From positions 39,517,606 through 39,581,605 of the forward strand of contig NC_030387.2 in assembly GCF_001625215.2 (NCBI RefSeq): a stretch of DNA of 64,000 nucleotides. Direction: 5' to 3'. The position numbers and the translations under genes are program-made. How positions within the stretch are numbered: the stretch's first letter is position 1; each line of letters opens with the position of its first letter. This DNA comes from Daucus carota subsp. sativus (taxonomy: Eukaryota > Streptophyta > Magnoliopsida > Apiales > Apiaceae). Under the pieces are notes generated by a model. It was not told where the DNA came from, made no database searches, and worked only from the letters and a program-made list of their open reading frames with translations. Below are positions 1-64,000 of this stretch, piece after piece.

Positions 1-822
1 GTACTAAAGCTATTATCTTGGTAAGTAACAAAACTTCTCCCTTCAGAAAAACTGATCATCTGTTAGTTAATTTCTACACTCCTTTGCACATAAATGGTCA
101 TCAGGGATTTGATGAGCTAGAATTGTAACAGATGAAAAGAAAATTAATTATTCTGTCTTTTACTCAGAAATCAGAATTGCTTCAATCATTTACCTGTTGC
201 ATACTTCTTGCAGGATATGCTTTTCGCTGGAATTGAAACAACAGCAACAACTTTAGAGTGGACAATGGCAGCCCTGATAAAGAATCCGGATATCATGTTT
301 AAATTGAAGAATGAGGTCCGAGAAGTAGGCAAAGGCAAAGCAGAAATAGAGGACTGTGATTTAGTCAAGATGGACTATCTGAAAGCAGTACTGAAAGAGA
401 GCATGAGACTTCACATGACAGGTCCACTGATACTTCCTAGAGAAGCAAGGCAGGACGTAAACGTGATGGGGTATGACATTAAAGCCGGGACACGAGTACT
501 CATCAATGCCTGGGCAATTGCAAGAGACCCTTCTGTGTGGGACAAGCCAGAAGAGTTTCGGCCTGAGAGGTTCTTGAATAGTCCTATCGACTACAAAGGC
601 CTTCACTTCGAGTATCTTCCCTTTGGAAGTGGGCGGAGGGCTTGCCCTGGGAACCATTTTGCAACAGCCATTATTGAACTTGCAATAGCAAATATAGTTC
701 AAAAGTTTGATTTTGAATTGCCTGATGGAGCAAGACTGGAGGATTTGGACATGACTGCTGTCACGAACATCAATATTCGAAAGAAATCTCCTCTCTTGGT
801 GATTGCCACACCACATGTTTAA
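1..822 (+). CDS. Cytochrome P450, CYP71 clan, 5' truncated by window edge
   Basis: Haem-thiolate monooxygenase, normally anchored in the ER. Visible parts are the last 20 bases of exon 1 (1-20, ending T-K-A-I-I-L), a GT-AG intron at 21-213, and exon 2 at 214-822 ending in TAA. Exon 2 encodes the I-helix AGIETTAT (the usual acidic D is E), the K-helix ESMR, the PERF motif RPERF and the haem loop [10 protein letters not shown]. It is the most divergent of the five P450s here: after the ExxR motif it reads [12 protein letters not shown] where the others read LHPPxPLLxPRE, and the segment after the haem cysteine ([15 protein letters not shown]) differs from the GISFAM(A/V)TNE of its neighbours. 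A different substrate is therefore likely, but this is inference. The first exon lies outside the window. Confidence 0.93.
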
Positions 823-1333
823 TCACTCAAAATCTCCTGCTCAAGACTGCACAATAACAATAGGGAATGAAAATTTGGAGAAATTTTCTCTGTTTTAATG
901 TCAAAATCAGCATCTCTTTTCTCAAAATCTATGTATTCCTCGACAAGAGATCAGATATCACCTTCACCATTCAAATCTGCAAAATCATGAACTCTGTAGT
1001 TTTGGAATTATTGTGCTTATATGATACGTTTGATGCTGATAGAATTGTTTCAGCTCAGCAAAAAAAAAAAAACTATTGTGCATAGAGTTACCAACACTAT
1101 TGCTGTCATATCAAGTATCTCCCTTCTAGATTGTCATATTTTTCTTATTTCAGACTTTGAAATTATACACTTCAAAGTTTTCAAAGTCAATGGCCCTTAT
1201 GAAAGGGAATAGAGAGTAATTCTAAGCCACCAATGCAATGATAAGATGAAACTTGAAAGCAATAGTCACTCTTCTCATCATTTATTTATAAACAGACTTG
1301 CAGTAATTAACACATAAGAAAGAAAGAAATATA
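823..1333. other. Spacer between P450 genes 1 and 2
   Basis: About 510 bases with no coding signal on either strand. It should hold the 3' UTR of the first P450 and the promoter of the second. A TATA-like run (tttatttataaaca) sits near 1281-1294, about 45 bases before the next start codon, which implies a very short 5' UTR. No repeat recognised. Confidence 0.6.
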
Positions 1334-2949
1334 ATGGTTTTCATACAAGGAGAAGCAAGAATGTTGTTGCAAGACCTTGTGGTTGCTCTTATACCAATAA
1401 TCGCCTCGCTCTTATTCATCAAATGGTTATTTTTCAGTGCCCCAGTGAACAGAAAAAACTTGCCACCTTCACCATCAAGACTCCCAGTATTAGGAAACTT
1501 CCATCAGCTAGGACTGCTTCCTCACCGTAATCTTCAATCCTTGGCTCAGAAACATGGTCCAATGATGCTTCTTCACTTTGGAAGTGTGCCTACTCTTGTA
1601 CTTTCCTCTGCGGATGCAGCCCGTGAAGTCATGAAAGTCCAGGACCTAAAATTTTGTGACAGGCCTTCATCAAGTCTTTTGAGGCGTCTGCTGTATGACG
1701 GGAAGGATATATCCGTGGCACCTTATGGAGAGTACTGGAGGCAGCTAAAAAGCATCATCGTTCTGCAGCTTTTGAGCAACAAAAGGGTGCAGTCATTTCG
1801 TAGACTAAGAGAAGAAGAAACTGCCCTTATGGTGAACAAGATTAGAGACTTGTCCTCTTCTTCACTGTCCGTGGATTTAAGCGAGTTGTTTGTGACACTA
1901 AGTAATGATGTGTCCTGTAGGTCTGCGTTTGGGAAGAAGTATAGTGAAGACGGAAGTGGGAGGGAATTTAAGAAGCTTTTAAAGGAGTTTCTGGAGTTAT
2001 TAGGTAGTTATAGTTTTGCGGATTTTGTTCCATGGCTTAGATGGGTAGATCGAATAAGTGGTTTGGATGGCAAAGTGGACAGAGTTTTCAAAAATCTTGA
2101 TAAGTTCCTCCAAGGAGTTGTTCAAGAACACTTGGATAAACAAGCAAATCAGCTTGAAGATAAGGAAAACTTTGTTGATATCTTGCTCAGGATTCAAAAT
2201 GAAACTATTCATGGGATATCTATTGAAAATGATAATATCAAGGCAATCCTCTTGGTAAATACTTATTGAAGATACTTCTCTTTTCTTCTATAAAGTACAC
2301 GTTTGCTCTTCCTAATATTTTCTGATTTTTGTTGTAGGATGTATATGCTGCTGGAACTGATACCACCTCTACGGTCCTTGAATGGGCAATGTCTGAACTC
2401 TTGAGAAACCCGTATGTCATGAATACAGTACAAAAGGAGATCAGAGATATTCTTGGTTGCAAACCTGATATAGAAGAAAACGATTTGGAGAAAATGCAGT
2501 ATCTGAAGGCAGTGATCAAAGAAACTCTTCGTCTGCACCCTCCAATACCCTTGTTGGTTCCCAGATCAGCACGTGAAGATGTGAAATTAAACGGCTATGA
2601 CATTGCTGCTGGAACCATGGTTATAACTAATGCCTGGGCTATTGGAAGAGACCCTGCAACATGGAACGAACCGGAAAAGTTTCAGCCAGAGAGGTTCTTG
2701 AATTCCTCTATTGATTTTAAAGGACAAGATTTTCAGTTGATTCCCTTTGGAGCTGGCAGAAGAGCCTGTCCCGGAATTTCTTTTGCCATGGCTACTAATG
2801 AATTTGTGCTGGCAAATCTCCTGCATAAATTTGACTGGAAGTTGCCTGACGGAAGAAATGGGGAGGATTTAGACATGAGTGAAAGACCCAGTGCTTCGGT
2901 TAAAAGAAAAATTCCACTTCTTGCTGTTGCAACTTCATGTTGCTGCTAG
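1334..2949 (+). CDS. Cytochrome P450, CYP71A-like (second in array)
   Basis: Exons 1334-2254 and 2338-2949 give 510 residues, the usual length for CYP71 enzymes. The intron (83 bases, phase 0) sits just before the I-helix as in its neighbours. The N-terminus is a hydrophobic ER anchor (about residues 11-34) followed by the proline hinge LPPSPSRLP. Exon 2 carries AAGTDTTST (oxygen activation), ETLR (about 369-372), QPERF and FGAGRRACPG with the haem cysteine near residue 451. N-terminal half and motifs match CYP71A most closely; family level is secure, substrate unknown. It is the sister copy of the next gene, with shared wording from the first methionine (MVFI-GE) to the stop. CYP71A enzymes oxidise terpenoids, indolic or aromatic compounds; nothing here shows which. 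Confidence 0.95.
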
Positions 2950-3041
2950 TGTACCTGCAAAAAATCAAGACTTTAAGATGATGGTGTTAAATTTTTATAA
3001 AGATAGCAACTTCACCATTAAAATACATGTCTTCTAAATTA

Positions 3042-3217
3042 GAGTAAATTGCAAGGGTGTGGCCGAAGTTTACACCGATATTGAAGCAAAAAAATATTTG
3101 CATAGAGGAACTCCCCTGTATCTCTGTTGAGGTCTGGCCACGTTTTTGTAGTTTTTAAAATTCAGCCACAAACTTGCAAATCGGTGTAAACCTCAGCCAC
3201 ACCCTTGAAATTTACTC
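3042..3217. mobile_element. Mutator-like MITE with 9-bp target duplication
   Basis: The ends are inverted repeats about 38 bases long, beginning gagtaaattgcaagggtgtg and closing with its near reverse complement. The element is flanked by a perfect 9-base duplication, tctaaatta, at 3033-3041 and 3218-3226. A 9-base duplication and long terminal inverted repeats point to Mutator-like elements. It is 176 bases long and non-coding. It sits in the spacer between P450 genes 2 and 3; the larger element at 54998 has similar ends. Confidence 0.85.
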
Positions 3218-3408
3218 TCTAAATTATTGTGCTTTATTTGATGTGTGATTTTTATAGTATGAATAGCTGTCATCACAAGTACCTAACTTCTAAATTAGGA
3301 AAATAAGAGAGTAATTCTGTGCCACTATTAGGTGATAAGATGTAACTTCAAATTTCTCACTCTGATCATCCACTAACACACACAGATAACAGAAAAGAAG
3401 AAAAAATA

Positions 3409-5084
3409 ATGGTTTTCATACCAGGAGAATCAAGATTGTTGTTGCAAGACCTTATGGTTGCTCTTATACCAATAATCGTGTTACTCTTCTTCATCAAATG
3501 GGGTTTTTTTAACGCCCCATTGAGCAAAAAGAAGTTGCCACCGTCACCATCAAGACTCCCAGTATTAGGAAACTTTCATCAGCTTGGACTGCTTCCTCAC
3601 CGCAATCTGCGATCTTTGGCTCAAAAACATGGTCCGATCATGCTTCTTCACTTTGGCAGTGTGCCTACTCTTGTACTCTCTACTGCAGATGCAGCCCGTG
3701 AAGTCATGAAAGTTCAGGACCTATTGTTCTGTGACAGGCCTGAATCAAGTCTTTACAGACGTTTGCTTTATGACGGGAAGAATATATCTGTAGCGCCTTA
3801 TGGAGAGTACTGGAGGCAGCTAAAAAGCATCATTGTTCTGCAGCTTCTGAGCAACAAAATGGTGCAGTCGTTTCGTAAATTAAGAGAAGAAGAAACTGCC
3901 CTTATGGTGAACAAGATCAGAGACTTGGCCTCTTCTTCAGTACCCGTGGATTTAAGCGAGTTGTTCGTGACACTGACTAATGATGTGTCCTGTAGATCTG
4001 CCTTTGGCAAGAAGTACAGTGAAGAGGGAAGTGGGAGGGAATTCAAGAAGCTTTTAGAGGAGTTTCTGCAGTTACTAGGTAGTTATAGTTTTGCGGATTT
4101 TGTTCCATGGCTTGGATGGGTTGATAGAATCAGCGGTTTGGATTCCAAAGTGGAAAGAGTTTTTGAAAAGCTTGACAAGTTCCTCCAAGGAGTCGTTCAA
4201 GAACACGTCGATAAACAACCAATACAGCTTGTTGGAAAAACTGCTGAATCTGAGCATAAGGAAGACTTTGTTGATGTCTTGTTCAGGATTCAGAATGAGA
4301 CTACTCATGGGATCTCTATCGGAAATGATGCTGTCAAGGCAATCCTAGTGGTAAACACTTATTAAGGACACTTCTCTATTTCTTGATTTCATGTGTGCTG
4401 TCTGTTAATTTATTTTCTTGATTTTTGTTGTCTGTTAATTTATTTTCTTGATTTTTGTTGTAGGATGTCTATGCTGCTGGAACTGATACCACAGCTACGG
4501 TCCTAGAATGGGCGATGTCAGAGCTCTTGAGAAACCCGAATGTCATGAATAAAGTACAAAACGAGATCAGAGAGATTCTTGGTTGCAAACCTGATATAGA
4601 AGAAATTCAAGAAAATGATTTGGAGAAAATGCAGTATCTGAAGGCCGTGATCAAAGAAACTCTTCGTCTGCACCCTCCAATACCCTTGCTGGTTCCCAGA
4701 TCAGCACGCGAAGATGTGAAATTAAACGGCTATGACATTGCTGCTGGAACCATGGTTATAATCAATGCCTGGGCTATAGGAAGAGACCCTGCAACATGGA
4801 ATAAACCAGAGCAGTTTGAGCCAGAGAGGTTCTTGAATTCCTCTATTGATTTTAAGGGACATGATTTTCAGTTAATTCCGTTTGGAGCAGGCAGAAGAGG
4901 CTGCCCTGGAATCGCTTTCGCCATGGCCACCAATGAATTTGTGCTGGCAAATCTTCTGCATAAATTTGACTGGAAGTTGCCTGAGGGGAAAAACTGGGAG
5001 GATTTAGACATGCGCGAAAGGCCTAGTTTAACAGTCCAAAGGAAAATTCCCCTTCTCGCTGTCGCGACTTCATGTACCCGCTAG
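3409..5084 (+). CDS. Cytochrome P450, CYP71A-like (third in array)
   Basis: Exons 3409-4350 and 4464-5084 encode 520 residues. It has the same anchor, hinge (LPPSPSRLP), [18 protein letters not shown] and [10 protein letters not shown] motifs as the upstream copy and the same intron position. Its extra length comes from a few residues added in the linker before the intron (around [10 protein letters not shown]) and three before the J helix (EIQ). Exon wording and intron place show it is a tandem duplicate of the gene at 1334-2949. The intron (113 bases) ends with two exact back-to-back copies of a 30-base pyrimidine-rich unit (4401-4430, 4431-4460) right against the acceptor AG, so the polypyrimidine tract is doubled. 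Both copies look intact. Confidence 0.95.
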
Positions 5085-5253
5085 GGTTGAATTTTTCCCC
5101 CGGAGCCTGGAAATAAATCTGCAGAATTTCATTGTTAATTACTTTTCTGCAAATGTATCCAGAGTTAACAATAAAACTTAGGAGTGGTTTTGTGCATATC
5201 TGAATCACGAGCAATTTTGTTGAATCTGTTCTTGAGGACTACTTAGCATCAAC

Positions 5254-5673
5254 TAGGGTTATGCAATATTACACCCGACACGAATTCGACCCGTGAAATA
5301 TGAATTTGGGTCGGAGTTTTTCGGATTCGGGTTGCCCCAAAATCAACCCAGAAAAAACGGGTCATTTTCGGGTTGATTCGGGTTACCCGAAAATAAATAT
5401 ATAATATAAATATTATATATATTTATATTATTTATGCAATATTATTAGTTAAATTTAATAAAAAAATATTTTTTTTGGATTAAAATAATATTAAAAAAAT
5501 ATATTTATTAATAAATATTAATTTTCGGGTCGGGTTTGGGTTACCCGCGGTAGTGTGGGCCGGGTTCGGGTTGGGTATTTTGACCCATTAAAATTTCAGA
5601 TCTGGTTCGGGTTGCGTAAAAATTTTGATCCGCGACTGTTAACCCGACTCGAAACCCAAAATTGCAAGCCCCA
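5254..5673. mobile_element. hAT-like MITE with CGGGT-rich subterminal repeats
   Basis: The ends are tagggttatgcaat and, inverted, attgcaagcccca, flanked by an 8-base duplication with one mismatch (gcatcaac at 5246-5253, gcataaac at 5674-5681). Both subterminal regions carry many copies of a cgggt/acccg motif around an AT-rich core. An 8-base duplication and clustered subterminal motifs are typical of hAT elements. Length 420 bases, non-coding. Confidence 0.75.
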
Positions 5674-6615
5674 GCATAAACTGAAATTCTGATTATAAAA
5701 GAAGGAAGGATAAACCTTGGGAAGATCTGGGAGGACCCGAAGTCATCCCGTGCCCGTCCCTCAACGAAAAAATGTGTTATTCTACTCTTAGATTTTTAAA
5801 TACTCTGTAAAATATTCACTTTAATTTTTAGTCGAGCAAAAGTTTTATAATATTCTTCAATTTGATAATTTGTTAAAGTTTCTTGAATTTAAACAATGTA
5901 TGTCAAAGTAGCGTGCGAATTTTATACTTAAAGAGGATTGTCTTGATTTTGTACAAACAGTTTATTTATTTGTCGACATCCCCAAATATCCAAGATCTTT
6001 AGTGGGAAAAATAATTACTAAAAGAACCTACAATGAGTGTTTCTGCTAAAAGATGTATTTTCATCAAAAATATAGTATGAATATCGGAAAAAAAATCCGC
6101 TGATGATATGATGTACCATACGTCTGCAAAGACCCAAACGCGAAACAAATTACTTGTTCAGCTTGGTCTCGTTCAACAAGCCGTCCTGGACTCTAGTTAT
6201 CTAAGATAGGACCAAGAAAATGCGTCAAGCATTCCCTCAGCCATTGATAGTATGTGAATAGCCAATTCAAAGTATGATGATGCCACAAATTGACTGATGA
6301 AATTTCCAGAATCAGGGGCAACCATATCTATCTTAAAATATACATTATCCCTTACTACCTGTTCATGAATCTAATTGGGTCCGTCTCTGCTGGCATCATG
6401 TCAAAATCTGTTAGATCATTTTCAATAAATTTTCACGAATTAATAATGATCATTGTAGTTGATTTTGATTCTACGTAAAGCGTAACGACCATAAAATTTC
6501 ATCGATTTTGGAGAAATAGTTATGAAAAAAGATAATCTAGAATACTGAATGAATACCATCAAACAATTTGTAAGGATGATTTAAAATCCTGACCGAAAAC
6601 AAATCGATGGAAATC
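5674..6615. other. Spacer upstream of P450 gene 4
   Basis: About 940 bases with no convincing coding region. The short open frame at 6290-6478 has no recognisable domain and no splice context. No repeat with clear ends seen. Confidence 0.5.
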
Positions 6616-6861
6616 GAATTCCTGGAAATATAAAACACGGCAAGGATGTCAGCGGAGAATATTGGCCAACAAGTACCGATGAAATTACCGAATTCCTGAA
6701 AATATAAAATACTGCAAAGATGTCACTAGAAAATATTATCCACAGAATCCGGATCGAATCACTGAATTCCTGAAAATGTAAAACGGTCCCCAGAAGAGAT
6801 TGTCACGACACTGCTAAAATATAAACGGTCATCTGAGGAGATTCTCACGACACTGCTAAAA
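6616..6861 (+). repeat. Two tandem repeat types abutting the P450 gene 4 start codon
   Basis: A unit containing gaattcctgaaaatataaaa recurs at 6616, 6690 and about 6764 (period near 74), each copy carrying a TATA-like aatataaaa or its variant. It runs into a second unit ending cacgacactgctaaaa, present twice (about 6781-6820 and 6821-6861, period near 42); the second copy ends directly on the ATG at 6862. The promoter and 5' UTR of this gene are therefore built from local duplications. Confidence 0.75.
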
Positions 6862-8493
6862 ATGTCTGCTCATTCAGAGCAACTAGCAAGTTCACAACTA
6901 CTATACCTCTTCGTTCTCTGGCTTATACCTTTAGCTCTAACAATCTTCCTCATCAAACGCCTCTTTGCAAATTCAGTTAGCCACCGAAACTCACCACCTT
7001 CTCCGTCCAAACTGCCAATCATCGGACACTTGCATAAACTAGGCTTATATCCGCATCGCTCTCTGCAAAAGTTGGCACAGAGACATGGACCACTCATGCT
7101 GCTACGCCTTGGTAGCGTGCCAACGCTCATTGTCTCGTCTGCTGAGGCAGCTCAAGAGGCCTTAAAAACTCATGACTTAGCCTTTGCAGATAGGCCTAGA
7201 TCAAAGCTTAACGAAAAGCTGTTGTATAAGTATAAAGATGTTTCCTCTGCACCTTATGGAGAATACTGGAGGCAAATGAAAAGCATATGTGTCATCCAGC
7301 TTTTGAGTAACAAGAGAGTTTACGATATGAGGAGAGTAAGAGAGAATGAAACAGCCCTCCTGGTGAAGAAGATTGCTGAGTCCTCTCCTTCCGTAGTAGA
7401 CCTGAGTGATTTATTGATGGCTTACACGAATGATGTAGTTTCGATGTCAGCCTTTGGGCAGAAGTTCAGCGAGGGAGAGAGTGGGAGGCAGTTGAGGAGG
7501 TTAATGAAAGAGTTTGTGAGTGTATTAGGTGGATTTGATATTGGAACCTACATTCCACGGCTTGCATGGTTTAGTAGTTTATTGGGTATCTACAATAAAG
7601 CGGATGCTGTTGCTAAAGAGTTTGATGAATTTCTTGAAAGAATAGTTGATGAACATGTTGATACTACGAAAAGAGAAAGAGCTGAAGGCGCAGAGGATTT
7701 TGTAGATGTTTTGCTTGAGATTTACAAGGATAAGAGCATCACCGGCTATTCCATTGATAGAGAGAGCATCAAAGCTATTGTATTGGTAATCACTAATCTC
7801 TCTACCAAAGTGCTAGATGTATATGCTTAATTGACTAACTCTTTATATACTAATTGTACTTTATTATTGCTTGTTCAGGATGTTCTAGCAGCAGGAACTG
7901 ATACTACCTACACAGTTCTAGAATGGGCGATGACAGAACTGCTAAGGCACCCCCAGGTCATGGCGAAACTGCAAAATGAGTTGAGATCGACTGGCAGAAA
8001 GAGATCTGACATTATTGTTCCAGATGAGTATGAGAAGATTCCTTATTTGGAAGCAGTGATTAAAGAAACTCTCCGTGTACATCCTCCAGTCCCATTATTA
8101 GTTCCACGAGAAGCAAGAAATGATGTTAACATCATGGGCTATGAGATTGTTGCCAAAACCATGGTTATTGTGAATGCCTGGGCAATCGGAAGAGACCCTA
8201 CTTTGTGGGATGAACCAGATGAGTTTAGGCCAGAGAGGTTCCTGAATTCTTCTGTAGATATCAGAGGCCACGACTTCCAGCTCATCCCATTTGGAGTTGG
8301 AAGGAGAAGCTGCCCTGGGATCTCTTTTGCTATGGTCACTAATGAGATAGCACTGGCAAATCTTCTGCACAAGTTTAACTGGGAACTACCCAATGGAATG
8401 AAGAGGGGGGATTTGGACATGACTGAGACTACTGGTTCGACGATTCATAAGAAAGAACCTCTTCTTGCTATCGCGACTCCATATTCTGTCTGA
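6862..8493 (+). CDS. Cytochrome P450, CYP71A-like (fourth in array)
   Basis: Exons 6862-7785 and 7879-8493 encode 512 residues. Features in order: hydrophobic anchor about residues 13-35, hinge NSPPSPSKLP (the leucine usual before PP is S here), WRQMKS in the C-helix, AAGTDTTYT at the start of exon 2, ETLR, RPERF and FGVGRRSCPG with the haem cysteine. The 93-base intron is phase 0. It pairs with the gene at 9134-10751: the two share nearly every residue over about 95 positions in the F-G region while their N-termini differ a lot. The start is the first ATG after a duplicated leader and gives the standard anchor. Enzyme class secure; substrate unknown. Confidence 0.95.
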
Positions 8494-9133
8494 CCCGAGC
8501 CAAATCATAACATCCTAGATATTGATTATACACGACCCTATCTTCCAAAGCTAAACACTATCTTTTTGTAATTTTGTACTTCTTTATGTTTTCTAATGAT
8601 CATCTTACTAGTATTGATGTCTCTACTGAAACTATCCCTTAACTACAGCAGACACTTCTCTACGACCAGATACACGAAGCATTTTTTTTAGATCGGTGCC
8701 TTGAGCATCAGGTATAGTATCAGTGATTACCTCTGTCTAGTTTGTTAGTTGTCAACGATGAACTCCTAAGTTTCCTACAAATATCTAGTGCTTAAAGAGT
8801 ATGAAGCCAAAGCCAGGACCAGACAGTAGGTTTTGCAGACAACCCGGAGTTGAATGGCTTGTGCATTTTAAGTATGGTTGCTTTCGTGCTGCCCCACTTG
8901 CTTTTTTATGGTGTATATCTTATCAAATATCGTCACAAACGAACATTTTTCCAAGTGGTGGCAATAATTGGGATAAACACAATTTGTAAGCCTTATATAC
9001 ACTATTTCGGACCCACTTAATTCGCGATCCTGGTTCAGCCGCTACAGTCGTAACTAGTTATTTATTATCTGCATTCTTGAACAGAAAACGCTGCAAGGAG
9101 GTCAGAGGAGAAGAGTCACAAAATTGTTGAAAA
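8494..9133. other. Spacer between P450 genes 4 and 5
   Basis: About 640 bases holding the presumed 3' UTR of gene 4 and promoter of gene 5. The open frame at 8801-8989 shows no domain or composition that supports coding. No terminal repeats recognised. Confidence 0.5.
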
Positions 9134-10751
9134 ATGGCTGATCATTTAGGGCAACCAGCAAATTCACCATTATTACACCCTTTTGTTCTCTCGCTTATAT
9201 CCTTAGCTTTAGCAATCTTACTCGTGAAACGCCTCTTTGCAGCTTCAGTTAGCCGCCAAAAACTACCACCTTCTCCATCGAAACTCCCAGTCATCGGACA
9301 CTTGCATAAATTAGGCAAGTATCCACATCTCTCGCTCCAAAGGTTGTCACGGAAACATGGACCACTCATGCTGCTACGCCTTGGTAGCGTACCAACACTC
9401 ATTGTCTCCTCTGCTGAGGCAGCTCAGGAGGTCATGAAAACTCATGACTTAGCATTTGCAGATAGGCCTAGATCAAAGATTAACGAAAAGCTTTTTTATA
9501 ACTTTAAGGATGTAGCGTCTGCGCCTTATGGAGAATACTGGAGGCATATGAGAAGTCTATGTGTCATCCAGCTTTTGAGTAACAAGAGAGTTCACGATAC
9601 TAGGAGAGTGAGAGAGAATGAAACAGCCCTCCTGGTGAAGAAGATTGTTGATTCCTCCCCTTCCGTAGTAGACCTGAGCGATTTGTTGATGGCTTACACA
9701 AATGATATAGTTTCGATGTCAGCCTTTGGGCAGAAGTTCAGTGAGGGAGAGAGTGGGAGGCAGTTAAGGAGGTTAATGAAAGAGTTTGTGAGTGTATTGG
9801 GTGGATTTGACATTGGAACCTACATCCCGCGGCTTGCATGGTTTAGTAGTTTATTGGGTCTCTACAATAAAGCGGATGCAGTTGCTAAAGAGTTTGATGA
9901 ATTTCTTGAAAGAATAGTTGATGAACATGTTAATTCTTCGAAAGGAGAAAACGTTGAAAGTTCAGAGGACTTTGTAGATGTTCTGCTTGAGATATACAAG
10001 GATCAGAGCATCACTGGCTTTTCTGTCGACAGAGAGAGCATCAAAGCTATAGTTCTGGTAATCAACTTATCTCTACTCTACATATACTTGACTGACCAAC
10101 TCCTTGTATACGATTGTGATCTATTTTCGCTTCGTTCAGGATGTGTTAATAGGAGGAACAGATACTACCTACACAGTTTTAGAGTGGGCAATGGCAGAAC
10201 TGCTAAGACACCCCGAGGTCATGAAAAAAGTGCAGAATGAGTTGAGATTGATTGGCAGAAACCGATCTGCCATACTCGCTCAAGATGATGAGAAGATGCC
10301 TTACTTGAAAGCAGTGATTAAAGAAACTCTTCGCATGCATCCTCCGATCCCATTATTAATTCCACGAGAAGCCAGGAACGATGTCAACGTTATGGGCTAC
10401 GACATTGAGGCCGGAACCATGGTTCTTATAAACGCCTATGCAATCGGAAGAGAGCCTGCATTGTGGGACGAACCAGACGAGTTTAGGCCAGAGAGGTTCT
10501 TGGATTCTGGTATAGATTACAGAGGCCACGACTTCCAGCTCATCCCATTTGGAGCTGGAAGGAGGAGCTGCCCCGGAATTTCTTTTGCTATGGTCACTAA
10601 CGAGTTGGTACTAGCAAATCTTCTACACAAGTTTGATTGGGAACTGGCAAACGGAACCAAGGGGGAAGATTTGGATATGACTGAGACCACTGGTATCGCA
10701 ACTCATAAGAAAGAACCTCTTCTTGCTATCGCAATTCCTTATTCTATCTAA
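9134..10751 (+). CDS. Cytochrome P450, CYP71A-like (fifth in array)
   Basis: Exons 9134-10057 and 10140-10751 encode 511 residues. The 82-base intron could be missed because exon 1 stays open well past the donor, to 10240; phase and motif alignment with the sister gene fix the splice at IVL|DVL. Motifs: anchor, LPPSPSKLP, WRHMRS, IGGTDTTYT (G in place of the second A of the I-helix motif), ETLR, RPERF and FGAGRRSCPG. The NAWAIGR segment of the other copies reads NAYAIGR here. It is the last gene of the array; downstream the content changes to housekeeping genes on the other strand. Confidence 0.95.
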
Positions 10752-10840
10752 CCTCTGCCCCTTATATGTGAATTTGTCTAAAGTGTGTGATTATATATGT
10801 CCATCTTCTTACTTTGTTTGTCAACGACTGACTCTGCGTC

Positions 10841-11256
10841 TTAGGCCGCCAACAAACAGAGCCGAGTCTGAATTTATCTGAAAATAAATTGAGACGTGGC
10901 GAGCTTTCTAATCAACAGAAAGTGATGTTCAGAATCGGCTCATTAACAATGAGCCGAACACGTTCACGAATAAATCGAGTTCAGTAAAATATGAAATGAG
11001 CCCGAGTCTAGTAAGGCGATTTACTAACAACTCGTACAAGTTTTACTCAACCAAACCCGATTTATAGAATATAACCCAATTCATCTCACTGAATCATCAA
11101 CTTGTTCTTTACATCATTCTATGTTTTATCCTAATTTCTCAAAAATGCACATTTTCTTGTTCAAGATCCAGACTAGTTAATAGACGAATCGAACGCCACC
11201 TAATTGAGTCGAGCTTGAATTCTATTTACAAAAGGCTCTGTTAATTTATGGTCCTA
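10841..11256. mobile_element. Possible MITE with imperfect terminal inverted repeats
   Basis: The left end (ttaggccgccaacaaacag) resembles the reverse complement of the right end (ttaggaccataaattaacag), both followed by agcc. The interior has repeated gagccga/tcgagtc motifs. No matching target duplication was found, so family is unassigned. Confidence 0.4.
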
Positions 11257-12050
11257 AACTGGTAAAGTTACCTACAAAATTTGGTGCTTCAAGAGTCCCT
11301 CTAAAAGCTGAAGCAAATCCTAGGATACAGCAAATGCTCCACTGTAGGTTTCACTGAAAAGTGACAGTAAGGTGCTCAGGGATGAGAGAACCAGGTGTTC
11401 GATAGTTGTCTCAGAAACAGTTTCTCCTAGTATTAACATATAGAAGAATAGTGAGTCCTGTTGTAAAATTAACAAAATTTAATTTCATATCTTATAGACT
11501 TGTGTTTTTCTCTCTTGAATCTGCACAAACTTCAGTTTCCTATTTTTCAGCTTTGTGTGCTGCCCTAAATCTGTTCATATACGCAAAGTATATTCTCTCC
11601 CGGAAAATGAAAACTGTTATAGAGAAACAAGTTGTGAAGTATATAGTTGGATAATTTACAACCTAGGAGAAAAGCTCCTAAAGTCGGATTCTCACCTATA
11701 GCAGTTGTGGAGTTCACTAGCACAAGCACAACAGCCACTGAGCTCCAAAAATGAGAAGATTTACTTGGAGAAGCAAAAGAACCATAACGATTTAACAAAC
11801 CACTAACGATTTAACAAAATTGATGAGGACAGCACTTGCCATGAATTCATGCAAATTTACAACTCAACTAGAATATTACAAAAGTGATCCATGAAGGGTT
11901 GAATCAGAGGGATATATGTACATAATAGCTTTAATAAGTTGATAATCCACTAACCAGGTTAGAAAGCTAAGCACGTCTCAGGTGTCAATAAGGTGGCAAC
12001 ACTGAAGCCGGTTCTTTTCTTTCAAGTAACTTTTAGGGGAATGATGATAC
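11257..12050. other. Spacer downstream of P450 array and STR11-like gene
   Basis: About 800 bases between two convergent genes. The short open frames at 11406-11654 and 11565-11798 overlap on opposite strands and look like chance. Nothing else recognised. Confidence 0.5.
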
Positions 12051-15000
12051 TCACTGAGATCTTATATCCTGGAGATAACGAGCAGCTTGTTGAGCCCCTA
12101 TAAACAGGGCATCAGCGGCAATGAAGATTGCAACCTGTGACAGAAACAATTAAACATGAGAATGAATGACTGATCGAGGTAATACAGATTCAAAATACAT
12201 TTAGTGGAGCAGATAGAGATTATTACCAAGCGAACTGAGAAAACTAAACGGTAGGCCCAACCCTCCTTGGCAGCAGCTGCTCTTTGCTGGTCAGTCCAAC
12301 TGTGATAATTATGGTATAGTCAGATGTGTGGACGTTTGTCGCTAAAAACACATCATTATACATTTCAATGTGCCATGAGGTCATGCACACTATTTTAACA
12401 ATGTCTATGTGCGAATAGAAGTTTCACTAAATAAGATATGTTATGTCAAAGAAAATGGAAGTTCAGCAACAGTTATATTTTCTTGCTTTTCACTAAATAA
12501 GATATGTTTGTGTAAAAGACGCATTATATCCTATGTGAAGCCCATGTTGAATCAGAATTTGTAATACTAGCAGTAGTATTGAACCCAAAATTTTGACATG
12601 GTATTTGAAATAACAAAGAATCTCCCTCTTTTATATATGTGTGTGTGTATGTACTGTGCGCGAACAAAATGTTGTAGGCTATATATCCGAGTAACATACC
12701 CAAGAAACTCTGAAAGCCCACCAATGCCCGCAAACTTGAACGGCTGTGGACCTTCCCTTTCAAGATCCTGCTTAAGATGAGATATGATGGTATATTCGAC
12801 AAAGAAAGAGAATCGGGATGGCTAAATGATTAGACAATCTGGAATATTTCTTTTTCAAGTACCTCTTCTTCAGCAGCCTCTAGTCCCCCCTGAACCCAGA
12901 AAAGGTTTCTGTAACCGGCATTGTACAATATCTCACAAGCCGCTAGAGATCTGCCTAAAAATGAGGTTCAGAATGAAGCTTGTGCTGTAAAAAAGGTTGT
13001 GTGTATATCTGTGTCTATAGATATAGACCCCCAAAGAAATTACAGGCATTGAGTATCAATATAAAAAATGCATCAAATTAACTTAACTATGTTCAAGTAA
13101 GATACAGTCAGTCAAGCTATAAAATAGGAGAAACTATAAAAACTTCTAGAAATTAGCTGTGAGAGCGTTAAGCAGGAATCTAGTTAGTGGAGTTCGCATA
13201 TTAGTTGCAGTCTATGGATTAGTTGCAGTCTATGGAGGGAAAATAGGAGAATATAGTTTAAAGAAATAACTCTGTTGTATTCTTGATCATGAAATGATAT
13301 ACAATTAATATTCTTCTAAATTCTTCTAAATTATCTCATTCACGAATTTGTTAGGTAGGGTTCTCGAAATATCTTATCAGTTCTTAATTTCCTTTTGATC
13401 AAAGTTGAACATCAACTTTATCAACATGTACTACCACAATAATGTATCTTGATTCCGGTACATAAAGTTGTTGGATGAAAAGCTTAAGGAAACATCTTTT
13501 TAGTTGTAGCCACCAAGTATAAAGTAAGTTTTACAGGTAGCAAACAAAGTTTTTCTAAAATATGACTAACTCACACAAGGAAGGAGTAACAGCCTACAAC
13601 AAGCTAGAGTGAAAGCACAACACTGACATACCATATTAGCTAAGTGACTGATTCTAAGTTTTTATACATCACCATTGAAGTAATTAAGCAGAAAGTTGTC
13701 TGTAATCTCGACGTTTAAATGATCAAAAAATGGTTTGGAAGTATAACTTCTCAAAGTTTCCAGATATTGCAGTTACCAAATTCCAAACAAAGTTGTACTG
13801 CTAAAGTAATTTCAGTATCAAGAAGTTAATTTCAGTCCATATAAAGGAAAGTTCACCTCAATCCTTTCTGGCATGCCAAAATAAGATCTTTATCCTTTGA
13901 GAACTTACTTTCAGCTTCTGATAAAAACTGACTGTTAAGAAAGTAAAATTAGTAACTGATATACTTATATTATCTGATGAACAATTTCACTTTTACAGAA
14001 CAAATAGCACAACTTACGTGTTATAAGATAATGTAGGCACACCACTCCACCAACCTCCTACAAATATCAAATGCTATTTAAATTGAAAACATTAATATAA
14101 AACTAAGCATTTTTAGTGTTTATCACGTATTCAAGGAAGACAATAACGTTTCTATAAGGTCTATTTGGATTTCCCAAATAAACCTGGTTAAAAGGAAAAT
14201 GAAGATCTACATAAACAAAGCATGTACAATTATAACCAACGCCGTCAAGATAAAGTAGTATTATACCCATCATGAAATTTGTGACCTTCTTGGGCAGAGT
14301 TCCCGCATTAAATGTACTCTCAACATCAAAGACTGGAATCCAAGTTGAGCCTTTAACCCAAGCCTTTGAAAAAGAAAGAGATACCATGGTAATAGGGTAA
14401 GTAGTAGAACTGAGAGAAATTTTCTAGCAGGGAGAAATAATTTACAAGAAAAGGAAGTCGACAAAAAAAAGTGTAAAATTCAAAATACAATAAAGTAGTC
14501 TACAAAAAACAACTACAGCATGTGACATGAAGCTTACAAAGAAAATCATTATACACGTGACGAAGTACGAACCACAGTAAACATGTGAGGATTGGAATCA
14601 GAGATAAGCAGTTAGATGTGGAAAGAGGAGCAGGAAAAAATCCAGCCCGCCTTTATGTACGAAAAATTCAGGTTAATGCAAAAATGTCTTCCTCGTAGAA
14701 GGAAATCAACAACAAGTGAGATTGTGTGTTACCTTTTGATGTTCTGTAGCTGGACGAACATCAAGAAGGGTTGTGTTGGAAAGTTGAACTGCATAGCCAG
14801 CTTCCTTTGGGGTAAGAGGCTTCACTTTCCCCTCCCTGACCTATAATCATGGAATAGAGTCATCGGACCGGAACACATATATCTATGTCAGAATAACAAC
14901 TCTCTCAATACCTTAACATGTTTAAAGGCCTCTAAATGTTCTTATCCCTTTAAGTTCTAACACACCTCCTCACTCGCACGACTAGACCACGTACAATTTC

Positions 15001-15523
15001 CAGTAGCATTACAGCACATAAACAGCAAAATTAAATCTAAACAACTCTGGACTCCCAATAAGATAACATTATCATATGATCACAAGTCATAACAGCACTA
15101 AACTAATCCACCGTACACAAATACACACATAAAACAATTCAATTAACACATTTTAAAAAGAAAAAAATTACCAAAGCTTCCCATCTTTTTCTAGCAGCAG
15201 CCATATCTTTAGCCTGCTTCAGCTCAAAATCTTCACCATCTCCTTGCATTCTAACAGCCCTCAAACTCTAAACCCACAAAATCAAGAAAACCCAACTCAC
15301 ATAAAGATCAAAACTTGACAACACCCCATTAAAGAACTCATAAATTAATGACCTGGGCTGGTCTTATAATCACAAAAAGATCACTTACATGAATGGGGGC
15401 TGCAAATTTCAGAGAACAAGAGAGTGAAGAAGTGAAGCTACAGCAATGTCTTGAGGAGATTTCTTGACTGTAACGAGAAGAAGAGAAGGGGGGAGGTGAG
15501 AGCACGATTCCCAAGGCATCCAT
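12051..15523 (-). CDS. STR11: Chloroplast rhodanese-like domain protein (STR11 type)
   Basis: Ten exons on the minus strand, high to low: 15389-15523, 15172-15267, 14733-14840, 14267-14363, 14018-14057, 13857-13931, 12863-12950, 12700-12767, 12227-12299, 12051-12134. All phases agree and give 287 residues, close to the roughly 290 of Arabidopsis STR11 (At4g24750). The Ser/Arg-rich N-terminus (MDALGIVLSPPPFSSSRYSQ) looks like a plastid transit peptide. The rhodanese domain follows, with LLDVRPA, the conserved GGWWSG stretch and an active-site loop ACQKGLR whose Cys is near residue 179. A hydrophobic segment near the C-terminus (VAIFIADALFIGA) may insert in a membrane. Rhodanese domains move or bind sulfur; the role of this plastid member is not established. 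It is divergent with the RGLG gene, sharing a spacer of about 1 kb. Confidence 0.9.
12951..13856 (-). other. Large intron 6 of the STR11-like gene
   Basis: A 906-base AT-rich intron. It contains a short direct repeat (ttagttgcagtctatgga twice, about 13201-13235). No coding sequence seen. Confidence 0.5.
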
Positions 15524-15842
15524 TCTTTGAAGAGATTTCAGTTGCTTATCTGATATCCTCTTGAGATTTTAGTGAAGTGACACTGTGTTCTGCGGAGTAA
15601 TAGTATACATACAGTAGAAAGATATGCTGACTGTTCTCAAAAAAATTAAAAAAATGAGGTGCTTGCAGGAAAAAAAAATAAAGAACATTGGGCCTATCTT
15701 TGTAAAACGTTGTGGGCTTACTACACTTGGTTTGGCAAGTATTGGTCTGATTGCTCCATTGGGTTCAACCTAAATTCCAGCTCTTTTGCTCGGCTGGTTC
15801 AAGTCATTTTGAAAGCTTTTTGATAATCACAAACATACTCCT
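15524..15842. promoter_or_regulatory. Shared upstream region of STR11-like and RGLG genes
   Basis: Contains site-II-like ttgggcct near 15688 and gtgggcttac near 15712, motifs common in promoters of plant housekeeping and organelle-related genes. Assignment to the STR11-like gene is inference from proximity. Confidence 0.4.
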
Positions 15843-16054
15843 GGTACATTATACAAGACGTTTAATTTTTTATACATAATTTTAATTATTTTGATCATAT
15901 AATAAATATTAATATTTTTAAAATATTTTTTAATAAAACTATTATATAAATATTTTTATTTAGAAAAAAAAATTCTAAAAAATACTAATTTTATACATCT
16001 AGTCAAATCTTCTATAGAAACGTGTAAAAAATTAAACGCCCTGTATATCGGACC
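15843..16054. mobile_element. MITE with about 33-bp terminal inverted repeats
   Basis: The left end ggtacattatacaagacg continues into tttaattttttatac; the right end is its imperfect reverse complement (gtaaaaaattaaacgccctg then tatatcggacc). The interior is almost pure A and T. No target duplication was settled, so the superfamily is open. It lies between the two divergent genes. Confidence 0.55.
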
Positions 16055-16584
16055 ATAGAGAGCACACACCTGATGCAAAACCATTCGAGCCGCATAAATA
16101 GTCCGCATTGCATCATACCTATCAGAAAACATCATTTTAATTTTTCATAATGTGATTGTAGGTTAAATTTTTCATAAATTCTAAAAAGATCATGACCCAG
16201 TATGAAATTTTTAAAAACAATATCAAAACACATAAATTAAAAATTATTATCTACTTATAAATAATTTATCACAAATAAAAAATAACTTCTTTAAAAGCTA
16301 AATCAATATTCACAAATAAAACTAGCTATACTATTCTTTCAATCGATTATCCGGTCAAATTTACCGAAAACATTGAATGATATTTTTCGCTTTACTCTAG
16401 CAGTAAATCACGTAGGAGCACTACGGTCTTCTCCTAGTCCTACACAACAATTACTCCTACAAACTTATCTGCCCACGAAATTTCGTGGAAGCAAGGGGAA
16501 AAAGATAATCATGGCAGTAGTGAAATTCTGCAAGGAGTAGGAAATCGCCAAAAATAAAAACTCAATGCGCCCACTGGCCCTTAA

Positions 16585-16820
16585 AAAAACCAGCTTTAAA
16601 ACAACCCTTTTGAGTTACAATTTAGCTTCTGTGTTTTCTCTCTTATCTCTCCAAATCTCTCTCAGTCTCTCCCAATCTCTCTCGTATAAAAACCAGCATT
16701 AAAGCAACCCTTTTGTGTTACTATTCAGGTTCTGTGGTTTCTCGCTCATCTCTCCCAATCTCTCCCAGTCTCTCTGCAAACTCAACTCAACTCAGTTGTG
16801 CAGTTTTTGGACAAAGGCAG
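16585..16820 (+). promoter_or_regulatory. Presumed 5' leader of the RGLG gene, CT-rich and duplicated
   Basis: Two imperfect copies of a unit of about 100 bases (near 16585-16685 and 16686-16780), each starting aaaaaccagc and running through caacccttttg into CT-rich sequence. It ends at a possible donor, ggcag|gtgttt, at 16820/16821. With the acceptor gatag at 18271-18275, just before the start codon, this would make a 5' UTR intron of about 1455 bases. That intron is inference. A second local duplication (gcgtgtgtttcttggaatgt twice, about 16830-16885) lies in it. Confidence 0.45.
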
Positions 16821-18281
16821 GTGTTTTGTGCGTGTGTTTCTTGGAATGTGTGTGTGTGTTTTGTGCGTGTGTTTCTTGGAATGTGTGTGTGTTTGAGATG
16901 GGGTTTCTTGATTTCTTGTGGGATATTTGCATTTTAAATTATCAGTTTTGTTGTTAGTTTTTTTTTTTTTTAAGTAATTCAGTCGTACGGATGTAAAGAT
17001 TTACGAGCATATTTTAATGAATTTAAATTAGTAGAAAATAATACTATCACTTGTGGATCCTAGAATGATTGCTACTGTTTGTTTGGATACAATTAATTAT
17101 TGTTTTGTTACTTGTGTGCCCAGTGATTGATACACTCCTACTTGATGTTATGTTCTATTTGACTCCTTGCTCTTTGACATGCTATTGCTTCAATTGTTGG
17201 ATATTTTCTTAAATTTTAGTCAACAAACTGAAATTTCAAAACTTTATAATTTTGTGAATTGTGACAATGATGCCATAAAGCTGCTTATGTTCCGTGTTAT
17301 TAAACTAACCAAACTGGTATAATGGGACATGTTCGTATCCACAGAATGACAAGAAATAATCGCAAAATTGTAAAATATGAATTACTGGATGCATTGATCT
17401 GAGTGATGTTTATATGTATCTAGCATGAGGTGAATAAGTAATGGCATTGATGTTTTAGTTCTTTCACAAGGTCGTAATTGGTTACACGACTAGGATAAAT
17501 AGTTCGTAAATTTGGAGTGCAATCGAGTTCACTTCTTCAAAATTTTATCTATCATGAGTTTGCAATCCTTCTAAATAGTAGATACTAAACAACATATCCT
17601 ACTCTCTAACACAATTAAGTGGTGACGTTTTCATATTAACATACTTGTTTATAGTTTATAGGTTTTTTTTTTTTTGCTAAATTAGTTTATAGGTATTTTG
17701 GTGTAAATGTGATATGACATTGATATACGAATGATCATGTACCTCCTAGGCTCTCGGCAAGTACCTGAAATTCAAATATATGCCATGCCCACTCGCCAGA
17801 GGTTGCATCACTAGGCTTAGTAAAAGCAGTGGAAGTATTCATAAAGCAACCAGGTCATACTGTACTTAGATTTTTCAGAAGATTAGTAGCACCTTCAGGA
17901 ATTTGCTATATTAACATAGGTGACTACACTTGTCTCAGGAACATGAGATTGACACTGGAAATATATATTATCTCAAATAGAGTAGTCATCCACTCGTATT
18001 AAAAGTACTTGGGTCTGTCATGTCATCTTAATCTGTAAATTAGTCTTCTACAGTTAGCAACATGGTAAGACTTAAGGCAATTATAGTTATAAACCGGCTT
18101 ACTCTTAAATGTATTATTTGTGCTTAATTGTTAAATTCGCACATTACCTGTATTTTTATATGTATTCCACGTATATCAATGATCAAGTATAGCCTATATT
18201 TATATCTTATAATAAAAAATGACACTTATTTAAGTTAATGATTTAATTTAATGGAGTCTGGATGGTATTTGATAGGACAAT

Positions 18282-20691
18282 ATGGGTGGAAAAAGTTCAA
18301 AACGTTCTGCCCCAGGCCGGTATTCGTCTTTCAGCTCTAGTTCAAATTCGTGGAGTCATAATGAGTATCAACAGTCCACCTATCCTCAACCAACACAAAC
18401 ATATGAATCGGCACGTCCCCCTCAAAGCTATGGTGGTCGGGCCCCTGATACTAAGAAAGGGCCAGAGCGGAAATTTGCAAAAATAAATGATAACTTCAAC
18501 AGCTTAGAACAGGTAAATTTTAGCTTTCTTTCTAATTACTTAACGTGGTATGTACTTTGACAACAAAATGTATGTCCCAAATATCTGATTCTTATGTAAG
18601 TGTTGCAACTATGTCTCTCATCCTCTGGTGTATCTTTTTTGCGTACACCTTTTTATATACGTCAGTATTTAATAATCAGCTATTGATAAAGCTTTTACTA
18701 AACCTTATTGTCTAAAGGTTACTGAAGCTTTGGCACATGCTGGTCTGGAGTCATCAAATCTGATTGTTGGTATTGATTTCACCAAGAGCAATGAATGGAC
18801 AGGTGTTATATTTTACTTCTTCGAAGTTATTACAGACTATTGGTAAACTGCTACTAATACTTCTTATAAACATTAGGTGCAAGATCATTTAATCGGAAAA
18901 GCTTGCATCACATAGGGGATTATCAGAATCCTTATGAAGAAGCGATATCAATAATTGGGCGGACATTAGCTTCGTTCGATGAAGATAATTTAATTCCTTG
19001 TTTTGGATTCGGAGATGGTATTTCTTTATTTCTCCTATCACAATTAGTTCTATAAGTACGACTTACGATGATGTTTTAGTCAATGCAGCATTTTACCAAT
19101 GGTTAGTTGAAATAAGTTGATTGAATCAAGGACTTCAACTGATTTTTCATTTACAGCATCAACGCATGACCAAGAAGTGTTCAGTTTCTATCCGGATGAG
19201 AAATATTGTGATGGATTTGAGGAAGTGTTGACACGATATCGAGAGCTAGTCCCACAACTAAGACTTGCAGGTTGGAACTTGACTAATTTAATTTCCGTCT
19301 TCTTTTTTGGTTGGGGCTAGTATCTTATGACAATGGTCTTGGTTTGTGTAAACAGGTCCAACTTCTTTTGCTCCCGTTATTGAAATGGCGATTACTATTG
19401 TTGAACAAAGTCGTGGCCAGTATCATGTTTTGTTGATAATAGCTGATGGGCAGGTATTATAAGATAATAGTCTGAGAACTGTAATTTATTGAAACAAACA
19501 TGGCTATAATTGCTTGCTTGAATAGATATATGACATGTGGATCTAATGTAAATTTAACAATGTACCTTTTATGATAGGTGACAAGAAGTGTCGATACTGA
19601 ACGTGGTCAGCTAAGCCATCAGGAAAGAAAAACTGTAGAGGCAATTGTGAAAGCCAGGTGATTTTGGCGGTCTTAACTTTTTCTTGATGCAACTGTGATA
19701 CCAAGACACCTACCAATGTTCTTACATTTTACTTTCACAGTGAATACCCATTATCGATCATATTAGTTGGTGTTGGGGATGGACCCTGGGACATGATGCG
19801 AGAATTTGATGACAATATACCTGCTCGAGCCTTTGACAACTTCCAGGCAAGTAACAGGACTCTCCTAGACCCTAGCTGCTATTTAAGTGCTTGCATTTAT
19901 GTTTCCTTTACTGACCCGTTTCCATGTTCTATAGTTTGTCAATTTTACAGAAATTATGTCAAAGAATCTAAACCGATCCAGGAAAGAGGCAGAGTTTGCC
20001 CTTGCAGCCTTAATGGAAATACCTTCCCAATATAAAGCAACGCTGGAGCTTAATATTTTGAAGTATTACTCGGTCTTATTTGCATTTTGTAATAATGTTG
20101 GATTATCTTTTTATGGAATCATTATTGATTATATTTGCATCTATCCATCAGTGCACAGAGAGGTAAGGCAATAGACAGGATTCCTCTACCCCCACCTCAG
20201 TATGGTATGGCATCTCGAGGGGCATCAAAGCCTTCACAGTCTACTCTTTTACGTCCAAGTGGATCTTCTTCATATAAACAAACTCCATCCGTCCCTAGTA
20301 GAGAGCCTCCAAGTTCTTCAGCTGATGCCGATGTAAGTTCATTCTCACTGTATCACTTCTCACTTTACTTTTGGATCTGGTATTATAATACTCTGAACTC
20401 TGAAGTGGACACTGGCATCTTCATATATTCCTTGAGTGTCATAGTAACTCGTGTACTTTGCCTCTTGATAGCTATGTCCCATTTGCATTACTAATCCTAG
20501 AGACATGGCGTTCGGTTGTGGACATCAGGTACTGTAGCATGCATCAGTGTTTGTATAGTGAAATAAAGTCGTATGCAAAAAATTTAAGTTCTTTCTTTTT
20601 GTGTCCGTAGACATGTTGTGAATGTGGCGAGGACCTTCAGCTTTGCCCTATCTGTCGTAGCTCCATCCAGACAAGGATAAAGCTTTATTGA
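18282..20691 (+). CDS. RGLG: RGLG-type copine (vWA) and RING finger E3 ubiquitin ligase
   Basis: Exons 18282-18512, 18718-18802, 18877-19017, 19157-19270, 19356-19453, 19578-19657, 19741-19846, 19935-20062, 20152-20332, 20472-20528 and 20611-20691 join in phase to 433 residues. The protein starts MGGKSS, a good N-myristoylation signal expected to hold it at the plasma membrane. A Ser/Gln/Tyr-rich linker is followed by a vWA/copine domain from about residue 90, with the metal site GIDFTKSN, and a C3HC4 RING at the C-terminus (CPIC, GCGH, CCEC, CPIC). Arabidopsis RGLG1 and RGLG2 attach ubiquitin to hormone and stress regulators. Intron 7 (19847-19934) starts with GC: the donor reads CAG|gcaagt. 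Frame and family alignment leave no other splice. Confidence 0.92.
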
Positions 20692-21214
20692 ATCCAACTC
20701 GCCTTTCTTACGTCGTCTCAGACAGCTGATATTCCTTCCGAGAACATTTCCTGATGTGATGATGCCTTCGATTTTGAATCAAAACTGGCTGATCAACTGG
20801 ATATATGAAGCTTCAGCAAAGTTATAGCTAAATTACATTGCTTTGTACATATTTATTGTATTCAACCATCAGTACAGGTCTTCCCTTCGTAATCAGTCTT
20901 TGAATGTTGCAATAGTAAATGTAATTAATGTGGGAATGAAAAATAATACCACCACAAGTTAGTTGCATTCCTATCTTATAAGTTAATTATTGCTTCAGGA
21001 ATACTTGTTTGTTGTATGTTTATATAACCAAAAACAATACATGCATATGGCTCCGTCAAACAAGACAAAATAAAACTACAAAGTCAAATAAGCAACAAGA
21101 TTATACTAATATTGTATCAAAATTCATAGCTCTTACTATGACAACTTTCATATATTTTATATTAAAAATAAATACATTATTCATCTTGTTTGTAACTGAC
21201 AGTATGACCAGATC
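20692..21214. other. Convergent spacer between RGLG and VPS22
   Basis: About 520 AT-rich bases between two genes that end towards each other. An open frame on the plus strand from 21009 overlaps the last VPS22 exon on the other strand and shows no domain, so it is not called. Confidence 0.55.
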
Positions 21215-21940
21215 TTATATTGTTTCAGCTCCAACATATGAAGATATGGACGATACACAGGGGAACCAGTATCGGCGTCGTCCATCTCGGTGGCCATCAT
21301 CTATCATGGCAAGGCCCTCCTGCAAACAAAGTATTGAATGACAGTTAAAAATCAGAAATTTAACTATCTATTTCTTGTGTGTGTGCGCGTGTGTGTGAGC
21401 GAGAAAAGGTCAGAGTGATTGAGTTGGGGGGGGGGGGGGGGGGGGGGTATGTTATAAAGTAAATTACATCCAATAAAGTTTCGAGGGCATCGATCGCACG
21501 GCCAGATGACCAGGATAGCCGTCTCTCTACCTCTTCAACAGTAACAAATCCCTGAGCCTAAAGAAGAAAGAAAACAGATTTAATAAAGACAATTATACTG
21601 GTGCAGGAGCTAAGGTGTCTAGGTTTCACTTTTTTTGCTTCAAATATATTTCTAAGAAACTGGCTGCTGTGCCTTGAACCAAAATAAAAACTGAAAACAT
21701 TGTTAACAAAATTGTAGCACGGACATAGTAAAACAATCATGGTGATTGTGATGGTTATGAAAACCTGAGCCATCTCTAAAATTTCATTGTGGTCCTTGTT
21801 CAGTTCAGTAGGAACAGATCGGACAAGCTTTCTTTTTCCAACAGAAATCACCTCAAAACCACTGCCTAATACCTGTAATTATTACATAAAGCGTGTTCAT
21901 ATAGATATGATGAAAAAAGAAAAAATATATACGGAACCCA

Positions 21941-21981
<41 letters not shown>

Positions 21982-22032
21982 AGCGTGTTCATATAGATAT
22001 GATGAAAAAAGAAAAAATATATACGGAACCCA

Positions 22033-22063
<31 letters not shown>

Positions 22064-23792
22064 TCTCTTGCATGAAAAAACACCAGATAAGCAAAAGTGA
22101 AGAATGTTTTGAACATGCTACAGTATATGAAGGCAAAAAATACGTTATGCAGAAATAGATCAGACATGTATAAGGTCCACAGGTACACTATGTTGTCATA
22201 TAACTTGAGTTATATGCACACTGGATATACATATATAGGTAGCACAAGTTTTTCACTCAGACTGATTAAAATTTTTTTATAACATTAGACAGCTGTGTTG
22301 AACAATTTCTTCACACAAATAGGTCTGTAAAATGTATATCTGCTTAGTATATCCAGTTCATATGTTAAAACTTACAGGTACATAACATTTCCCTTCCGCT
22401 CGACTAAAGGCTCCCATGAAAACTGCAGATATTCTTTGGTTATATATTCATAGTTTGTGCTGTAACTACTTTTTCAAGTTATCAACATGCAAACAATGAA
22501 AATAAAATACACACAACACACATAACTGCCTGCTAAAATGAACATATAATATTGAATGACCTTTATGCATGAGTATTATATTTTATAAGTGAGACATTAT
22601 CTGCACCATATTACCTAAAACATTACACATCACCCAAATTGCTGCATGTTTTAGTTACTGCATCGTATTTAACACTAGTACAAAATCTTAAATTATATTA
22701 GTAAAACTAGTACTCGACATTTATTGGATTTTATTACCTTCAGTTTACTTATAGCACGTAAACAGTCATCTTCGGAGACAGCTTCACGAGCACCTTTCCG
22801 TCTTTGGCATAGAATTTTACAGAGTTCCTCCAACTTGATCAGACCTCCATTATGAGCTCTAGTAGCCAGGCATATATCAACAATTTGCACTCCTGTCTAA
22901 TTGAGTAGCTTAAATTCATTAAACCTTGTGGTCATGAGCAATATAAAATTAATAACATGTTTATCTCAAATGTAAATCATCATAGCAACTCAATAACCGC
23001 AGGGTATCAAATATATCAAAGTATTTGGATATTAAAGAGTATGCAACAAATTATCATTCTGCACACTAGCACAGGCAATGCCATAATCACAGTATCCCTG
23101 ATATTAAAGGGTATGCAACAAATTGGTTTTACAAAAATTCCATTAAATTTCCGTGTTAGTTAAATAATGTGGCTTACAAGGCAGTATAGCAACTCACGTG
23201 TCAAGACAAGTAGTTGATTAAAATTCTAATACCATAATGAAACATTTTCTTAACTATACATTGATACTAGTAAGTAGGAATTCAATTTGAACGTATTTAG
23301 AACGGACCGAGTTCATAATAGAAGTCACCAATGCCGAGAAGCTCAGCCCAGAAACCCTTATTAGAGGCAAGAGGATCAACACCAACTTTAGCACACATCT
23401 CATGGAATTGAGACCGAAACGCGGGGTTCTTACGAATATCATTCTGCAATTAAACAATTAAATTGAGTAAATTAAAACTAAGTAAGGTAAAAAAATGAAG
23501 TTAGGGAAGCTAAGGAGACCTTGTGTTTGCGAGCGAAGTCTTCTAATTGGGAGCGGAAGGTGGAGAGCTGCTCTTTCATCAAATCTGTTCTTAGTTTTGC
23601 TACATTTTCTCCTAGTAATCTGTATTGATCCTGTAATCATTGTAATTATGAGAGAGAGAGGGAGAGAGGGAGGGGGAGAGAGAGAGGGAGGGAGAGAGAG
23701 AGAGAGGGAGAGAGAGAGGGGGAGAGAGAGAGAGAGAGAACCCTAGCAGCTGCAGCAGTCTGCAATCCACCAATTCCAGGTCGGCGTCTCAT
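21215..23792 (-). CDS. VPS22: VPS22/SNF8 homologue, ESCRT-II subunit
   Basis: Seven minus-strand exons, high to low: 23742-23792, 23520-23630, 23308-23443, 22738-22892, 21765-21872, 21468-21557, 21215-21319, giving 251 residues against about 250 for the Arabidopsis protein. It begins [11 protein letters not shown] and contains [17 protein letters not shown] and [13 protein letters not shown], near-invariant in plant VPS22; the EAP30 fold forms two winged helices. ESCRT-II sorts ubiquitinated cargo into multivesicular bodies on late endosomes. Intron 1 (23631-23741) is almost entirely a CT repeat in the transcript sense, with donor AGG|gttctc. Introns 4 and 6 hold very long runs of C (G on the plus strand). 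Exons are intact and phases agree. Confidence 0.93.
21426..21447. repeat. Poly-G tract (22 G) in VPS22 intron 6
   Basis: Uninterrupted run of G on the plus strand, 21 bases from the end of exon 6. It reads as C in the pre-mRNA. Confidence 0.9.
21889..22063. repeat. Tandem duplication ending in two long poly-G tracts, VPS22 intron 4
   Basis: A unit starting aagcgtgttcatatagat and ending in acccacacc plus a G run is present twice: 21889-21980 with 36 G (21945-21980) and 21981-22063 with 27 G (22037-22063). The non-G parts look identical by eye. The G run is part of the duplicated unit. Confidence 0.9.
23649..23738. repeat. GA/GGA microsatellite forming most of VPS22 intron 1
   Basis: About 90 bases of gaga with interspersed ggga. 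On the minus strand this is a continuous CT tract from the 5' splice site to near the 3' end of the 111-base intron. Confidence 0.9.
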
Positions 23793-23982
23793 ATCTCCTC
23801 CGCCTTGGATTGATGTCAAAGCCGACGGAAACAATACTTACAACTTTCTTGTATGTATAGTCTTCCCAAAGGTAAAGGGAGAAAAGGATCTATGTTCATA
23901 TCTTAAAATTTTTGATGATTAAGAGGGGTGTATTGGATTAGGATTTTAAAGCATTTTTTTGGGATTGTTTGAAATCTATTAC

Positions 23983-24600
23983 TCTCTCTGTCCCATTTTA
24001 ACTGATGTTTGACTTTCTGACACGTATATTAGAGCATCTCCAACCATCTAAAACCCTTGGCTAAAAAGTGAGTTGGCATACCTAAAATAAAAAAATTTAG
24101 CCAACAGCTCCAAAAACTCAACTCCAACCATGCTCAGCTGTTATCTATAAATTTAGCCAACCTAATTTGTCGAACCTCTACAGGTCTGTAAGAAAATCTG
24201 TAGGAAGATTGTACATCATTTATTACCATATTGAACTGATATATTCTACTTTAACAATTTAAAATATTAATAACATACTATTTTTAAATTATAGTCAACC
24301 AATATAGCCAGTAGCATTGAAGCAAAATGTCTTACAGGTTCAGCAAATTTTACATAATGTCTTATAGGTCCAATTTAGCCAACGATTATAGCCAACGCTG
24401 TTGGAGATGCTCTTAAGGTGTAAAAAAATAATATTTACACTTAATAAAAAAATTCAATTCTTATATCAAACAAAAGTTTAGATTCTAAACTTTTATTTGA
24501 TATAAATTTTATAAGAAATAATTATGTTTAGATGTGATTTTTTTAACATCTTAAAATACGTGTAAAAAAGTCAAAAGCAGTTAAAATGGGACGGAGGTAG
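23983..24600. mobile_element. Stowaway-like MITE, middle element of the nest
   Basis: The ends are ctctctctgtcccattttaa and its inverted partner ttaaaatgggacggaggtag, flanked by TA at 23981-23982 and 24601-24602. This is the common ctccctccgtccc end type of Mariner-related Stowaway elements. Without the inner insertion it would be about 234 bases. Confidence 0.8.
24032..24412. mobile_element. Tourist-like (PIF/Harbinger) MITE, inner element of the nest
   Basis: The ends are gagcatctccaac and gttggagatgctc, a perfect inverted pair, flanked by TTA at 24029-24031 and 24413-24415. This end and TTA duplication are the hallmark of Harbinger-derived MITEs. Length 381 bases. Confidence 0.88.
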
Positions 24601-24976
24601 TAAAATCTTGAGGTATTCAATTGAGATTTTAAATTATGCTACAAAATCTGGTGGTATTCAATTCGGATTTTAAATTATGCTTTAAAATCCGATGGTATTC
24701 AATTGGGATTGTTTAAAATCCATTAAAATCTGATGGTATTCAAATGCTGATGGATTTTTTTTCATTTAATAAAATGATGGATTTTGTGGCATTCTTCAGT
24801 GTATTTTAAGTTTTTTGAAATCCCACCAAAATCAATGGGATTTTGAAGCATTGTACCTCAATCTTATCAACTCTACGACATTTTATCAAGAATCCGCACA
24901 AAATCAAAATCTCACACAATCCATTAAAATCCATAGACAAAAAACAATCCATTAAAAATCAATCGAATACATCCCC

Positions 24977-25719
24977 GTAAATTAAACGTTGTCTTGATTT
25001 TATTGTTTAAAGTAAAAGTGGAAGATTATAATTTACTAGTGAACTTGATTTATAAATTATTAAAAATGTTAGAATAATTTTATTCATAAGTCAATTGATT
25101 GTTGGGTAATTTAAATTTATAAATTAAAAAAAATCAAATTATCAAAATTCAAGAAATTTCATTAATAAATAAAATTTATTATAGATTAAAAATTTAAAAA
25201 TTTTATAATAAAATGCAAATTACTGAAAAAAAATCCAAAAAAAAAACTAATAATTCTGACTCCCAGCTTCTGGCTTAAAAAATCTAAAAAAACACTTTTA
25301 CTTCTTTTACCAAACACTACGTAAAAAGAAGAAACTTAAAAATGTAAAAAGTAGAACCAACTTAAATTGCTAAAAGAAGCCTAACAATGCCCTTTAATTT
25401 ACAAATAAATGAAATTTTATATTTCCAAAATATGTTTTACATAATTATTAAATTCAGAAACTCAACATTTATATTACTGTTTTTTATCCATTACAATAGT
25501 TTAACCACGATTTCGGCATATATAATATAGGTTGCTGAATTTATTTAATTACTTTTGCTAATTTATTTAATTACATTTCATCTTCTTGCAAAATGTCAAC
25601 TTGGTACATTAGGTAGTACTATCAAATAAGCTAAGACAGGAAATGAGTTTCTTTCAGAACCACAACCATGTTGAAGATATCTACAGAGAACAACACATTT
25701 ATTACAAGTTACAAGCTTG
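24977..25719. other. AT-rich spacer downstream of the PIMT gene
   Basis: About 740 bases, mostly A and T, between the MITE nest and the PIMT stop codon. No gene seen. Confidence 0.55.
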
Positions 25720-28700
25720 CTAATTGCCTCTCAACTGAGCTTCTCGACTTGTCAGTGGAACATATCGGACAGAAGTCTCGCTGCGGACAGTAATTGAACC
25801 ATCCATGTTCTTGTCAACAACCTGTAGTTCCTGGAAAAGATTCCCGACTGGAATCACCAACCTGCCTCCGGGCTTCAACTGCTCGATCAGGGGACCAGGA
25901 ATCTCAGGTGCAGCTGCTCCGACATGAATGGCATCATAAGGTGCATGCTCTGGCCACCCTAGCCTTCCATCTAAATGATAGGATTAAAATTTAATTAGTG
26001 CAGTAAAGCATACTAACAAAGCCATAAATCTTTCTACTAAAATCAAAGAAGTATACGTCTATTTCTTACTACTTTTGCCAGATATTGCCGACTCAGAAAT
26101 GTTTGGTTTTTGCCCAAAACAAAAACATAAACATAAACAAGAGTAAGGCAGAAGTTGCAAATTTTCAACACATACCAGCAACATGCACTGAAAGGGATCC
26201 TTCTTTCAGATACGAAGCTGCTTCACTTTTCTGAATATTCTCAATGGAACTTGAGACGAGCTCAGGGATGTGTTCTACACCAACTGCACGACCTTGTGGT
26301 CCAACCATAACAGCAAAACATGCTGTTAAATACCCAGTTCCTGCATAAAAGAATAAATAGGAGTCAAAGAAAGTTTGAGAGGTGAGAGCCCAGTAACAGT
26401 GTGGTAACATCACTAGATACAGTCCACATATGGTTTACTGATATAAGGATTATACATTTATATTAGAACCTTTCAGAGGTAGTGCAGAAACAGAAACATA
26501 GGTGTTGCATCTAGATATGCTCAAGATAATTAAACTTTACCGAGTGTTATTTAGGTTTTCTTCCTAGTAAAAGTAGATAATAAACATTTCCCCCTTCTCT
26601 GTCCAGTGTCATTCTATCATTCTTTAATTTTGCCACCTAAATAAGTAATTACATACATACTTGACATATGCTTTTGGCATCAAAAGTACCAAGGTCAGTC
26701 CTGACCACGTGATAAAACTTAAATTCTTGATGCAAAGGTGTGTAAATTTGACGTTCCTCAATTCATATATAAGCAAAGTGTTCATGCCAAAGCATTTTAA
26801 AACTGTCACATAACACATCCCTAAAAGCTTCCAAATTCGCTCAAACATTTTTAAAAGTGTGGCTGGTGGTTGCGAATTAGCACAACAAAAAGTATGTGCA
26901 AACAGAACAGCTTAAACAGTTCTTAATCACCTAGGCATAACAACATGCTGACATGATTAGTTGAAGATAATATATACCTGAACCAACATCTAAAGCATGC
27001 ATTCCAGGCTTCAAATGCTCTTCCAACAATTGAAGGCATGTGGCATGCATATGCGGTGCAGAAATGGTGACATTATAGCCTATGCCCATGGGACTGTCAT
27101 CATAAGCTGAGGCCCCATTTGGTACAAATAAAGCCCTATCAATAGTCTGCATCACTTCGACCACTTTTTGCGAGCTTATAACACCAAAACGCTGCAAGTT
27201 ACCCACCATTGCACTGTTCTTCTTGATGCCACTTCCAGAAAAGTAACGCTGTAGACAAACATGCATTAATATAGAACAAACAGCTTATATAGAACGGCAC
27301 TTAAGATAGCTAAACCTAGAAAGCAAAACATACAACTCGGCATCTATAGCAAGAATAAATATTACACCCAGGGGTGGACCTACATCAGGATCACACGTAG
27401 CCTTGGCCACCCCCAACTTGCCAGGATCACAAGTAATTTCTTCTGTAGTGCTGCCAGCGGCATGAATCAAGATGACCAAATACAATACGAAAGCCGTTTT
27501 GGCCAACCCCAAGTGACTTGAAAATGAAGGGCGGTGATGCTGGGTGAGTAGAATTTAGCTATGGGTAAGAGGTAGTAAAAAGGGTAATCATGTACATATA
27601 TCAGTCCATTATAATAGGGAAGATAAAAAAGCAGGTGTACAAATATGTTCTTACTTTGTAGAGCTTATACACAAAACTTGGTCAAATAAATTAAAGTAAA
27701 TTAGTTTTGTTTTTTTTAAATGAAGGGGAAAGAGATTGTTATATAATCATGTACACATGTTACCAAAAATATGGGAAATGATATCAGTAATACAAATAAT
27801 ATAAATTTTTTTAAATTCTATGCACTTTTTTCAGGAATCCAACTCCTATTCCTATACATCCATGACTACAAAATTTGGCCCCCCTCCAGACACGATCCTG
27901 TAGTCGCCCCTAATTACACCATACCCGTGAAGTCATATCTAGTAATCTAGATGTAAACTGTCAATCATATATTGTAGCTTCTTTCCAAACTGTATCAACT
28001 ACTAAGGTAACAAGTCATTGTAAGTTGCTGTGCAGCTTATGTGAACGAAAGGGAAGAAGAAATCCTGATACTCTACATAGTACATTTTCAATCATGCAGG
28101 AGGCTGAAATTCTTAAACATCTTTATTTAAGGTTATTATAGCAGGAATGAATACTTGACAGAGCTGATCTTTTCAGTTTTTGTCCTTGAATATTTAAAAC
28201 CGTGTATATCATTACTAAAACGTATATTGTACTCATTATTCCCAGCACAGCCTGCAGATACCTTTTCCAGCAAGGTATTCTCCCCAAAAGAGAAATCTTT
28301 TTAGCCTCATTTCCTCCTTTAATTGTAACTTCGAAAAACATTATCCTTTAAATTTAGTGCCACAATAATTCCATGTTCATCGAAAAATTAAGCTAATTAA
28401 ACCCTACACAGGCATAAACATCATTAGAACCAAGCTCTATGCCACAAAAAACCTAATTCCTCCTCTTTCCACTTCGACATAAGTCCGAACATCATGCCTT
28501 TTCTACTTCTAGTTTTCAATATCACATACAACATAACTTGCAATAACTATTCACAATCACCAATTCACAATTTCAAACTCATCTCATCACACAAACCTTC
28601 GATCATTCCAATAAATAAAACTTAGCCGACAGCAACGTGTGCGCGAGTATTTAAATTTAAAACTATTTCGATGATTCTCGAGTAGTTCACAAAAATCAAT

Positions 28701-28881
28701 TATAATAACGAGATAAATGAGCGAAAAATAGGAAATAAAGTACCTCCATCCGTGAGAGAGAGTCTCGGGAGTAGTGAAATCGAGAGGAGAGATGAGAAGT
28801 CGAGTGGAGAAGAGTGGCGTAATTTAGCAAGTTGCGTCTGAATGGCGCACAGTAGCGGAACCCATACGCTACTATAAGCAT
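25720..28881 (-). CDS. PIMT: Protein-L-isoaspartate O-methyltransferase
   Basis: Four minus-strand exons: 28744-28881, 26978-27248, 26176-26340 and 25720-25970, 274 residues. It methylates L-isoaspartyl residues with S-adenosylmethionine to start their repair. The core begins near residue 47 and has the substrate-side NVTISAPHMHA, the SAM-binding motif LDVGSGTGYLTA, GVEHIPELV, YDAIHVGAAAPEIP and LKPGGRLVIPVG. Exon 1 encodes about 44 residues rich in Arg, Ser and Tyr and poor in acids, like an organelle targeting peptide. An internal ATG (residue 45) lies two codons before the splice and could give a cytosolic form; Arabidopsis PIMT2 is known to use alternative starts in this way. Intron 1 is 1.5 kb and contains a hAT-like MITE. 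Confidence 0.93.
27369..27912. mobile_element. hAT-like MITE in PIMT intron 1
   Basis: Flanked by a perfect 8-base duplication, attacacc, at 27361-27368 and 27913-27920. The ends read caggggtggacctacatc and, from the other side, taggggcgactacagg. Length 544 bases. An open frame of 75 codons on the minus strand overlaps it but has no supporting signal. Confidence 0.82.
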
Positions 28882-30710
28882 GTTCTTATTCTATCTCGAG
28901 TGTACCACCACCCCCGCCATATCGTAACTGTCACGCAGTCTCGCTGTCCATCAGGCCCAGTAAATAATTGGGCCTTGTTGTGTCCAGCCCAAATAATGAC
29001 CTGGCCCATTTGGATTCCTTTCAGAATTCGATTTTATGGAAGAGAAAGAAAAAAAGATAGATTATGACGTGTTTATTGTAAAAATTGAAAATCCAAACAT
29101 ATCAGTTGACCTGTTTTGGATTTGTGAAAGATCATTAAAACTGATAGGGATATTTTCATTTTAATGAATAGGGATATTTTGTTGAATCATAATGTAGCTG
29201 GTAAAATATTTTTTCAAAATTAATCAGGAATTAGAAAAAGATTTTTAAATAAATTGGAAAAAAGAGAGTTAAAATTAAGGTCAAATTAAGTTGTAAATCG
29301 ATCATTGTTGATGAAATTTAATCTATCGTTTTATGTTTTAAAATTATTTTATTCTATAATATTTAAACCCAAAAAAAGTAAGTCTTATATATTATAATAT
29401 TATTAACAAGCATGAAGATGATCTTTTATATTAGATTTTTACAAATATAAAATTAATATAGATAATGGGTACATAAGTAGAAAAATAATGATAATAATTC
29501 TTATAAATATAAACTAATAATAATAATAATGTTCGAAATTGCTTACAAATATAAGATTAATTAACCTTATCTATCTTATGTTTCAATTAAAAAATATTAT
29601 GATTGAGTTTTTGAGTCTCAAAACTAATATATATCGAGCCCAAAATGTATTTTTGATATATTTCGAATTTAATATAATTTTTTTTAATTTAGTTTAATAT
29701 AAATTTAAAAATCATTTTGTATTTATAAATCTCTTAAATAAAAAATAATTTTTTTAAAAATTAATGTAATTTTTAAATTTTTTTTCTTTTCATATAAAAG
29801 GTTGATAACATGGAAAAAACGTTTTCTACCCTTAGCATTTCATTTAATCAATATTAATTAATAAATTTAAGAATGCTCCTTTTGCTTTACACTTCAAAAG
29901 ACTATAAAGAAGAATAATCAGAACATGAAGGATGCTAGCTTATCACAGAGATTACCATGTACTGATAAAAAAAAATAGCAATGCTAGCTAGAATCTAGAT
30001 GCATGTTGATGATGTTGTAGTTTTTAGATACACAGAAGTTGGTCTGGATAACAACACTTTTTCTTTTCTGCTTATACTGCAACTCACTCATTCTCATTAG
30101 CTTTACTAAGTTTACTTATAGTGAAAAAGTGAGAATTTGAAGTCATGACTCATGACATGTAGTCGTGGGAGGGTGAACGAGTCTTGCAACTAGGCTATCA
30201 ATTATTTCTCGACGTCTGTATTGTTTTGTGATCAAGAATTTCAATGATAAAAATAAGTACTTTACTAAATTTGCTGACATGTACCCTGAGAACTGAAAGA
30301 TTGCAGATCAATATCTTGGCCAGGCATACTTTACTTAAATTTGCTGGTTACAGTGATATATATCGAGCAACGAAAACTCAAATATATGCTGCTATGGTGA
30401 TCTGAAATACCTTAATTCATAGAGAGATCCCCTCAACTGCAAAATGCTTTCTAATCCAATCGCGAATTCACTACAACCTTTTTAATCAAGAGGTCGTTGT
30501 TCCTTGATTGCATTGGTTTGTTGGGACCAATTAGCATTAAACGTGTTTAGGATTATAAGAAAAGAAAGATAAAAAACTGCAAACTTTTATAAAGAAAAAG
30601 ACTAAGGAAACACTATGACAATTCTTATCTGAAAAACATAGCCTTTAGTTCTGTTTAGTGATCCTTGCAAGTAAGGTACTGATGCAGGCTTCTTTTCTGT
30701 TTTACGCCAT
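28882..30710. other. Divergent spacer between PIMT and the SEO gene
   Basis: About 1.8 kb, very AT-rich from 29040 on. Close to PIMT (28950-29010) are three GGCCCA/TGGGCC site-II-type motifs within about 60 bases, a plausible PIMT promoter element. No gene or repeat with ends recognised in the rest. Confidence 0.5.
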
Positions 30711-30718
30711 TATATATA
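30711..30718 (+). promoter_or_regulatory. TATA box of the SEO gene
   Basis: tatatata, 120 bases before the ATG at 30838, a spacing that allows a 5' UTR of roughly 90 bases. Confidence 0.5.
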
Positions 30719-30837
30719 GCTTGAAATCGGGTGACAGAAAGACCACACCCTCACCGGATTCCAGTTAATTAGCTCACCTTGCCTTATTAAGTCGACTAAG
30801 ACAAGAATTCTTGGTAACCAGAGTGCAGCTTTCAAAG

Positions 30838-33649
30838 ATGCAGCAGCAAATTGTAAGGAGGACAGGTGATCGTCGGATGTTCTCATCGTCAGATGACAGT
30901 GCAATGATGAAGCAAATCCAGGCAACACATGCCCCTGATGGTCGCGTGGTTGATGTGAAACCTACTATGCTTGTCATTGAAGAAATCCTGCACCGGGCTT
31001 CTCCTGGCATTGAGGGAGTCATTAATGTATGACTTGATATTTTTCCCATCTTTCACTTGTTCAAGAATACTTACTAATTTGAATCTGCATCTCAAATGCA
31101 GGGCACTCGTGGACACGCTGAGACCTTAGAGGACAAGGCTGCTCTGCTCGGTTTTGATGGAATGCTGGAATTGCAGGCTTATACCATCCATAAAGTTTCC
31201 TGCGAGGTAAGTAGATTTAGAAGTTATGGAAGCTAGTTGACAGTAACTGTAAGATGCCTTTCTTCATTCCGTGCAAAATGACAGTAGGGTTTATTCATGT
31301 TGGCAGTTGGAATGCAAGTGCTCCGGGGGAGCAGATGCACATGGCTCAACAATGGCCGTACTAAACATGCTTTCAAGCTATACTTGGGAGGCAAAAATAG
31401 TGTTATCACTAGCAGCATTTTCAGTTAATTACGGACAATTTTGGCTTGTGGCCCAGCTTTACGCCACAAATCCATTGGCCAAGTCTGTAGCTATCCTCAA
31501 GCAATTGCCAGACATCATAGAGCACTCGAACACACTGAAGTCTCAGTTTGATGCTGCCAATAACCTTATAAAGGCAGTCCTGGATGTGACAAAGTGCATC
31601 ATTAAGTTTCAACAGCTCCCGAGTAACTATATATCACCCGAAACACCACCAATGTCAGTAGCCATGGCTCTTGTCCCCACCGCTGCTTACTGGCTTATCC
31701 GAAGTTTGGTAACCTGCTCTTCACAACTGACAAGCCTGTTAGGAATGAGTTATCAGTAAGTCATACATGGCCTTTCTTGCTCATCCTGTAGCTAGCACTA
31801 TTCTATTTGAGATATACCGTAATTTACATCGTTTTTTAATATAAACTTGCTGCAGGCACATCACAGCTACCACAGAAGGTTGGGAAATATCAAGCCTGGC
31901 ACACAAAGTTCAGAATATACATGATCATCTTACCACACAACTTGGTCATTGCCATCAACATATTGGTAAGCCCATTTCATAATCTTTCGATCAAAAGATG
32001 AATTGTAATGAGCCAAATTATATCTTGACAACGGTACATGATTAGTACATAACTTTAACTGATCAAGCAAACAACTTTTATGCACTTGAATGCAGATGAG
32101 AAAAGACATGATGAATACTTTCACATGCTCATCCGACTCTTTGAGACGCCACATATTGATAACATGAAAATTCTCAAGGCCTTGTTATACTCCAATGATG
32201 ATATGCTTCCGCTAGTAGATGGCACTACTAAAACAAGGGTACGTATGAGTATTTCTTTCTATTTTTTACAGTTACATGAAATAGTTATCCAGATTTGAAT
32301 TTTGACATGAACAGGTCAGCATTGAAGTACTTCGGAGAAAGACTGTTCTACTACTCATATCAGATCTTGACCTCTCAACTGAACAACTGCTTGTTCTTAC
32401 TCACATATACAGTGAGTCGCGTGCAAAGCCAGAACTCCAATACGATTTGGTGTGGATCCCAATTCAAGACAGGTCAATTCCATGGAATGATAAGCATCAA
32501 CAGCAATTTGAACACCTGCAGTCATTGATGCCATGGTACACCATCCATCATCCCACAATGCTGGAGCCAGCAGTTGTTAAGTTCATCAAGGAGGTATGGC
32601 ATTTTGCCAAAAAGCAGATCATGGTGGTGCTGGATCCACAGGGAAAAGTGGCCTGCCCAAACGCGGTTCACATGGTCTGGATATGGGGAAATATTGCCTA
32701 CCCTTTTACTAGCACCAAAGAGGAAGCACTGTGGAAATCAGAGACTTGGAGACTCGAGCTCTTAGTTGATGGAATTGATCCTGACATGCTGGAATTGGTA
32801 CACATTCACTCTAGTGACATAATTTATGTTAATCATCTCGTCCTGCATTCCATTGACTACTGTTAAGTGACAAGTTCTCCCAAAACTGAAGTGTTGGGAG
32901 GAGGACTTACCAGGATCATAAAGTATTCTAATATTGTTAAGTGACCAATTCTCCCAAAATCTCGAGATGTTGGGAGGAGGGCTTACCAGGATCATATTAT
33001 ATTCTAACAACTACCAATTTTATCTTGTTAGGCTGCTCAAGGAAAATACGTCTGCTTGTATGGAGGAGAGGACATTGACTGGATCCGCAGGTTCACATCA
33101 ACAGCAAAAGCTGTAGCACAAGCTGCACAAATTGACCTAAAGATGGTATACGTGGGTAAGCATAACAGCAAGGACAGAACAAGCAGGAACATCACAACAA
33201 TCACCACAGAGCAGCTAAGTCAAGCATGGACCGACCTCACATTCATATGGTACTTCTGGACGCGACTAGAGAGCATGTTCTACTCCAAAATGCAGCATGG
33301 CAAGACCATTGAGAATGACCGAATAGCACAGGAGGTCCTCACAATGCTCACATTCGACAGCAGTGACCCCGGATGGGCCTTGTTCTGCATCGGATCAGAT
33401 GACATAGCCAAGGCCAAGGGTGACACACTTTTGACTAGCTTAAATGAATTCCCCCAGTGGGAGGAGGAAGCAAAGGCCAAAGGCTTTGTCCCTGCGCTCC
33501 AGGATCACCTGGAACATCTCCACACTCCGCTCCACTGCAACCGCCTGATTCTTCCTGGTACCGATGGTGGCGTGCCAGAGATGGTCATCTGTGCAGAGTG
33601 TGGACAGCCTATGGAGAAGTACTTCATGTACCGCTGCTGTGTCGATTAG
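30838..33649 (+). CDS. SEO: Sieve element occlusion (SEO) protein
   Basis: Exons 30838-31026, 31102-31206, 31307-31755, 31856-31965, 32096-32238, 32315-32797 and 33032-33649 join to 698 residues, the normal size. SEO proteins are P-proteins (forisome relatives) that form filaments in sieve elements and help seal wounded phloem. Visible features: N-terminal SEO domain ([19 protein letters not shown], then [20 protein letters not shown]), a middle region with [15 protein letters not shown] typical of the thioredoxin-like part, and the C-terminal domain with [18 protein letters not shown] and a closing cysteine cluster ([17 protein letters not shown]). The start is the first ATG in frame; upstream in-frame codons lack one. 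Intron 6 carries an imperfect tandem duplication. No break seen. Confidence 0.93.
32862..33008. repeat. Imperfect 74-bp tandem duplication in SEO intron 6
   Basis: Units at 32862-32935 and 32936-33008 share gttaagtgac, ttctcccaaaa, tgttgggaggagg and cttaccaggatcat. They fill much of the 234-base intron. Confidence 0.8.
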
Positions 33650-34334
33650 GAAACCTTATATATCCGTAACCCGAAATTGCCACCCCTATATCATAGATCA
33701 CATATTTATGGCACATAGGTGAAACCTTACTAAGGCACCTATATCCGGTCCTGTAACCCGAAATTGCCACCCCTGTGGAGCGGATGCAAGTACTAAGAAC
33801 CTGTTAAATAATTGTGCTGATTGAAAGCATTAGTGTGAACTGTAAAATAGCTTAAAATTATGTATCATTAGTGTGAAGTATTTCATAGAACACGCGAATC
33901 ATTTTTTAACCTTTAGATCAGTTCAGTGATTATTGATATTTTAATTAAATATTATTGAAAATGGATATTTTGAACGCTGACCTACACTTAATTGGTGAAG
34001 TTATGAAATAATAACTAATCAGAGATTAATTAAATTGTTTGGGAATTAATTGGATTGATCGATACTTAATTGGAAATTTATTTAGTTCGGCGAGTTACGA
34101 AATATGATTAATTAGTGATTAATCATGATTAATCACTTATTTTAGAAGAGAGCACCTAACTAATTAAATATGATGTATTATATATGTGGTAAAACTAAAT
34201 TATATATTTTCCTAATTTTACCATATTAATTATTTTATTTTGATTTTATATAAAGATATAATTTTAAATAAAATTGTTATAGACAACGAGGAAGAATTTA
34301 TTTTTTTTTTGACAGAACAAGGAAGAATTTCTAT

Positions 34335-34386
<52 letters not shown>

Positions 34387-34594
34387 TTATTGTTATTATT
34401 TATATGATTTCTTCATGTTCACCCATGGCCCAAATCCAATATATAGCCCCCTTATATATAGCTCCGATTGCAACAATCTGGAGCCGGGTCGGAATTATAT
34501 TGAGGAATATTTGATTCTCCAAGTACTTGTATTTGACTTCAGTTTGAAGAACAATTAATTCCTTACATAAACCCCACTTACTTGGATCATAGTC
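33650..34594. other. Spacer between SEO and ATG16
   Basis: About 945 bases. It starts with the SEO 3' region, where cccgaaattgccacccct occurs twice (about 33669 and 33758), then becomes AT-rich and contains a TAA microsatellite. No gene. Confidence 0.55.
34335..34384. repeat. (TAA)n microsatellite
   Basis: About 16 uninterrupted copies of the trinucleotide taa/aat. Confidence 0.9.
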
Positions 34595-37500
34595 ATGTAA
34601 GTCATGTTTCTTGATTTTTAAAGATTCTCGGCATATATTTAGACACAGAATAATGATTCTTGATCACATAATATAAGTTAAGTAGATGATAAATAATACA
34701 TGATAATAGCTTATATATGTGTGTCATGTATGTGTCCTGGTTGAATAAAATTGTGTCTTGTTATGACTTTGTTTTGTTTTGATGATTCTTGATATTTTTT
34801 GTTCATGTAGATAGATGATTCTTGATAATGGGTCTTATAGATAATGTGTGTATCTTAGGTTGTAATGCTTGTAGATAAGTGTCTTGGGTTGAATAAAAAT
34901 TGAATCTTGTTATGATTTGCTTTTGTTTTTGTGATTCTTGATTATGGGTTTTATGGATAATGTGTGTATCTTAGGTTGTAATGTGTGTAAGTTAGGTTAG
35001 GAGGAGGAGAAGAAGTTGCAATAGATGCAATTAAACATGCTTTGAGGGCTCTTCGGAAACGGCAGTTGGTTGAGGAAGGAGCTCATGGGCCTGCTTTTGT
35101 TGCTCTTTCTAGGCCCTTTATTTTTCAGGTTGACTCCCTTTTAGTTGTTTAGCTTGTTTAGTTGAATTGTGTTTGCGAAGTGGTGTAATATGTTTTAAGG
35201 ATATTGGTGTTGTTAAAGGGTTCTGTGTGGAAGGAGAAAGCGGAAAATCTTGAGACTGAACTTCAGCAATGTTATAAAGCTCAGTCCCGATTGTCGGAGC
35301 AGCTTGTTGTTGAAGTGGCTGAATCCAGAGCTTCAAAATCTTTGCTTAAAGAGAAAGAGGAGTTGATTGCCAGTTTGCAGAATGACCTTAGTCAAGCAAG
35401 GTTGGGTTCACTTTCAACCCAGAACTTTGAAGTTCTTAATTTTGTTGTGAAAAGTGAAATAGGTTTACATGTTTTTATACTGCAGTGAAGAGTGCACTAG
35501 TCTGAAAGAACTTTTAGAAGAAAAGACACGAGCTGTAGATTTGGTCACAAGTGAGAACCAGGAACTAAAAGCTCAACTCGAAGAGACGAGGGTCAGAGCT
35601 GATGCTGCTCTGGCTGAAAATAAAATGCTAATTGACCGTTGGATGCTGCAAAAGATGCAGGATGCTGAAAAGCTTAATGAGGTGATCTTATTGTTAGGTT
35701 ATTATTATGTCATATATTTGATGTCATTAATTGTGGTAATAGTATGCTGTAATGCCCCCTGGCTTGACTTTTCTATATATCTAACTTTTCCCTAATATGG
35801 TTTTGTCAGTGCGTAATAAATACCTATAGACTTTTCTATATAACTGACCTTTCCCTAATATGGCTTTGTCGGTGCTTAGTAAATAGCTATAGTCTTTTCT
35901 ATATATCGAAATAGTAAATTCTAACCTTTCACTAATATGGTTTTGTTAGTGCTTAGTAAATAAACATACTTCTGGCAAAAAAAAAAGTAAATAACCATAC
36001 TTATGTAAGAGGAATATATGCAAAACCTTATCCAGCTAATTGGCCCAAACAACTTCCATCGACGGGTGGAGATACATTGTGGATGAACTTTGCACAACCA
36101 GATTTTTACTCTTATGTCTCACTAAAATTTATCATAATCAGGATTAAAGATTTTTTTATCATTTGACAAACAAACAAGTGCTTCTTGTAATACATGCCAG
36201 GTGAGGAAGTATGGCAAAGTTATCACATTTCTCTCTTCTTATCAGTCCATATGTCTCTTTTCCTGCTTGTAGTTTAAGGAAATCAACACTTTCTAGAGTA
36301 AAGTCTGTTGCCTATCATTTTGAGATTTATTATAATATTATATCAAAGTGCCCACGATTCTCATCTACAATTATTAGGTGACTACCCGATCTCCACGGGG
36401 ACTCATTTAAGCCACTATAATCACTATATCCATCTTTCCGTTAAATCTTGAAAAAATATTAATGAAAATTTTAACAAACAGATGATGTCTTTACTACAAT
36501 CTTTTAATATTCCTTTGTAATCTTCGGTTCTAGTTTTTTTTTTTTTGTAATCCATGTGGCTCACACATCATCTGCTGATTAGGATTCCATTAAGTTTCTG
36601 TTATCTTGTTATCTGAGATCAGGTAGTCACTTGATAGATTTTGGCGAGAACGGTGGGCACGTTGATATTAAATTCGTAGGCCTGGTGGCCATTTTCCCAA
36701 GTTTTTTTTATATCAAAGTGGCCACCATTCTCGTTAATATATCTCACCTAGCTACCCAATCTTCATGGAGACTCATTTTAAACACTCGAATCACTATGAA
36801 TATCACTAGGTTAATTCTAGAAATTACATTAACAGAAAACTTAACAGAATCCTAGTAACAAGACGAAGTGTTCTACGTGTGACTCATATAATAAAAATAA
36901 ATCACAATTATACACATACCACATTAGAACACAGATATGATGAACATGATGTACTTTAAATGAGTCCTCGTGGAGATCAGGTAGTGAGGTGAGATATTTT
37001 TACGAGAATGGTGGTCACTTCAATATAAAACCCATTTTCCTAGTGCTATTTCTCATTGTGTAGTTATTGTTTGTGAATTTACATTTGTTGAAAGGGGTAG
37101 TATGGGATTGGGTTGGTAAAACGCAGTAGGGAGTAGACGACCAGGGAACCTCTATGTGTATATGTTACACTCACACACTCATTGCCGGAAATAACTCTGC
37201 TGGATGGGATTTTAAGTCCTTTAAAACACAAATTCTAAGCACCCTCCTCATTAATATGGTTACTGACTTATCATTGTGTCATAATCAAGTTATGGGGGCT
37301 TCGCACTTAAATAGTTTTAAAATTACAGTTCTTTTGCCCTTGCAGTTTCTCTTACTTTAGTTTAACACGACTTCTAAGAGTAAAAAAACTGTTTACTGGA
37401 AAATTATAATTCATGTTGTAGGCAAATGCTATCTATGAAGATATGCTTGATAAGGTTAAGGCGAGCAGTATAGAGCAGCTTGCAAGGCAGCAAGTGGATG

Positions 37501-38444
37501 GTGTGGTTCGCCAGAGTGAAGAGGGTGCAGAGTATTATGTGGAGTCTACTATTCCTACAACAAATAAATATAAGATCCCTGCCCATCAAGGCGGCTGTGC
37601 TGCCATGGTATTTGAGTACAACTCTAACAAGTTGATAAGTGGAGGGCAGGACCAGACTCTTAAATTGTGGGACACAAATTCCGGTTCCCTCGGTAGAACG
37701 CTGCATGGTTGTCTGGGCTCTGTTCTTGATCTTGCAATCACCCACGATAATAAAACCATTATTGCTGCAAGTAGCTCAAACAATTTGTTTGTTTGGGACA
37801 AAGATTCAGGTCGGATTCGACATACTCTGACAGGTCATGTCGATAAAGTATGTGCTGTAGATGTGAGCAGGTTTTCAAATCGCAATGTTGCTAGTGCGGC
37901 TTATGATCGAACGATAAAAATTTGGGATATGCAGAAAGGTTATTGCACTAATACAATTATTTTTCCAAGTAACTGCAATGCACTTTCTTTTGGCCTGGAT
38001 GGACTTACTATATGCTCTGGTCATGTTGATGGTAATCTTCGATTGTGGGATGTCCAGACGGGAAAGCTACTAAGTGAAGTGGTTGCACATTCACTTTCGA
38101 TTACCTCAATATCTTTATCAAGAAATGGAAATGTATTATTGACAAGTGGGAGAGATAATGTTCACAACTTATTTGATATGCGAACTCTAGAGGTTTGTGG
38201 GACACTACGAGCAAGCGGGAACAGAGTGGCATCCAACTGGAGCAGATCCTGTATCAGTGCAGATGACAGTTATGTTGCAGCTGGTTCAGCCGATGGATCT
38301 GTCTATGTTTGGTCAATATCACAAGCTAAAATCGTAAGCACTCTAAAGGAACACAATTCTTCTGTTCTCTGCTGTTCATGGAGCGGGCTTGGAAAACCAC
38401 TGGTCACAGCCGACAGAAATGGAACAATTTGTACATGGACTTGA
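34595..38444 (+). CDS. ATG16: Autophagy protein ATG16 (coiled coil plus WD40)
   Basis: Exons 34996-35128, 35219-35400, 35486-35681 and 37422-38444 are in phase. ATG16 binds ATG12-ATG5 and directs ATG8 lipidation at the forming autophagosome. The N-terminal part has the ATG5-binding helix (ALRALRKRQLVEEGAHGPA) and a long coiled coil (about residues 50-150); the last exon alone holds all the WD repeats (GGQDQTLKLWDTNSG, TGHVDKVCAV, GSADGSVYVW). The first coding exon has no ATG in frame after the last upstream stop at 34988. If an upstream exon ends at ...tcAT|gtaagt (34596) and joins at 34996, the start codon is rebuilt as AT|G and the product is 511 residues, about the family's length. That start is inference; the rest is firm. 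Confidence 0.88.
34735..34985. repeat. Imperfect tandem repeat in ATG16 intron 1
   Basis: Phrases such as tggttgaataaaattg, tgattcttgat and gtgtgtatcttaggttgtaa recur two to three times with a period of roughly 115 bases, just upstream of the first well-supported ATG16 exon. Confidence 0.6.
35767..35964. repeat. Three tandem copies of a 63-bp unit in ATG16 intron 4
   Basis: Units at 35767-35829, 35830-35892 and 35893-35964 share cttttctatata, cctaatatgg (actaatatgg in the third), ttttgt and gcttagtaaata. The third copy has about 10 added bases. Confidence 0.8.
36336..36670. mobile_element. Foldback/MITE copy 1 in ATG16 intron 4
   Basis: The left end tatcaaagtgcccacgattc pairs with the right end gaacggtgggcacgttgata, and inner parts such as gactacccgatctcc pair with gagatcaggtagtcac. 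Family unassigned; no target duplication settled. Confidence 0.65.
36710..37030. mobile_element. Foldback/MITE copy 2 in ATG16 intron 4
   Basis: The same family as the element 40 bases upstream: the left end tatcaaagtggccaccattc pairs with gaatggtggtcacttcaata, and the inner arm gctacccaatcttcatgg pairs with cgtggagatcaggtagt. Confidence 0.65.
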
Positions 38445-39221
38445 ATGAACTTCTGGTAATGACCTCGTCCTTAGTTACCCTCATGTTTGTCTAAGCCTCT
38501 TTGCAGAACGTATTATTTCAGTGAAGATACTGGATTTTTGTAGGTTGGCATCATATTGTTTGCTCACGGTCATTGCCTTGGTTCATTACCAGGATTCACA
38601 TTACTCGTAATTTCATTGTGATCGTGTTAACGAGCAATAAGATATATCTCTGCATCTTATGGAAAATTGATGTAGATTGCAATATTGCATAGTCATACTT
38701 TCTTTGCACTTGGGTGGTCTTAGATTCATACATTGTTTGCATATTTACATATTTATATTTATATCTGATAAATACGGAATAGCGCAAATGCAAGTTTGCT
38801 TATGGTGTAAGAAAGCACCAGATTCTTGATCAAGCCAGAACTAAGGTTCAAATTTCAGTAGGTACTTTTACTGGTAGCTTTGTGAATATATAAAATATTT
38901 TAGGTACAACTTGACTGTACTGTGAATTATATTTATTTATATATACACTTATATCAAACAATAACAATAAATTTTGCCGATCATCTTGGCTCAGCCACCC
39001 AGTGGCCATTATAGTTTTAAATTGAAATTAGAAAAATATGTTAATGTTAAATATTTTTTATACACATATCGAATTGGCCTAGTTCGATGGTTGCAATAAT
39101 GGAAAAAAATGAAAATCACTGTGTTCATGATTCCTGATGATGAGTGCCAACAGATTTTTTTTTTTCTTTGATAATTTAGACTTATACGTCCTTACAAATT
39201 AATATCTGTTCAATTACTTCT

Positions 39222-39277
39222 TAGGTGAGCCAGAGTCGAACTCATATGTCTACCACTTGGACTATCTGATCATGCTC
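39222..39277 (-). mobile_element. tRNA-derived SINE fragment, copy 1
   Basis: Read on the minus strand it starts gagcatgatcagatagtcca, carries a box-A-like tagtccaagtggt and a box-B-like gagttcgactctgg, then gctcacc. It matches the copies at 52025 and 54910. Confidence 0.6.
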
Positions 39278-39470
39278 AGTACCAACCGATTTTTAATCCG
39301 ACTATATCTCTCTTGTTTACAGAAAATCAAGTTCCAGTACATCACGCAACAGTATGCTTGCAAGCCAAGTGAGGTAATATCTTCAATATTTACACCCACG
39401 CCCCGTCTGTTAATCCAGTTACATGATGACACCCGAATAAAACCGATCTATCGAACCAAATTATCAGCCA

Positions 39471-39603
39471 AAAACTCATGATTTTTACTGGATGATCCTG
39501 ATTCCCGATCTCAGTAATAGCAATAGCACCCGAATTCAAGAGAGCTTATGCCGAGAAACTCATGATTCTTACTGGATGATCCTGATTCCCGATCTCAGTA
39601 ATG
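39471..39603. repeat. 50-bp direct repeat
   Basis: Copies at about 39472-39522 and 39553-39603 share actcatgatt, ttactggatgatcctgattc and ccgatctcagtaat almost without change. Confidence 0.8.
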
Positions 39604-39907
39604 CAGAGAGTTTATGTATACCGGATACGATCTCGTTTTAGATATTTTTACCTTAATTCACATTTCTGATTTCTTCGTGACATAATATCCGTATCGATCA
39701 GTTATCTCGGTTTCAACTTATTTGCAGCACTATGTTGACTTGTGGTGTATAGTAACGGCCCTAACAAGTTAAACATCACAATTCACAACTACCAGTAACC
39801 CATCATCAGATTCCCAGTTGATGAATTAATATAAACAAAAAAGCGAAAAAATAAATGAACGAATATAACTAATTAAATCTTAACGTGTCTGTAATATTTG
39901 ATACGAT

Positions 39908-40051
39908 CATCATAAAGTTCACGAGACCCTAGTTAATATTAGCTGATCATTACGATGATGATGATGAAGTTCACGAGACCCTAGCCAATATTAGTTTCCT
40001 AATACATGATATGATGATCATGAAGTTCACGAGACCCTAGTCAATATCAGT
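39908..40051. repeat. Three spaced copies of a 36-bp repeat
   Basis: The core aagttcacgagaccctag lies within copies at about 39908-39943, 39959-39994 and 40016-40051, spaced by about 15 to 21 bases. Each is followed by a variant of aatattag. They lie about 450 bases upstream of the endopeptidase start. Confidence 0.8.
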
Positions 40052-40434
40052 TTACTACGTAAACTTTTAAAGGATCGCAAGGCATACAATCTTCCTCTTT
40101 TCGAAGTTTACATCATCAAACTTACACACTTTTAGTTCGTCCTTGCCAATTATCAGCCCACCACAAATCTAAGAAGTACATGCCAGAATCTGCAACTCTC
40201 CACTGATGCATACAAAACTTGTAAACACAAAAGACCTTATTACTCTTATCCAGTTATCCTAGTCTAACAGACATCTTACACAATGTTCTCCCATAATTTT
40301 CATACCAGATCTTATTCTCCACCACCATTATTACTCATTGTTCATCCCCATAAGGAACCTTCAACTCGATCTCGACAATTAATGAGCAATCGCTTGTGCA
40401 TTCGTACTACTTCCATCTCCATACTCAAAATTCA

Positions 40435-40444
40435 CTATATAAAC
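40435..40444 (+). promoter_or_regulatory. TATA box of the KDEL endopeptidase gene
   Basis: ctatataaac, 55-64 bases before the ATG at 40499, a normal spacing for a short leader. Confidence 0.55.
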
Positions 40445-40498
40445 AGGCCTTATGCAATGTAGTTTTCTCATCCTGCAACTAAAACTAGATATATCATT

Positions 40499-42097
40499 AT
40501 GGAAATGAAGAAGCTTGTTCTGGTTTTCCTCTCTTTGGCTCTGGTTCTTGGCCTTTGTCAGAGTTTCGAGTATCATGACAAGGAGTTGGAGTCCGAGGAA
40601 GGGCTGTGGGGCATGTACGAGAGGTGGAGGAGCCACCACACGGTGTCCACCAGCCTTGACGAGAAGAACAAGCGATTCAATGTGTTTAAGGCCAACGTTG
40701 AACATGTTCACAACACGAACAAGTTGGATAAGCCTTATAAGCTGAAGCTGAACAAGTTTGCAGATATGACTAACCAGGAGTTCCGAAACCTTTATGCTGG
40801 ATCCAAGGTTAGTCATCATCGCATGTTCAGAGGCGAGCGACGTGGTAATTCATCCTTTATGTATGAAAATGTACAAAATGTGCCCCTATCGGTTGATTGG
40901 AGAAAGGCAGGCGCTGTCGCCCCTGTCAAAGATCAAGGCCAATGTGGTAAGTATAGTATATTTTGTTTTTTTTTAGGGCGTTTGAAACGTGTATTTCATT
41001 TCAAATGACAGGATTTAAGTTTTCATTTCAAATTCTCATGTTTATACTAATATTTGAATGTCTTGGATTTCATTTGAAATCCAAATCCATATTTCCAAAC
41101 AAATTATGTTCAAATTCAGAATTTCAAATGAAATCGAGGTTCCCAAACGGACTAAGAATTACAATTCTGACAGAGAAAACACGCAAAATTGTGCACATGA
41201 TTTCTTCTTGCAGGCAGTTGCTGGGCATTCTCAACAGTTGCAGCAGTGGAAGGAATAAACTATTTAAAAACGAGAAATTTAATTACATTATCTGAGCAAC
41301 AACTTGTCGACTGTGACACCGAACAGAACGAAGGCTGTAACGGGGGCCTGATGGACGTAGCATTCGACTATGTCAAGCAAAAGGGAGGTCTGACAACAGA
41401 GGGAAAGTATCCTTACAGAGCACAAGATGGAATCTGTGATTTCCAGAGGGTACAGAACAGGGCATTTATTTTTCGGGCTGTGTCCTTTTTTAAAATTCCT
41501 GATCTCGTATGAACATAAATTTAATTGCCTTGCAGGCTAGTCATCCAGCAGTTTCAATTGACGGACATGAAGATGTCCCTGCTAATAATGAACGCGCATT
41601 GTTAAAAGCAGCAGCAAATCAACCTATCGCTGTGGCTATCGATGCTGGGGGTAATGATTTCCAGTTCTACTCCGAGGTATTCAATGATTCTTAAATCAAG
41701 AAATAGCTGAACCCGAGAATTTATTAGAACAGATACTCACTTATAAGGCTATAAGCCATATTTGTCCCAAAAGAAAAACCAAAACCAAATTATCTTGTAT
41801 TTTCAACACGGCTTGATTAAAGGGCATTATTGACAGGGAGTTTTCAATGGAGACTGCGGAACAGACCTAGACCATGGAGTTGCAGTTGTAGGCTATGGCG
41901 CGACCAGAGATGGAACTCAATACTGGATAGTGAGGAATTCATGGGGAGCTGAATGGGGAGAGAGCGGTTACATTAGGATGAGGCGAGGCATTTCAGCCAG
42001 AGAAGGAATCTGCGGCATTGCCATGGAAGCCTCGTATCCGATCAAGACCTCCTCAAGTAACCCGAGTGATCAGACTCCTCCTAAGGACGAGCTTTGA
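40499..42097 (+). CDS. CEP1: KDEL-tailed papain-type cysteine endopeptidase
   Basis: Exons 40499-40946, 41214-41449, 41536-41676 and 41837-42097 give 361 residues, exactly the usual length. A signal peptide ([15 protein letters not shown]) leads to an inhibitory prodomain with the ERFNIN-type signature ([18 protein letters not shown]). The mature enzyme has Gln146, Cys152 (QGQCGSCWAFS), His288 ([11 protein letters not shown]) and Asn309 (YWIVRNSWG). The C-terminus is KDEL, an ER retention signal. Such enzymes are stored in ricinosomes and released in programmed cell death, for example in tapetum, endosperm and xylem; Arabidopsis CEP1-3 are the closest known group. Gene order supports orthology (next to ATG16 and near PIMT). 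Intron 1 contains a MITE. Nothing is missing from the active site. Confidence 0.95.
40976..41154. mobile_element. MITE in endopeptidase intron 1
   Basis: The left end agggcgtttgaaac resembles the reverse complement of the right end (tagtccgtttgggaac), and the interior folds back through repeated catttcaaat/atttgaaat phrases. Family unassigned. Confidence 0.55.
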
Positions 42098-42486
42098 AGA
42101 CAATCCACATTATTATCTCCAATTATATTTAACTTTCCCCTCTCTCCATAATCATGCCTCAGGAAGAACTTGATGACACTGTAATATCATTGTATCATCT
42201 CGTGTAACATATAACTATTTGTGACTGGAGTACGAGTAAAATAAACTCTGTTTGTTACCACCGTGTTGCTCTGTTACATATTACGTTACATTATGCTTTA
42301 CTCCGAATTATTATTCAACGGGTCTTGACTAATTCCAAGTCAAAAGATGTATAAATCAGCCGTTGATTATGGAAATCTTTGACAATATCAACACTGATCT
42401 TCCAAGCACTCCTAAATATAAATCCAAAAAAAATTAGTACATTTTCTCATCCGTTTCTTTCGTGAATATTTTTCAGATTTTTGATC
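42098..42486. other. Spacer between endopeptidase and calmodulin-like gene
   Basis: About 390 bases: presumed 3' UTR of the protease and promoter of the calmodulin-like gene, with a TATA-like aatataaat near 42414-42422, about 70 bases before its ATG. Confidence 0.5.
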
Positions 42487-42957
42487 ATGGCTAGTCTAGA
42501 CGACGAGCAAATAGGCGAGCTCCGGGAAATATTTCGATCATTTGACATGAACAATGATAATAGTTTAAGTCAACTCGAGTTCAACTCCCTGCTACGATCC
42601 CTCGGGCTAAGCCCGAGTCCGGATCAGCTCCAAGCAATTACGGAGAAAGCCGATACGAACAACAACGGTTTGATCGAGTTCTCTGAGTTTTTAGCTCTTG
42701 TGGCGCCTGAGCTGGCCAGGTCTCCGTACAGTGAGAAGCAAATGCGAGTGATATTCAAGATGTTTGATCGGGATGGGGATGGGTTCGTTACGGCGGAAGA
42801 GTTGGCTGATTCGATGGAGAGACTGGGACATAAGTTGAGTAAGGAGGAGTTGACGGGGATGATCGAAGAAGCTGATGCTGATGGGGATGGTCAGATTAGT
42901 TTCCAGGAGTTTTCTCAGGTGTTGAGTTTTGCTGCTTTTCAAAACTCTTGGACATGA
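42487..42957 (+). CDS. CML: Calmodulin-like protein with four EF-hands
   Basis: An intronless gene of 156 residues starting MASLDDEQIGELREIF. Four EF-hand loops are visible: DMNNDNSLSQLE, DTNNNGLIEFSE, DRDGDGFVTAEE and DADGDGQISFQE. All begin with Asp and end with Glu, so all four should bind calcium; loops 1 and 2 lack Gly or Asp at some usual positions and may be weaker. It most resembles the CML15-18 group rather than calmodulin itself, being shorter in the linker and ending FQNSWT. The in-frame codons just upstream (TTG ATC) are not a start. It probably acts as a cytosolic or nuclear calcium sensor; its partners cannot be told from sequence. Confidence 0.93.
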   Translation: MASLDDEQIGELREIFRSFDMNNDNSLSQLEFNSLLRSLGLSPSPDQLQAITEKADTNNNGLIEFSEFLALVAPELARSPYSEKQMRVIFKMFDRDGDGFVTAEELADSMERLGHKLSKEELTGMIEEADADGDGQISFQEFSQVLSFAAFQNSWT

Positions 42958-43892
42958 GCCTTGTCTCGTTTATGTCTGGGTTCGATTCTCGCTCATTTTT
43001 CTCCGATCATTATATGACTAATGTTTTGTGAAGCTATGTAATTTTGTTTTTTGTTCTGCTCTCGCTTGTACTCTTTCAGTCTCGCTGCTCATTCTTTGAA
43101 TGTTTTTAATAACCATACAGCACTAGAATTTTACTTAAAAAAATAAGATATGACAGCATTTTTTAGTTATAGATTATGTATAAAAAGTCCATACGATTTT
43201 GAGAGAGAACATGTTTCAGAATATTGTAATAATCGGTGGATTTAAGTAGATTATTCAAATGAGCAGTCGAGAACTCGAAATTTATTTGGGAAGCCTCACT
43301 GATTTGTTGAAATTATTACTCCTCCTAATTGCAGGCAACTGAGTTAAATTTAAAATATAGTAAATATTTGCAAGTTGTTAATATATTTTGACAACAATAC
43401 GTTAATACTACGCTAACGTAAATTATACATAAAAGATATTAAGAAAAATTTACATTAACACGACATCGTTATTTTATTTAAAAATTCGGACATCATATAT
43501 AATGAACAAGTGAATATGTATCCTAAAATAATATATTTTACTAACAAAATACATGTATAATTACAAGAAGTGGACGGTGTATTTTACAAGAATTACAAGG
43601 CTCATATTATTTTACCTATGACTTGAGAGCTATAATACATACCAGCCGAGATAAAAAAAAATGAAACTTTGATACAAGGAGCAATTTTTTCTCTTTATCA
43701 TAAATAGAAAAATTGAGTTCTCTGCAACAATTCCGTCCAGGATGGATCAAGTAATAGGCACAATCTCGCGGACAGTCTTCATAACTTCTTCATATTTTTT
43801 CACTGTGAAATTTGAAAATATAAAAGTGTTTTCCAAAAAATTAGACGATGTGCATTTTAGATCCGCCCATGATCTCATCGGCAGAGGTTTCT
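42958..43892. other. Convergent spacer between calmodulin-like and BTB-TAZ genes
   Basis: About 935 bases. Right after the stop codon, gggttcgattctcgctca (about 42978-42995) resembles the box-B part of the SINE copies in this window. The remainder is AT-rich with no gene seen. Confidence 0.5.
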
Positions 43893-46526
43893 TCACAGCT
43901 TGAAGGTTCTCATGCCCGAATTTACTCTCGGTTCATCTTCTCTCTTTCGCTTAGGCATAGACAAGTAAGATATGGCTTTAGCAGATACAACTTTTCTAAC
44001 CAATAATTTCCACCTTGTAGATTCATTTCCTGTTCTGCTTAATCGCATCTTCAGTTTAAATTGCCTGCCACAAAACCAGAAAAATTATTAATGCAAGTAG
44101 AATGTGCATTGTCTGATTCAATCATGTTACACCATGACAGATATTCTGAAAATGACAACTCTTTCTAGATTCTTCCACAACAAAGATCTACAATTATGGA
44201 AAAGGACTCGAATATCACAGACTGGCTAAATTTTGTTGGTTGCAAACAGATGACCCTACCAGAAGAGCGAGACAGCTAACTGAAGAATACTGATGACCAA
44301 TATGGTATCGACAATGAGAAGATTTAATTACCTGCACAGGGGAACTCTGCAGTTATCGGATTGGTCACAAATGGAGGAGTGAAGTTTGAGTAGCTGCAGC
44401 ATTCTCTTACACCTCGTGCAGCCTCCATCGACCCTCTTTTTACAAGTAGCGTAATGCTTGATTGACTGTTGAAGGCCTTCGCAGATTGAGAACTTGCTGC
44501 AAGGACTTTTAGTTTTGCTTGGTTCCTTGTCATAAGGTCCGACACTAGTACATCCTTCAGTGCAGATATGTTCCAGACAATCCATGGCTTCGCTTAACTG
44601 CACGTACAAGCTCTGCTCCTCTTTATGCCTTCTTGTCCTCTTTTTTCTCTATTACCCAAAAAAAATAGCTTTAATTAATTTAACTCGCCCTATAGCAATT
44701 AAAAGCGCTGAATAAAATTAGTGCACGGTTGTCAAGATGGTATACCAGTTCCGCTTCATCAATGAACTGCAAGATATCAAGCTCGAGATGAGGATCATGA
44801 TTTTGTAGAAACTGCCAGCCTTCTGTATGCTCAACCGCCTTAAAATTACTATAAATCAGCTTCATACATTTAAGATAAAGCCCTGGTGCATCACAGAGTT
44901 TAGCAAGCTGAAGCACATCCACCACATTCTCAATAGTCAATTCCTCAGCCAATGCTCTTGTGCACCTTCGCTTCAGCTGTGGTACTGAATACACGTGAGA
45001 CAGTGCCAGTAGATGAATCCCATACTTTTTCATTTCCTCATCTGTGCACCTGAAGCCACATTAATCAACTCGGGTCAATCTCTTCAGTCCATCTCAAAAA
45101 CCTAGGTTCAATTAAATTAATTCTTGGCTTTCTTGGAAGTTCCGAATCAAAATATAGAAAAACAATTTTTTGAATTTTCAATTATTGGAAAAAAAACAGA
45201 CGGTGAGCTGTGCAGTCCTGTTAACATTAATACTTGTTTAAAGGGTGATTAAGAATCTTAACCATCTCCACTACTAATTAATCAAATTACGGATGCCACA
45301 CTGGACGCACATCTGTCAAGCCTGGCTACGAAGCAAACTGGTAAATGCAAACTTGTTCATTAGTTTATGCTAAGAAGCAAGTCTGGCAAGGCATAAGTGA
45401 AAAGTCGGCAAAAAGAGGAGAAAATATGTTTTCCTATTTCCCGGTCTTGTAAGAATGTGACAAGTATAATACGAGGAAGATAGATTACCGATCAGTATTA
45501 TAATATAGTTAATATAAACTAATATTCATGTTGAATAGGTCCAATAATTCTGTAAAAAAATTGTCTGAAAACAGAGTACAATATCATGCTCTTCACGTTT
45601 ATAATCAGGTCAACAAATATTGAGAGACGACTATTAAATAATTTTTGAAATCATTTAAGGAGGCGTTTGGTTCATGATTAATGACACTAGTTAACAGGAT
45701 TCGAAATCCCAATGGCTCAAATAAATGTGTTGGTAATTGGATTAACAATTTTGTGACATTGAATAAGAATTCTGATCTCTTGGAGGGTAAATCATCCTTT
45801 ACTGTGCCTTTAGGATACCCATTCACATACCCTTCATTCTTATTCCCGACTCTTATTCCCATCATGATTCAAATGTCCCCTGAGAATTATCATAATTTTA
45901 GCGATTTTAGGCTCAGTAATGTGCGTGCACACTTTATCGTTACCGGATCATATGACAACCGGACAGATAACAAATATGTTTGGTTTGGTTTCGTAATTTT
46001 GTTACGTGCAATGTCTATATTTGACATGTTCAGATGTTATTTTTGCTTTTCAAGCTAACATGTGGGAAGCTGAATACTTTAGTTCATAATTGACCAAGTA
46101 CTCGTCAAAAGTCGAAATGATAAAAATAGAGAAAACTGACGTGGATGAATAGAGGAAGTGAACGAACACGGAAACGGCGTCGTTTGGAACGCCGAGTATC
46201 TGAATAGTCTTGTTCTTAGAACTCCGGTGCTTCCTCGGAGTATCTAAAATGCCTTCTAATACAGGCGATGCTGCAGCCTGCATTTTTAATAAACAAAAGT
46301 GTTAATTTAATGCTCCTTCATTCAATAAATAACATACTACAAAACACCTCGAGATTTTAGAAGAACGGGATACAAGAGAATGGTGACAAAAGGTTACCAA
46401 GATGGTAGCGTGAGCAGGGATGCATGAACCATCGGAGCTAATGATTTGTACGTCTGGTCCGTCCATGTCGATAGCGGGCGAAAATATCGGGGAATTGTCG
46501 GAAGAATTTTCCGGTGACATTGACAT
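43893..46526 (-). CDS. BT2: BTB and TAZ domain protein (BT1/BT2 type)
   Basis: Five minus-strand exons: 46398-46526, 46141-46277, 44746-45049, 44332-44648 and 43893-44064, 352 residues. The N-terminal BTB domain (VQIISSDGSCIPAHATIL, then FLYSST, YGIHLLALSHVY) binds CUL3 in E3 ligases. It is followed by a BACK-like stretch, a basic patch (RKKRTRRHK, possible nuclear signal) and a TAZ zinc finger with regularly spaced Cys/His pairs (HICTEGCTSVGP, HYATCKKR, CTRCKRMLQLLKLHSSIC). The last exon holds the likely calmodulin-binding helix (RWKLLVRKVVSAKA). Arabidopsis BT1/BT2 bind calmodulin and bromodomain proteins and act in gametophyte development, nitrate and hormone responses. Exon 2 is read with donor AC|gtcagt, which keeps the exact family spacing. 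A TATA-like ctataaag lies at about 46648-46655. Confidence 0.93.
45050..46140 (-). other. Large intron 2 of the BTB-TAZ gene
   Basis: A 1091-base intron. An AT-poorer segment from about 45659 begins ggaggcgtttggttcatgat, a phrase typical of MITE ends, but no matching right end was found. The open frames at 45605-45865 and 45681-46058 overlap each other on opposite strands and are not called. Confidence 0.4.
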
Positions 46527-46782
46527 TTCTAGCTGTTAATGTACAACGTTAAGGAATAAAATACGAGACAAGGGAGATGAGAGATGAGGCTTATGGGGAT
46601 TGGAATGAATGTGTTTTGTAATGAGAATAAAAGAGTAGTGTTGTGTGCTTTATAGACACTCCCGACACGAGATTTTTATTGTAATAGATACGAAAAGAGC
46701 GAGAAGCAAGGACTTGAAATTGCGTTTCTGGACTGCCTACCACCACGCACCTTTTCTCCTGTTAAAAAAATGATTTAGATTT
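46527..46782. promoter_or_regulatory. Upstream region of the BTB-TAZ gene
   Basis: Holds the likely 5' UTR and TATA-like box noted for the gene. No other recognisable element. Confidence 0.4.
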
Positions 46783-46950
46783 GGCTCCCGAGTTTTTTCA
46801 GGAGAGAAAGCAAGTTAATGCAAATGAAAGTAAGTGTGCTTTCATTTTCATCTCACTTTTGAAGTGAAAATTTTGAAGTGAAACTATGTTATATTTGTAC
46901 TCACTTTGCTTTCGTCCCTGCTTTCCTCTCTGTTTAAAACTCGGAAGCAG
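46783..46950. mobile_element. Possible foldback MITE
   Basis: The left arm gctcccgagttttttcagga then gagaaagcaag resembles the reverse complement of the right arm (tgcttccgagttttaaacag then agaggaaagcagg). The interior has inverted tttcatttt/gaagtgaaaa phrases. No target duplication settled. Confidence 0.5.
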
Positions 46951-47947
46951 GGTGTTAGGTAACACTTTTTCCTTGATAATCATAATACTACGTATGATAA
47001 ATTGATAATCGAGATTATTAATAAATAGTGATATTTATATCATTTTTTATTATATATATATATATATGTGTGAAAAATGACTCTTTTATAAAATAATTAT
47101 TTTTTTAATTACTAAAGTTATTTTTAATTAGAGGTTTATAATTCGGTAGATTTGTATATGTCCAACCTCCCAGGTACATGCCCTTCCATTGATCTTTGTA
47201 CCATTTAGAAAAACAACGAAGTAATTTCACATGGTTAAATTATTAAAATTATTGATAAGTATTCAATATTTACCTCCAAATATTTGTTCACGTAGTAAAA
47301 TCAGTACTGCTCGAGTTCTATAAAAATTCTTCTAAAACCTAAATATTTCATATAATACTGAAATTCATAACCTTTCACCTGATTTTGATAATGTTCAGAA
47401 ATAATGCATAAAACTTAATCAATATCAATTTTATTCTTCATGCACATATTTAGGGATATTTGTTAATATTCATTATTATTTCAGTGTTTCAAATAATAAT
47501 CCATGAGTGATCAAAATGATATTGGATTTTTAATTCAATAATCACTTCGATATTTAATCATACTTTGAGTGAAACTTGAAAGGAAATTTAGAAAAGAAAA
47601 AAATCCGCGTGGGTCAGTATTTTCGAGATTTATAATGCACATGTGGGCATTAAAATTATCATTCACTTGAAATCTGACTCGGAATCGGATAAAGCAGCTC
47701 CTGAGAAATAGTAAAGGCCACATATAGATATTATTAAGCGGCCTCTCAAAAAAGATCGGAGATTTACTGACTCATCACTCCGACGTGTCACTCGTACTCA
47801 TCTCTTTTCACATCCATATCCGCATTTTCCTACTTGTCAATAAATTTATCCATCACAGTTGGAAAGAAATATTTATTAACATTCACTGATTATTTTATTT
47901 TACTCCTATCCGAATAAAATTTTAGTACTGTAACATCAAATTGTCTA
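46951..47947. other. AT-rich spacer
   Basis: About 1 kb with a short (TA)n run near 47046-47067. No gene or bounded repeat recognised. Confidence 0.5.
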
Positions 47948-48227
47948 CTCCCTCCGTACCTCTGGGATGTATACGTTTAGAACGGACACGGAGATTAAAA
48001 AAAATGTATAAAATAGTGTAAAGTAATGAAAAAGAGAAAGAAAAATAGGTAAAGTGGTGGGATTCATAAATATTTAATTGATAAATTTGAAAATGTAGAT
48101 GGAAGTAGTGAGTAGGTGAGATTTTTATATTGTAAAAGTTTACTATTTTGAAATTTTTTTAAAATGTATAGAATTGAATGAGACATCTCGTAAAGGAAAG
48201 TGTATAGAAATCAGAGGGACGGAGAAG
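47948..48227. mobile_element. Stowaway-like MITE
   Basis: The ends are ctccctccgtacctctg and its inverted partner cagagggacggagaag, with TA at 47946-47947 and 48228-48229. Length 280 bases, AT-rich and non-coding. Confidence 0.82.
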
Positions 48228-49720
48228 TACCACTTAACCGTACTTTGGCCGGTACTTGAGGCATGACATGTTTTGTTCAATGTCATCCATTTTTACACAT
48301 GAGATCTATTCCCTTTATCCCAAGATAAAGAGAAGGGGCAGATACAGAAATAAGATGTAAATGTTTGAAACGAGGTGTTAAAAGGAAAGGGCGATGCAAC
48401 CACAAGCTCAATAATTGAGCAACTCTTACCATATTGTCATTTAACTTGAATATGTGTAGACTGTTCCTTCCTTTTTATGAATTTTGACCACCCTTTATAT
48501 TTTACCCGTCATCCCACACGTAACGTGTTTCCATATATGTTGCCACGTCTTAATTATCATATAATGTTTTTATTAACGAAATAGAATATATGTGGTGCTG
48601 GTTACTATTAATACATGTGTCTATGTTTGTCTATAGCATGAAAATATAGATATTTTGATATAAACTTTAAAAATCGGATCGGTTCGGGTTTTTTTTATCG
48701 TTCCTTGCTATAACATGAACTGCATGCGTCTATTTACTTTTTCTCCAATTCTCTTTTCAACTTTTCCCTCAAATAAAAATAAATTATAAATAAAGAACAA
48801 AAATAAAAAAGTGATATTAAAATTATCATGATATTCAGTTTATTTTCTTGTTATAAACTATATATTGTCAGGAGCTGTATATGATAGTGTTATTTTCGGA
48901 CGAAACTCAAATTTGACAGTTGATACTACGAAACTCAAATTTGATACTTTGAGCTTTTCTTGACACTTTGGGCTTGTCCAGACAGCATGTTACAGTACGT
49001 TTGAATTCCGCGAACAAATCTTTAACGTTTTCAAGTTGCAAATCTGTATTCCTGTCAGAAAAAATTTCTATGGGCCAGTTCTTCGGTGGCCCAAAATATC
49101 TTGAGAATTGAGAAGTCCACCTTATCTGTGCTTAAATTATTTAACTGATATTTAATTATTTTCCTGATTGTATCGTATCTGATTGTTAATATTTTTGTTA
49201 TAGAAATACCTCATTCATTTAATATCAAAAAGTGCTTTCTTTCTAATTTTAGTGGAATTTTATCGGTCCATCCATTTACACTTTTCCTAATCAAGTGAAA
49301 TCAAGTGTACATAATTTTATTTACAATGTTAAAAGATATTAGTTAGGACATTTTCAATCATCACTTCAAATTTTATATTTCTTCATTTTCAAGTTCATGT
49401 AAAAAATAATCGTTCTTTAATCATCCAGGCTAAAGAAAAATTATTGTAATGAACGACTTTCATTATGTATTCAGAGAACCTCGAAATTGTTATGAAAATT
49501 ATTATCACTCCGAAGTCTGATTATTTAAAACATTCTTACTACTTCTTTGCCCTTTTGACCAGGTTACTAGTAGAGTGTACAGTATAGATTATTCATGATT
49601 AGTCGTTGTAGAGCCCCTCCCCTACAAAGAAGTCCGATATTAATTCCAACTGCCAAAAAGGGTTTTCTTAGGACAACTTCAATACTCCCTCGACAAAAAT
49701 AACAAAAAATAATAAGAGTA
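48228..49720. other. AT-rich spacer
   Basis: About 1.5 kb. A short direct repeat, cgaaactcaaatttga, occurs twice near 48900-48945. No gene recognised. Confidence 0.5.
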
Positions 49721-49977
49721 CACTTTCCGTTTCAAAATACATATTCATTTTATGAAAAAAATTGTTTCTAAATATTTGTTCATTTTAACTTTCAATATAA
49801 ATTTATATTTCTAAAATCAATTCTCCTTCACATATTTCAAATTTATATTCTCAAGATAAACCATATACCACATATTAGGTTCAATTAATGTCTTAATACA
49901 CCTTTTTTTTCTCACAATCCAATTTTCCTAAACTATGCGATTTTTGAAAGTGGAGATATAATTTGAAACGGAAGGAG
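49721..49977. mobile_element. Stowaway-like MITE
   Basis: The ends are cactttccgtttcaaa and tttgaaacggaaggag, inverted, with TA at 49719-49720 and 49978-49979. Length 257 bases. Its right edge is where the next hAT-like element landed. Confidence 0.78.
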
Positions 49978-49983
49978 TACCGG

Positions 49984-50635
49984 TAGGGATGGACATTCAC
50001 CCCGCCCCGCTCGACCCCGATCCGATCCCTGCCCCGTTCGGGTCGGGGATTCGGGGAATTTTTCGGGGTCGGGGCGGGGAACGGGGAAAGTTCTATAAAA
50101 AATTCGGGGATCAGGGCGGGAATTCGTGTCTCCCCGCCCCGATCCCCGACCCCGATTGTATATTTATAAAAATAATAATATTTTTATATATATTATAACT
50201 AAATAAATTATTAAAAATAGATATCTTTTATAATATTATTATAATTAAAAAATAATCTTTATTTTTATTGGTCGATTATATTTATATTGTAATATAATAT
50301 ATTTTTAAATTATCTTTTATTTATATTATTAATCGATATTAATATGATTGGATGTTGAAAATAGGAGATAATATCATTTTATTAGTACGTTAGAAGTTAG
50401 TAGTTTATTTTTTATTAAAATGTATATTATATATTATAAAAGTATTATTTTTTTATTAAACAATAAAATTCCCCGAATCCCCGCGGGGATCCCCGTTCCA
50501 CGTTCGGGGTGGGGATCGGGGAGGAAAAATATCCCCGTTCGGAGTTCGGGACGGGGTCGGGGATGCGTACTAAATTCGGGGATCGGGGTCGGGGATAGCA
50601 CTCCCCGACCCCGAAGTGCCCCGCACCCATCCCTA
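49984..50635. mobile_element. hAT-like MITE with CGGGG-rich subterminal repeats
   Basis: The ends tagggatgg and ccatcccta are inverted and flanked by a perfect 8-base duplication, agtaccgg, at 49976-49983 and 50636-50643. About 170 bases at each end are packed with cgggg/ccccg motifs; the core is nearly all A and T. Length 652 bases. The open frames over its ends are products of the GC-rich repeats. Confidence 0.88.
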
Positions 50636-50643
50636 AGTACCGG

Positions 50644-52024
50644 TTGCTCACTTTCTCTCGGTGCTCAGATTGAAATTTAGAATTATACTAACACATTAAT
50701 GATGTATATATGCGTATTTTTCTTGGAAAAAATACTCTATTAACTAAAATTCACATCATATTTATAAAAAATATTTAAAAGTTAAATACTATTTACATAA
50801 TTATACGTGTATATTGGTTTTAGCAACGACTATCGTGTGACTGTGATATTTTTTTTTTCTCTCCCATATTTGACATAACAAGTAAAAGTCAAAGAAATAA
50901 AAAGAAGAAAACGTTTTTTCAAAAAGAAAGAAAGAAGAAGAAAACGATTGAGCATATTTTGCGGGGGAATTAAGCGATATTGTCTTAGCATATCATCATT
51001 CTATTTCCATGGTATGGTGATTTTACATGGCTATTTACATAGATACTAGGCCAAGCTATGTAATGAGCACTAGCAATTGTGATCCAATTTGGTCCAATTC
51101 TTGCGCCTTGTCTGCCACATGCCCCGCCTTCATATTTCTACATCATTTTCACATATGCTTCCATCGCCCTCATTTTCGATCAACGAGAACATGTAGAATT
51201 TTGTTATTTTTTTCACAATTTATTTTTCGTCTGAAAAAATTTATCAACGAACTTGGGTGTAGGCTGATTCGCCTTGATCCAGATATACCGAATTCGCTTG
51301 AATTTCTGTTCAATTGACCCGACAAATATTATTTACTTAGATTTAGAGTCTGTTTGACCGAGGTTATGTTTTAATATTTTAAATTATTTTCAATCTTAAA
51401 GTTGGAAGGCGATTGTTTATATGTAAGTTGACTTAAAATTAAAATGAGTCAGAAACGGATTTCAAATCAAAAGTTTGCAAGTTGTAGTTTTTGGAACAAT
51501 TTATTCGTTTTACTGATTTTTTTAAATTAAATATATTTCTTCATTAAAGTAATTAATGTATAGATTTTCTTATTATTATTTTTTAAAATCATAAATCACC
51601 TATAATGTAAAATTATCCAAACTGATAATTAACTTATGATAAATTATTATAAATCATAAACTATTATTTTAAGTTAAATAAAAACGTTTTGCTCTTAGCT
51701 ACTACATTTGAAATGACTTGAGAATTGAGATTGTCAAAGATGTAGTTGTAACAGTTTAAAGAGCAAGAAAAGCTCTTGTAACCAATTGAAAGCCAAGTGT
51801 AGAGAGGACAAGTCCATGGAAAGACTACCAAAGCCATGTGCTTCTTACTCTTTCTTGTCCCTTCAACACCTAACCTTGCAACTAAAAATTCTTACCCCTC
51901 AGAACATCTCTGCTAGATTTACCAAAACTACTTTGGTCTTTGGATGCTCTATTTTCAAGTCATGATATCAGGTGATCCACTGTTTTAACTGCATTCCTGT
52001 CATTTAAAAATATAAAGCACACTT
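50644..52024. other. Spacer
   Basis: About 1.4 kb. The open frame at 51027-51317 has no domain and ends in AT-rich sequence; not called. No bounded repeat recognised. Confidence 0.45.
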
Positions 52025-52105
52025 GAGCACGATTCGATAGCCCAGTGGTGAGTTTATCCTCTGTTGTCCCGGGACACTCGGGTTCGACTCTGGCTCACTC
52101 TGAGA
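52025..52105 (+). mobile_element. tRNA-derived SINE fragment, copy 2
   Basis: Starts gagcacgattcgatagccca, with box-A-like atagcccagtggtgag and box-B-like gggttcgactctgg followed by ctcactctgag. It shares the start and box B with the copy at 39222 and the start with that at 54910. It cannot fold as a full tRNA with a proper acceptor stem by eye. Confidence 0.6.
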
Positions 52106-52914
52106 ATTATGTATAAAGCACAGTTCCTCTAAATTAATTTTTAAAAAATATTTTATCAATTACACTGTTATAGTCTGATTTCACTAAAAAAAAGTTTGAT
52201 TTATCAAAAAAATATGTGATAAATTTTAAATCGATCGATTATTTCTCATTCTCGATTTCTGCGACGATGGAGCTTAACGATGACCATTTTGTTGTATCTA
52301 TTTGGTACATATGTGCAGACTAGCATTTGGAATCAAAGTGGTTAAACTGTATGATTAGTTCCTTCTTTCTTTAACTTTTACTTGAGATTTATTTGGTCAC
52401 TTTAACATATGTTTGACTGTTACACCTTAGATCTTATGATTGTCTTTGCCTAGATCAACACTTTCTCCTTTTTTGGTAAAATTTAACTCTTTCGTTTGTA
52501 TGCAAGACTGTAACCCCAGTCTTCTCTAGTCAAGACACAAACCAATATCACCGACATCTTATGTACGATTGGCCACATGTTCGAATTTTACGATCAGAGT
52601 GTCAAACACAACAGAGAATGAAACATGATTCCAAAAAGTATACATTATATATCAACACTTCTAAACTTGTTCTCTCTTGACTGAAGAGAGTTTTACAAGC
52701 CGAGGTTGTACTTAAAACAAGCCTTAACAAAAGGCAATTCTGGAGAAAAACAGAAGACACTAAAAGTAGGACTTGGACTAATTGTGCCTGCTACATTTTC
52801 ATCCTCTCCAGCTAATTCAAACTAACTTCAGTATAAACAAGCAAATCAAGCTTAACTTTTAGCAATTAACAGTAGTCGTAAATTAGGATCCGAACAAGAT
52901 TTGATCTTCAGCTA
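52106..52914. other. Spacer downstream of the pectate lyase
   Basis: About 800 bases, probably including the pectate lyase 3' UTR near its right end. Nothing else recognised. Confidence 0.5.
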
Positions 52915-54554
52915 TCAGCATCGCGACCCCTTCTTGCAGTTAAGTGAACCCGCGGCCACTGTAAGCTGACCTACTAGAGTCGATGGCCTTGCGCCTAAGC
53001 TGGAAGCCCTGGAGTAACTCGACGAAGCTCCTCCTGCGCCTGATGGCGTAAAAAACGCACCATTTAGCATCAGATCACCTTCTGATCGCCAATTCCAGTT
53101 CTTCCATTCACTCTCTGGCGCATCCTCGTGCTTCGTCACCTAAAAATTTAATCAACATAAAATTATTTAGAACGACATTTTTATCGCGAATTTGAACAGA
53201 AAATCCTAAATTGCTTAAATAATTGTACAGACCTCTTTGCTGAATCTGCGGTCTGGGGCAAGAAATCTGTTCCCCTGGCTGTTAATTGTCGGCGACGCGC
53301 TCCCACCAATCGCGTACATTTCCCAGTGCGTGTAGTCATTGTTCACCACATGGAAATAGCCATGTCTACATCTGCAACAATCAACACATACACACTTTAC
53401 TCATTACGGACTCTCGACATCCCGTAAAAAGAGCAACAGGTACTAGTATCACGTACCTAGGCATTCTCTGGACGAGGCCTTCACCGAAGTGATTAAAAGC
53501 AATAGTAACCTGCATATTCTTATCCTGACCATAAGAATCACTATGTCCCAGCAACATAACCTTGTCGTGGTGAGTCATAAAATTATTCGATATCGTTATC
53601 GCAGTGGACCCCATAATCGCATCAATTAGCCCGTCTTCGCAATTCGACAAAGAACAATGATCGACCCACACATGACTGCCCCCGAAAATCGAAACACCGT
53701 CACCGTCCGAGATGGTCCTCCACCCGAAGTGCCGCGGCGAGCTCCGGACCATCGCGTTGCCGCCTTGCTTACAATCGTGAATATTAATCCCGTGGATGAT
53801 TATATTTGTCACGTATTGAATTGTTATGCATGGACCACCAGCAATATGTACACTAGCGCCCCTGCCATCAATTGTTTTAAAAGAATTCATAATTAATTCT
53901 TCTTTTAATCTGATCACCATGTCACGCTGGAAAATAATCCATAGTGGCTCGTCTTGGATCACTGCATGCCTCAGTGTCCCCGGCTTCGGGGTCACTGCAT
54001 CGTCGTCCCCAGAATCTGTGACGATGTAAATTTTCCCGTCTCGGCCTCCGATAGCATTTTTCCCAAATCCGATTGAACAGTCCGCTAGACGCTGGCGATT
54101 TTTTTCCCACTCGGGATCGCATCGCCAGCAGTCGTCGATGGGATTCCCCGTTCCGCATGACAAAAATCCCAAGTTCCTCCTCGAAGCATTTATATTCCTG
54201 CATTCACACAAAAATTAAAAATATTACATTTCACTCGAAAATATACTTTCCAGAACTATACAGTTCTGAGACGGTGAAATGTACGTAAATTTTATCGGAA
54301 CAAATTGATGAACATTTTTTCATAATAACATGTTAACGTAACAGGGAGGGTAAAATGTACGTAAATCTAAAGCGGAAAAAGGTGACGGCCATTTTGTAAG
54401 TACTACAAAGTGGAGTAAATGAAAATGTACAATACCTATGTACTTCATGGACAACTAACTCAGGGTCTTGGTGTGGGGAAGAAGAGATGAGACTGAGAGT
54501 TGAGAGGAGAGAGAAGAGAAAGAGGAGAGAGAGAATGTTAGTTGCCATGGCCAT
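52915..54554 (-). CDS. PLL: Pectate lyase (polysaccharide lyase family 1)
   Basis: Four minus-strand exons: 54436-54554, 53457-54197, 53233-53371 and 52915-53139, 407 residues. It cleaves de-esterified homogalacturonan in the cell wall by beta-elimination and needs calcium. The signal peptide is at residues 1-25 (hydrophobic [18 protein letters not shown]). The mature part has [21 protein letters not shown], the calcium-binding [17 protein letters not shown], and [14 protein letters not shown] with the catalytic Arg, then [20 protein letters not shown]. One usual family word, RCRWG, reads RCRHG here. The C-terminus ([20 protein letters not shown]) is typical. The start is the first of two nearby ATGs (MAMAT). 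A TATA-like tttataaa at 54652-54659 fits the promoter. Confidence 0.94.
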
Positions 54555-54909
54555 TTCTTGCCTCTTTTTTCTTGAAAGAGGTACTAGTGCTCTCACAATG
54601 TGTAGAGAGAATGTGAAGAAGGTGTGGGTGTTGAGAGAGGAACAAGGGTGGTTTATAAAGGGGATTTATGAATGGGTGAAATGGTGTGATTAAACTAAAC
54701 ATGTGGGCTCCATTTGTGCTTTGTGAGTAGTGGTGATTGTGGGGAGATTTTTAGCAAGTAATTATACATGCAGGTGAAATTAGTTTAGGTGGTTAAGCAT
54801 GTAGTACTAATTTCTTTAAGCCCAAACCATGTTCATAACACAACTCCTAATCACATGTCTGTGTTCACATATACCCAAATAGCTCTTGTGTGTGAGTCTG
54901 CATCCGTTT

Positions 54910-54972
54910 ATAAAGTCGAACGCAGGATCTGAGACGACAGTACTTAACAACTTGAGCTATCCAATCGTGCTC
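54910..54972 (-). mobile_element. tRNA-derived SINE fragment, copy 3
   Basis: On the minus strand it begins gagcacgattggatagctca, with box-A-like tagctcaagttgttaag and box-B-like gcgttcgactt. The first 20 bases match the copy at 52025 with few changes. Confidence 0.55.
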
Positions 54973-54997
54973 GTATTTATTATTGTAGTTATTTTTA

Positions 54998-55686
54998 GAG
55001 TTATATGCAATTGGCATCCCTTATGTTTGGACATAATGCACATTGCACCTAATAATTTTGGAAAATACACTTTGCAGCCCCAAACTTTTAACCTGTAGAC
55101 ACTTTGCACCCTTTCCGTTAATTTCTACCGTTACTGTTAACTTTTGCAGGGGCATTTTGGGAAATTTAATTATATTTAATTAAAATCAGACCTTTATTTA
55201 AATTTTCTGACCATCTAAACGATATTTTTCGGAAAAACTTAAAGAACGAAAGTTGTAGAGAATAAAAAGATCTTCTTAAAACTATAAGGTTCAAAATTTT
55301 CGTAATTCTTTTTATAATTATTCTAAAAAAATTCAAAAATTAGAAATCTTTTAAAAATGAACAATCGTTTTTAAATATTTATTTAAATTTTGAACCTTAT
55401 TGTTCTAAAAAGATCTTTTTATTCTCTACAACTTTCTTTCATTAAGTTTTTCCGAAAAATATCGTTTAGATTGTCAGAAAATTTAAATAAAGGTCTGATT
55501 TTAATTAAATATAATTAAATTTCCCAAAATGCCCCTGCAAAAGTTAACGGTAACGGTAGAAATTAACGGAAAGGGTGCAAAGTGTCTACGGGTTAAAAGT
55601 CTGGGGTTGCAAAGTGTATTATCCAACACTATTAGGTGCAATGTGCATTATGTCCAAACATAAGGGGTGCCAATTGCATATAACTC
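54998..55686. mobile_element. Mutator-like foldback element, arms about 330 bp
   Basis: Begins gagttatatgcaattggc and ends with its exact reverse complement; the two arms pair along nearly the whole 689 bases. A perfect 9-base duplication, ttattttta, flanks it (54989-54997 and 55687-55695). Non-coding. Its first bases resemble those of the element at 3042. Confidence 0.88.
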
Positions 55687-56014
55687 TTATTTTTATTATA
55701 GAAATTGTGAAGTTTTAGTTTTTGCTCTGCCTTGCCTTGGGGGTAGGTAATCTTGTAACATCAAAATGTATTGCTCCATAATAAACGCCACATTCTTCTC
55801 GCCAAATGCGATTAAAACAAAATTAGTCTCGAAAATTTTCTAGTGTAGTAGGCTAATAGCTAGCAAACAAATTACTGTCACGTCTAAGTAAATATTCTTC
55901 TTATACAAGCAAGTTCAATGAGAATATAATATAAGCATTTCACACTTAATTAAAATTGTTTTCCCGACGAATTTATTCATTTACCTAGATACAATAATAA
56001 TAAACTCTGCGGAG
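55687..56014. other. Short spacer
   Basis: About 330 bases between two elements; nothing recognised. Confidence 0.5.
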
Positions 56015-57193
56015 CAGGCCCGATCCTGAACATTTCGTGGCCCTAGGCAAAAAACTAAATTGGGGCCCTCTTAAAAAAATTGAAAATATTTAAAAGCATC
56101 AAAATTTAATTAACAAATATTACAGCAAAAAGCCCCAACAATTTATAAGTAATGATTTATTCATATAAAACAAGTTTTATGAGCTTTTCAAAATGTAAAA
56201 TTCTTGATGATAACATCAGAGTCAATACTTTTCAGAAATCACTTTTATTGATAAATTACAAGATCGTTAAACCGTTCTTGTGACATTGAGGATCTCAAAT
56301 AGCTTTTAATCAACTTTAACTTCAAAAAATTTCTTTCCACTCATGCCATGGTCACCGGGACTATTAAAAAGATTCCATAAGCACCATATTGTGATTTTAC
56401 AAAAATTTTCTCAAGTTTCCTTTTTTTGTACTTCCATGTAAATGTTTTAGAAAAATATAATACAATAAATTAAATTAAACATTTAAATAGATAGACACAA
56501 AAATTAGGGAACGAAATGATAACATCTTAATTAATATGATATGTGCAAAGAGATGAGAGAATAAGCAACCAATTGCAAGATTAAAGATGTTTTGAACGGT
56601 TGAAATTGTCCAATAAAGCAATAACCAATCAACCACCGTTTGTAAAGCGACGCCAATAATAAGATTTTTGAGAAAAAAAATCCGTTGATCAAGTGCAAAA
56701 TCTCTGAATAACTTCAATTCATGGATACTAAAACTTATAAATGGATGCTAAAGCTTATAAATGATGCACTTTTCAATGACAACTTCTCTTTATTTAAATT
56801 AGAAAGTAATAATTATCATATTTAAGAATAGATAGAGTTCTAAGAAATTTAAAGATTACACCTATTTGTTTCTTTGAAAGTAATTCACACTTAATGATGG
56901 GTGGAAACCACAGCAATGAAGGCAAGAGGAGAAGGCGACTGCTGAATTAATGTGGTAAAATGTAATTGGGTGTGTTGGATTGAATTATTTTTCTAATATT
57001 TTTGTTATACCTCTCAATTTCTTTTCTTTCATTTTTCTTATTAACAGTTTAATTTTTTTATCAATAAATTTTGATATTTTCTATCTTGATAAAAAAATTA
57101 TACTATAATTATATAACTTAAAAATTTTGCGCCCCCTTCTCATTATGGGCCCTAGGCCGTTGCACCTCCAAACTACCCTCAGAACCGAGCCTG
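56015..57193 (-). mobile_element. Decayed hAT transposon with transposase C-terminal relic
   Basis: The ends caggcccgatcctga and, from the other side, caggctcggttctga pair as terminal repeats; both sides then carry gggccctagg or ggccctaggc. The flanking 8-mers ctgcggag and ctgagacg match at five positions, so the target duplication has decayed. On the minus strand (about 56250-56345) one frame reads LKLIKSYLRSSMSQERFNDL, the familiar C-terminal stretch of hAT transposases, soon closed by a stop. Only a fragment of the transposase remains, so it is not autonomous. Confidence 0.7.
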
Positions 57194-57725
57194 CTGAGAC
57201 GGGCTGATTGCAATTCATATACCTTCATATATTAGTTTGAACTTTGAAGCTTAATCCCAGAAAACGAAATTCGAACTTGGGGGATATAAATATCATTAAT
57301 CACTTAATTAAATCACTGTTTTAATCTATATTAATAATGGCTCTCACGTCTCAACTATCCGAAAGACTAGAGATAATGACTTGAGATAATGGCATGTTAT
57401 TAGGACTTAATAATCTCACATGCATTTGTTCTCAAAATCCAAACTTCTCGAGGTCCACTCTATATCAAATTAATTTCATACTTGTATATCGATGTATATT
57501 AAAATTCGGATTTCAACATCATACTCAGAGAATTATTACTAGTATCAAATTTTTCTGTATTAATATTCAGACTCGTGTAAATGAGATGTACCAGATATAT
57601 TATAAACAAGATATATATAATAAGATCTATTTGTTTGATGTATTTATATCGAGATTCTGGATTCGATTATCACCCATTCGATAATTATACGAGAATGAGT
57701 GAATAAGAAAGAGCAGGACGAGAAC
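57194..57725. other. Spacer
   Basis: About 530 AT-rich bases; the open frame at 57394-57684 has no domain. Nothing recognised. Confidence 0.45.
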
Positions 57726-58239
57726 CAGTGGCGGAACCAGGACTAAATTTTAGGGGGCTCAAATTCGAAAGCGCAGCTGAGTAGGTTGTCGCGAGTTCAC
57801 GGCTGAGTAGGTTGTCGCGGGTTCGCGGCTGAATGAATTTATAGCAGTGAGATGTTGAGTTAGGGGATTGTCAAGTGAATGCGTATGACTTATGAGTGTA
57901 TGTTTTTGAATGTACTCCCTTCATCCCAAATTAAATAATCCTTTTGAGAATTTTTTTTATTTCGAAATAGTTAAGTCTCTTTCTTTTCAATGCACATTTA
58001 TCAACAATCTTCCATTCTTATCCTTTCTTATTTATCATTTCCAATATACCATTTAGCTAATGTAATAGAAAGTCAACACAATAATTTAGGACATGCTATA
58101 AGGTATCTCATAGTCACGTCTAAATGTCCTGAATTATATTGACATCAATAATTCAACGGGGGCTAGTAAAAAAATATACATTGTTTTTACGAGGTTAGGG
58201 GGCTCTAGCATCCCCTAGCCTCCTCTGATTCCGCCGCTG
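57726..58239. mobile_element. hAT-like MITE with perfect 8-bp target duplication
   Basis: The ends cagtggcggaaccagg and, inverted, cagcggcggaatcag are flanked by acgagaac at 57718-57725 and 58240-58247. Length 514 bases. A sentence repeated inside (ggctgagtaggttgtcgcg twice, about 57775-57820) and a Stowaway-like left end (tactcccttcatcccaaatt, near 57913) suggest older events within it. Confidence 0.85.
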
Positions 58240-58247
58240 ACGAGAAC

Positions 58248-58560
58248 AATGGAAATCTAGGCCGTAAATATCACCGCAGCTCCACAAGAGTCATCAAGCA
58301 TGCAACGACGCTGACATGGCACTACAGCAACCTCGAAAAGGTCACACTTGTCACTCTCACCGACACGTGGACCAGTGATAAAGGCCATTCAATTTGCTGA
58401 CCAGGACGTGACATCCTCTCAAGCTACAAACCCACAAGCTCACATGGGAGAGCCTTTCATATATCCATTAATTTCGCGAAACCTTGACACTGCAACTCCC
58501 GAGACCGATCCCAGCCGTTGAAATGAAACTACTAGAGATGAGAAGATCCGTCGATGCATG
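58248..58560. promoter_or_regulatory. GC-balanced island with G-box, no gene attached
   Basis: About 310 bases of clearly higher GC than the surroundings, with a G-box-like gacacgtgga at 58362-58371 followed by ccagtgataaagg. No open frame or spliced exon follows. It may be a stranded promoter or a captured fragment. Confidence 0.3.
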
Positions 58561-59296
58561 ATCCTTAACTGTATTCTGTTTGAGAATTGAGTGCATTATT
58601 TTATTTTTTTAATATGAGTATATGACTTGAAACTTTATAATTGATTATCTGCTGTCACAACAATTCTGGAAATGAGTTAGAGTCGAATCTAGAACTGAAT
58701 TGAGTGTATTATTTGGTGTTCCTAAGGTGTGCCCGTATAAACACTAACAAAAACTTCATCAGTCTCATCCAATTCTTTACATTAAAAAACTGGGTAGAGT
58801 AGTGAGACCTAATAATTTTTAATATATAAAAAAGATAGTGAAGTAAAAATAGTGTGAAAAGGGAGGAAGATTGTTAAAATGGTGGGAACATTAACTATTT
58901 TAGAAAAATTTTGTAATGTAAAGAAATGGGTGGGTCGGCCGAAAAAAGAAACCGTAAAGAATCCGGTGAATGGAGACCGTATAATTTTTGTCTTTGTAGA
59001 TAGTTTATCTTGTAGAAAGAGGCTTAACACGTATTTTGAGATTTCTAGAAAATACAATTTTATAAAATATTTTGAAAAAAATCTTTTAACTAAATGTAAA
59101 GTGTGGTCATATAAACATTAACAACTATTATTTTTGTCTTTCTAGACAGTTTATCTTGAGGACAGAGGTTTGACACGTATGGTAAAACTCCAATAAAATA
59201 TAATTCTATAAATATTTTTAAAAAATTCTTTTAATTAAAATTTAATACTTAAATATATAGACATAAAATAAAATTTTAAAAAAATTATAAATTATG
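58561..59296. other. AT-rich spacer
   Basis: About 740 bases. Phrases such as agatagtttatcttg and aaatacaattttataaa recur (about 58998 and 59145), so part of it is a diverged local duplication. Open frames here lie on opposite strands of each other and are not called. Confidence 0.45.
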
Positions 59297-59542
59297 GGGC
59301 CGTTTGGGTGAGTTTAAAATAAGTGCTTATTGCTTAAAATAAATAAGTGAAGTAGAAGTTAGAAGCAAGATAAGACTTATAAGTGATTAAAGTGTTTGGG
59401 TAATAAGTAGAAGTCCTGAAACAAAATCTAGCATTCCTACCTTTTTATAAGTGCTTCTTGACTTATTACACAAACGGTACGAATAAGTGCTCATAACTTA
59501 TAATCCAGAAGCTGGACTTATAAGTTGAAAACAAACGACCAC
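59297..59542. mobile_element. MITE with GGGGCCGTTTG-type ends
   Basis: The left end ggggccgtttgggtgagttt pairs with the reverse complement of the right end (gtggtcgtttgttttcaact). Inner arms carry ataagtgctta and its complement. TAT occurs on both sides (59294-59296, 59543-59545). Length 246 bases; perhaps Harbinger-like. Confidence 0.6.
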
Positions 59543-59697
59543 TATATTGTATACATATTTTCATAAGATGAAAGCTAATAAAAATCTCAGTACCTATTTA
59601 AAAATGGTTGATAGTATATATATACACGAGCGTAGACCAGAAAATCCGAATTTGGTTAAGTGACAAATAAAGGGTAACGTGAGGGGGAGAGTTAGTT

Positions 59698-59910
59698 ATG
59701 GAGGCAACAGCAAGCCATGTTAAGCAGGTTGCTGCTGATGCTTCAGTTTTGGCTGGTGATTGCAACAGCGGAACCTCCTCTTTCTCGTCCACTGAATTAC
59801 CTGCATTGTGCTTGCACATGCAGAGAAAGAATATGTATATGCATAAAGTTTTATATATGGTCAATATTCTATATTCAACCTCAAATCCGTTCTTTATCCA
59901 AATTTTGTAG
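59698..59910 (+). other. Orphan open frame in a GC-balanced patch
   Basis: Starts MEATASHVKQVAADASVLAG and runs 70 codons. The first half looks more protein-like than the AT-rich end, but the opposite strand is also open and there is no domain, intron signal or neighbour that supports a gene. It may be a gene fragment. Confidence 0.2.
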
Positions 59911-60082
59911 GAAGGACTTATTTCTACTCTTTTTTTTTTTTTTTTTGAAACTTTATCTCTACTCTTTTATTTATTTATAACATAAATAAATCCTATTTCT
60001 GCTTTATCTAATTCCATTTACTTTATTAATGTTGTTTCCTATCTTTACACATTTAACCTATGTTTCATCATTATAATAAAAA

Positions 60083-61242
60083 GGGAAAATAGATTTTTTT
60101 GCCACTCAACTTATAGTGTTTTTAGAAACTTACCACCCAACTAATTTTTTTATTTTTTTAGTCACTAATGTTAGGTTTGGTTTTATTTATAGCCACCAAC
60201 TTAGGTTTGGATTTGATTACCAGCATTATGATAATTTTTTTGTCACTAAACTTATTGCGTTTTTAGAAACTAACCACTAAACTATAATTTTTTTTATTTT
60301 ACTCACTAGTGTTAGATTTAGCTCTTTTTTTTGTCACTGAAGTTAGGTTCAGATTTGATTATTAGCATTACATTTTATGTGTATCATTATTAAAATATAG
60401 TGGTAGTCGGTAATATTTTGATGATTTGATATATGTTTGTATTTTTATATGTAGTACTTTTTATGTCTTCAAGGTCGCTTACCTTGGATGATAAGAATTT
60501 TACACGCATTATATGGCCTTTAAAAGATGTAGTTTCATATATAACTTTATTTTTTTTCTTCCGAATGAAAATTCAGCGTTTGAATTTTTACACACAAAAA
60601 TAAGTTATGAAACTATGTTTTATAAGAATCTTAAATACATGCTAAGCACTAGAGAAAATTTGTAAACTGATGAGAGGGACGGAGGGAGTAATAATAATAT
60701 AAAATGATGCATTATATATAGAGGACAATCATCGAAAATTAAGTTTTCCTCTCTATTTATTTATCTCGAAAATTGTAATAAGATTAAAGTTATTAAAATT
60801 TTTGAAGATAAATTTAAGAAAGATCTTAGACTGAGCTAGTCCATTGAAAGTTTAATAGCGAAAGATGATGCGTCATATCACTCAATTACACTTTATCGGT
60901 GAATTGTTTGAAGTCATTCATTTCATATTCATGATTTATTGAAGTTTTAGAATCTAATTACTATTATTCCTGATTTTAATTTTTCATCGGCTCATTTTAT
61001 ATTATTAGTGCTATATATAAGGATATAAACATACGACACATCATCAAAATATTAGATACTATCACTATGTATAAATGATGATACAAAAAATTATCATAAT
61101 GCTAGTAATCAAATCCAAACCTAAGCTGGTGGCTAAAAACAAAACCAAACCTAACATTAGTGACTAAAAGAATAAAAAAATTAGTTGGGTGGTAAGTTTC
61201 TAAAAACACTATAAGTTGAGTGGCAAAAAAATCTATTTTCCC
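60083..61242. mobile_element. Mutator-like element with about 155-bp near-identical terminal repeats
   Basis: The left arm from gggaaaatagattttttt to about 60240 is repeated inverted at the right end (about 61085-61242) with only a few differences visible. A perfect 9-base duplication, taataaaaa, flanks it (60074-60082, 61243-61251). A second, more diverged copy of the arm text lies inside at about 60239-60380. Near 60675 a phrase gagggacggagggagta looks like one end of a Stowaway element. No transposase frame is visible. Confidence 0.88.
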
Positions 61243-61251
61243 TAATAAAAA

Positions 61252-62575
61252 CGAATTATCTTTAACATGTTAACTCCGGTCGAAGTTGTATTTTCTTTTC
61301 CGACAGAAATTGGTCAATCAAAATTAAAAAGATAACCTAGTCAATGATAACGAATAGGCTGAGAATTTATTTTTTTCGACTACCGTTTTTCGATCGGACT
61401 TTTTTAGATTTTTCATGACATCGGCCAAATATAAATTTTCAAATTTCCCTCCAAAGAACTGAATTCTCCACCATTTTTTAAAAAATAGCTTGAATATCCT
61501 TGAATGAACCCTAAAATTTGTCCAAATTGTACATATTAATATATTAAAAGAATCATTCATTTAACGTGAATTCAGTTCTTGACCTTGACCTTTGATAAAA
61601 AAAACTTGAATTCGATCTGTTACAATTCATAACGAAAGCTCGTGATTCACTTTTGAGGAAAAAAAAATGTAAAACCAAAATACGTCCTAATATTTTGAGA
61701 TTTTATCATCAATGATTCAGTTATAAACCCACCACAATTGTCTAAACATTTTAACATTATAATATTAGATTCTAGACTGCTGCTGTATATATATCGTGTT
61801 TAGTTACAAGAATCCTGATTTTTGTCGATTTACTAGATCACATGCATGTGAGCGTAACAAAATATTCTATTCTGATAAATCAAATGCCAAAAAAGTCTAT
61901 ATCTTGGCCCTAAAATAATGTACCCATTTTCGATTGCGTTAACCTCACATGCGCAAGTCATTAGTTGAAAGGTATGTATATAATATATGTATTAAAATTT
62001 TCGCAGCCGTTCATTGTTGTAACGTTTTAATCGCTGTGAATCTCCGCGATAAAACTAATCCCCGGCGTGATAAAGTGATTAGTGGTGCAAATTGCAATTA
62101 ATCAAATTGTAATTGTGTGAAGTGAATTTTAACAACTCTTTGTAAGAATATCTGCATTCTCACATAAGTTTTGCGATTAGATGATGTGTTTAGCAGCCGC
62201 TTAATTATGTTGACTAATTAGAAGGGGGACAAGGTGTAATCTGGAGAATAATCTCTGCTGATCTGCTAAAAAGGTAGGAAAAAAATCTGATTTAGTAGAG
62301 GGTGATATGATATTAAGGGACTAATTCAATAAAATTATTTTTCTAAAAAAAGAATTTAAATTAAGAAGAATGTTGGCCACCCGACCCAAAACTTTGCACA
62401 CATGGTCGGTGAATAAAAAGAAGATACGGTCCACAAAATAATCCCATTTCGCTTTTTTTTTTTTTTTTTGTTATTATATTCCTCAAGGACACATACTATA
62501 GCTTTAAACAGCTCCCATGGCCCAAAATACAGTGTCGCAACAAGTGTACGGATACAAATATATAATTATATAAAC
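61252..62575. other. AT-rich spacer
   Basis: About 1.3 kb with no gene seen. The open frame at 61324-61560 has no domain. Confidence 0.45.
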
Positions 62576-62767
62576 GGTTTTTCTATGGTGTGCCCATGGG
62601 CACACAATAAGCACTAACTCCTATGAGTTTGGTGCATTTTTATTGGTCACCTAATCATAAGTAAGGATGACCCCCCTGCATTTACATCAAGTCCACCAAT
62701 CAAAATTCACCAAAACCATCAATTTTAGTGTATAATGTGTGCCCATAGGCACACACTAGATAAACCC
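62576..62767. mobile_element. Short MITE with palindromic ends
   Basis: The left end has ctatggtgtgcccatgggca and the right end tgtgcccataggcacacact; each end is itself nearly palindromic around gtgcccatgggcac, and the two ends are inverted copies. Length about 190 bases; family and target duplication not settled. Confidence 0.65.
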
Positions 62768-64000
62768 TTATAACAAAGATCGTGTATACATAAACAAAGT
62801 AAAATAATTTAGAAAGTAAGTCCCCTTTTGTGGAAGTTTATACATGAGTAGGGAAAGTATGTCTTGTATTGTACTTATTAAGCATGCATGCATGAATGTG
62901 TGTTTGTATTATAAATTTATAACACGAGAAGCACAAAAGATTTTTTGTATCATTGTCACTCATTTTCTAATTGGTTATTATAACTTTTTGTTATGCCTTT
63001 TTGTATTTAAGTTTAGGCTTTTACAACTTTTTGTTGTGCATTCGACAACATACTTATAAATATACATGCTTGCTCATTCGGAGAAAGATACTGTATACCA
63101 CCAAGTAAAATTCAAAATATTAGAGTTAGTGAAAATTGATCTGAAATGTTATTTATAAAATATTGGGTTATCTAGTATTTTAATTTTTGGAAGAAAACAT
63201 TATATTGTATTGAGTTTAATTCTGAAAATTACAACAAAACATAATATGATCTGACATTTTAGAGTGAAGCATTATATGAAATAGTGTGTACACTTCAAAG
63301 CACTAGACGATCTACCATTTTTGTTAAGAAGTGAAAAAAATGATAAACACTTATTTGACGCCAACTCTTCTCGTAGTGATTTTTGAGATCTTATCACTAG
63401 AAAAGTGATAAATTGGGACACCATTGTTAATTCGTCGACGGACGGAATTGCAACCGATATGAATTATGATTCGTATTGATTTTTGAAATTTCATTAAAAA
63501 ACATTAAATTTATAAATTATGAATTATAGTTAAAATTATATTGAGCTCGGGTTAAAATTTGGATTAACTAGTTTTTAGTTTGATTATTTTTTATTTTAAT
63601 TAGACTGTTTCGAAATTATGCCCAGCTTGTATTTGTAATGACGGTTAAAGTTTGTAACGCATTTTTAAAATGAGAAACAGCATGTATTCATGGGCGGCTG
63701 AATTTATTCCCTTATAATTAAAATACTCAGCACACCAGGTGCAATTTGTTGCTAACCGGATTCTACTTCTAGATGAATATATTATTATTTTATGTAAAAT
63801 TGATTTTCAAAATTTTTAATTACGATTTTTACGTACCTTTTTTCAGATTATATGTAGGCCAAGTATCTCTAAAAGTTGGTGCGATTTGGCTTGTGGGACT
63901 TGGTAGAGTATGACCCATCTAGTGACTAGTGTGCTAAGCGTGGGCTGTGCCGCAACCAGGCCCATTCGTATTTTACAAAGTTGTGAAGATCCATGAATCC
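62768..64000. other. Spacer to the window end
   Basis: About 1.2 kb without a supported gene; the frame at 62844-63059 has no domain. The last 120 bases contain gtgggctgtg and aggcccattcg, site-II-type motifs, which may belong to the promoter of a gene beyond the edge. Confidence 0.45.

Follow-up and report, generated by a model that had tools for sequence, protein, structure and literature searches.

The closest described arrangements are in the Arabidopsis genome, where the published locus numbers available to us place two series of genes that share several families. At3g48310-At3g48390 holds CYP71A22 (At3g48310), PIMT1 (At3g48330), CEP2 (At3g48340), CEP3 (At3g48350), BT2 (At3g48360), UFSP2 and MAT7, and At5g50210-At5g50320 holds quinolinate synthase (QS), ATG16 (At5g50230), PIMT2 (At5g50240), CEP1 (At5g50260), AZG2 and ELP3. 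Members of the same families lie near each other in pairs, two documented at each place, at At4g24750 (rhodanese) and At4g24800 (MAT5) and at At5g63160 (BT1) and At5g63190 (MAT6). By locus number RGLG also adjoins SEO twice in Arabidopsis, at At3g01650/At3g01670/At3g01680 and at At1g67790/At1g67800, and these are both of the SEO places.

The window analysed here is a stretch of 64,000 nucleotides on C7 of the carrot genome. A preliminary description made from its sequence had named a line of genes in it, namely CYP71A-like P450s, rhodanese, RGLG, VPS22, PIMT, SEO, ATG16, KDEL protease, calmodulin-like and BTB-TAZ; all of them are present in that order, and Pfam and PDB matches confirm the families. 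The subfamily names CYP71A and STR11 were given by recognition, and we likewise take the rhodanese gene to be At4g24750-like.

1..822, + strand: 3' part of a P450, heme motif at 622; the gene starts upstream of the window at C7:39516669, with its first exon in the left flank
1307..2949, + strand: CYP71A-like P450, two exons, heme motif at 2746
3346..5084, + strand: CYP71A-like P450, two exons, heme motif at 4881
6766..8493, + strand: CYP71A-like P450, two exons, heme motif at 8290
9131..10751, + strand: CYP71A-like P450, two exons (Pfam PF00067), heme motif at 10548; the array member most closely related to the C6-block P450
12054..15568, - strand: rhodanese-domain gene, STR11-like (Pfam PF00581), exons placed, outer limits by eye
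18282..20530, + strand: RGLG, copine/VWA and RING E3 ligase (Pfam PF07002), exons placed, RING motif at about 20474
21441..23640, - strand: VPS22/SNF8, ESCRT-II subunit (Pfam PF04157, EAP30; PDB match SNF8), exons placed
25741..27221, - strand: PIMT (Pfam PCMT), the sole PCMT locus matched in the genome
30769..33649, + strand: SEO, sieve element occlusion gene (Pfam PF14576 and PF14577, SEO_N and SEO_C)
34991..38444, + strand: ATG16, coiled coil and WD40 (Pfam PF08614 and WD40; PDB match ATG16-1 among WD40 proteins)
40499..42097, + strand: CEP, KDEL-tailed cysteine endopeptidase (Pfam PF00112 and PF08246; KDEL-stop; PDB 1s4v)
42466..42957, + strand: calmodulin-like gene, four EF-hands (Pfam EF-hands), single exon
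43896..46535, - strand: BT, BTB-TAZ gene (Pfam PF00651 and PF02135), exons placed, outer limits by eye

The five heme motifs listed are all those of the form FGxGRRxCPG in the window. The endopeptidase has the papain domain, I29 propeptide and C-terminal KDEL that define a CEP. The 100 kb to the right of the window adds a four-domain MA3 gene, AZG2 and ELP3, which carry on both the At3g48 and the At5g50 series by locus number.

Homologues of genes from both series are thus present in the window, as the preliminary description had held, and in the right flank, and the loci that it gave for PIMT, CEP, BT2 and ATG16, with CYP71A22 at At3g48310, agree with the published numbers. These Arabidopsis links were drawn from gene family and published locus number, AZG2 alone being also matched by sequence, through PDB (819 bits to the entry named AZG2 vs 596 to AZG1). 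By locus number, CYP71A, PIMT, CEP, BT and MA3 have the same relative order in At3g48310-At3g48390 as in the window and right flank, but that segment has two CEP genes and, among the numbers checked, is without RGLG, VPS22, SEO and ATG16. At5g50210-At5g50320 agrees in the relative order of ATG16, CEP, AZG2 and ELP3; it differs in the place of PIMT, which is to the right of ATG16 in Arabidopsis but to its left in the window, and in that QS is part of the segment there but lies on C2 in the carrot genome. The preliminary description had explained the window by these two Arabidopsis blocks; both are involved, but so, going by the documented numbers, are At4g24750/At4g24800, At5g63160/At5g63190, At3g01650-At3g01680 and At1g67790-At1g67800, and its interpretation is supported in part. 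The window copy unites members that occupy no fewer than four places in Arabidopsis, and perhaps six, and is useful as a reference for naming orthologues (CEP1 vs CEP2/3, PIMT1 vs PIMT2, BT1 vs BT2).

A pattern of this kind is to be expected in eudicots, whose genomes have been duplicated repeatedly. The carrot block was tested against its own 441 Mb genome by comparing the block genes. Paralogous syntenic blocks, defined by at least three homologous genes in the same order elsewhere, were found on C2, C6 and C5, with three counted genes each. The C2 copy has RGLG-ATG16-CEP, all three in the same order and on the same strand as in the window; the C6 copy has CYP71A-BT-MA3, all three in inverse orientation; and the C5 copy has CEP-BT-MA3, with the order kept in inverse and BT flipped. 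Relative strands are kept in eight of the nine genes over the three copies, BT on C5 being the exception. The CEP gene ends in KDEL in the C2 copy and in TDEL in the C5 copy, and two further KDEL-type CEP genes, at C2:46.44 and C8:32.64, lie outside any block found. In the genome comparison of the P450s, 128 of 270 candidates were scored. The P450s at C2:49.862-49.885 (four matches) were considered as a copy of the array and rejected; the two that were fetched belong to another subfamily, with first exons 36-42% to the C7 P450s.

Four further Arabidopsis neighbours were sought in the genome: QS, a C78 peptidase (UFSP2 family), NAR2/NRT3 and EDD1, the last of which we take to be At3g48110. Three of the four fall in the paralogous blocks, which supports the core of the preliminary reading, a link to both Arabidopsis series. 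QS lies at C2:49.8535, in the C2 block; a C78 peptidase lies at C5:3.169, in the C5 block, the strongest match to this family being at C3:40.08, outside the blocks; and all five NAR2 matches lie at C6:25.675-25.679 and C5:3.412-3.420, in the C6 and C5 blocks. EDD1 was not found in the blocks, its genome match being on C9. In the C7 stretch inspected QS, NRT3 and UFSP2 were not found, and they are present only in the other copies.

The synonymous distances (Ks) fall into two layers. Ks is 0.65, 0.50 and 0.63 for the C7-C2 pairs and 0.59 and 0.70 for the C6-C5 pairs, i.e. 0.5-0.7, while six comparisons between the C7/C2 and C6/C5 pairs give 1.00-1.91, values near saturation with several open-ended bootstrap ranges. 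Similar Ks over several gene pairs of a block pair, the mark of large-scale duplication, is thus found for C7-C2 (three pairs) and C6-C5 (two pairs); for CEP, the bootstrap ranges of C7-C2 (0.53-0.85) and C2-C5 (0.82-1.66) touch. A three-copy gamma model (C6 + C2, C5 + C3:55.95) was refuted by Ks, the young pairs being C7-C2 and C6-C5, and C3:55.95 being recent.

The pattern is well supported as conserved synteny with fractionation, a sound and known kind, and the window is very probably the C7 copy of an old eudicot segment that was multiplied by an older and a later duplication and then went through gene loss and rearrangement. The ancestral order would have been roughly NRT3-CYP71A-STR11-RGLG-VPS22-PIMT-SEO-ATG16-CEP-BT-UFSP2-MA3-AZG2-ELP3, with QS on the left side, a composite of copies each keeping only part of it. 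The older duplication (Ks 1.0-1.9) would probably be the gamma triplication, and the second multiplication a later duplication in the carrot lineage (Ks 0.5-0.7), both presumably whole-genome events, after which the copies would have lost different genes and undergone rearrangement. In Arabidopsis a separate process of the same kind would have left its remnants, probably orthologous to the carrot segment, at At3g48, At5g50, At4g24 and At5g63, with RGLG-SEO at At3g01 and At1g67.

The preliminary description had read the At3g48 and At5g50 segments as duplicates that each lost genes, which would make them recent (alpha) duplicates of one segment. They could instead descend from different old (gamma) copies, as might be suggested by the spread of single genes over both old copies in carrot (QS on C2; NRT3 and the C78 peptidase on C5/C6; PIMT, AZG2 and ELP3 on C7), but this is unlikely: by the published numbers PIMT and CEP are kept in both Arabidopsis segments, which fits a recent pair.

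RGLG and SEO, which the preliminary description had counted among possible insertions here or losses in Arabidopsis, are unlikely to be insertions and probably belong to the old block, because the two are found paired again at C9:45.34, at C3:48.60 and, by the documented locus numbers, twice in Arabidopsis, and RGLG is also in the C2 copy. Three strongly diverged places in the genome have the two genes side by side with order and strand kept (three of five SEO places, three of eight RGLG places), the C9 and C3 copies being at saturated distance from the window. RGLG stands beside SEO in Arabidopsis as it does in the window, on C9 and on C3, but in the window VPS22 and PIMT sit between them. 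The place of RGLG-SEO in the ancestral segment is uncertain, since its copies on C9 and C3 are not linked to the BT-MA3 copies, which are on C6 and C5. That separation, and the separate segments that the published numbers give for RGLG-SEO and the At3g48/At5g50 genes in Arabidopsis, would favour a block put together more recently in the carrot lineage from at least two ancestral segments (e.g. RGLG-SEO and CYP71A-PIMT-ATG16-CEP-BT-MA3). Against this unlikely history, PIMT and VPS22 are interleaved between RGLG and SEO in the window, and RGLG accompanies ATG16 and CEP on C2 too, so that the union is older than the event at Ks 0.5-0.65. We think it improbable that selection has maintained RGLG-SEO as an ancient pair, whether because the two genes share a phloem control or because the E3 ligase acts on a sieve-element protein; plain common descent accounts for it equally well, because RGLG is without SEO on C2 and no RGLG was found near the two SEO places on C4. 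This neighbourhood is the part most deserving a wider survey.

That large gene families lie together by accident and were merely matched to remembered Arabidopsis neighbours is hardly credible. The families of the P450s, papain proteases and WD40 proteins are indeed large, but a single locus was matched for PIMT, for QS and for VPS22, and two for ATG16; C2, C5 and C6 each repeat a grouping of low-copy genes, and three of the four markers fall in blocks. Chance is a poor explanation because there are three partial block copies in the same genome and because two randomly placed genes would both come to lie within 100 kb of a third with a probability of ~2e-7, by arithmetic that ignores family size, which is relevant for P450 and CEP.

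Two minor observations concern the right flank. A frame at C7:39589715 may be a lead, and a weak one, to APE1L, which we take to be At3g48425: it matches NCBIfam xth at E 0.0093, far under the cut-off, with no Pfam and no useful PDB match. CCCH zinc-finger frames there fit, by family only, the neighbour At3g48440.

The open frames of the window, picked out by eye and read from left to right, carry the genes that the preliminary description had named, in the order it gave, and comparison with Pfam and PDB sequences bears out their identities; the gene models are approximate. CYP71A-like P450s at the left (four genes that seem complete, preceded by the 3' end of another, with five heme motifs in all) are followed by a rhodanese gene, an RGLG copine/RING gene, VPS22/SNF8, PIMT, SEO and ATG16, and then by a papain-type protease with a KDEL end (CEP), a calmodulin-like gene, a BTB-TAZ gene (BT) and, further right, a pectate lyase gene. 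The names CYP71A and, for the rhodanese gene, STR11 were given by recognition; the PDB matches of a window P450 are other plant P450s. A PCMT family search of the whole genome (441 Mb, 11 contigs) gave three matches, all of them exons of the window PIMT, the sole locus matched. The window also holds an inverted repeat, a near-same 52-residue frame at 55024-55179 (-) and 55505-55660 (+).

The proposal of an old gene neighbourhood, surviving in Arabidopsis as pieces at several places, is right in its main idea; it is supported by locus numbers, paralogous blocks, Ks, and three of four marker families. Arabidopsis locus numbers follow chromosome order, so that close numbers mean neighbouring genes. 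We take NRT3.1 to be At5g50200, NRT3.2 to lie near At4g24730, and EDD1, VPS22, APE1L and the CCCH gene to be At3g48110, At4g27040, At3g48425 and At3g48440; NRT3 was looked for in one paper and not found there. Published locus numbers place in an At3g48 series CYP71A22 (At3g48310; PMC9570865), PIMT1 (At3g48330; PMC12510314), CEP2 and CEP3 (At3g48340 and At3g48350; PMC3932416), BT2 (At3g48360; PMC8471846, PMC10671621), UFSP2 (At3g48380; PMC7515635) and the MA3 gene MAT7 (At3g48390; PMC3850090), and in an At5g50 series quinolinate synthase, QS (At5g50210; PMC7332101), ATG16 (At5g50230; PMC7013546), PIMT2 (At5g50240; PMC12510314), CEP1 (At5g50260; PMC3932416), AZG2 (At5g50300; PMC4158802) and ELP3 (At5g50320; PMC3728140). 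Published numbers also give BT1 as At5g63160 (PMC8471846, PMC10671621), MAT5 and MAT6 as At4g24800 and At5g63190 (PMC3850090), and a rhodanese gene as At4g24750 (PMC13156030).

The neighbourhood continues to the right of the window; 100 kb was examined on each side. A gene with four MA3 domains, a member of the At3g48 series, lies 4 kb past the right end of the window, followed by CCCH zinc-finger frames, a permease that scores 819 bits to the PDB entry named AZG2 and 596 bits to AZG1, and an ELP3 gene confirmed by sequence comparison; AZG2 and ELP3 belong to the At5g50 series. A further frame resembles APE1L, though this identification is tentative. Repeated sequence fills much of this flank, and recurring ORFs reveal near-repeated units about 20 kb long, with CCCH zinc-finger and other frames, at C7:39601931-39658683 (C7 being the contig of the window, which occupies C7:39517606-39581605). 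In the left flank lie further P450s, retroelement-like frames, a LysM kinase and a near-identical pair of EF-Tu genes; within its 100 kb, no gene except the P450s could be tied to either Arabidopsis series. The P450 array (C7:39441372-39527843, taking in window 1-10751) extends some 76 kb beyond the left end of the window, and its left extension holds at least five more P450 first exons, of two types, among the retroelement-like frames. The EF-Tu genes are tandem, plastid-type and single-exon (C7:39426017-39427537 and 39431196-39432719), and near-identical 231-residue frames lie in opposite orientation at C7:39506313-39507005 (+) and 39507442-39508134 (-).

Diverged copies of the block were sought in the same genome with one joined query (MA3, STR11, VPS22, ELP3, the APE1L-like piece, AZG2 and ATG16) and with separate RGLG, SEO, BT, CEP and P450 searches, 128 of 270 P450 candidates being scored. 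Three partial blocks were found.

Partial copies of the block on other carrot contigs (positions in Mb)
C2: RGLG 49.889, ATG16 49.970, CEP 49.974; order and strand as in the window
C6: MA3 25.631, BT 25.652, CYP71A-like P450 25.666; exact inverse of the window
C5: MA3 3.165, BT 3.205, CEP 3.238; inverse order, BT flipped

The two close relatives of BT are those on C6 and C5; the places at C7:36.35, C3:44.17 and C7:5.18 are BT-like but match more weakly. Among the P450 candidates scored, none outside C7 matches better than the one on C6 (59%; next 48%), and a P450 at C5:3.388 (42%) is not specific. Outside the blocks, CEP copies occur at C2:46.44 and C8:32.64, and MA3 at C2:42.19 (58%) and as a fragment at C7:32.55.

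Nei-Gojobori Ks values (bootstrap ranges in parentheses) fall at two levels. Between C7 and C2 they are 0.65 (0.53-0.85) for CEP, 0.50 (0.38-0.65) for RGLG and 0.63 (0.50-0.77) for ATG16, and between C6 and C5 they are 0.59 (0.49-0.71) for MA3 and 0.70 (0.51-0.94) for BT. Between these pairs, CEP gives 1.53 (1.12-2.70) for C7-C5 and 1.10 (0.82-1.66) for C2-C5, BT 1.53 (1.03-open) for C7-C6 and 1.91 (1.24-open) for C7-C5, and MA3 1.35 (1.07-1.91) for C7-C6 and 1.00 (0.81-1.20) for C7-C5. The two levels indicate an ancient duplication of the block and a single later one, with losses differing per copy; the older duplication may be gamma, and either may have been genome-wide. A block of this kind is a typical result of genome duplication and loss.

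Four marker families were picked from the Arabidopsis neighbourhoods before their carrot positions were known, and three fall in the blocks, the chance for a random 200 kb interval being about 5e-4. QS gave a single match, one exon barely above the cut-off, at C2:49.8535; the RGLG of the C2 block is 35 kb away. Peptidase C78 (the UFSP2 family) has four exons in the C5 block (C5:3.1693-3.1706), 3 kb from MA3. The family matches more strongly at C3:40.08 and is represented by fragments on C9 and C4; either the C5 or the C3 member may be the UFSP2 orthologue. All five NAR2/NRT3 matches lie at C6:25.675-25.679, 9 kb past the P450, and at C5:3.412-3.420. EDD1, the furthest marker by locus number, was located by the genome search outside the blocks, at C9:7.40.

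RGLG, present in the C2 copy, occurs at eight places genome-wide and SEO at five. The two adjoin, in the order and strand of the window, at C9:45.340-45.377 (six SEO matches, one weak and with stops) and C3:48.599-48.644 (two SEO matches), and distances among the three places are saturated (pS 0.70-0.75 for RGLG, 0.73-0.77 for SEO). Published locus numbers make the two genes neighbours at two Arabidopsis places, RGLG1 (At3g01650) with SEO genes At3g01670 and At3g01680, and RGLG5 (At1g67800) with SEO gene At1g67790 (RGLG, PMC10200999 and PMC10354442; SEO, PMC11983751); RGLG2 is At5g14420 (PMC10200999). Recurrence at saturated distance, together with the two Arabidopsis places, argues that the pair is old; either it stood in one segment with BT-MA3 before the older duplication, or it joined that segment between the two duplications. 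It is improbable that selection has kept the linkage, and slightly more so given the places where one gene stands without the other: SEO at two places on C4, and RGLG at five of its eight. One literature query pairing RGLG and sieve element occlusion yielded a single paper, a tea ubiquitome study.

An STR11-RGLG pair at C3:55951446-55955632, with the order and strands of the window and Ks of 0.11 (57 codons) and 0.23, is a recent copy and uninformative on age; about 0.6 Mb beyond it lie four CYP71A-like P450s, and the two of these that were compared most resemble the other P450 type in the C7 array (54-59%). Two adjoining P450s of that array, 83% identical, have Ks 0.29. On the same chromosome, an ELP3 exon recurs 5.6 Mb away (94%; C7:34024960-34025193) and the APE1L-like exon 7 Mb away (95%; C7:32523359-32523484); an MA3-like fragment lies at C7:32547965, and together these suggest that the right flank was recently duplicated. 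A very recent tandem array at C2:55869217-55889644 consists of five strictosidine-synthase-like matches, all with the same score and regularly spaced about 5.05 kb apart.
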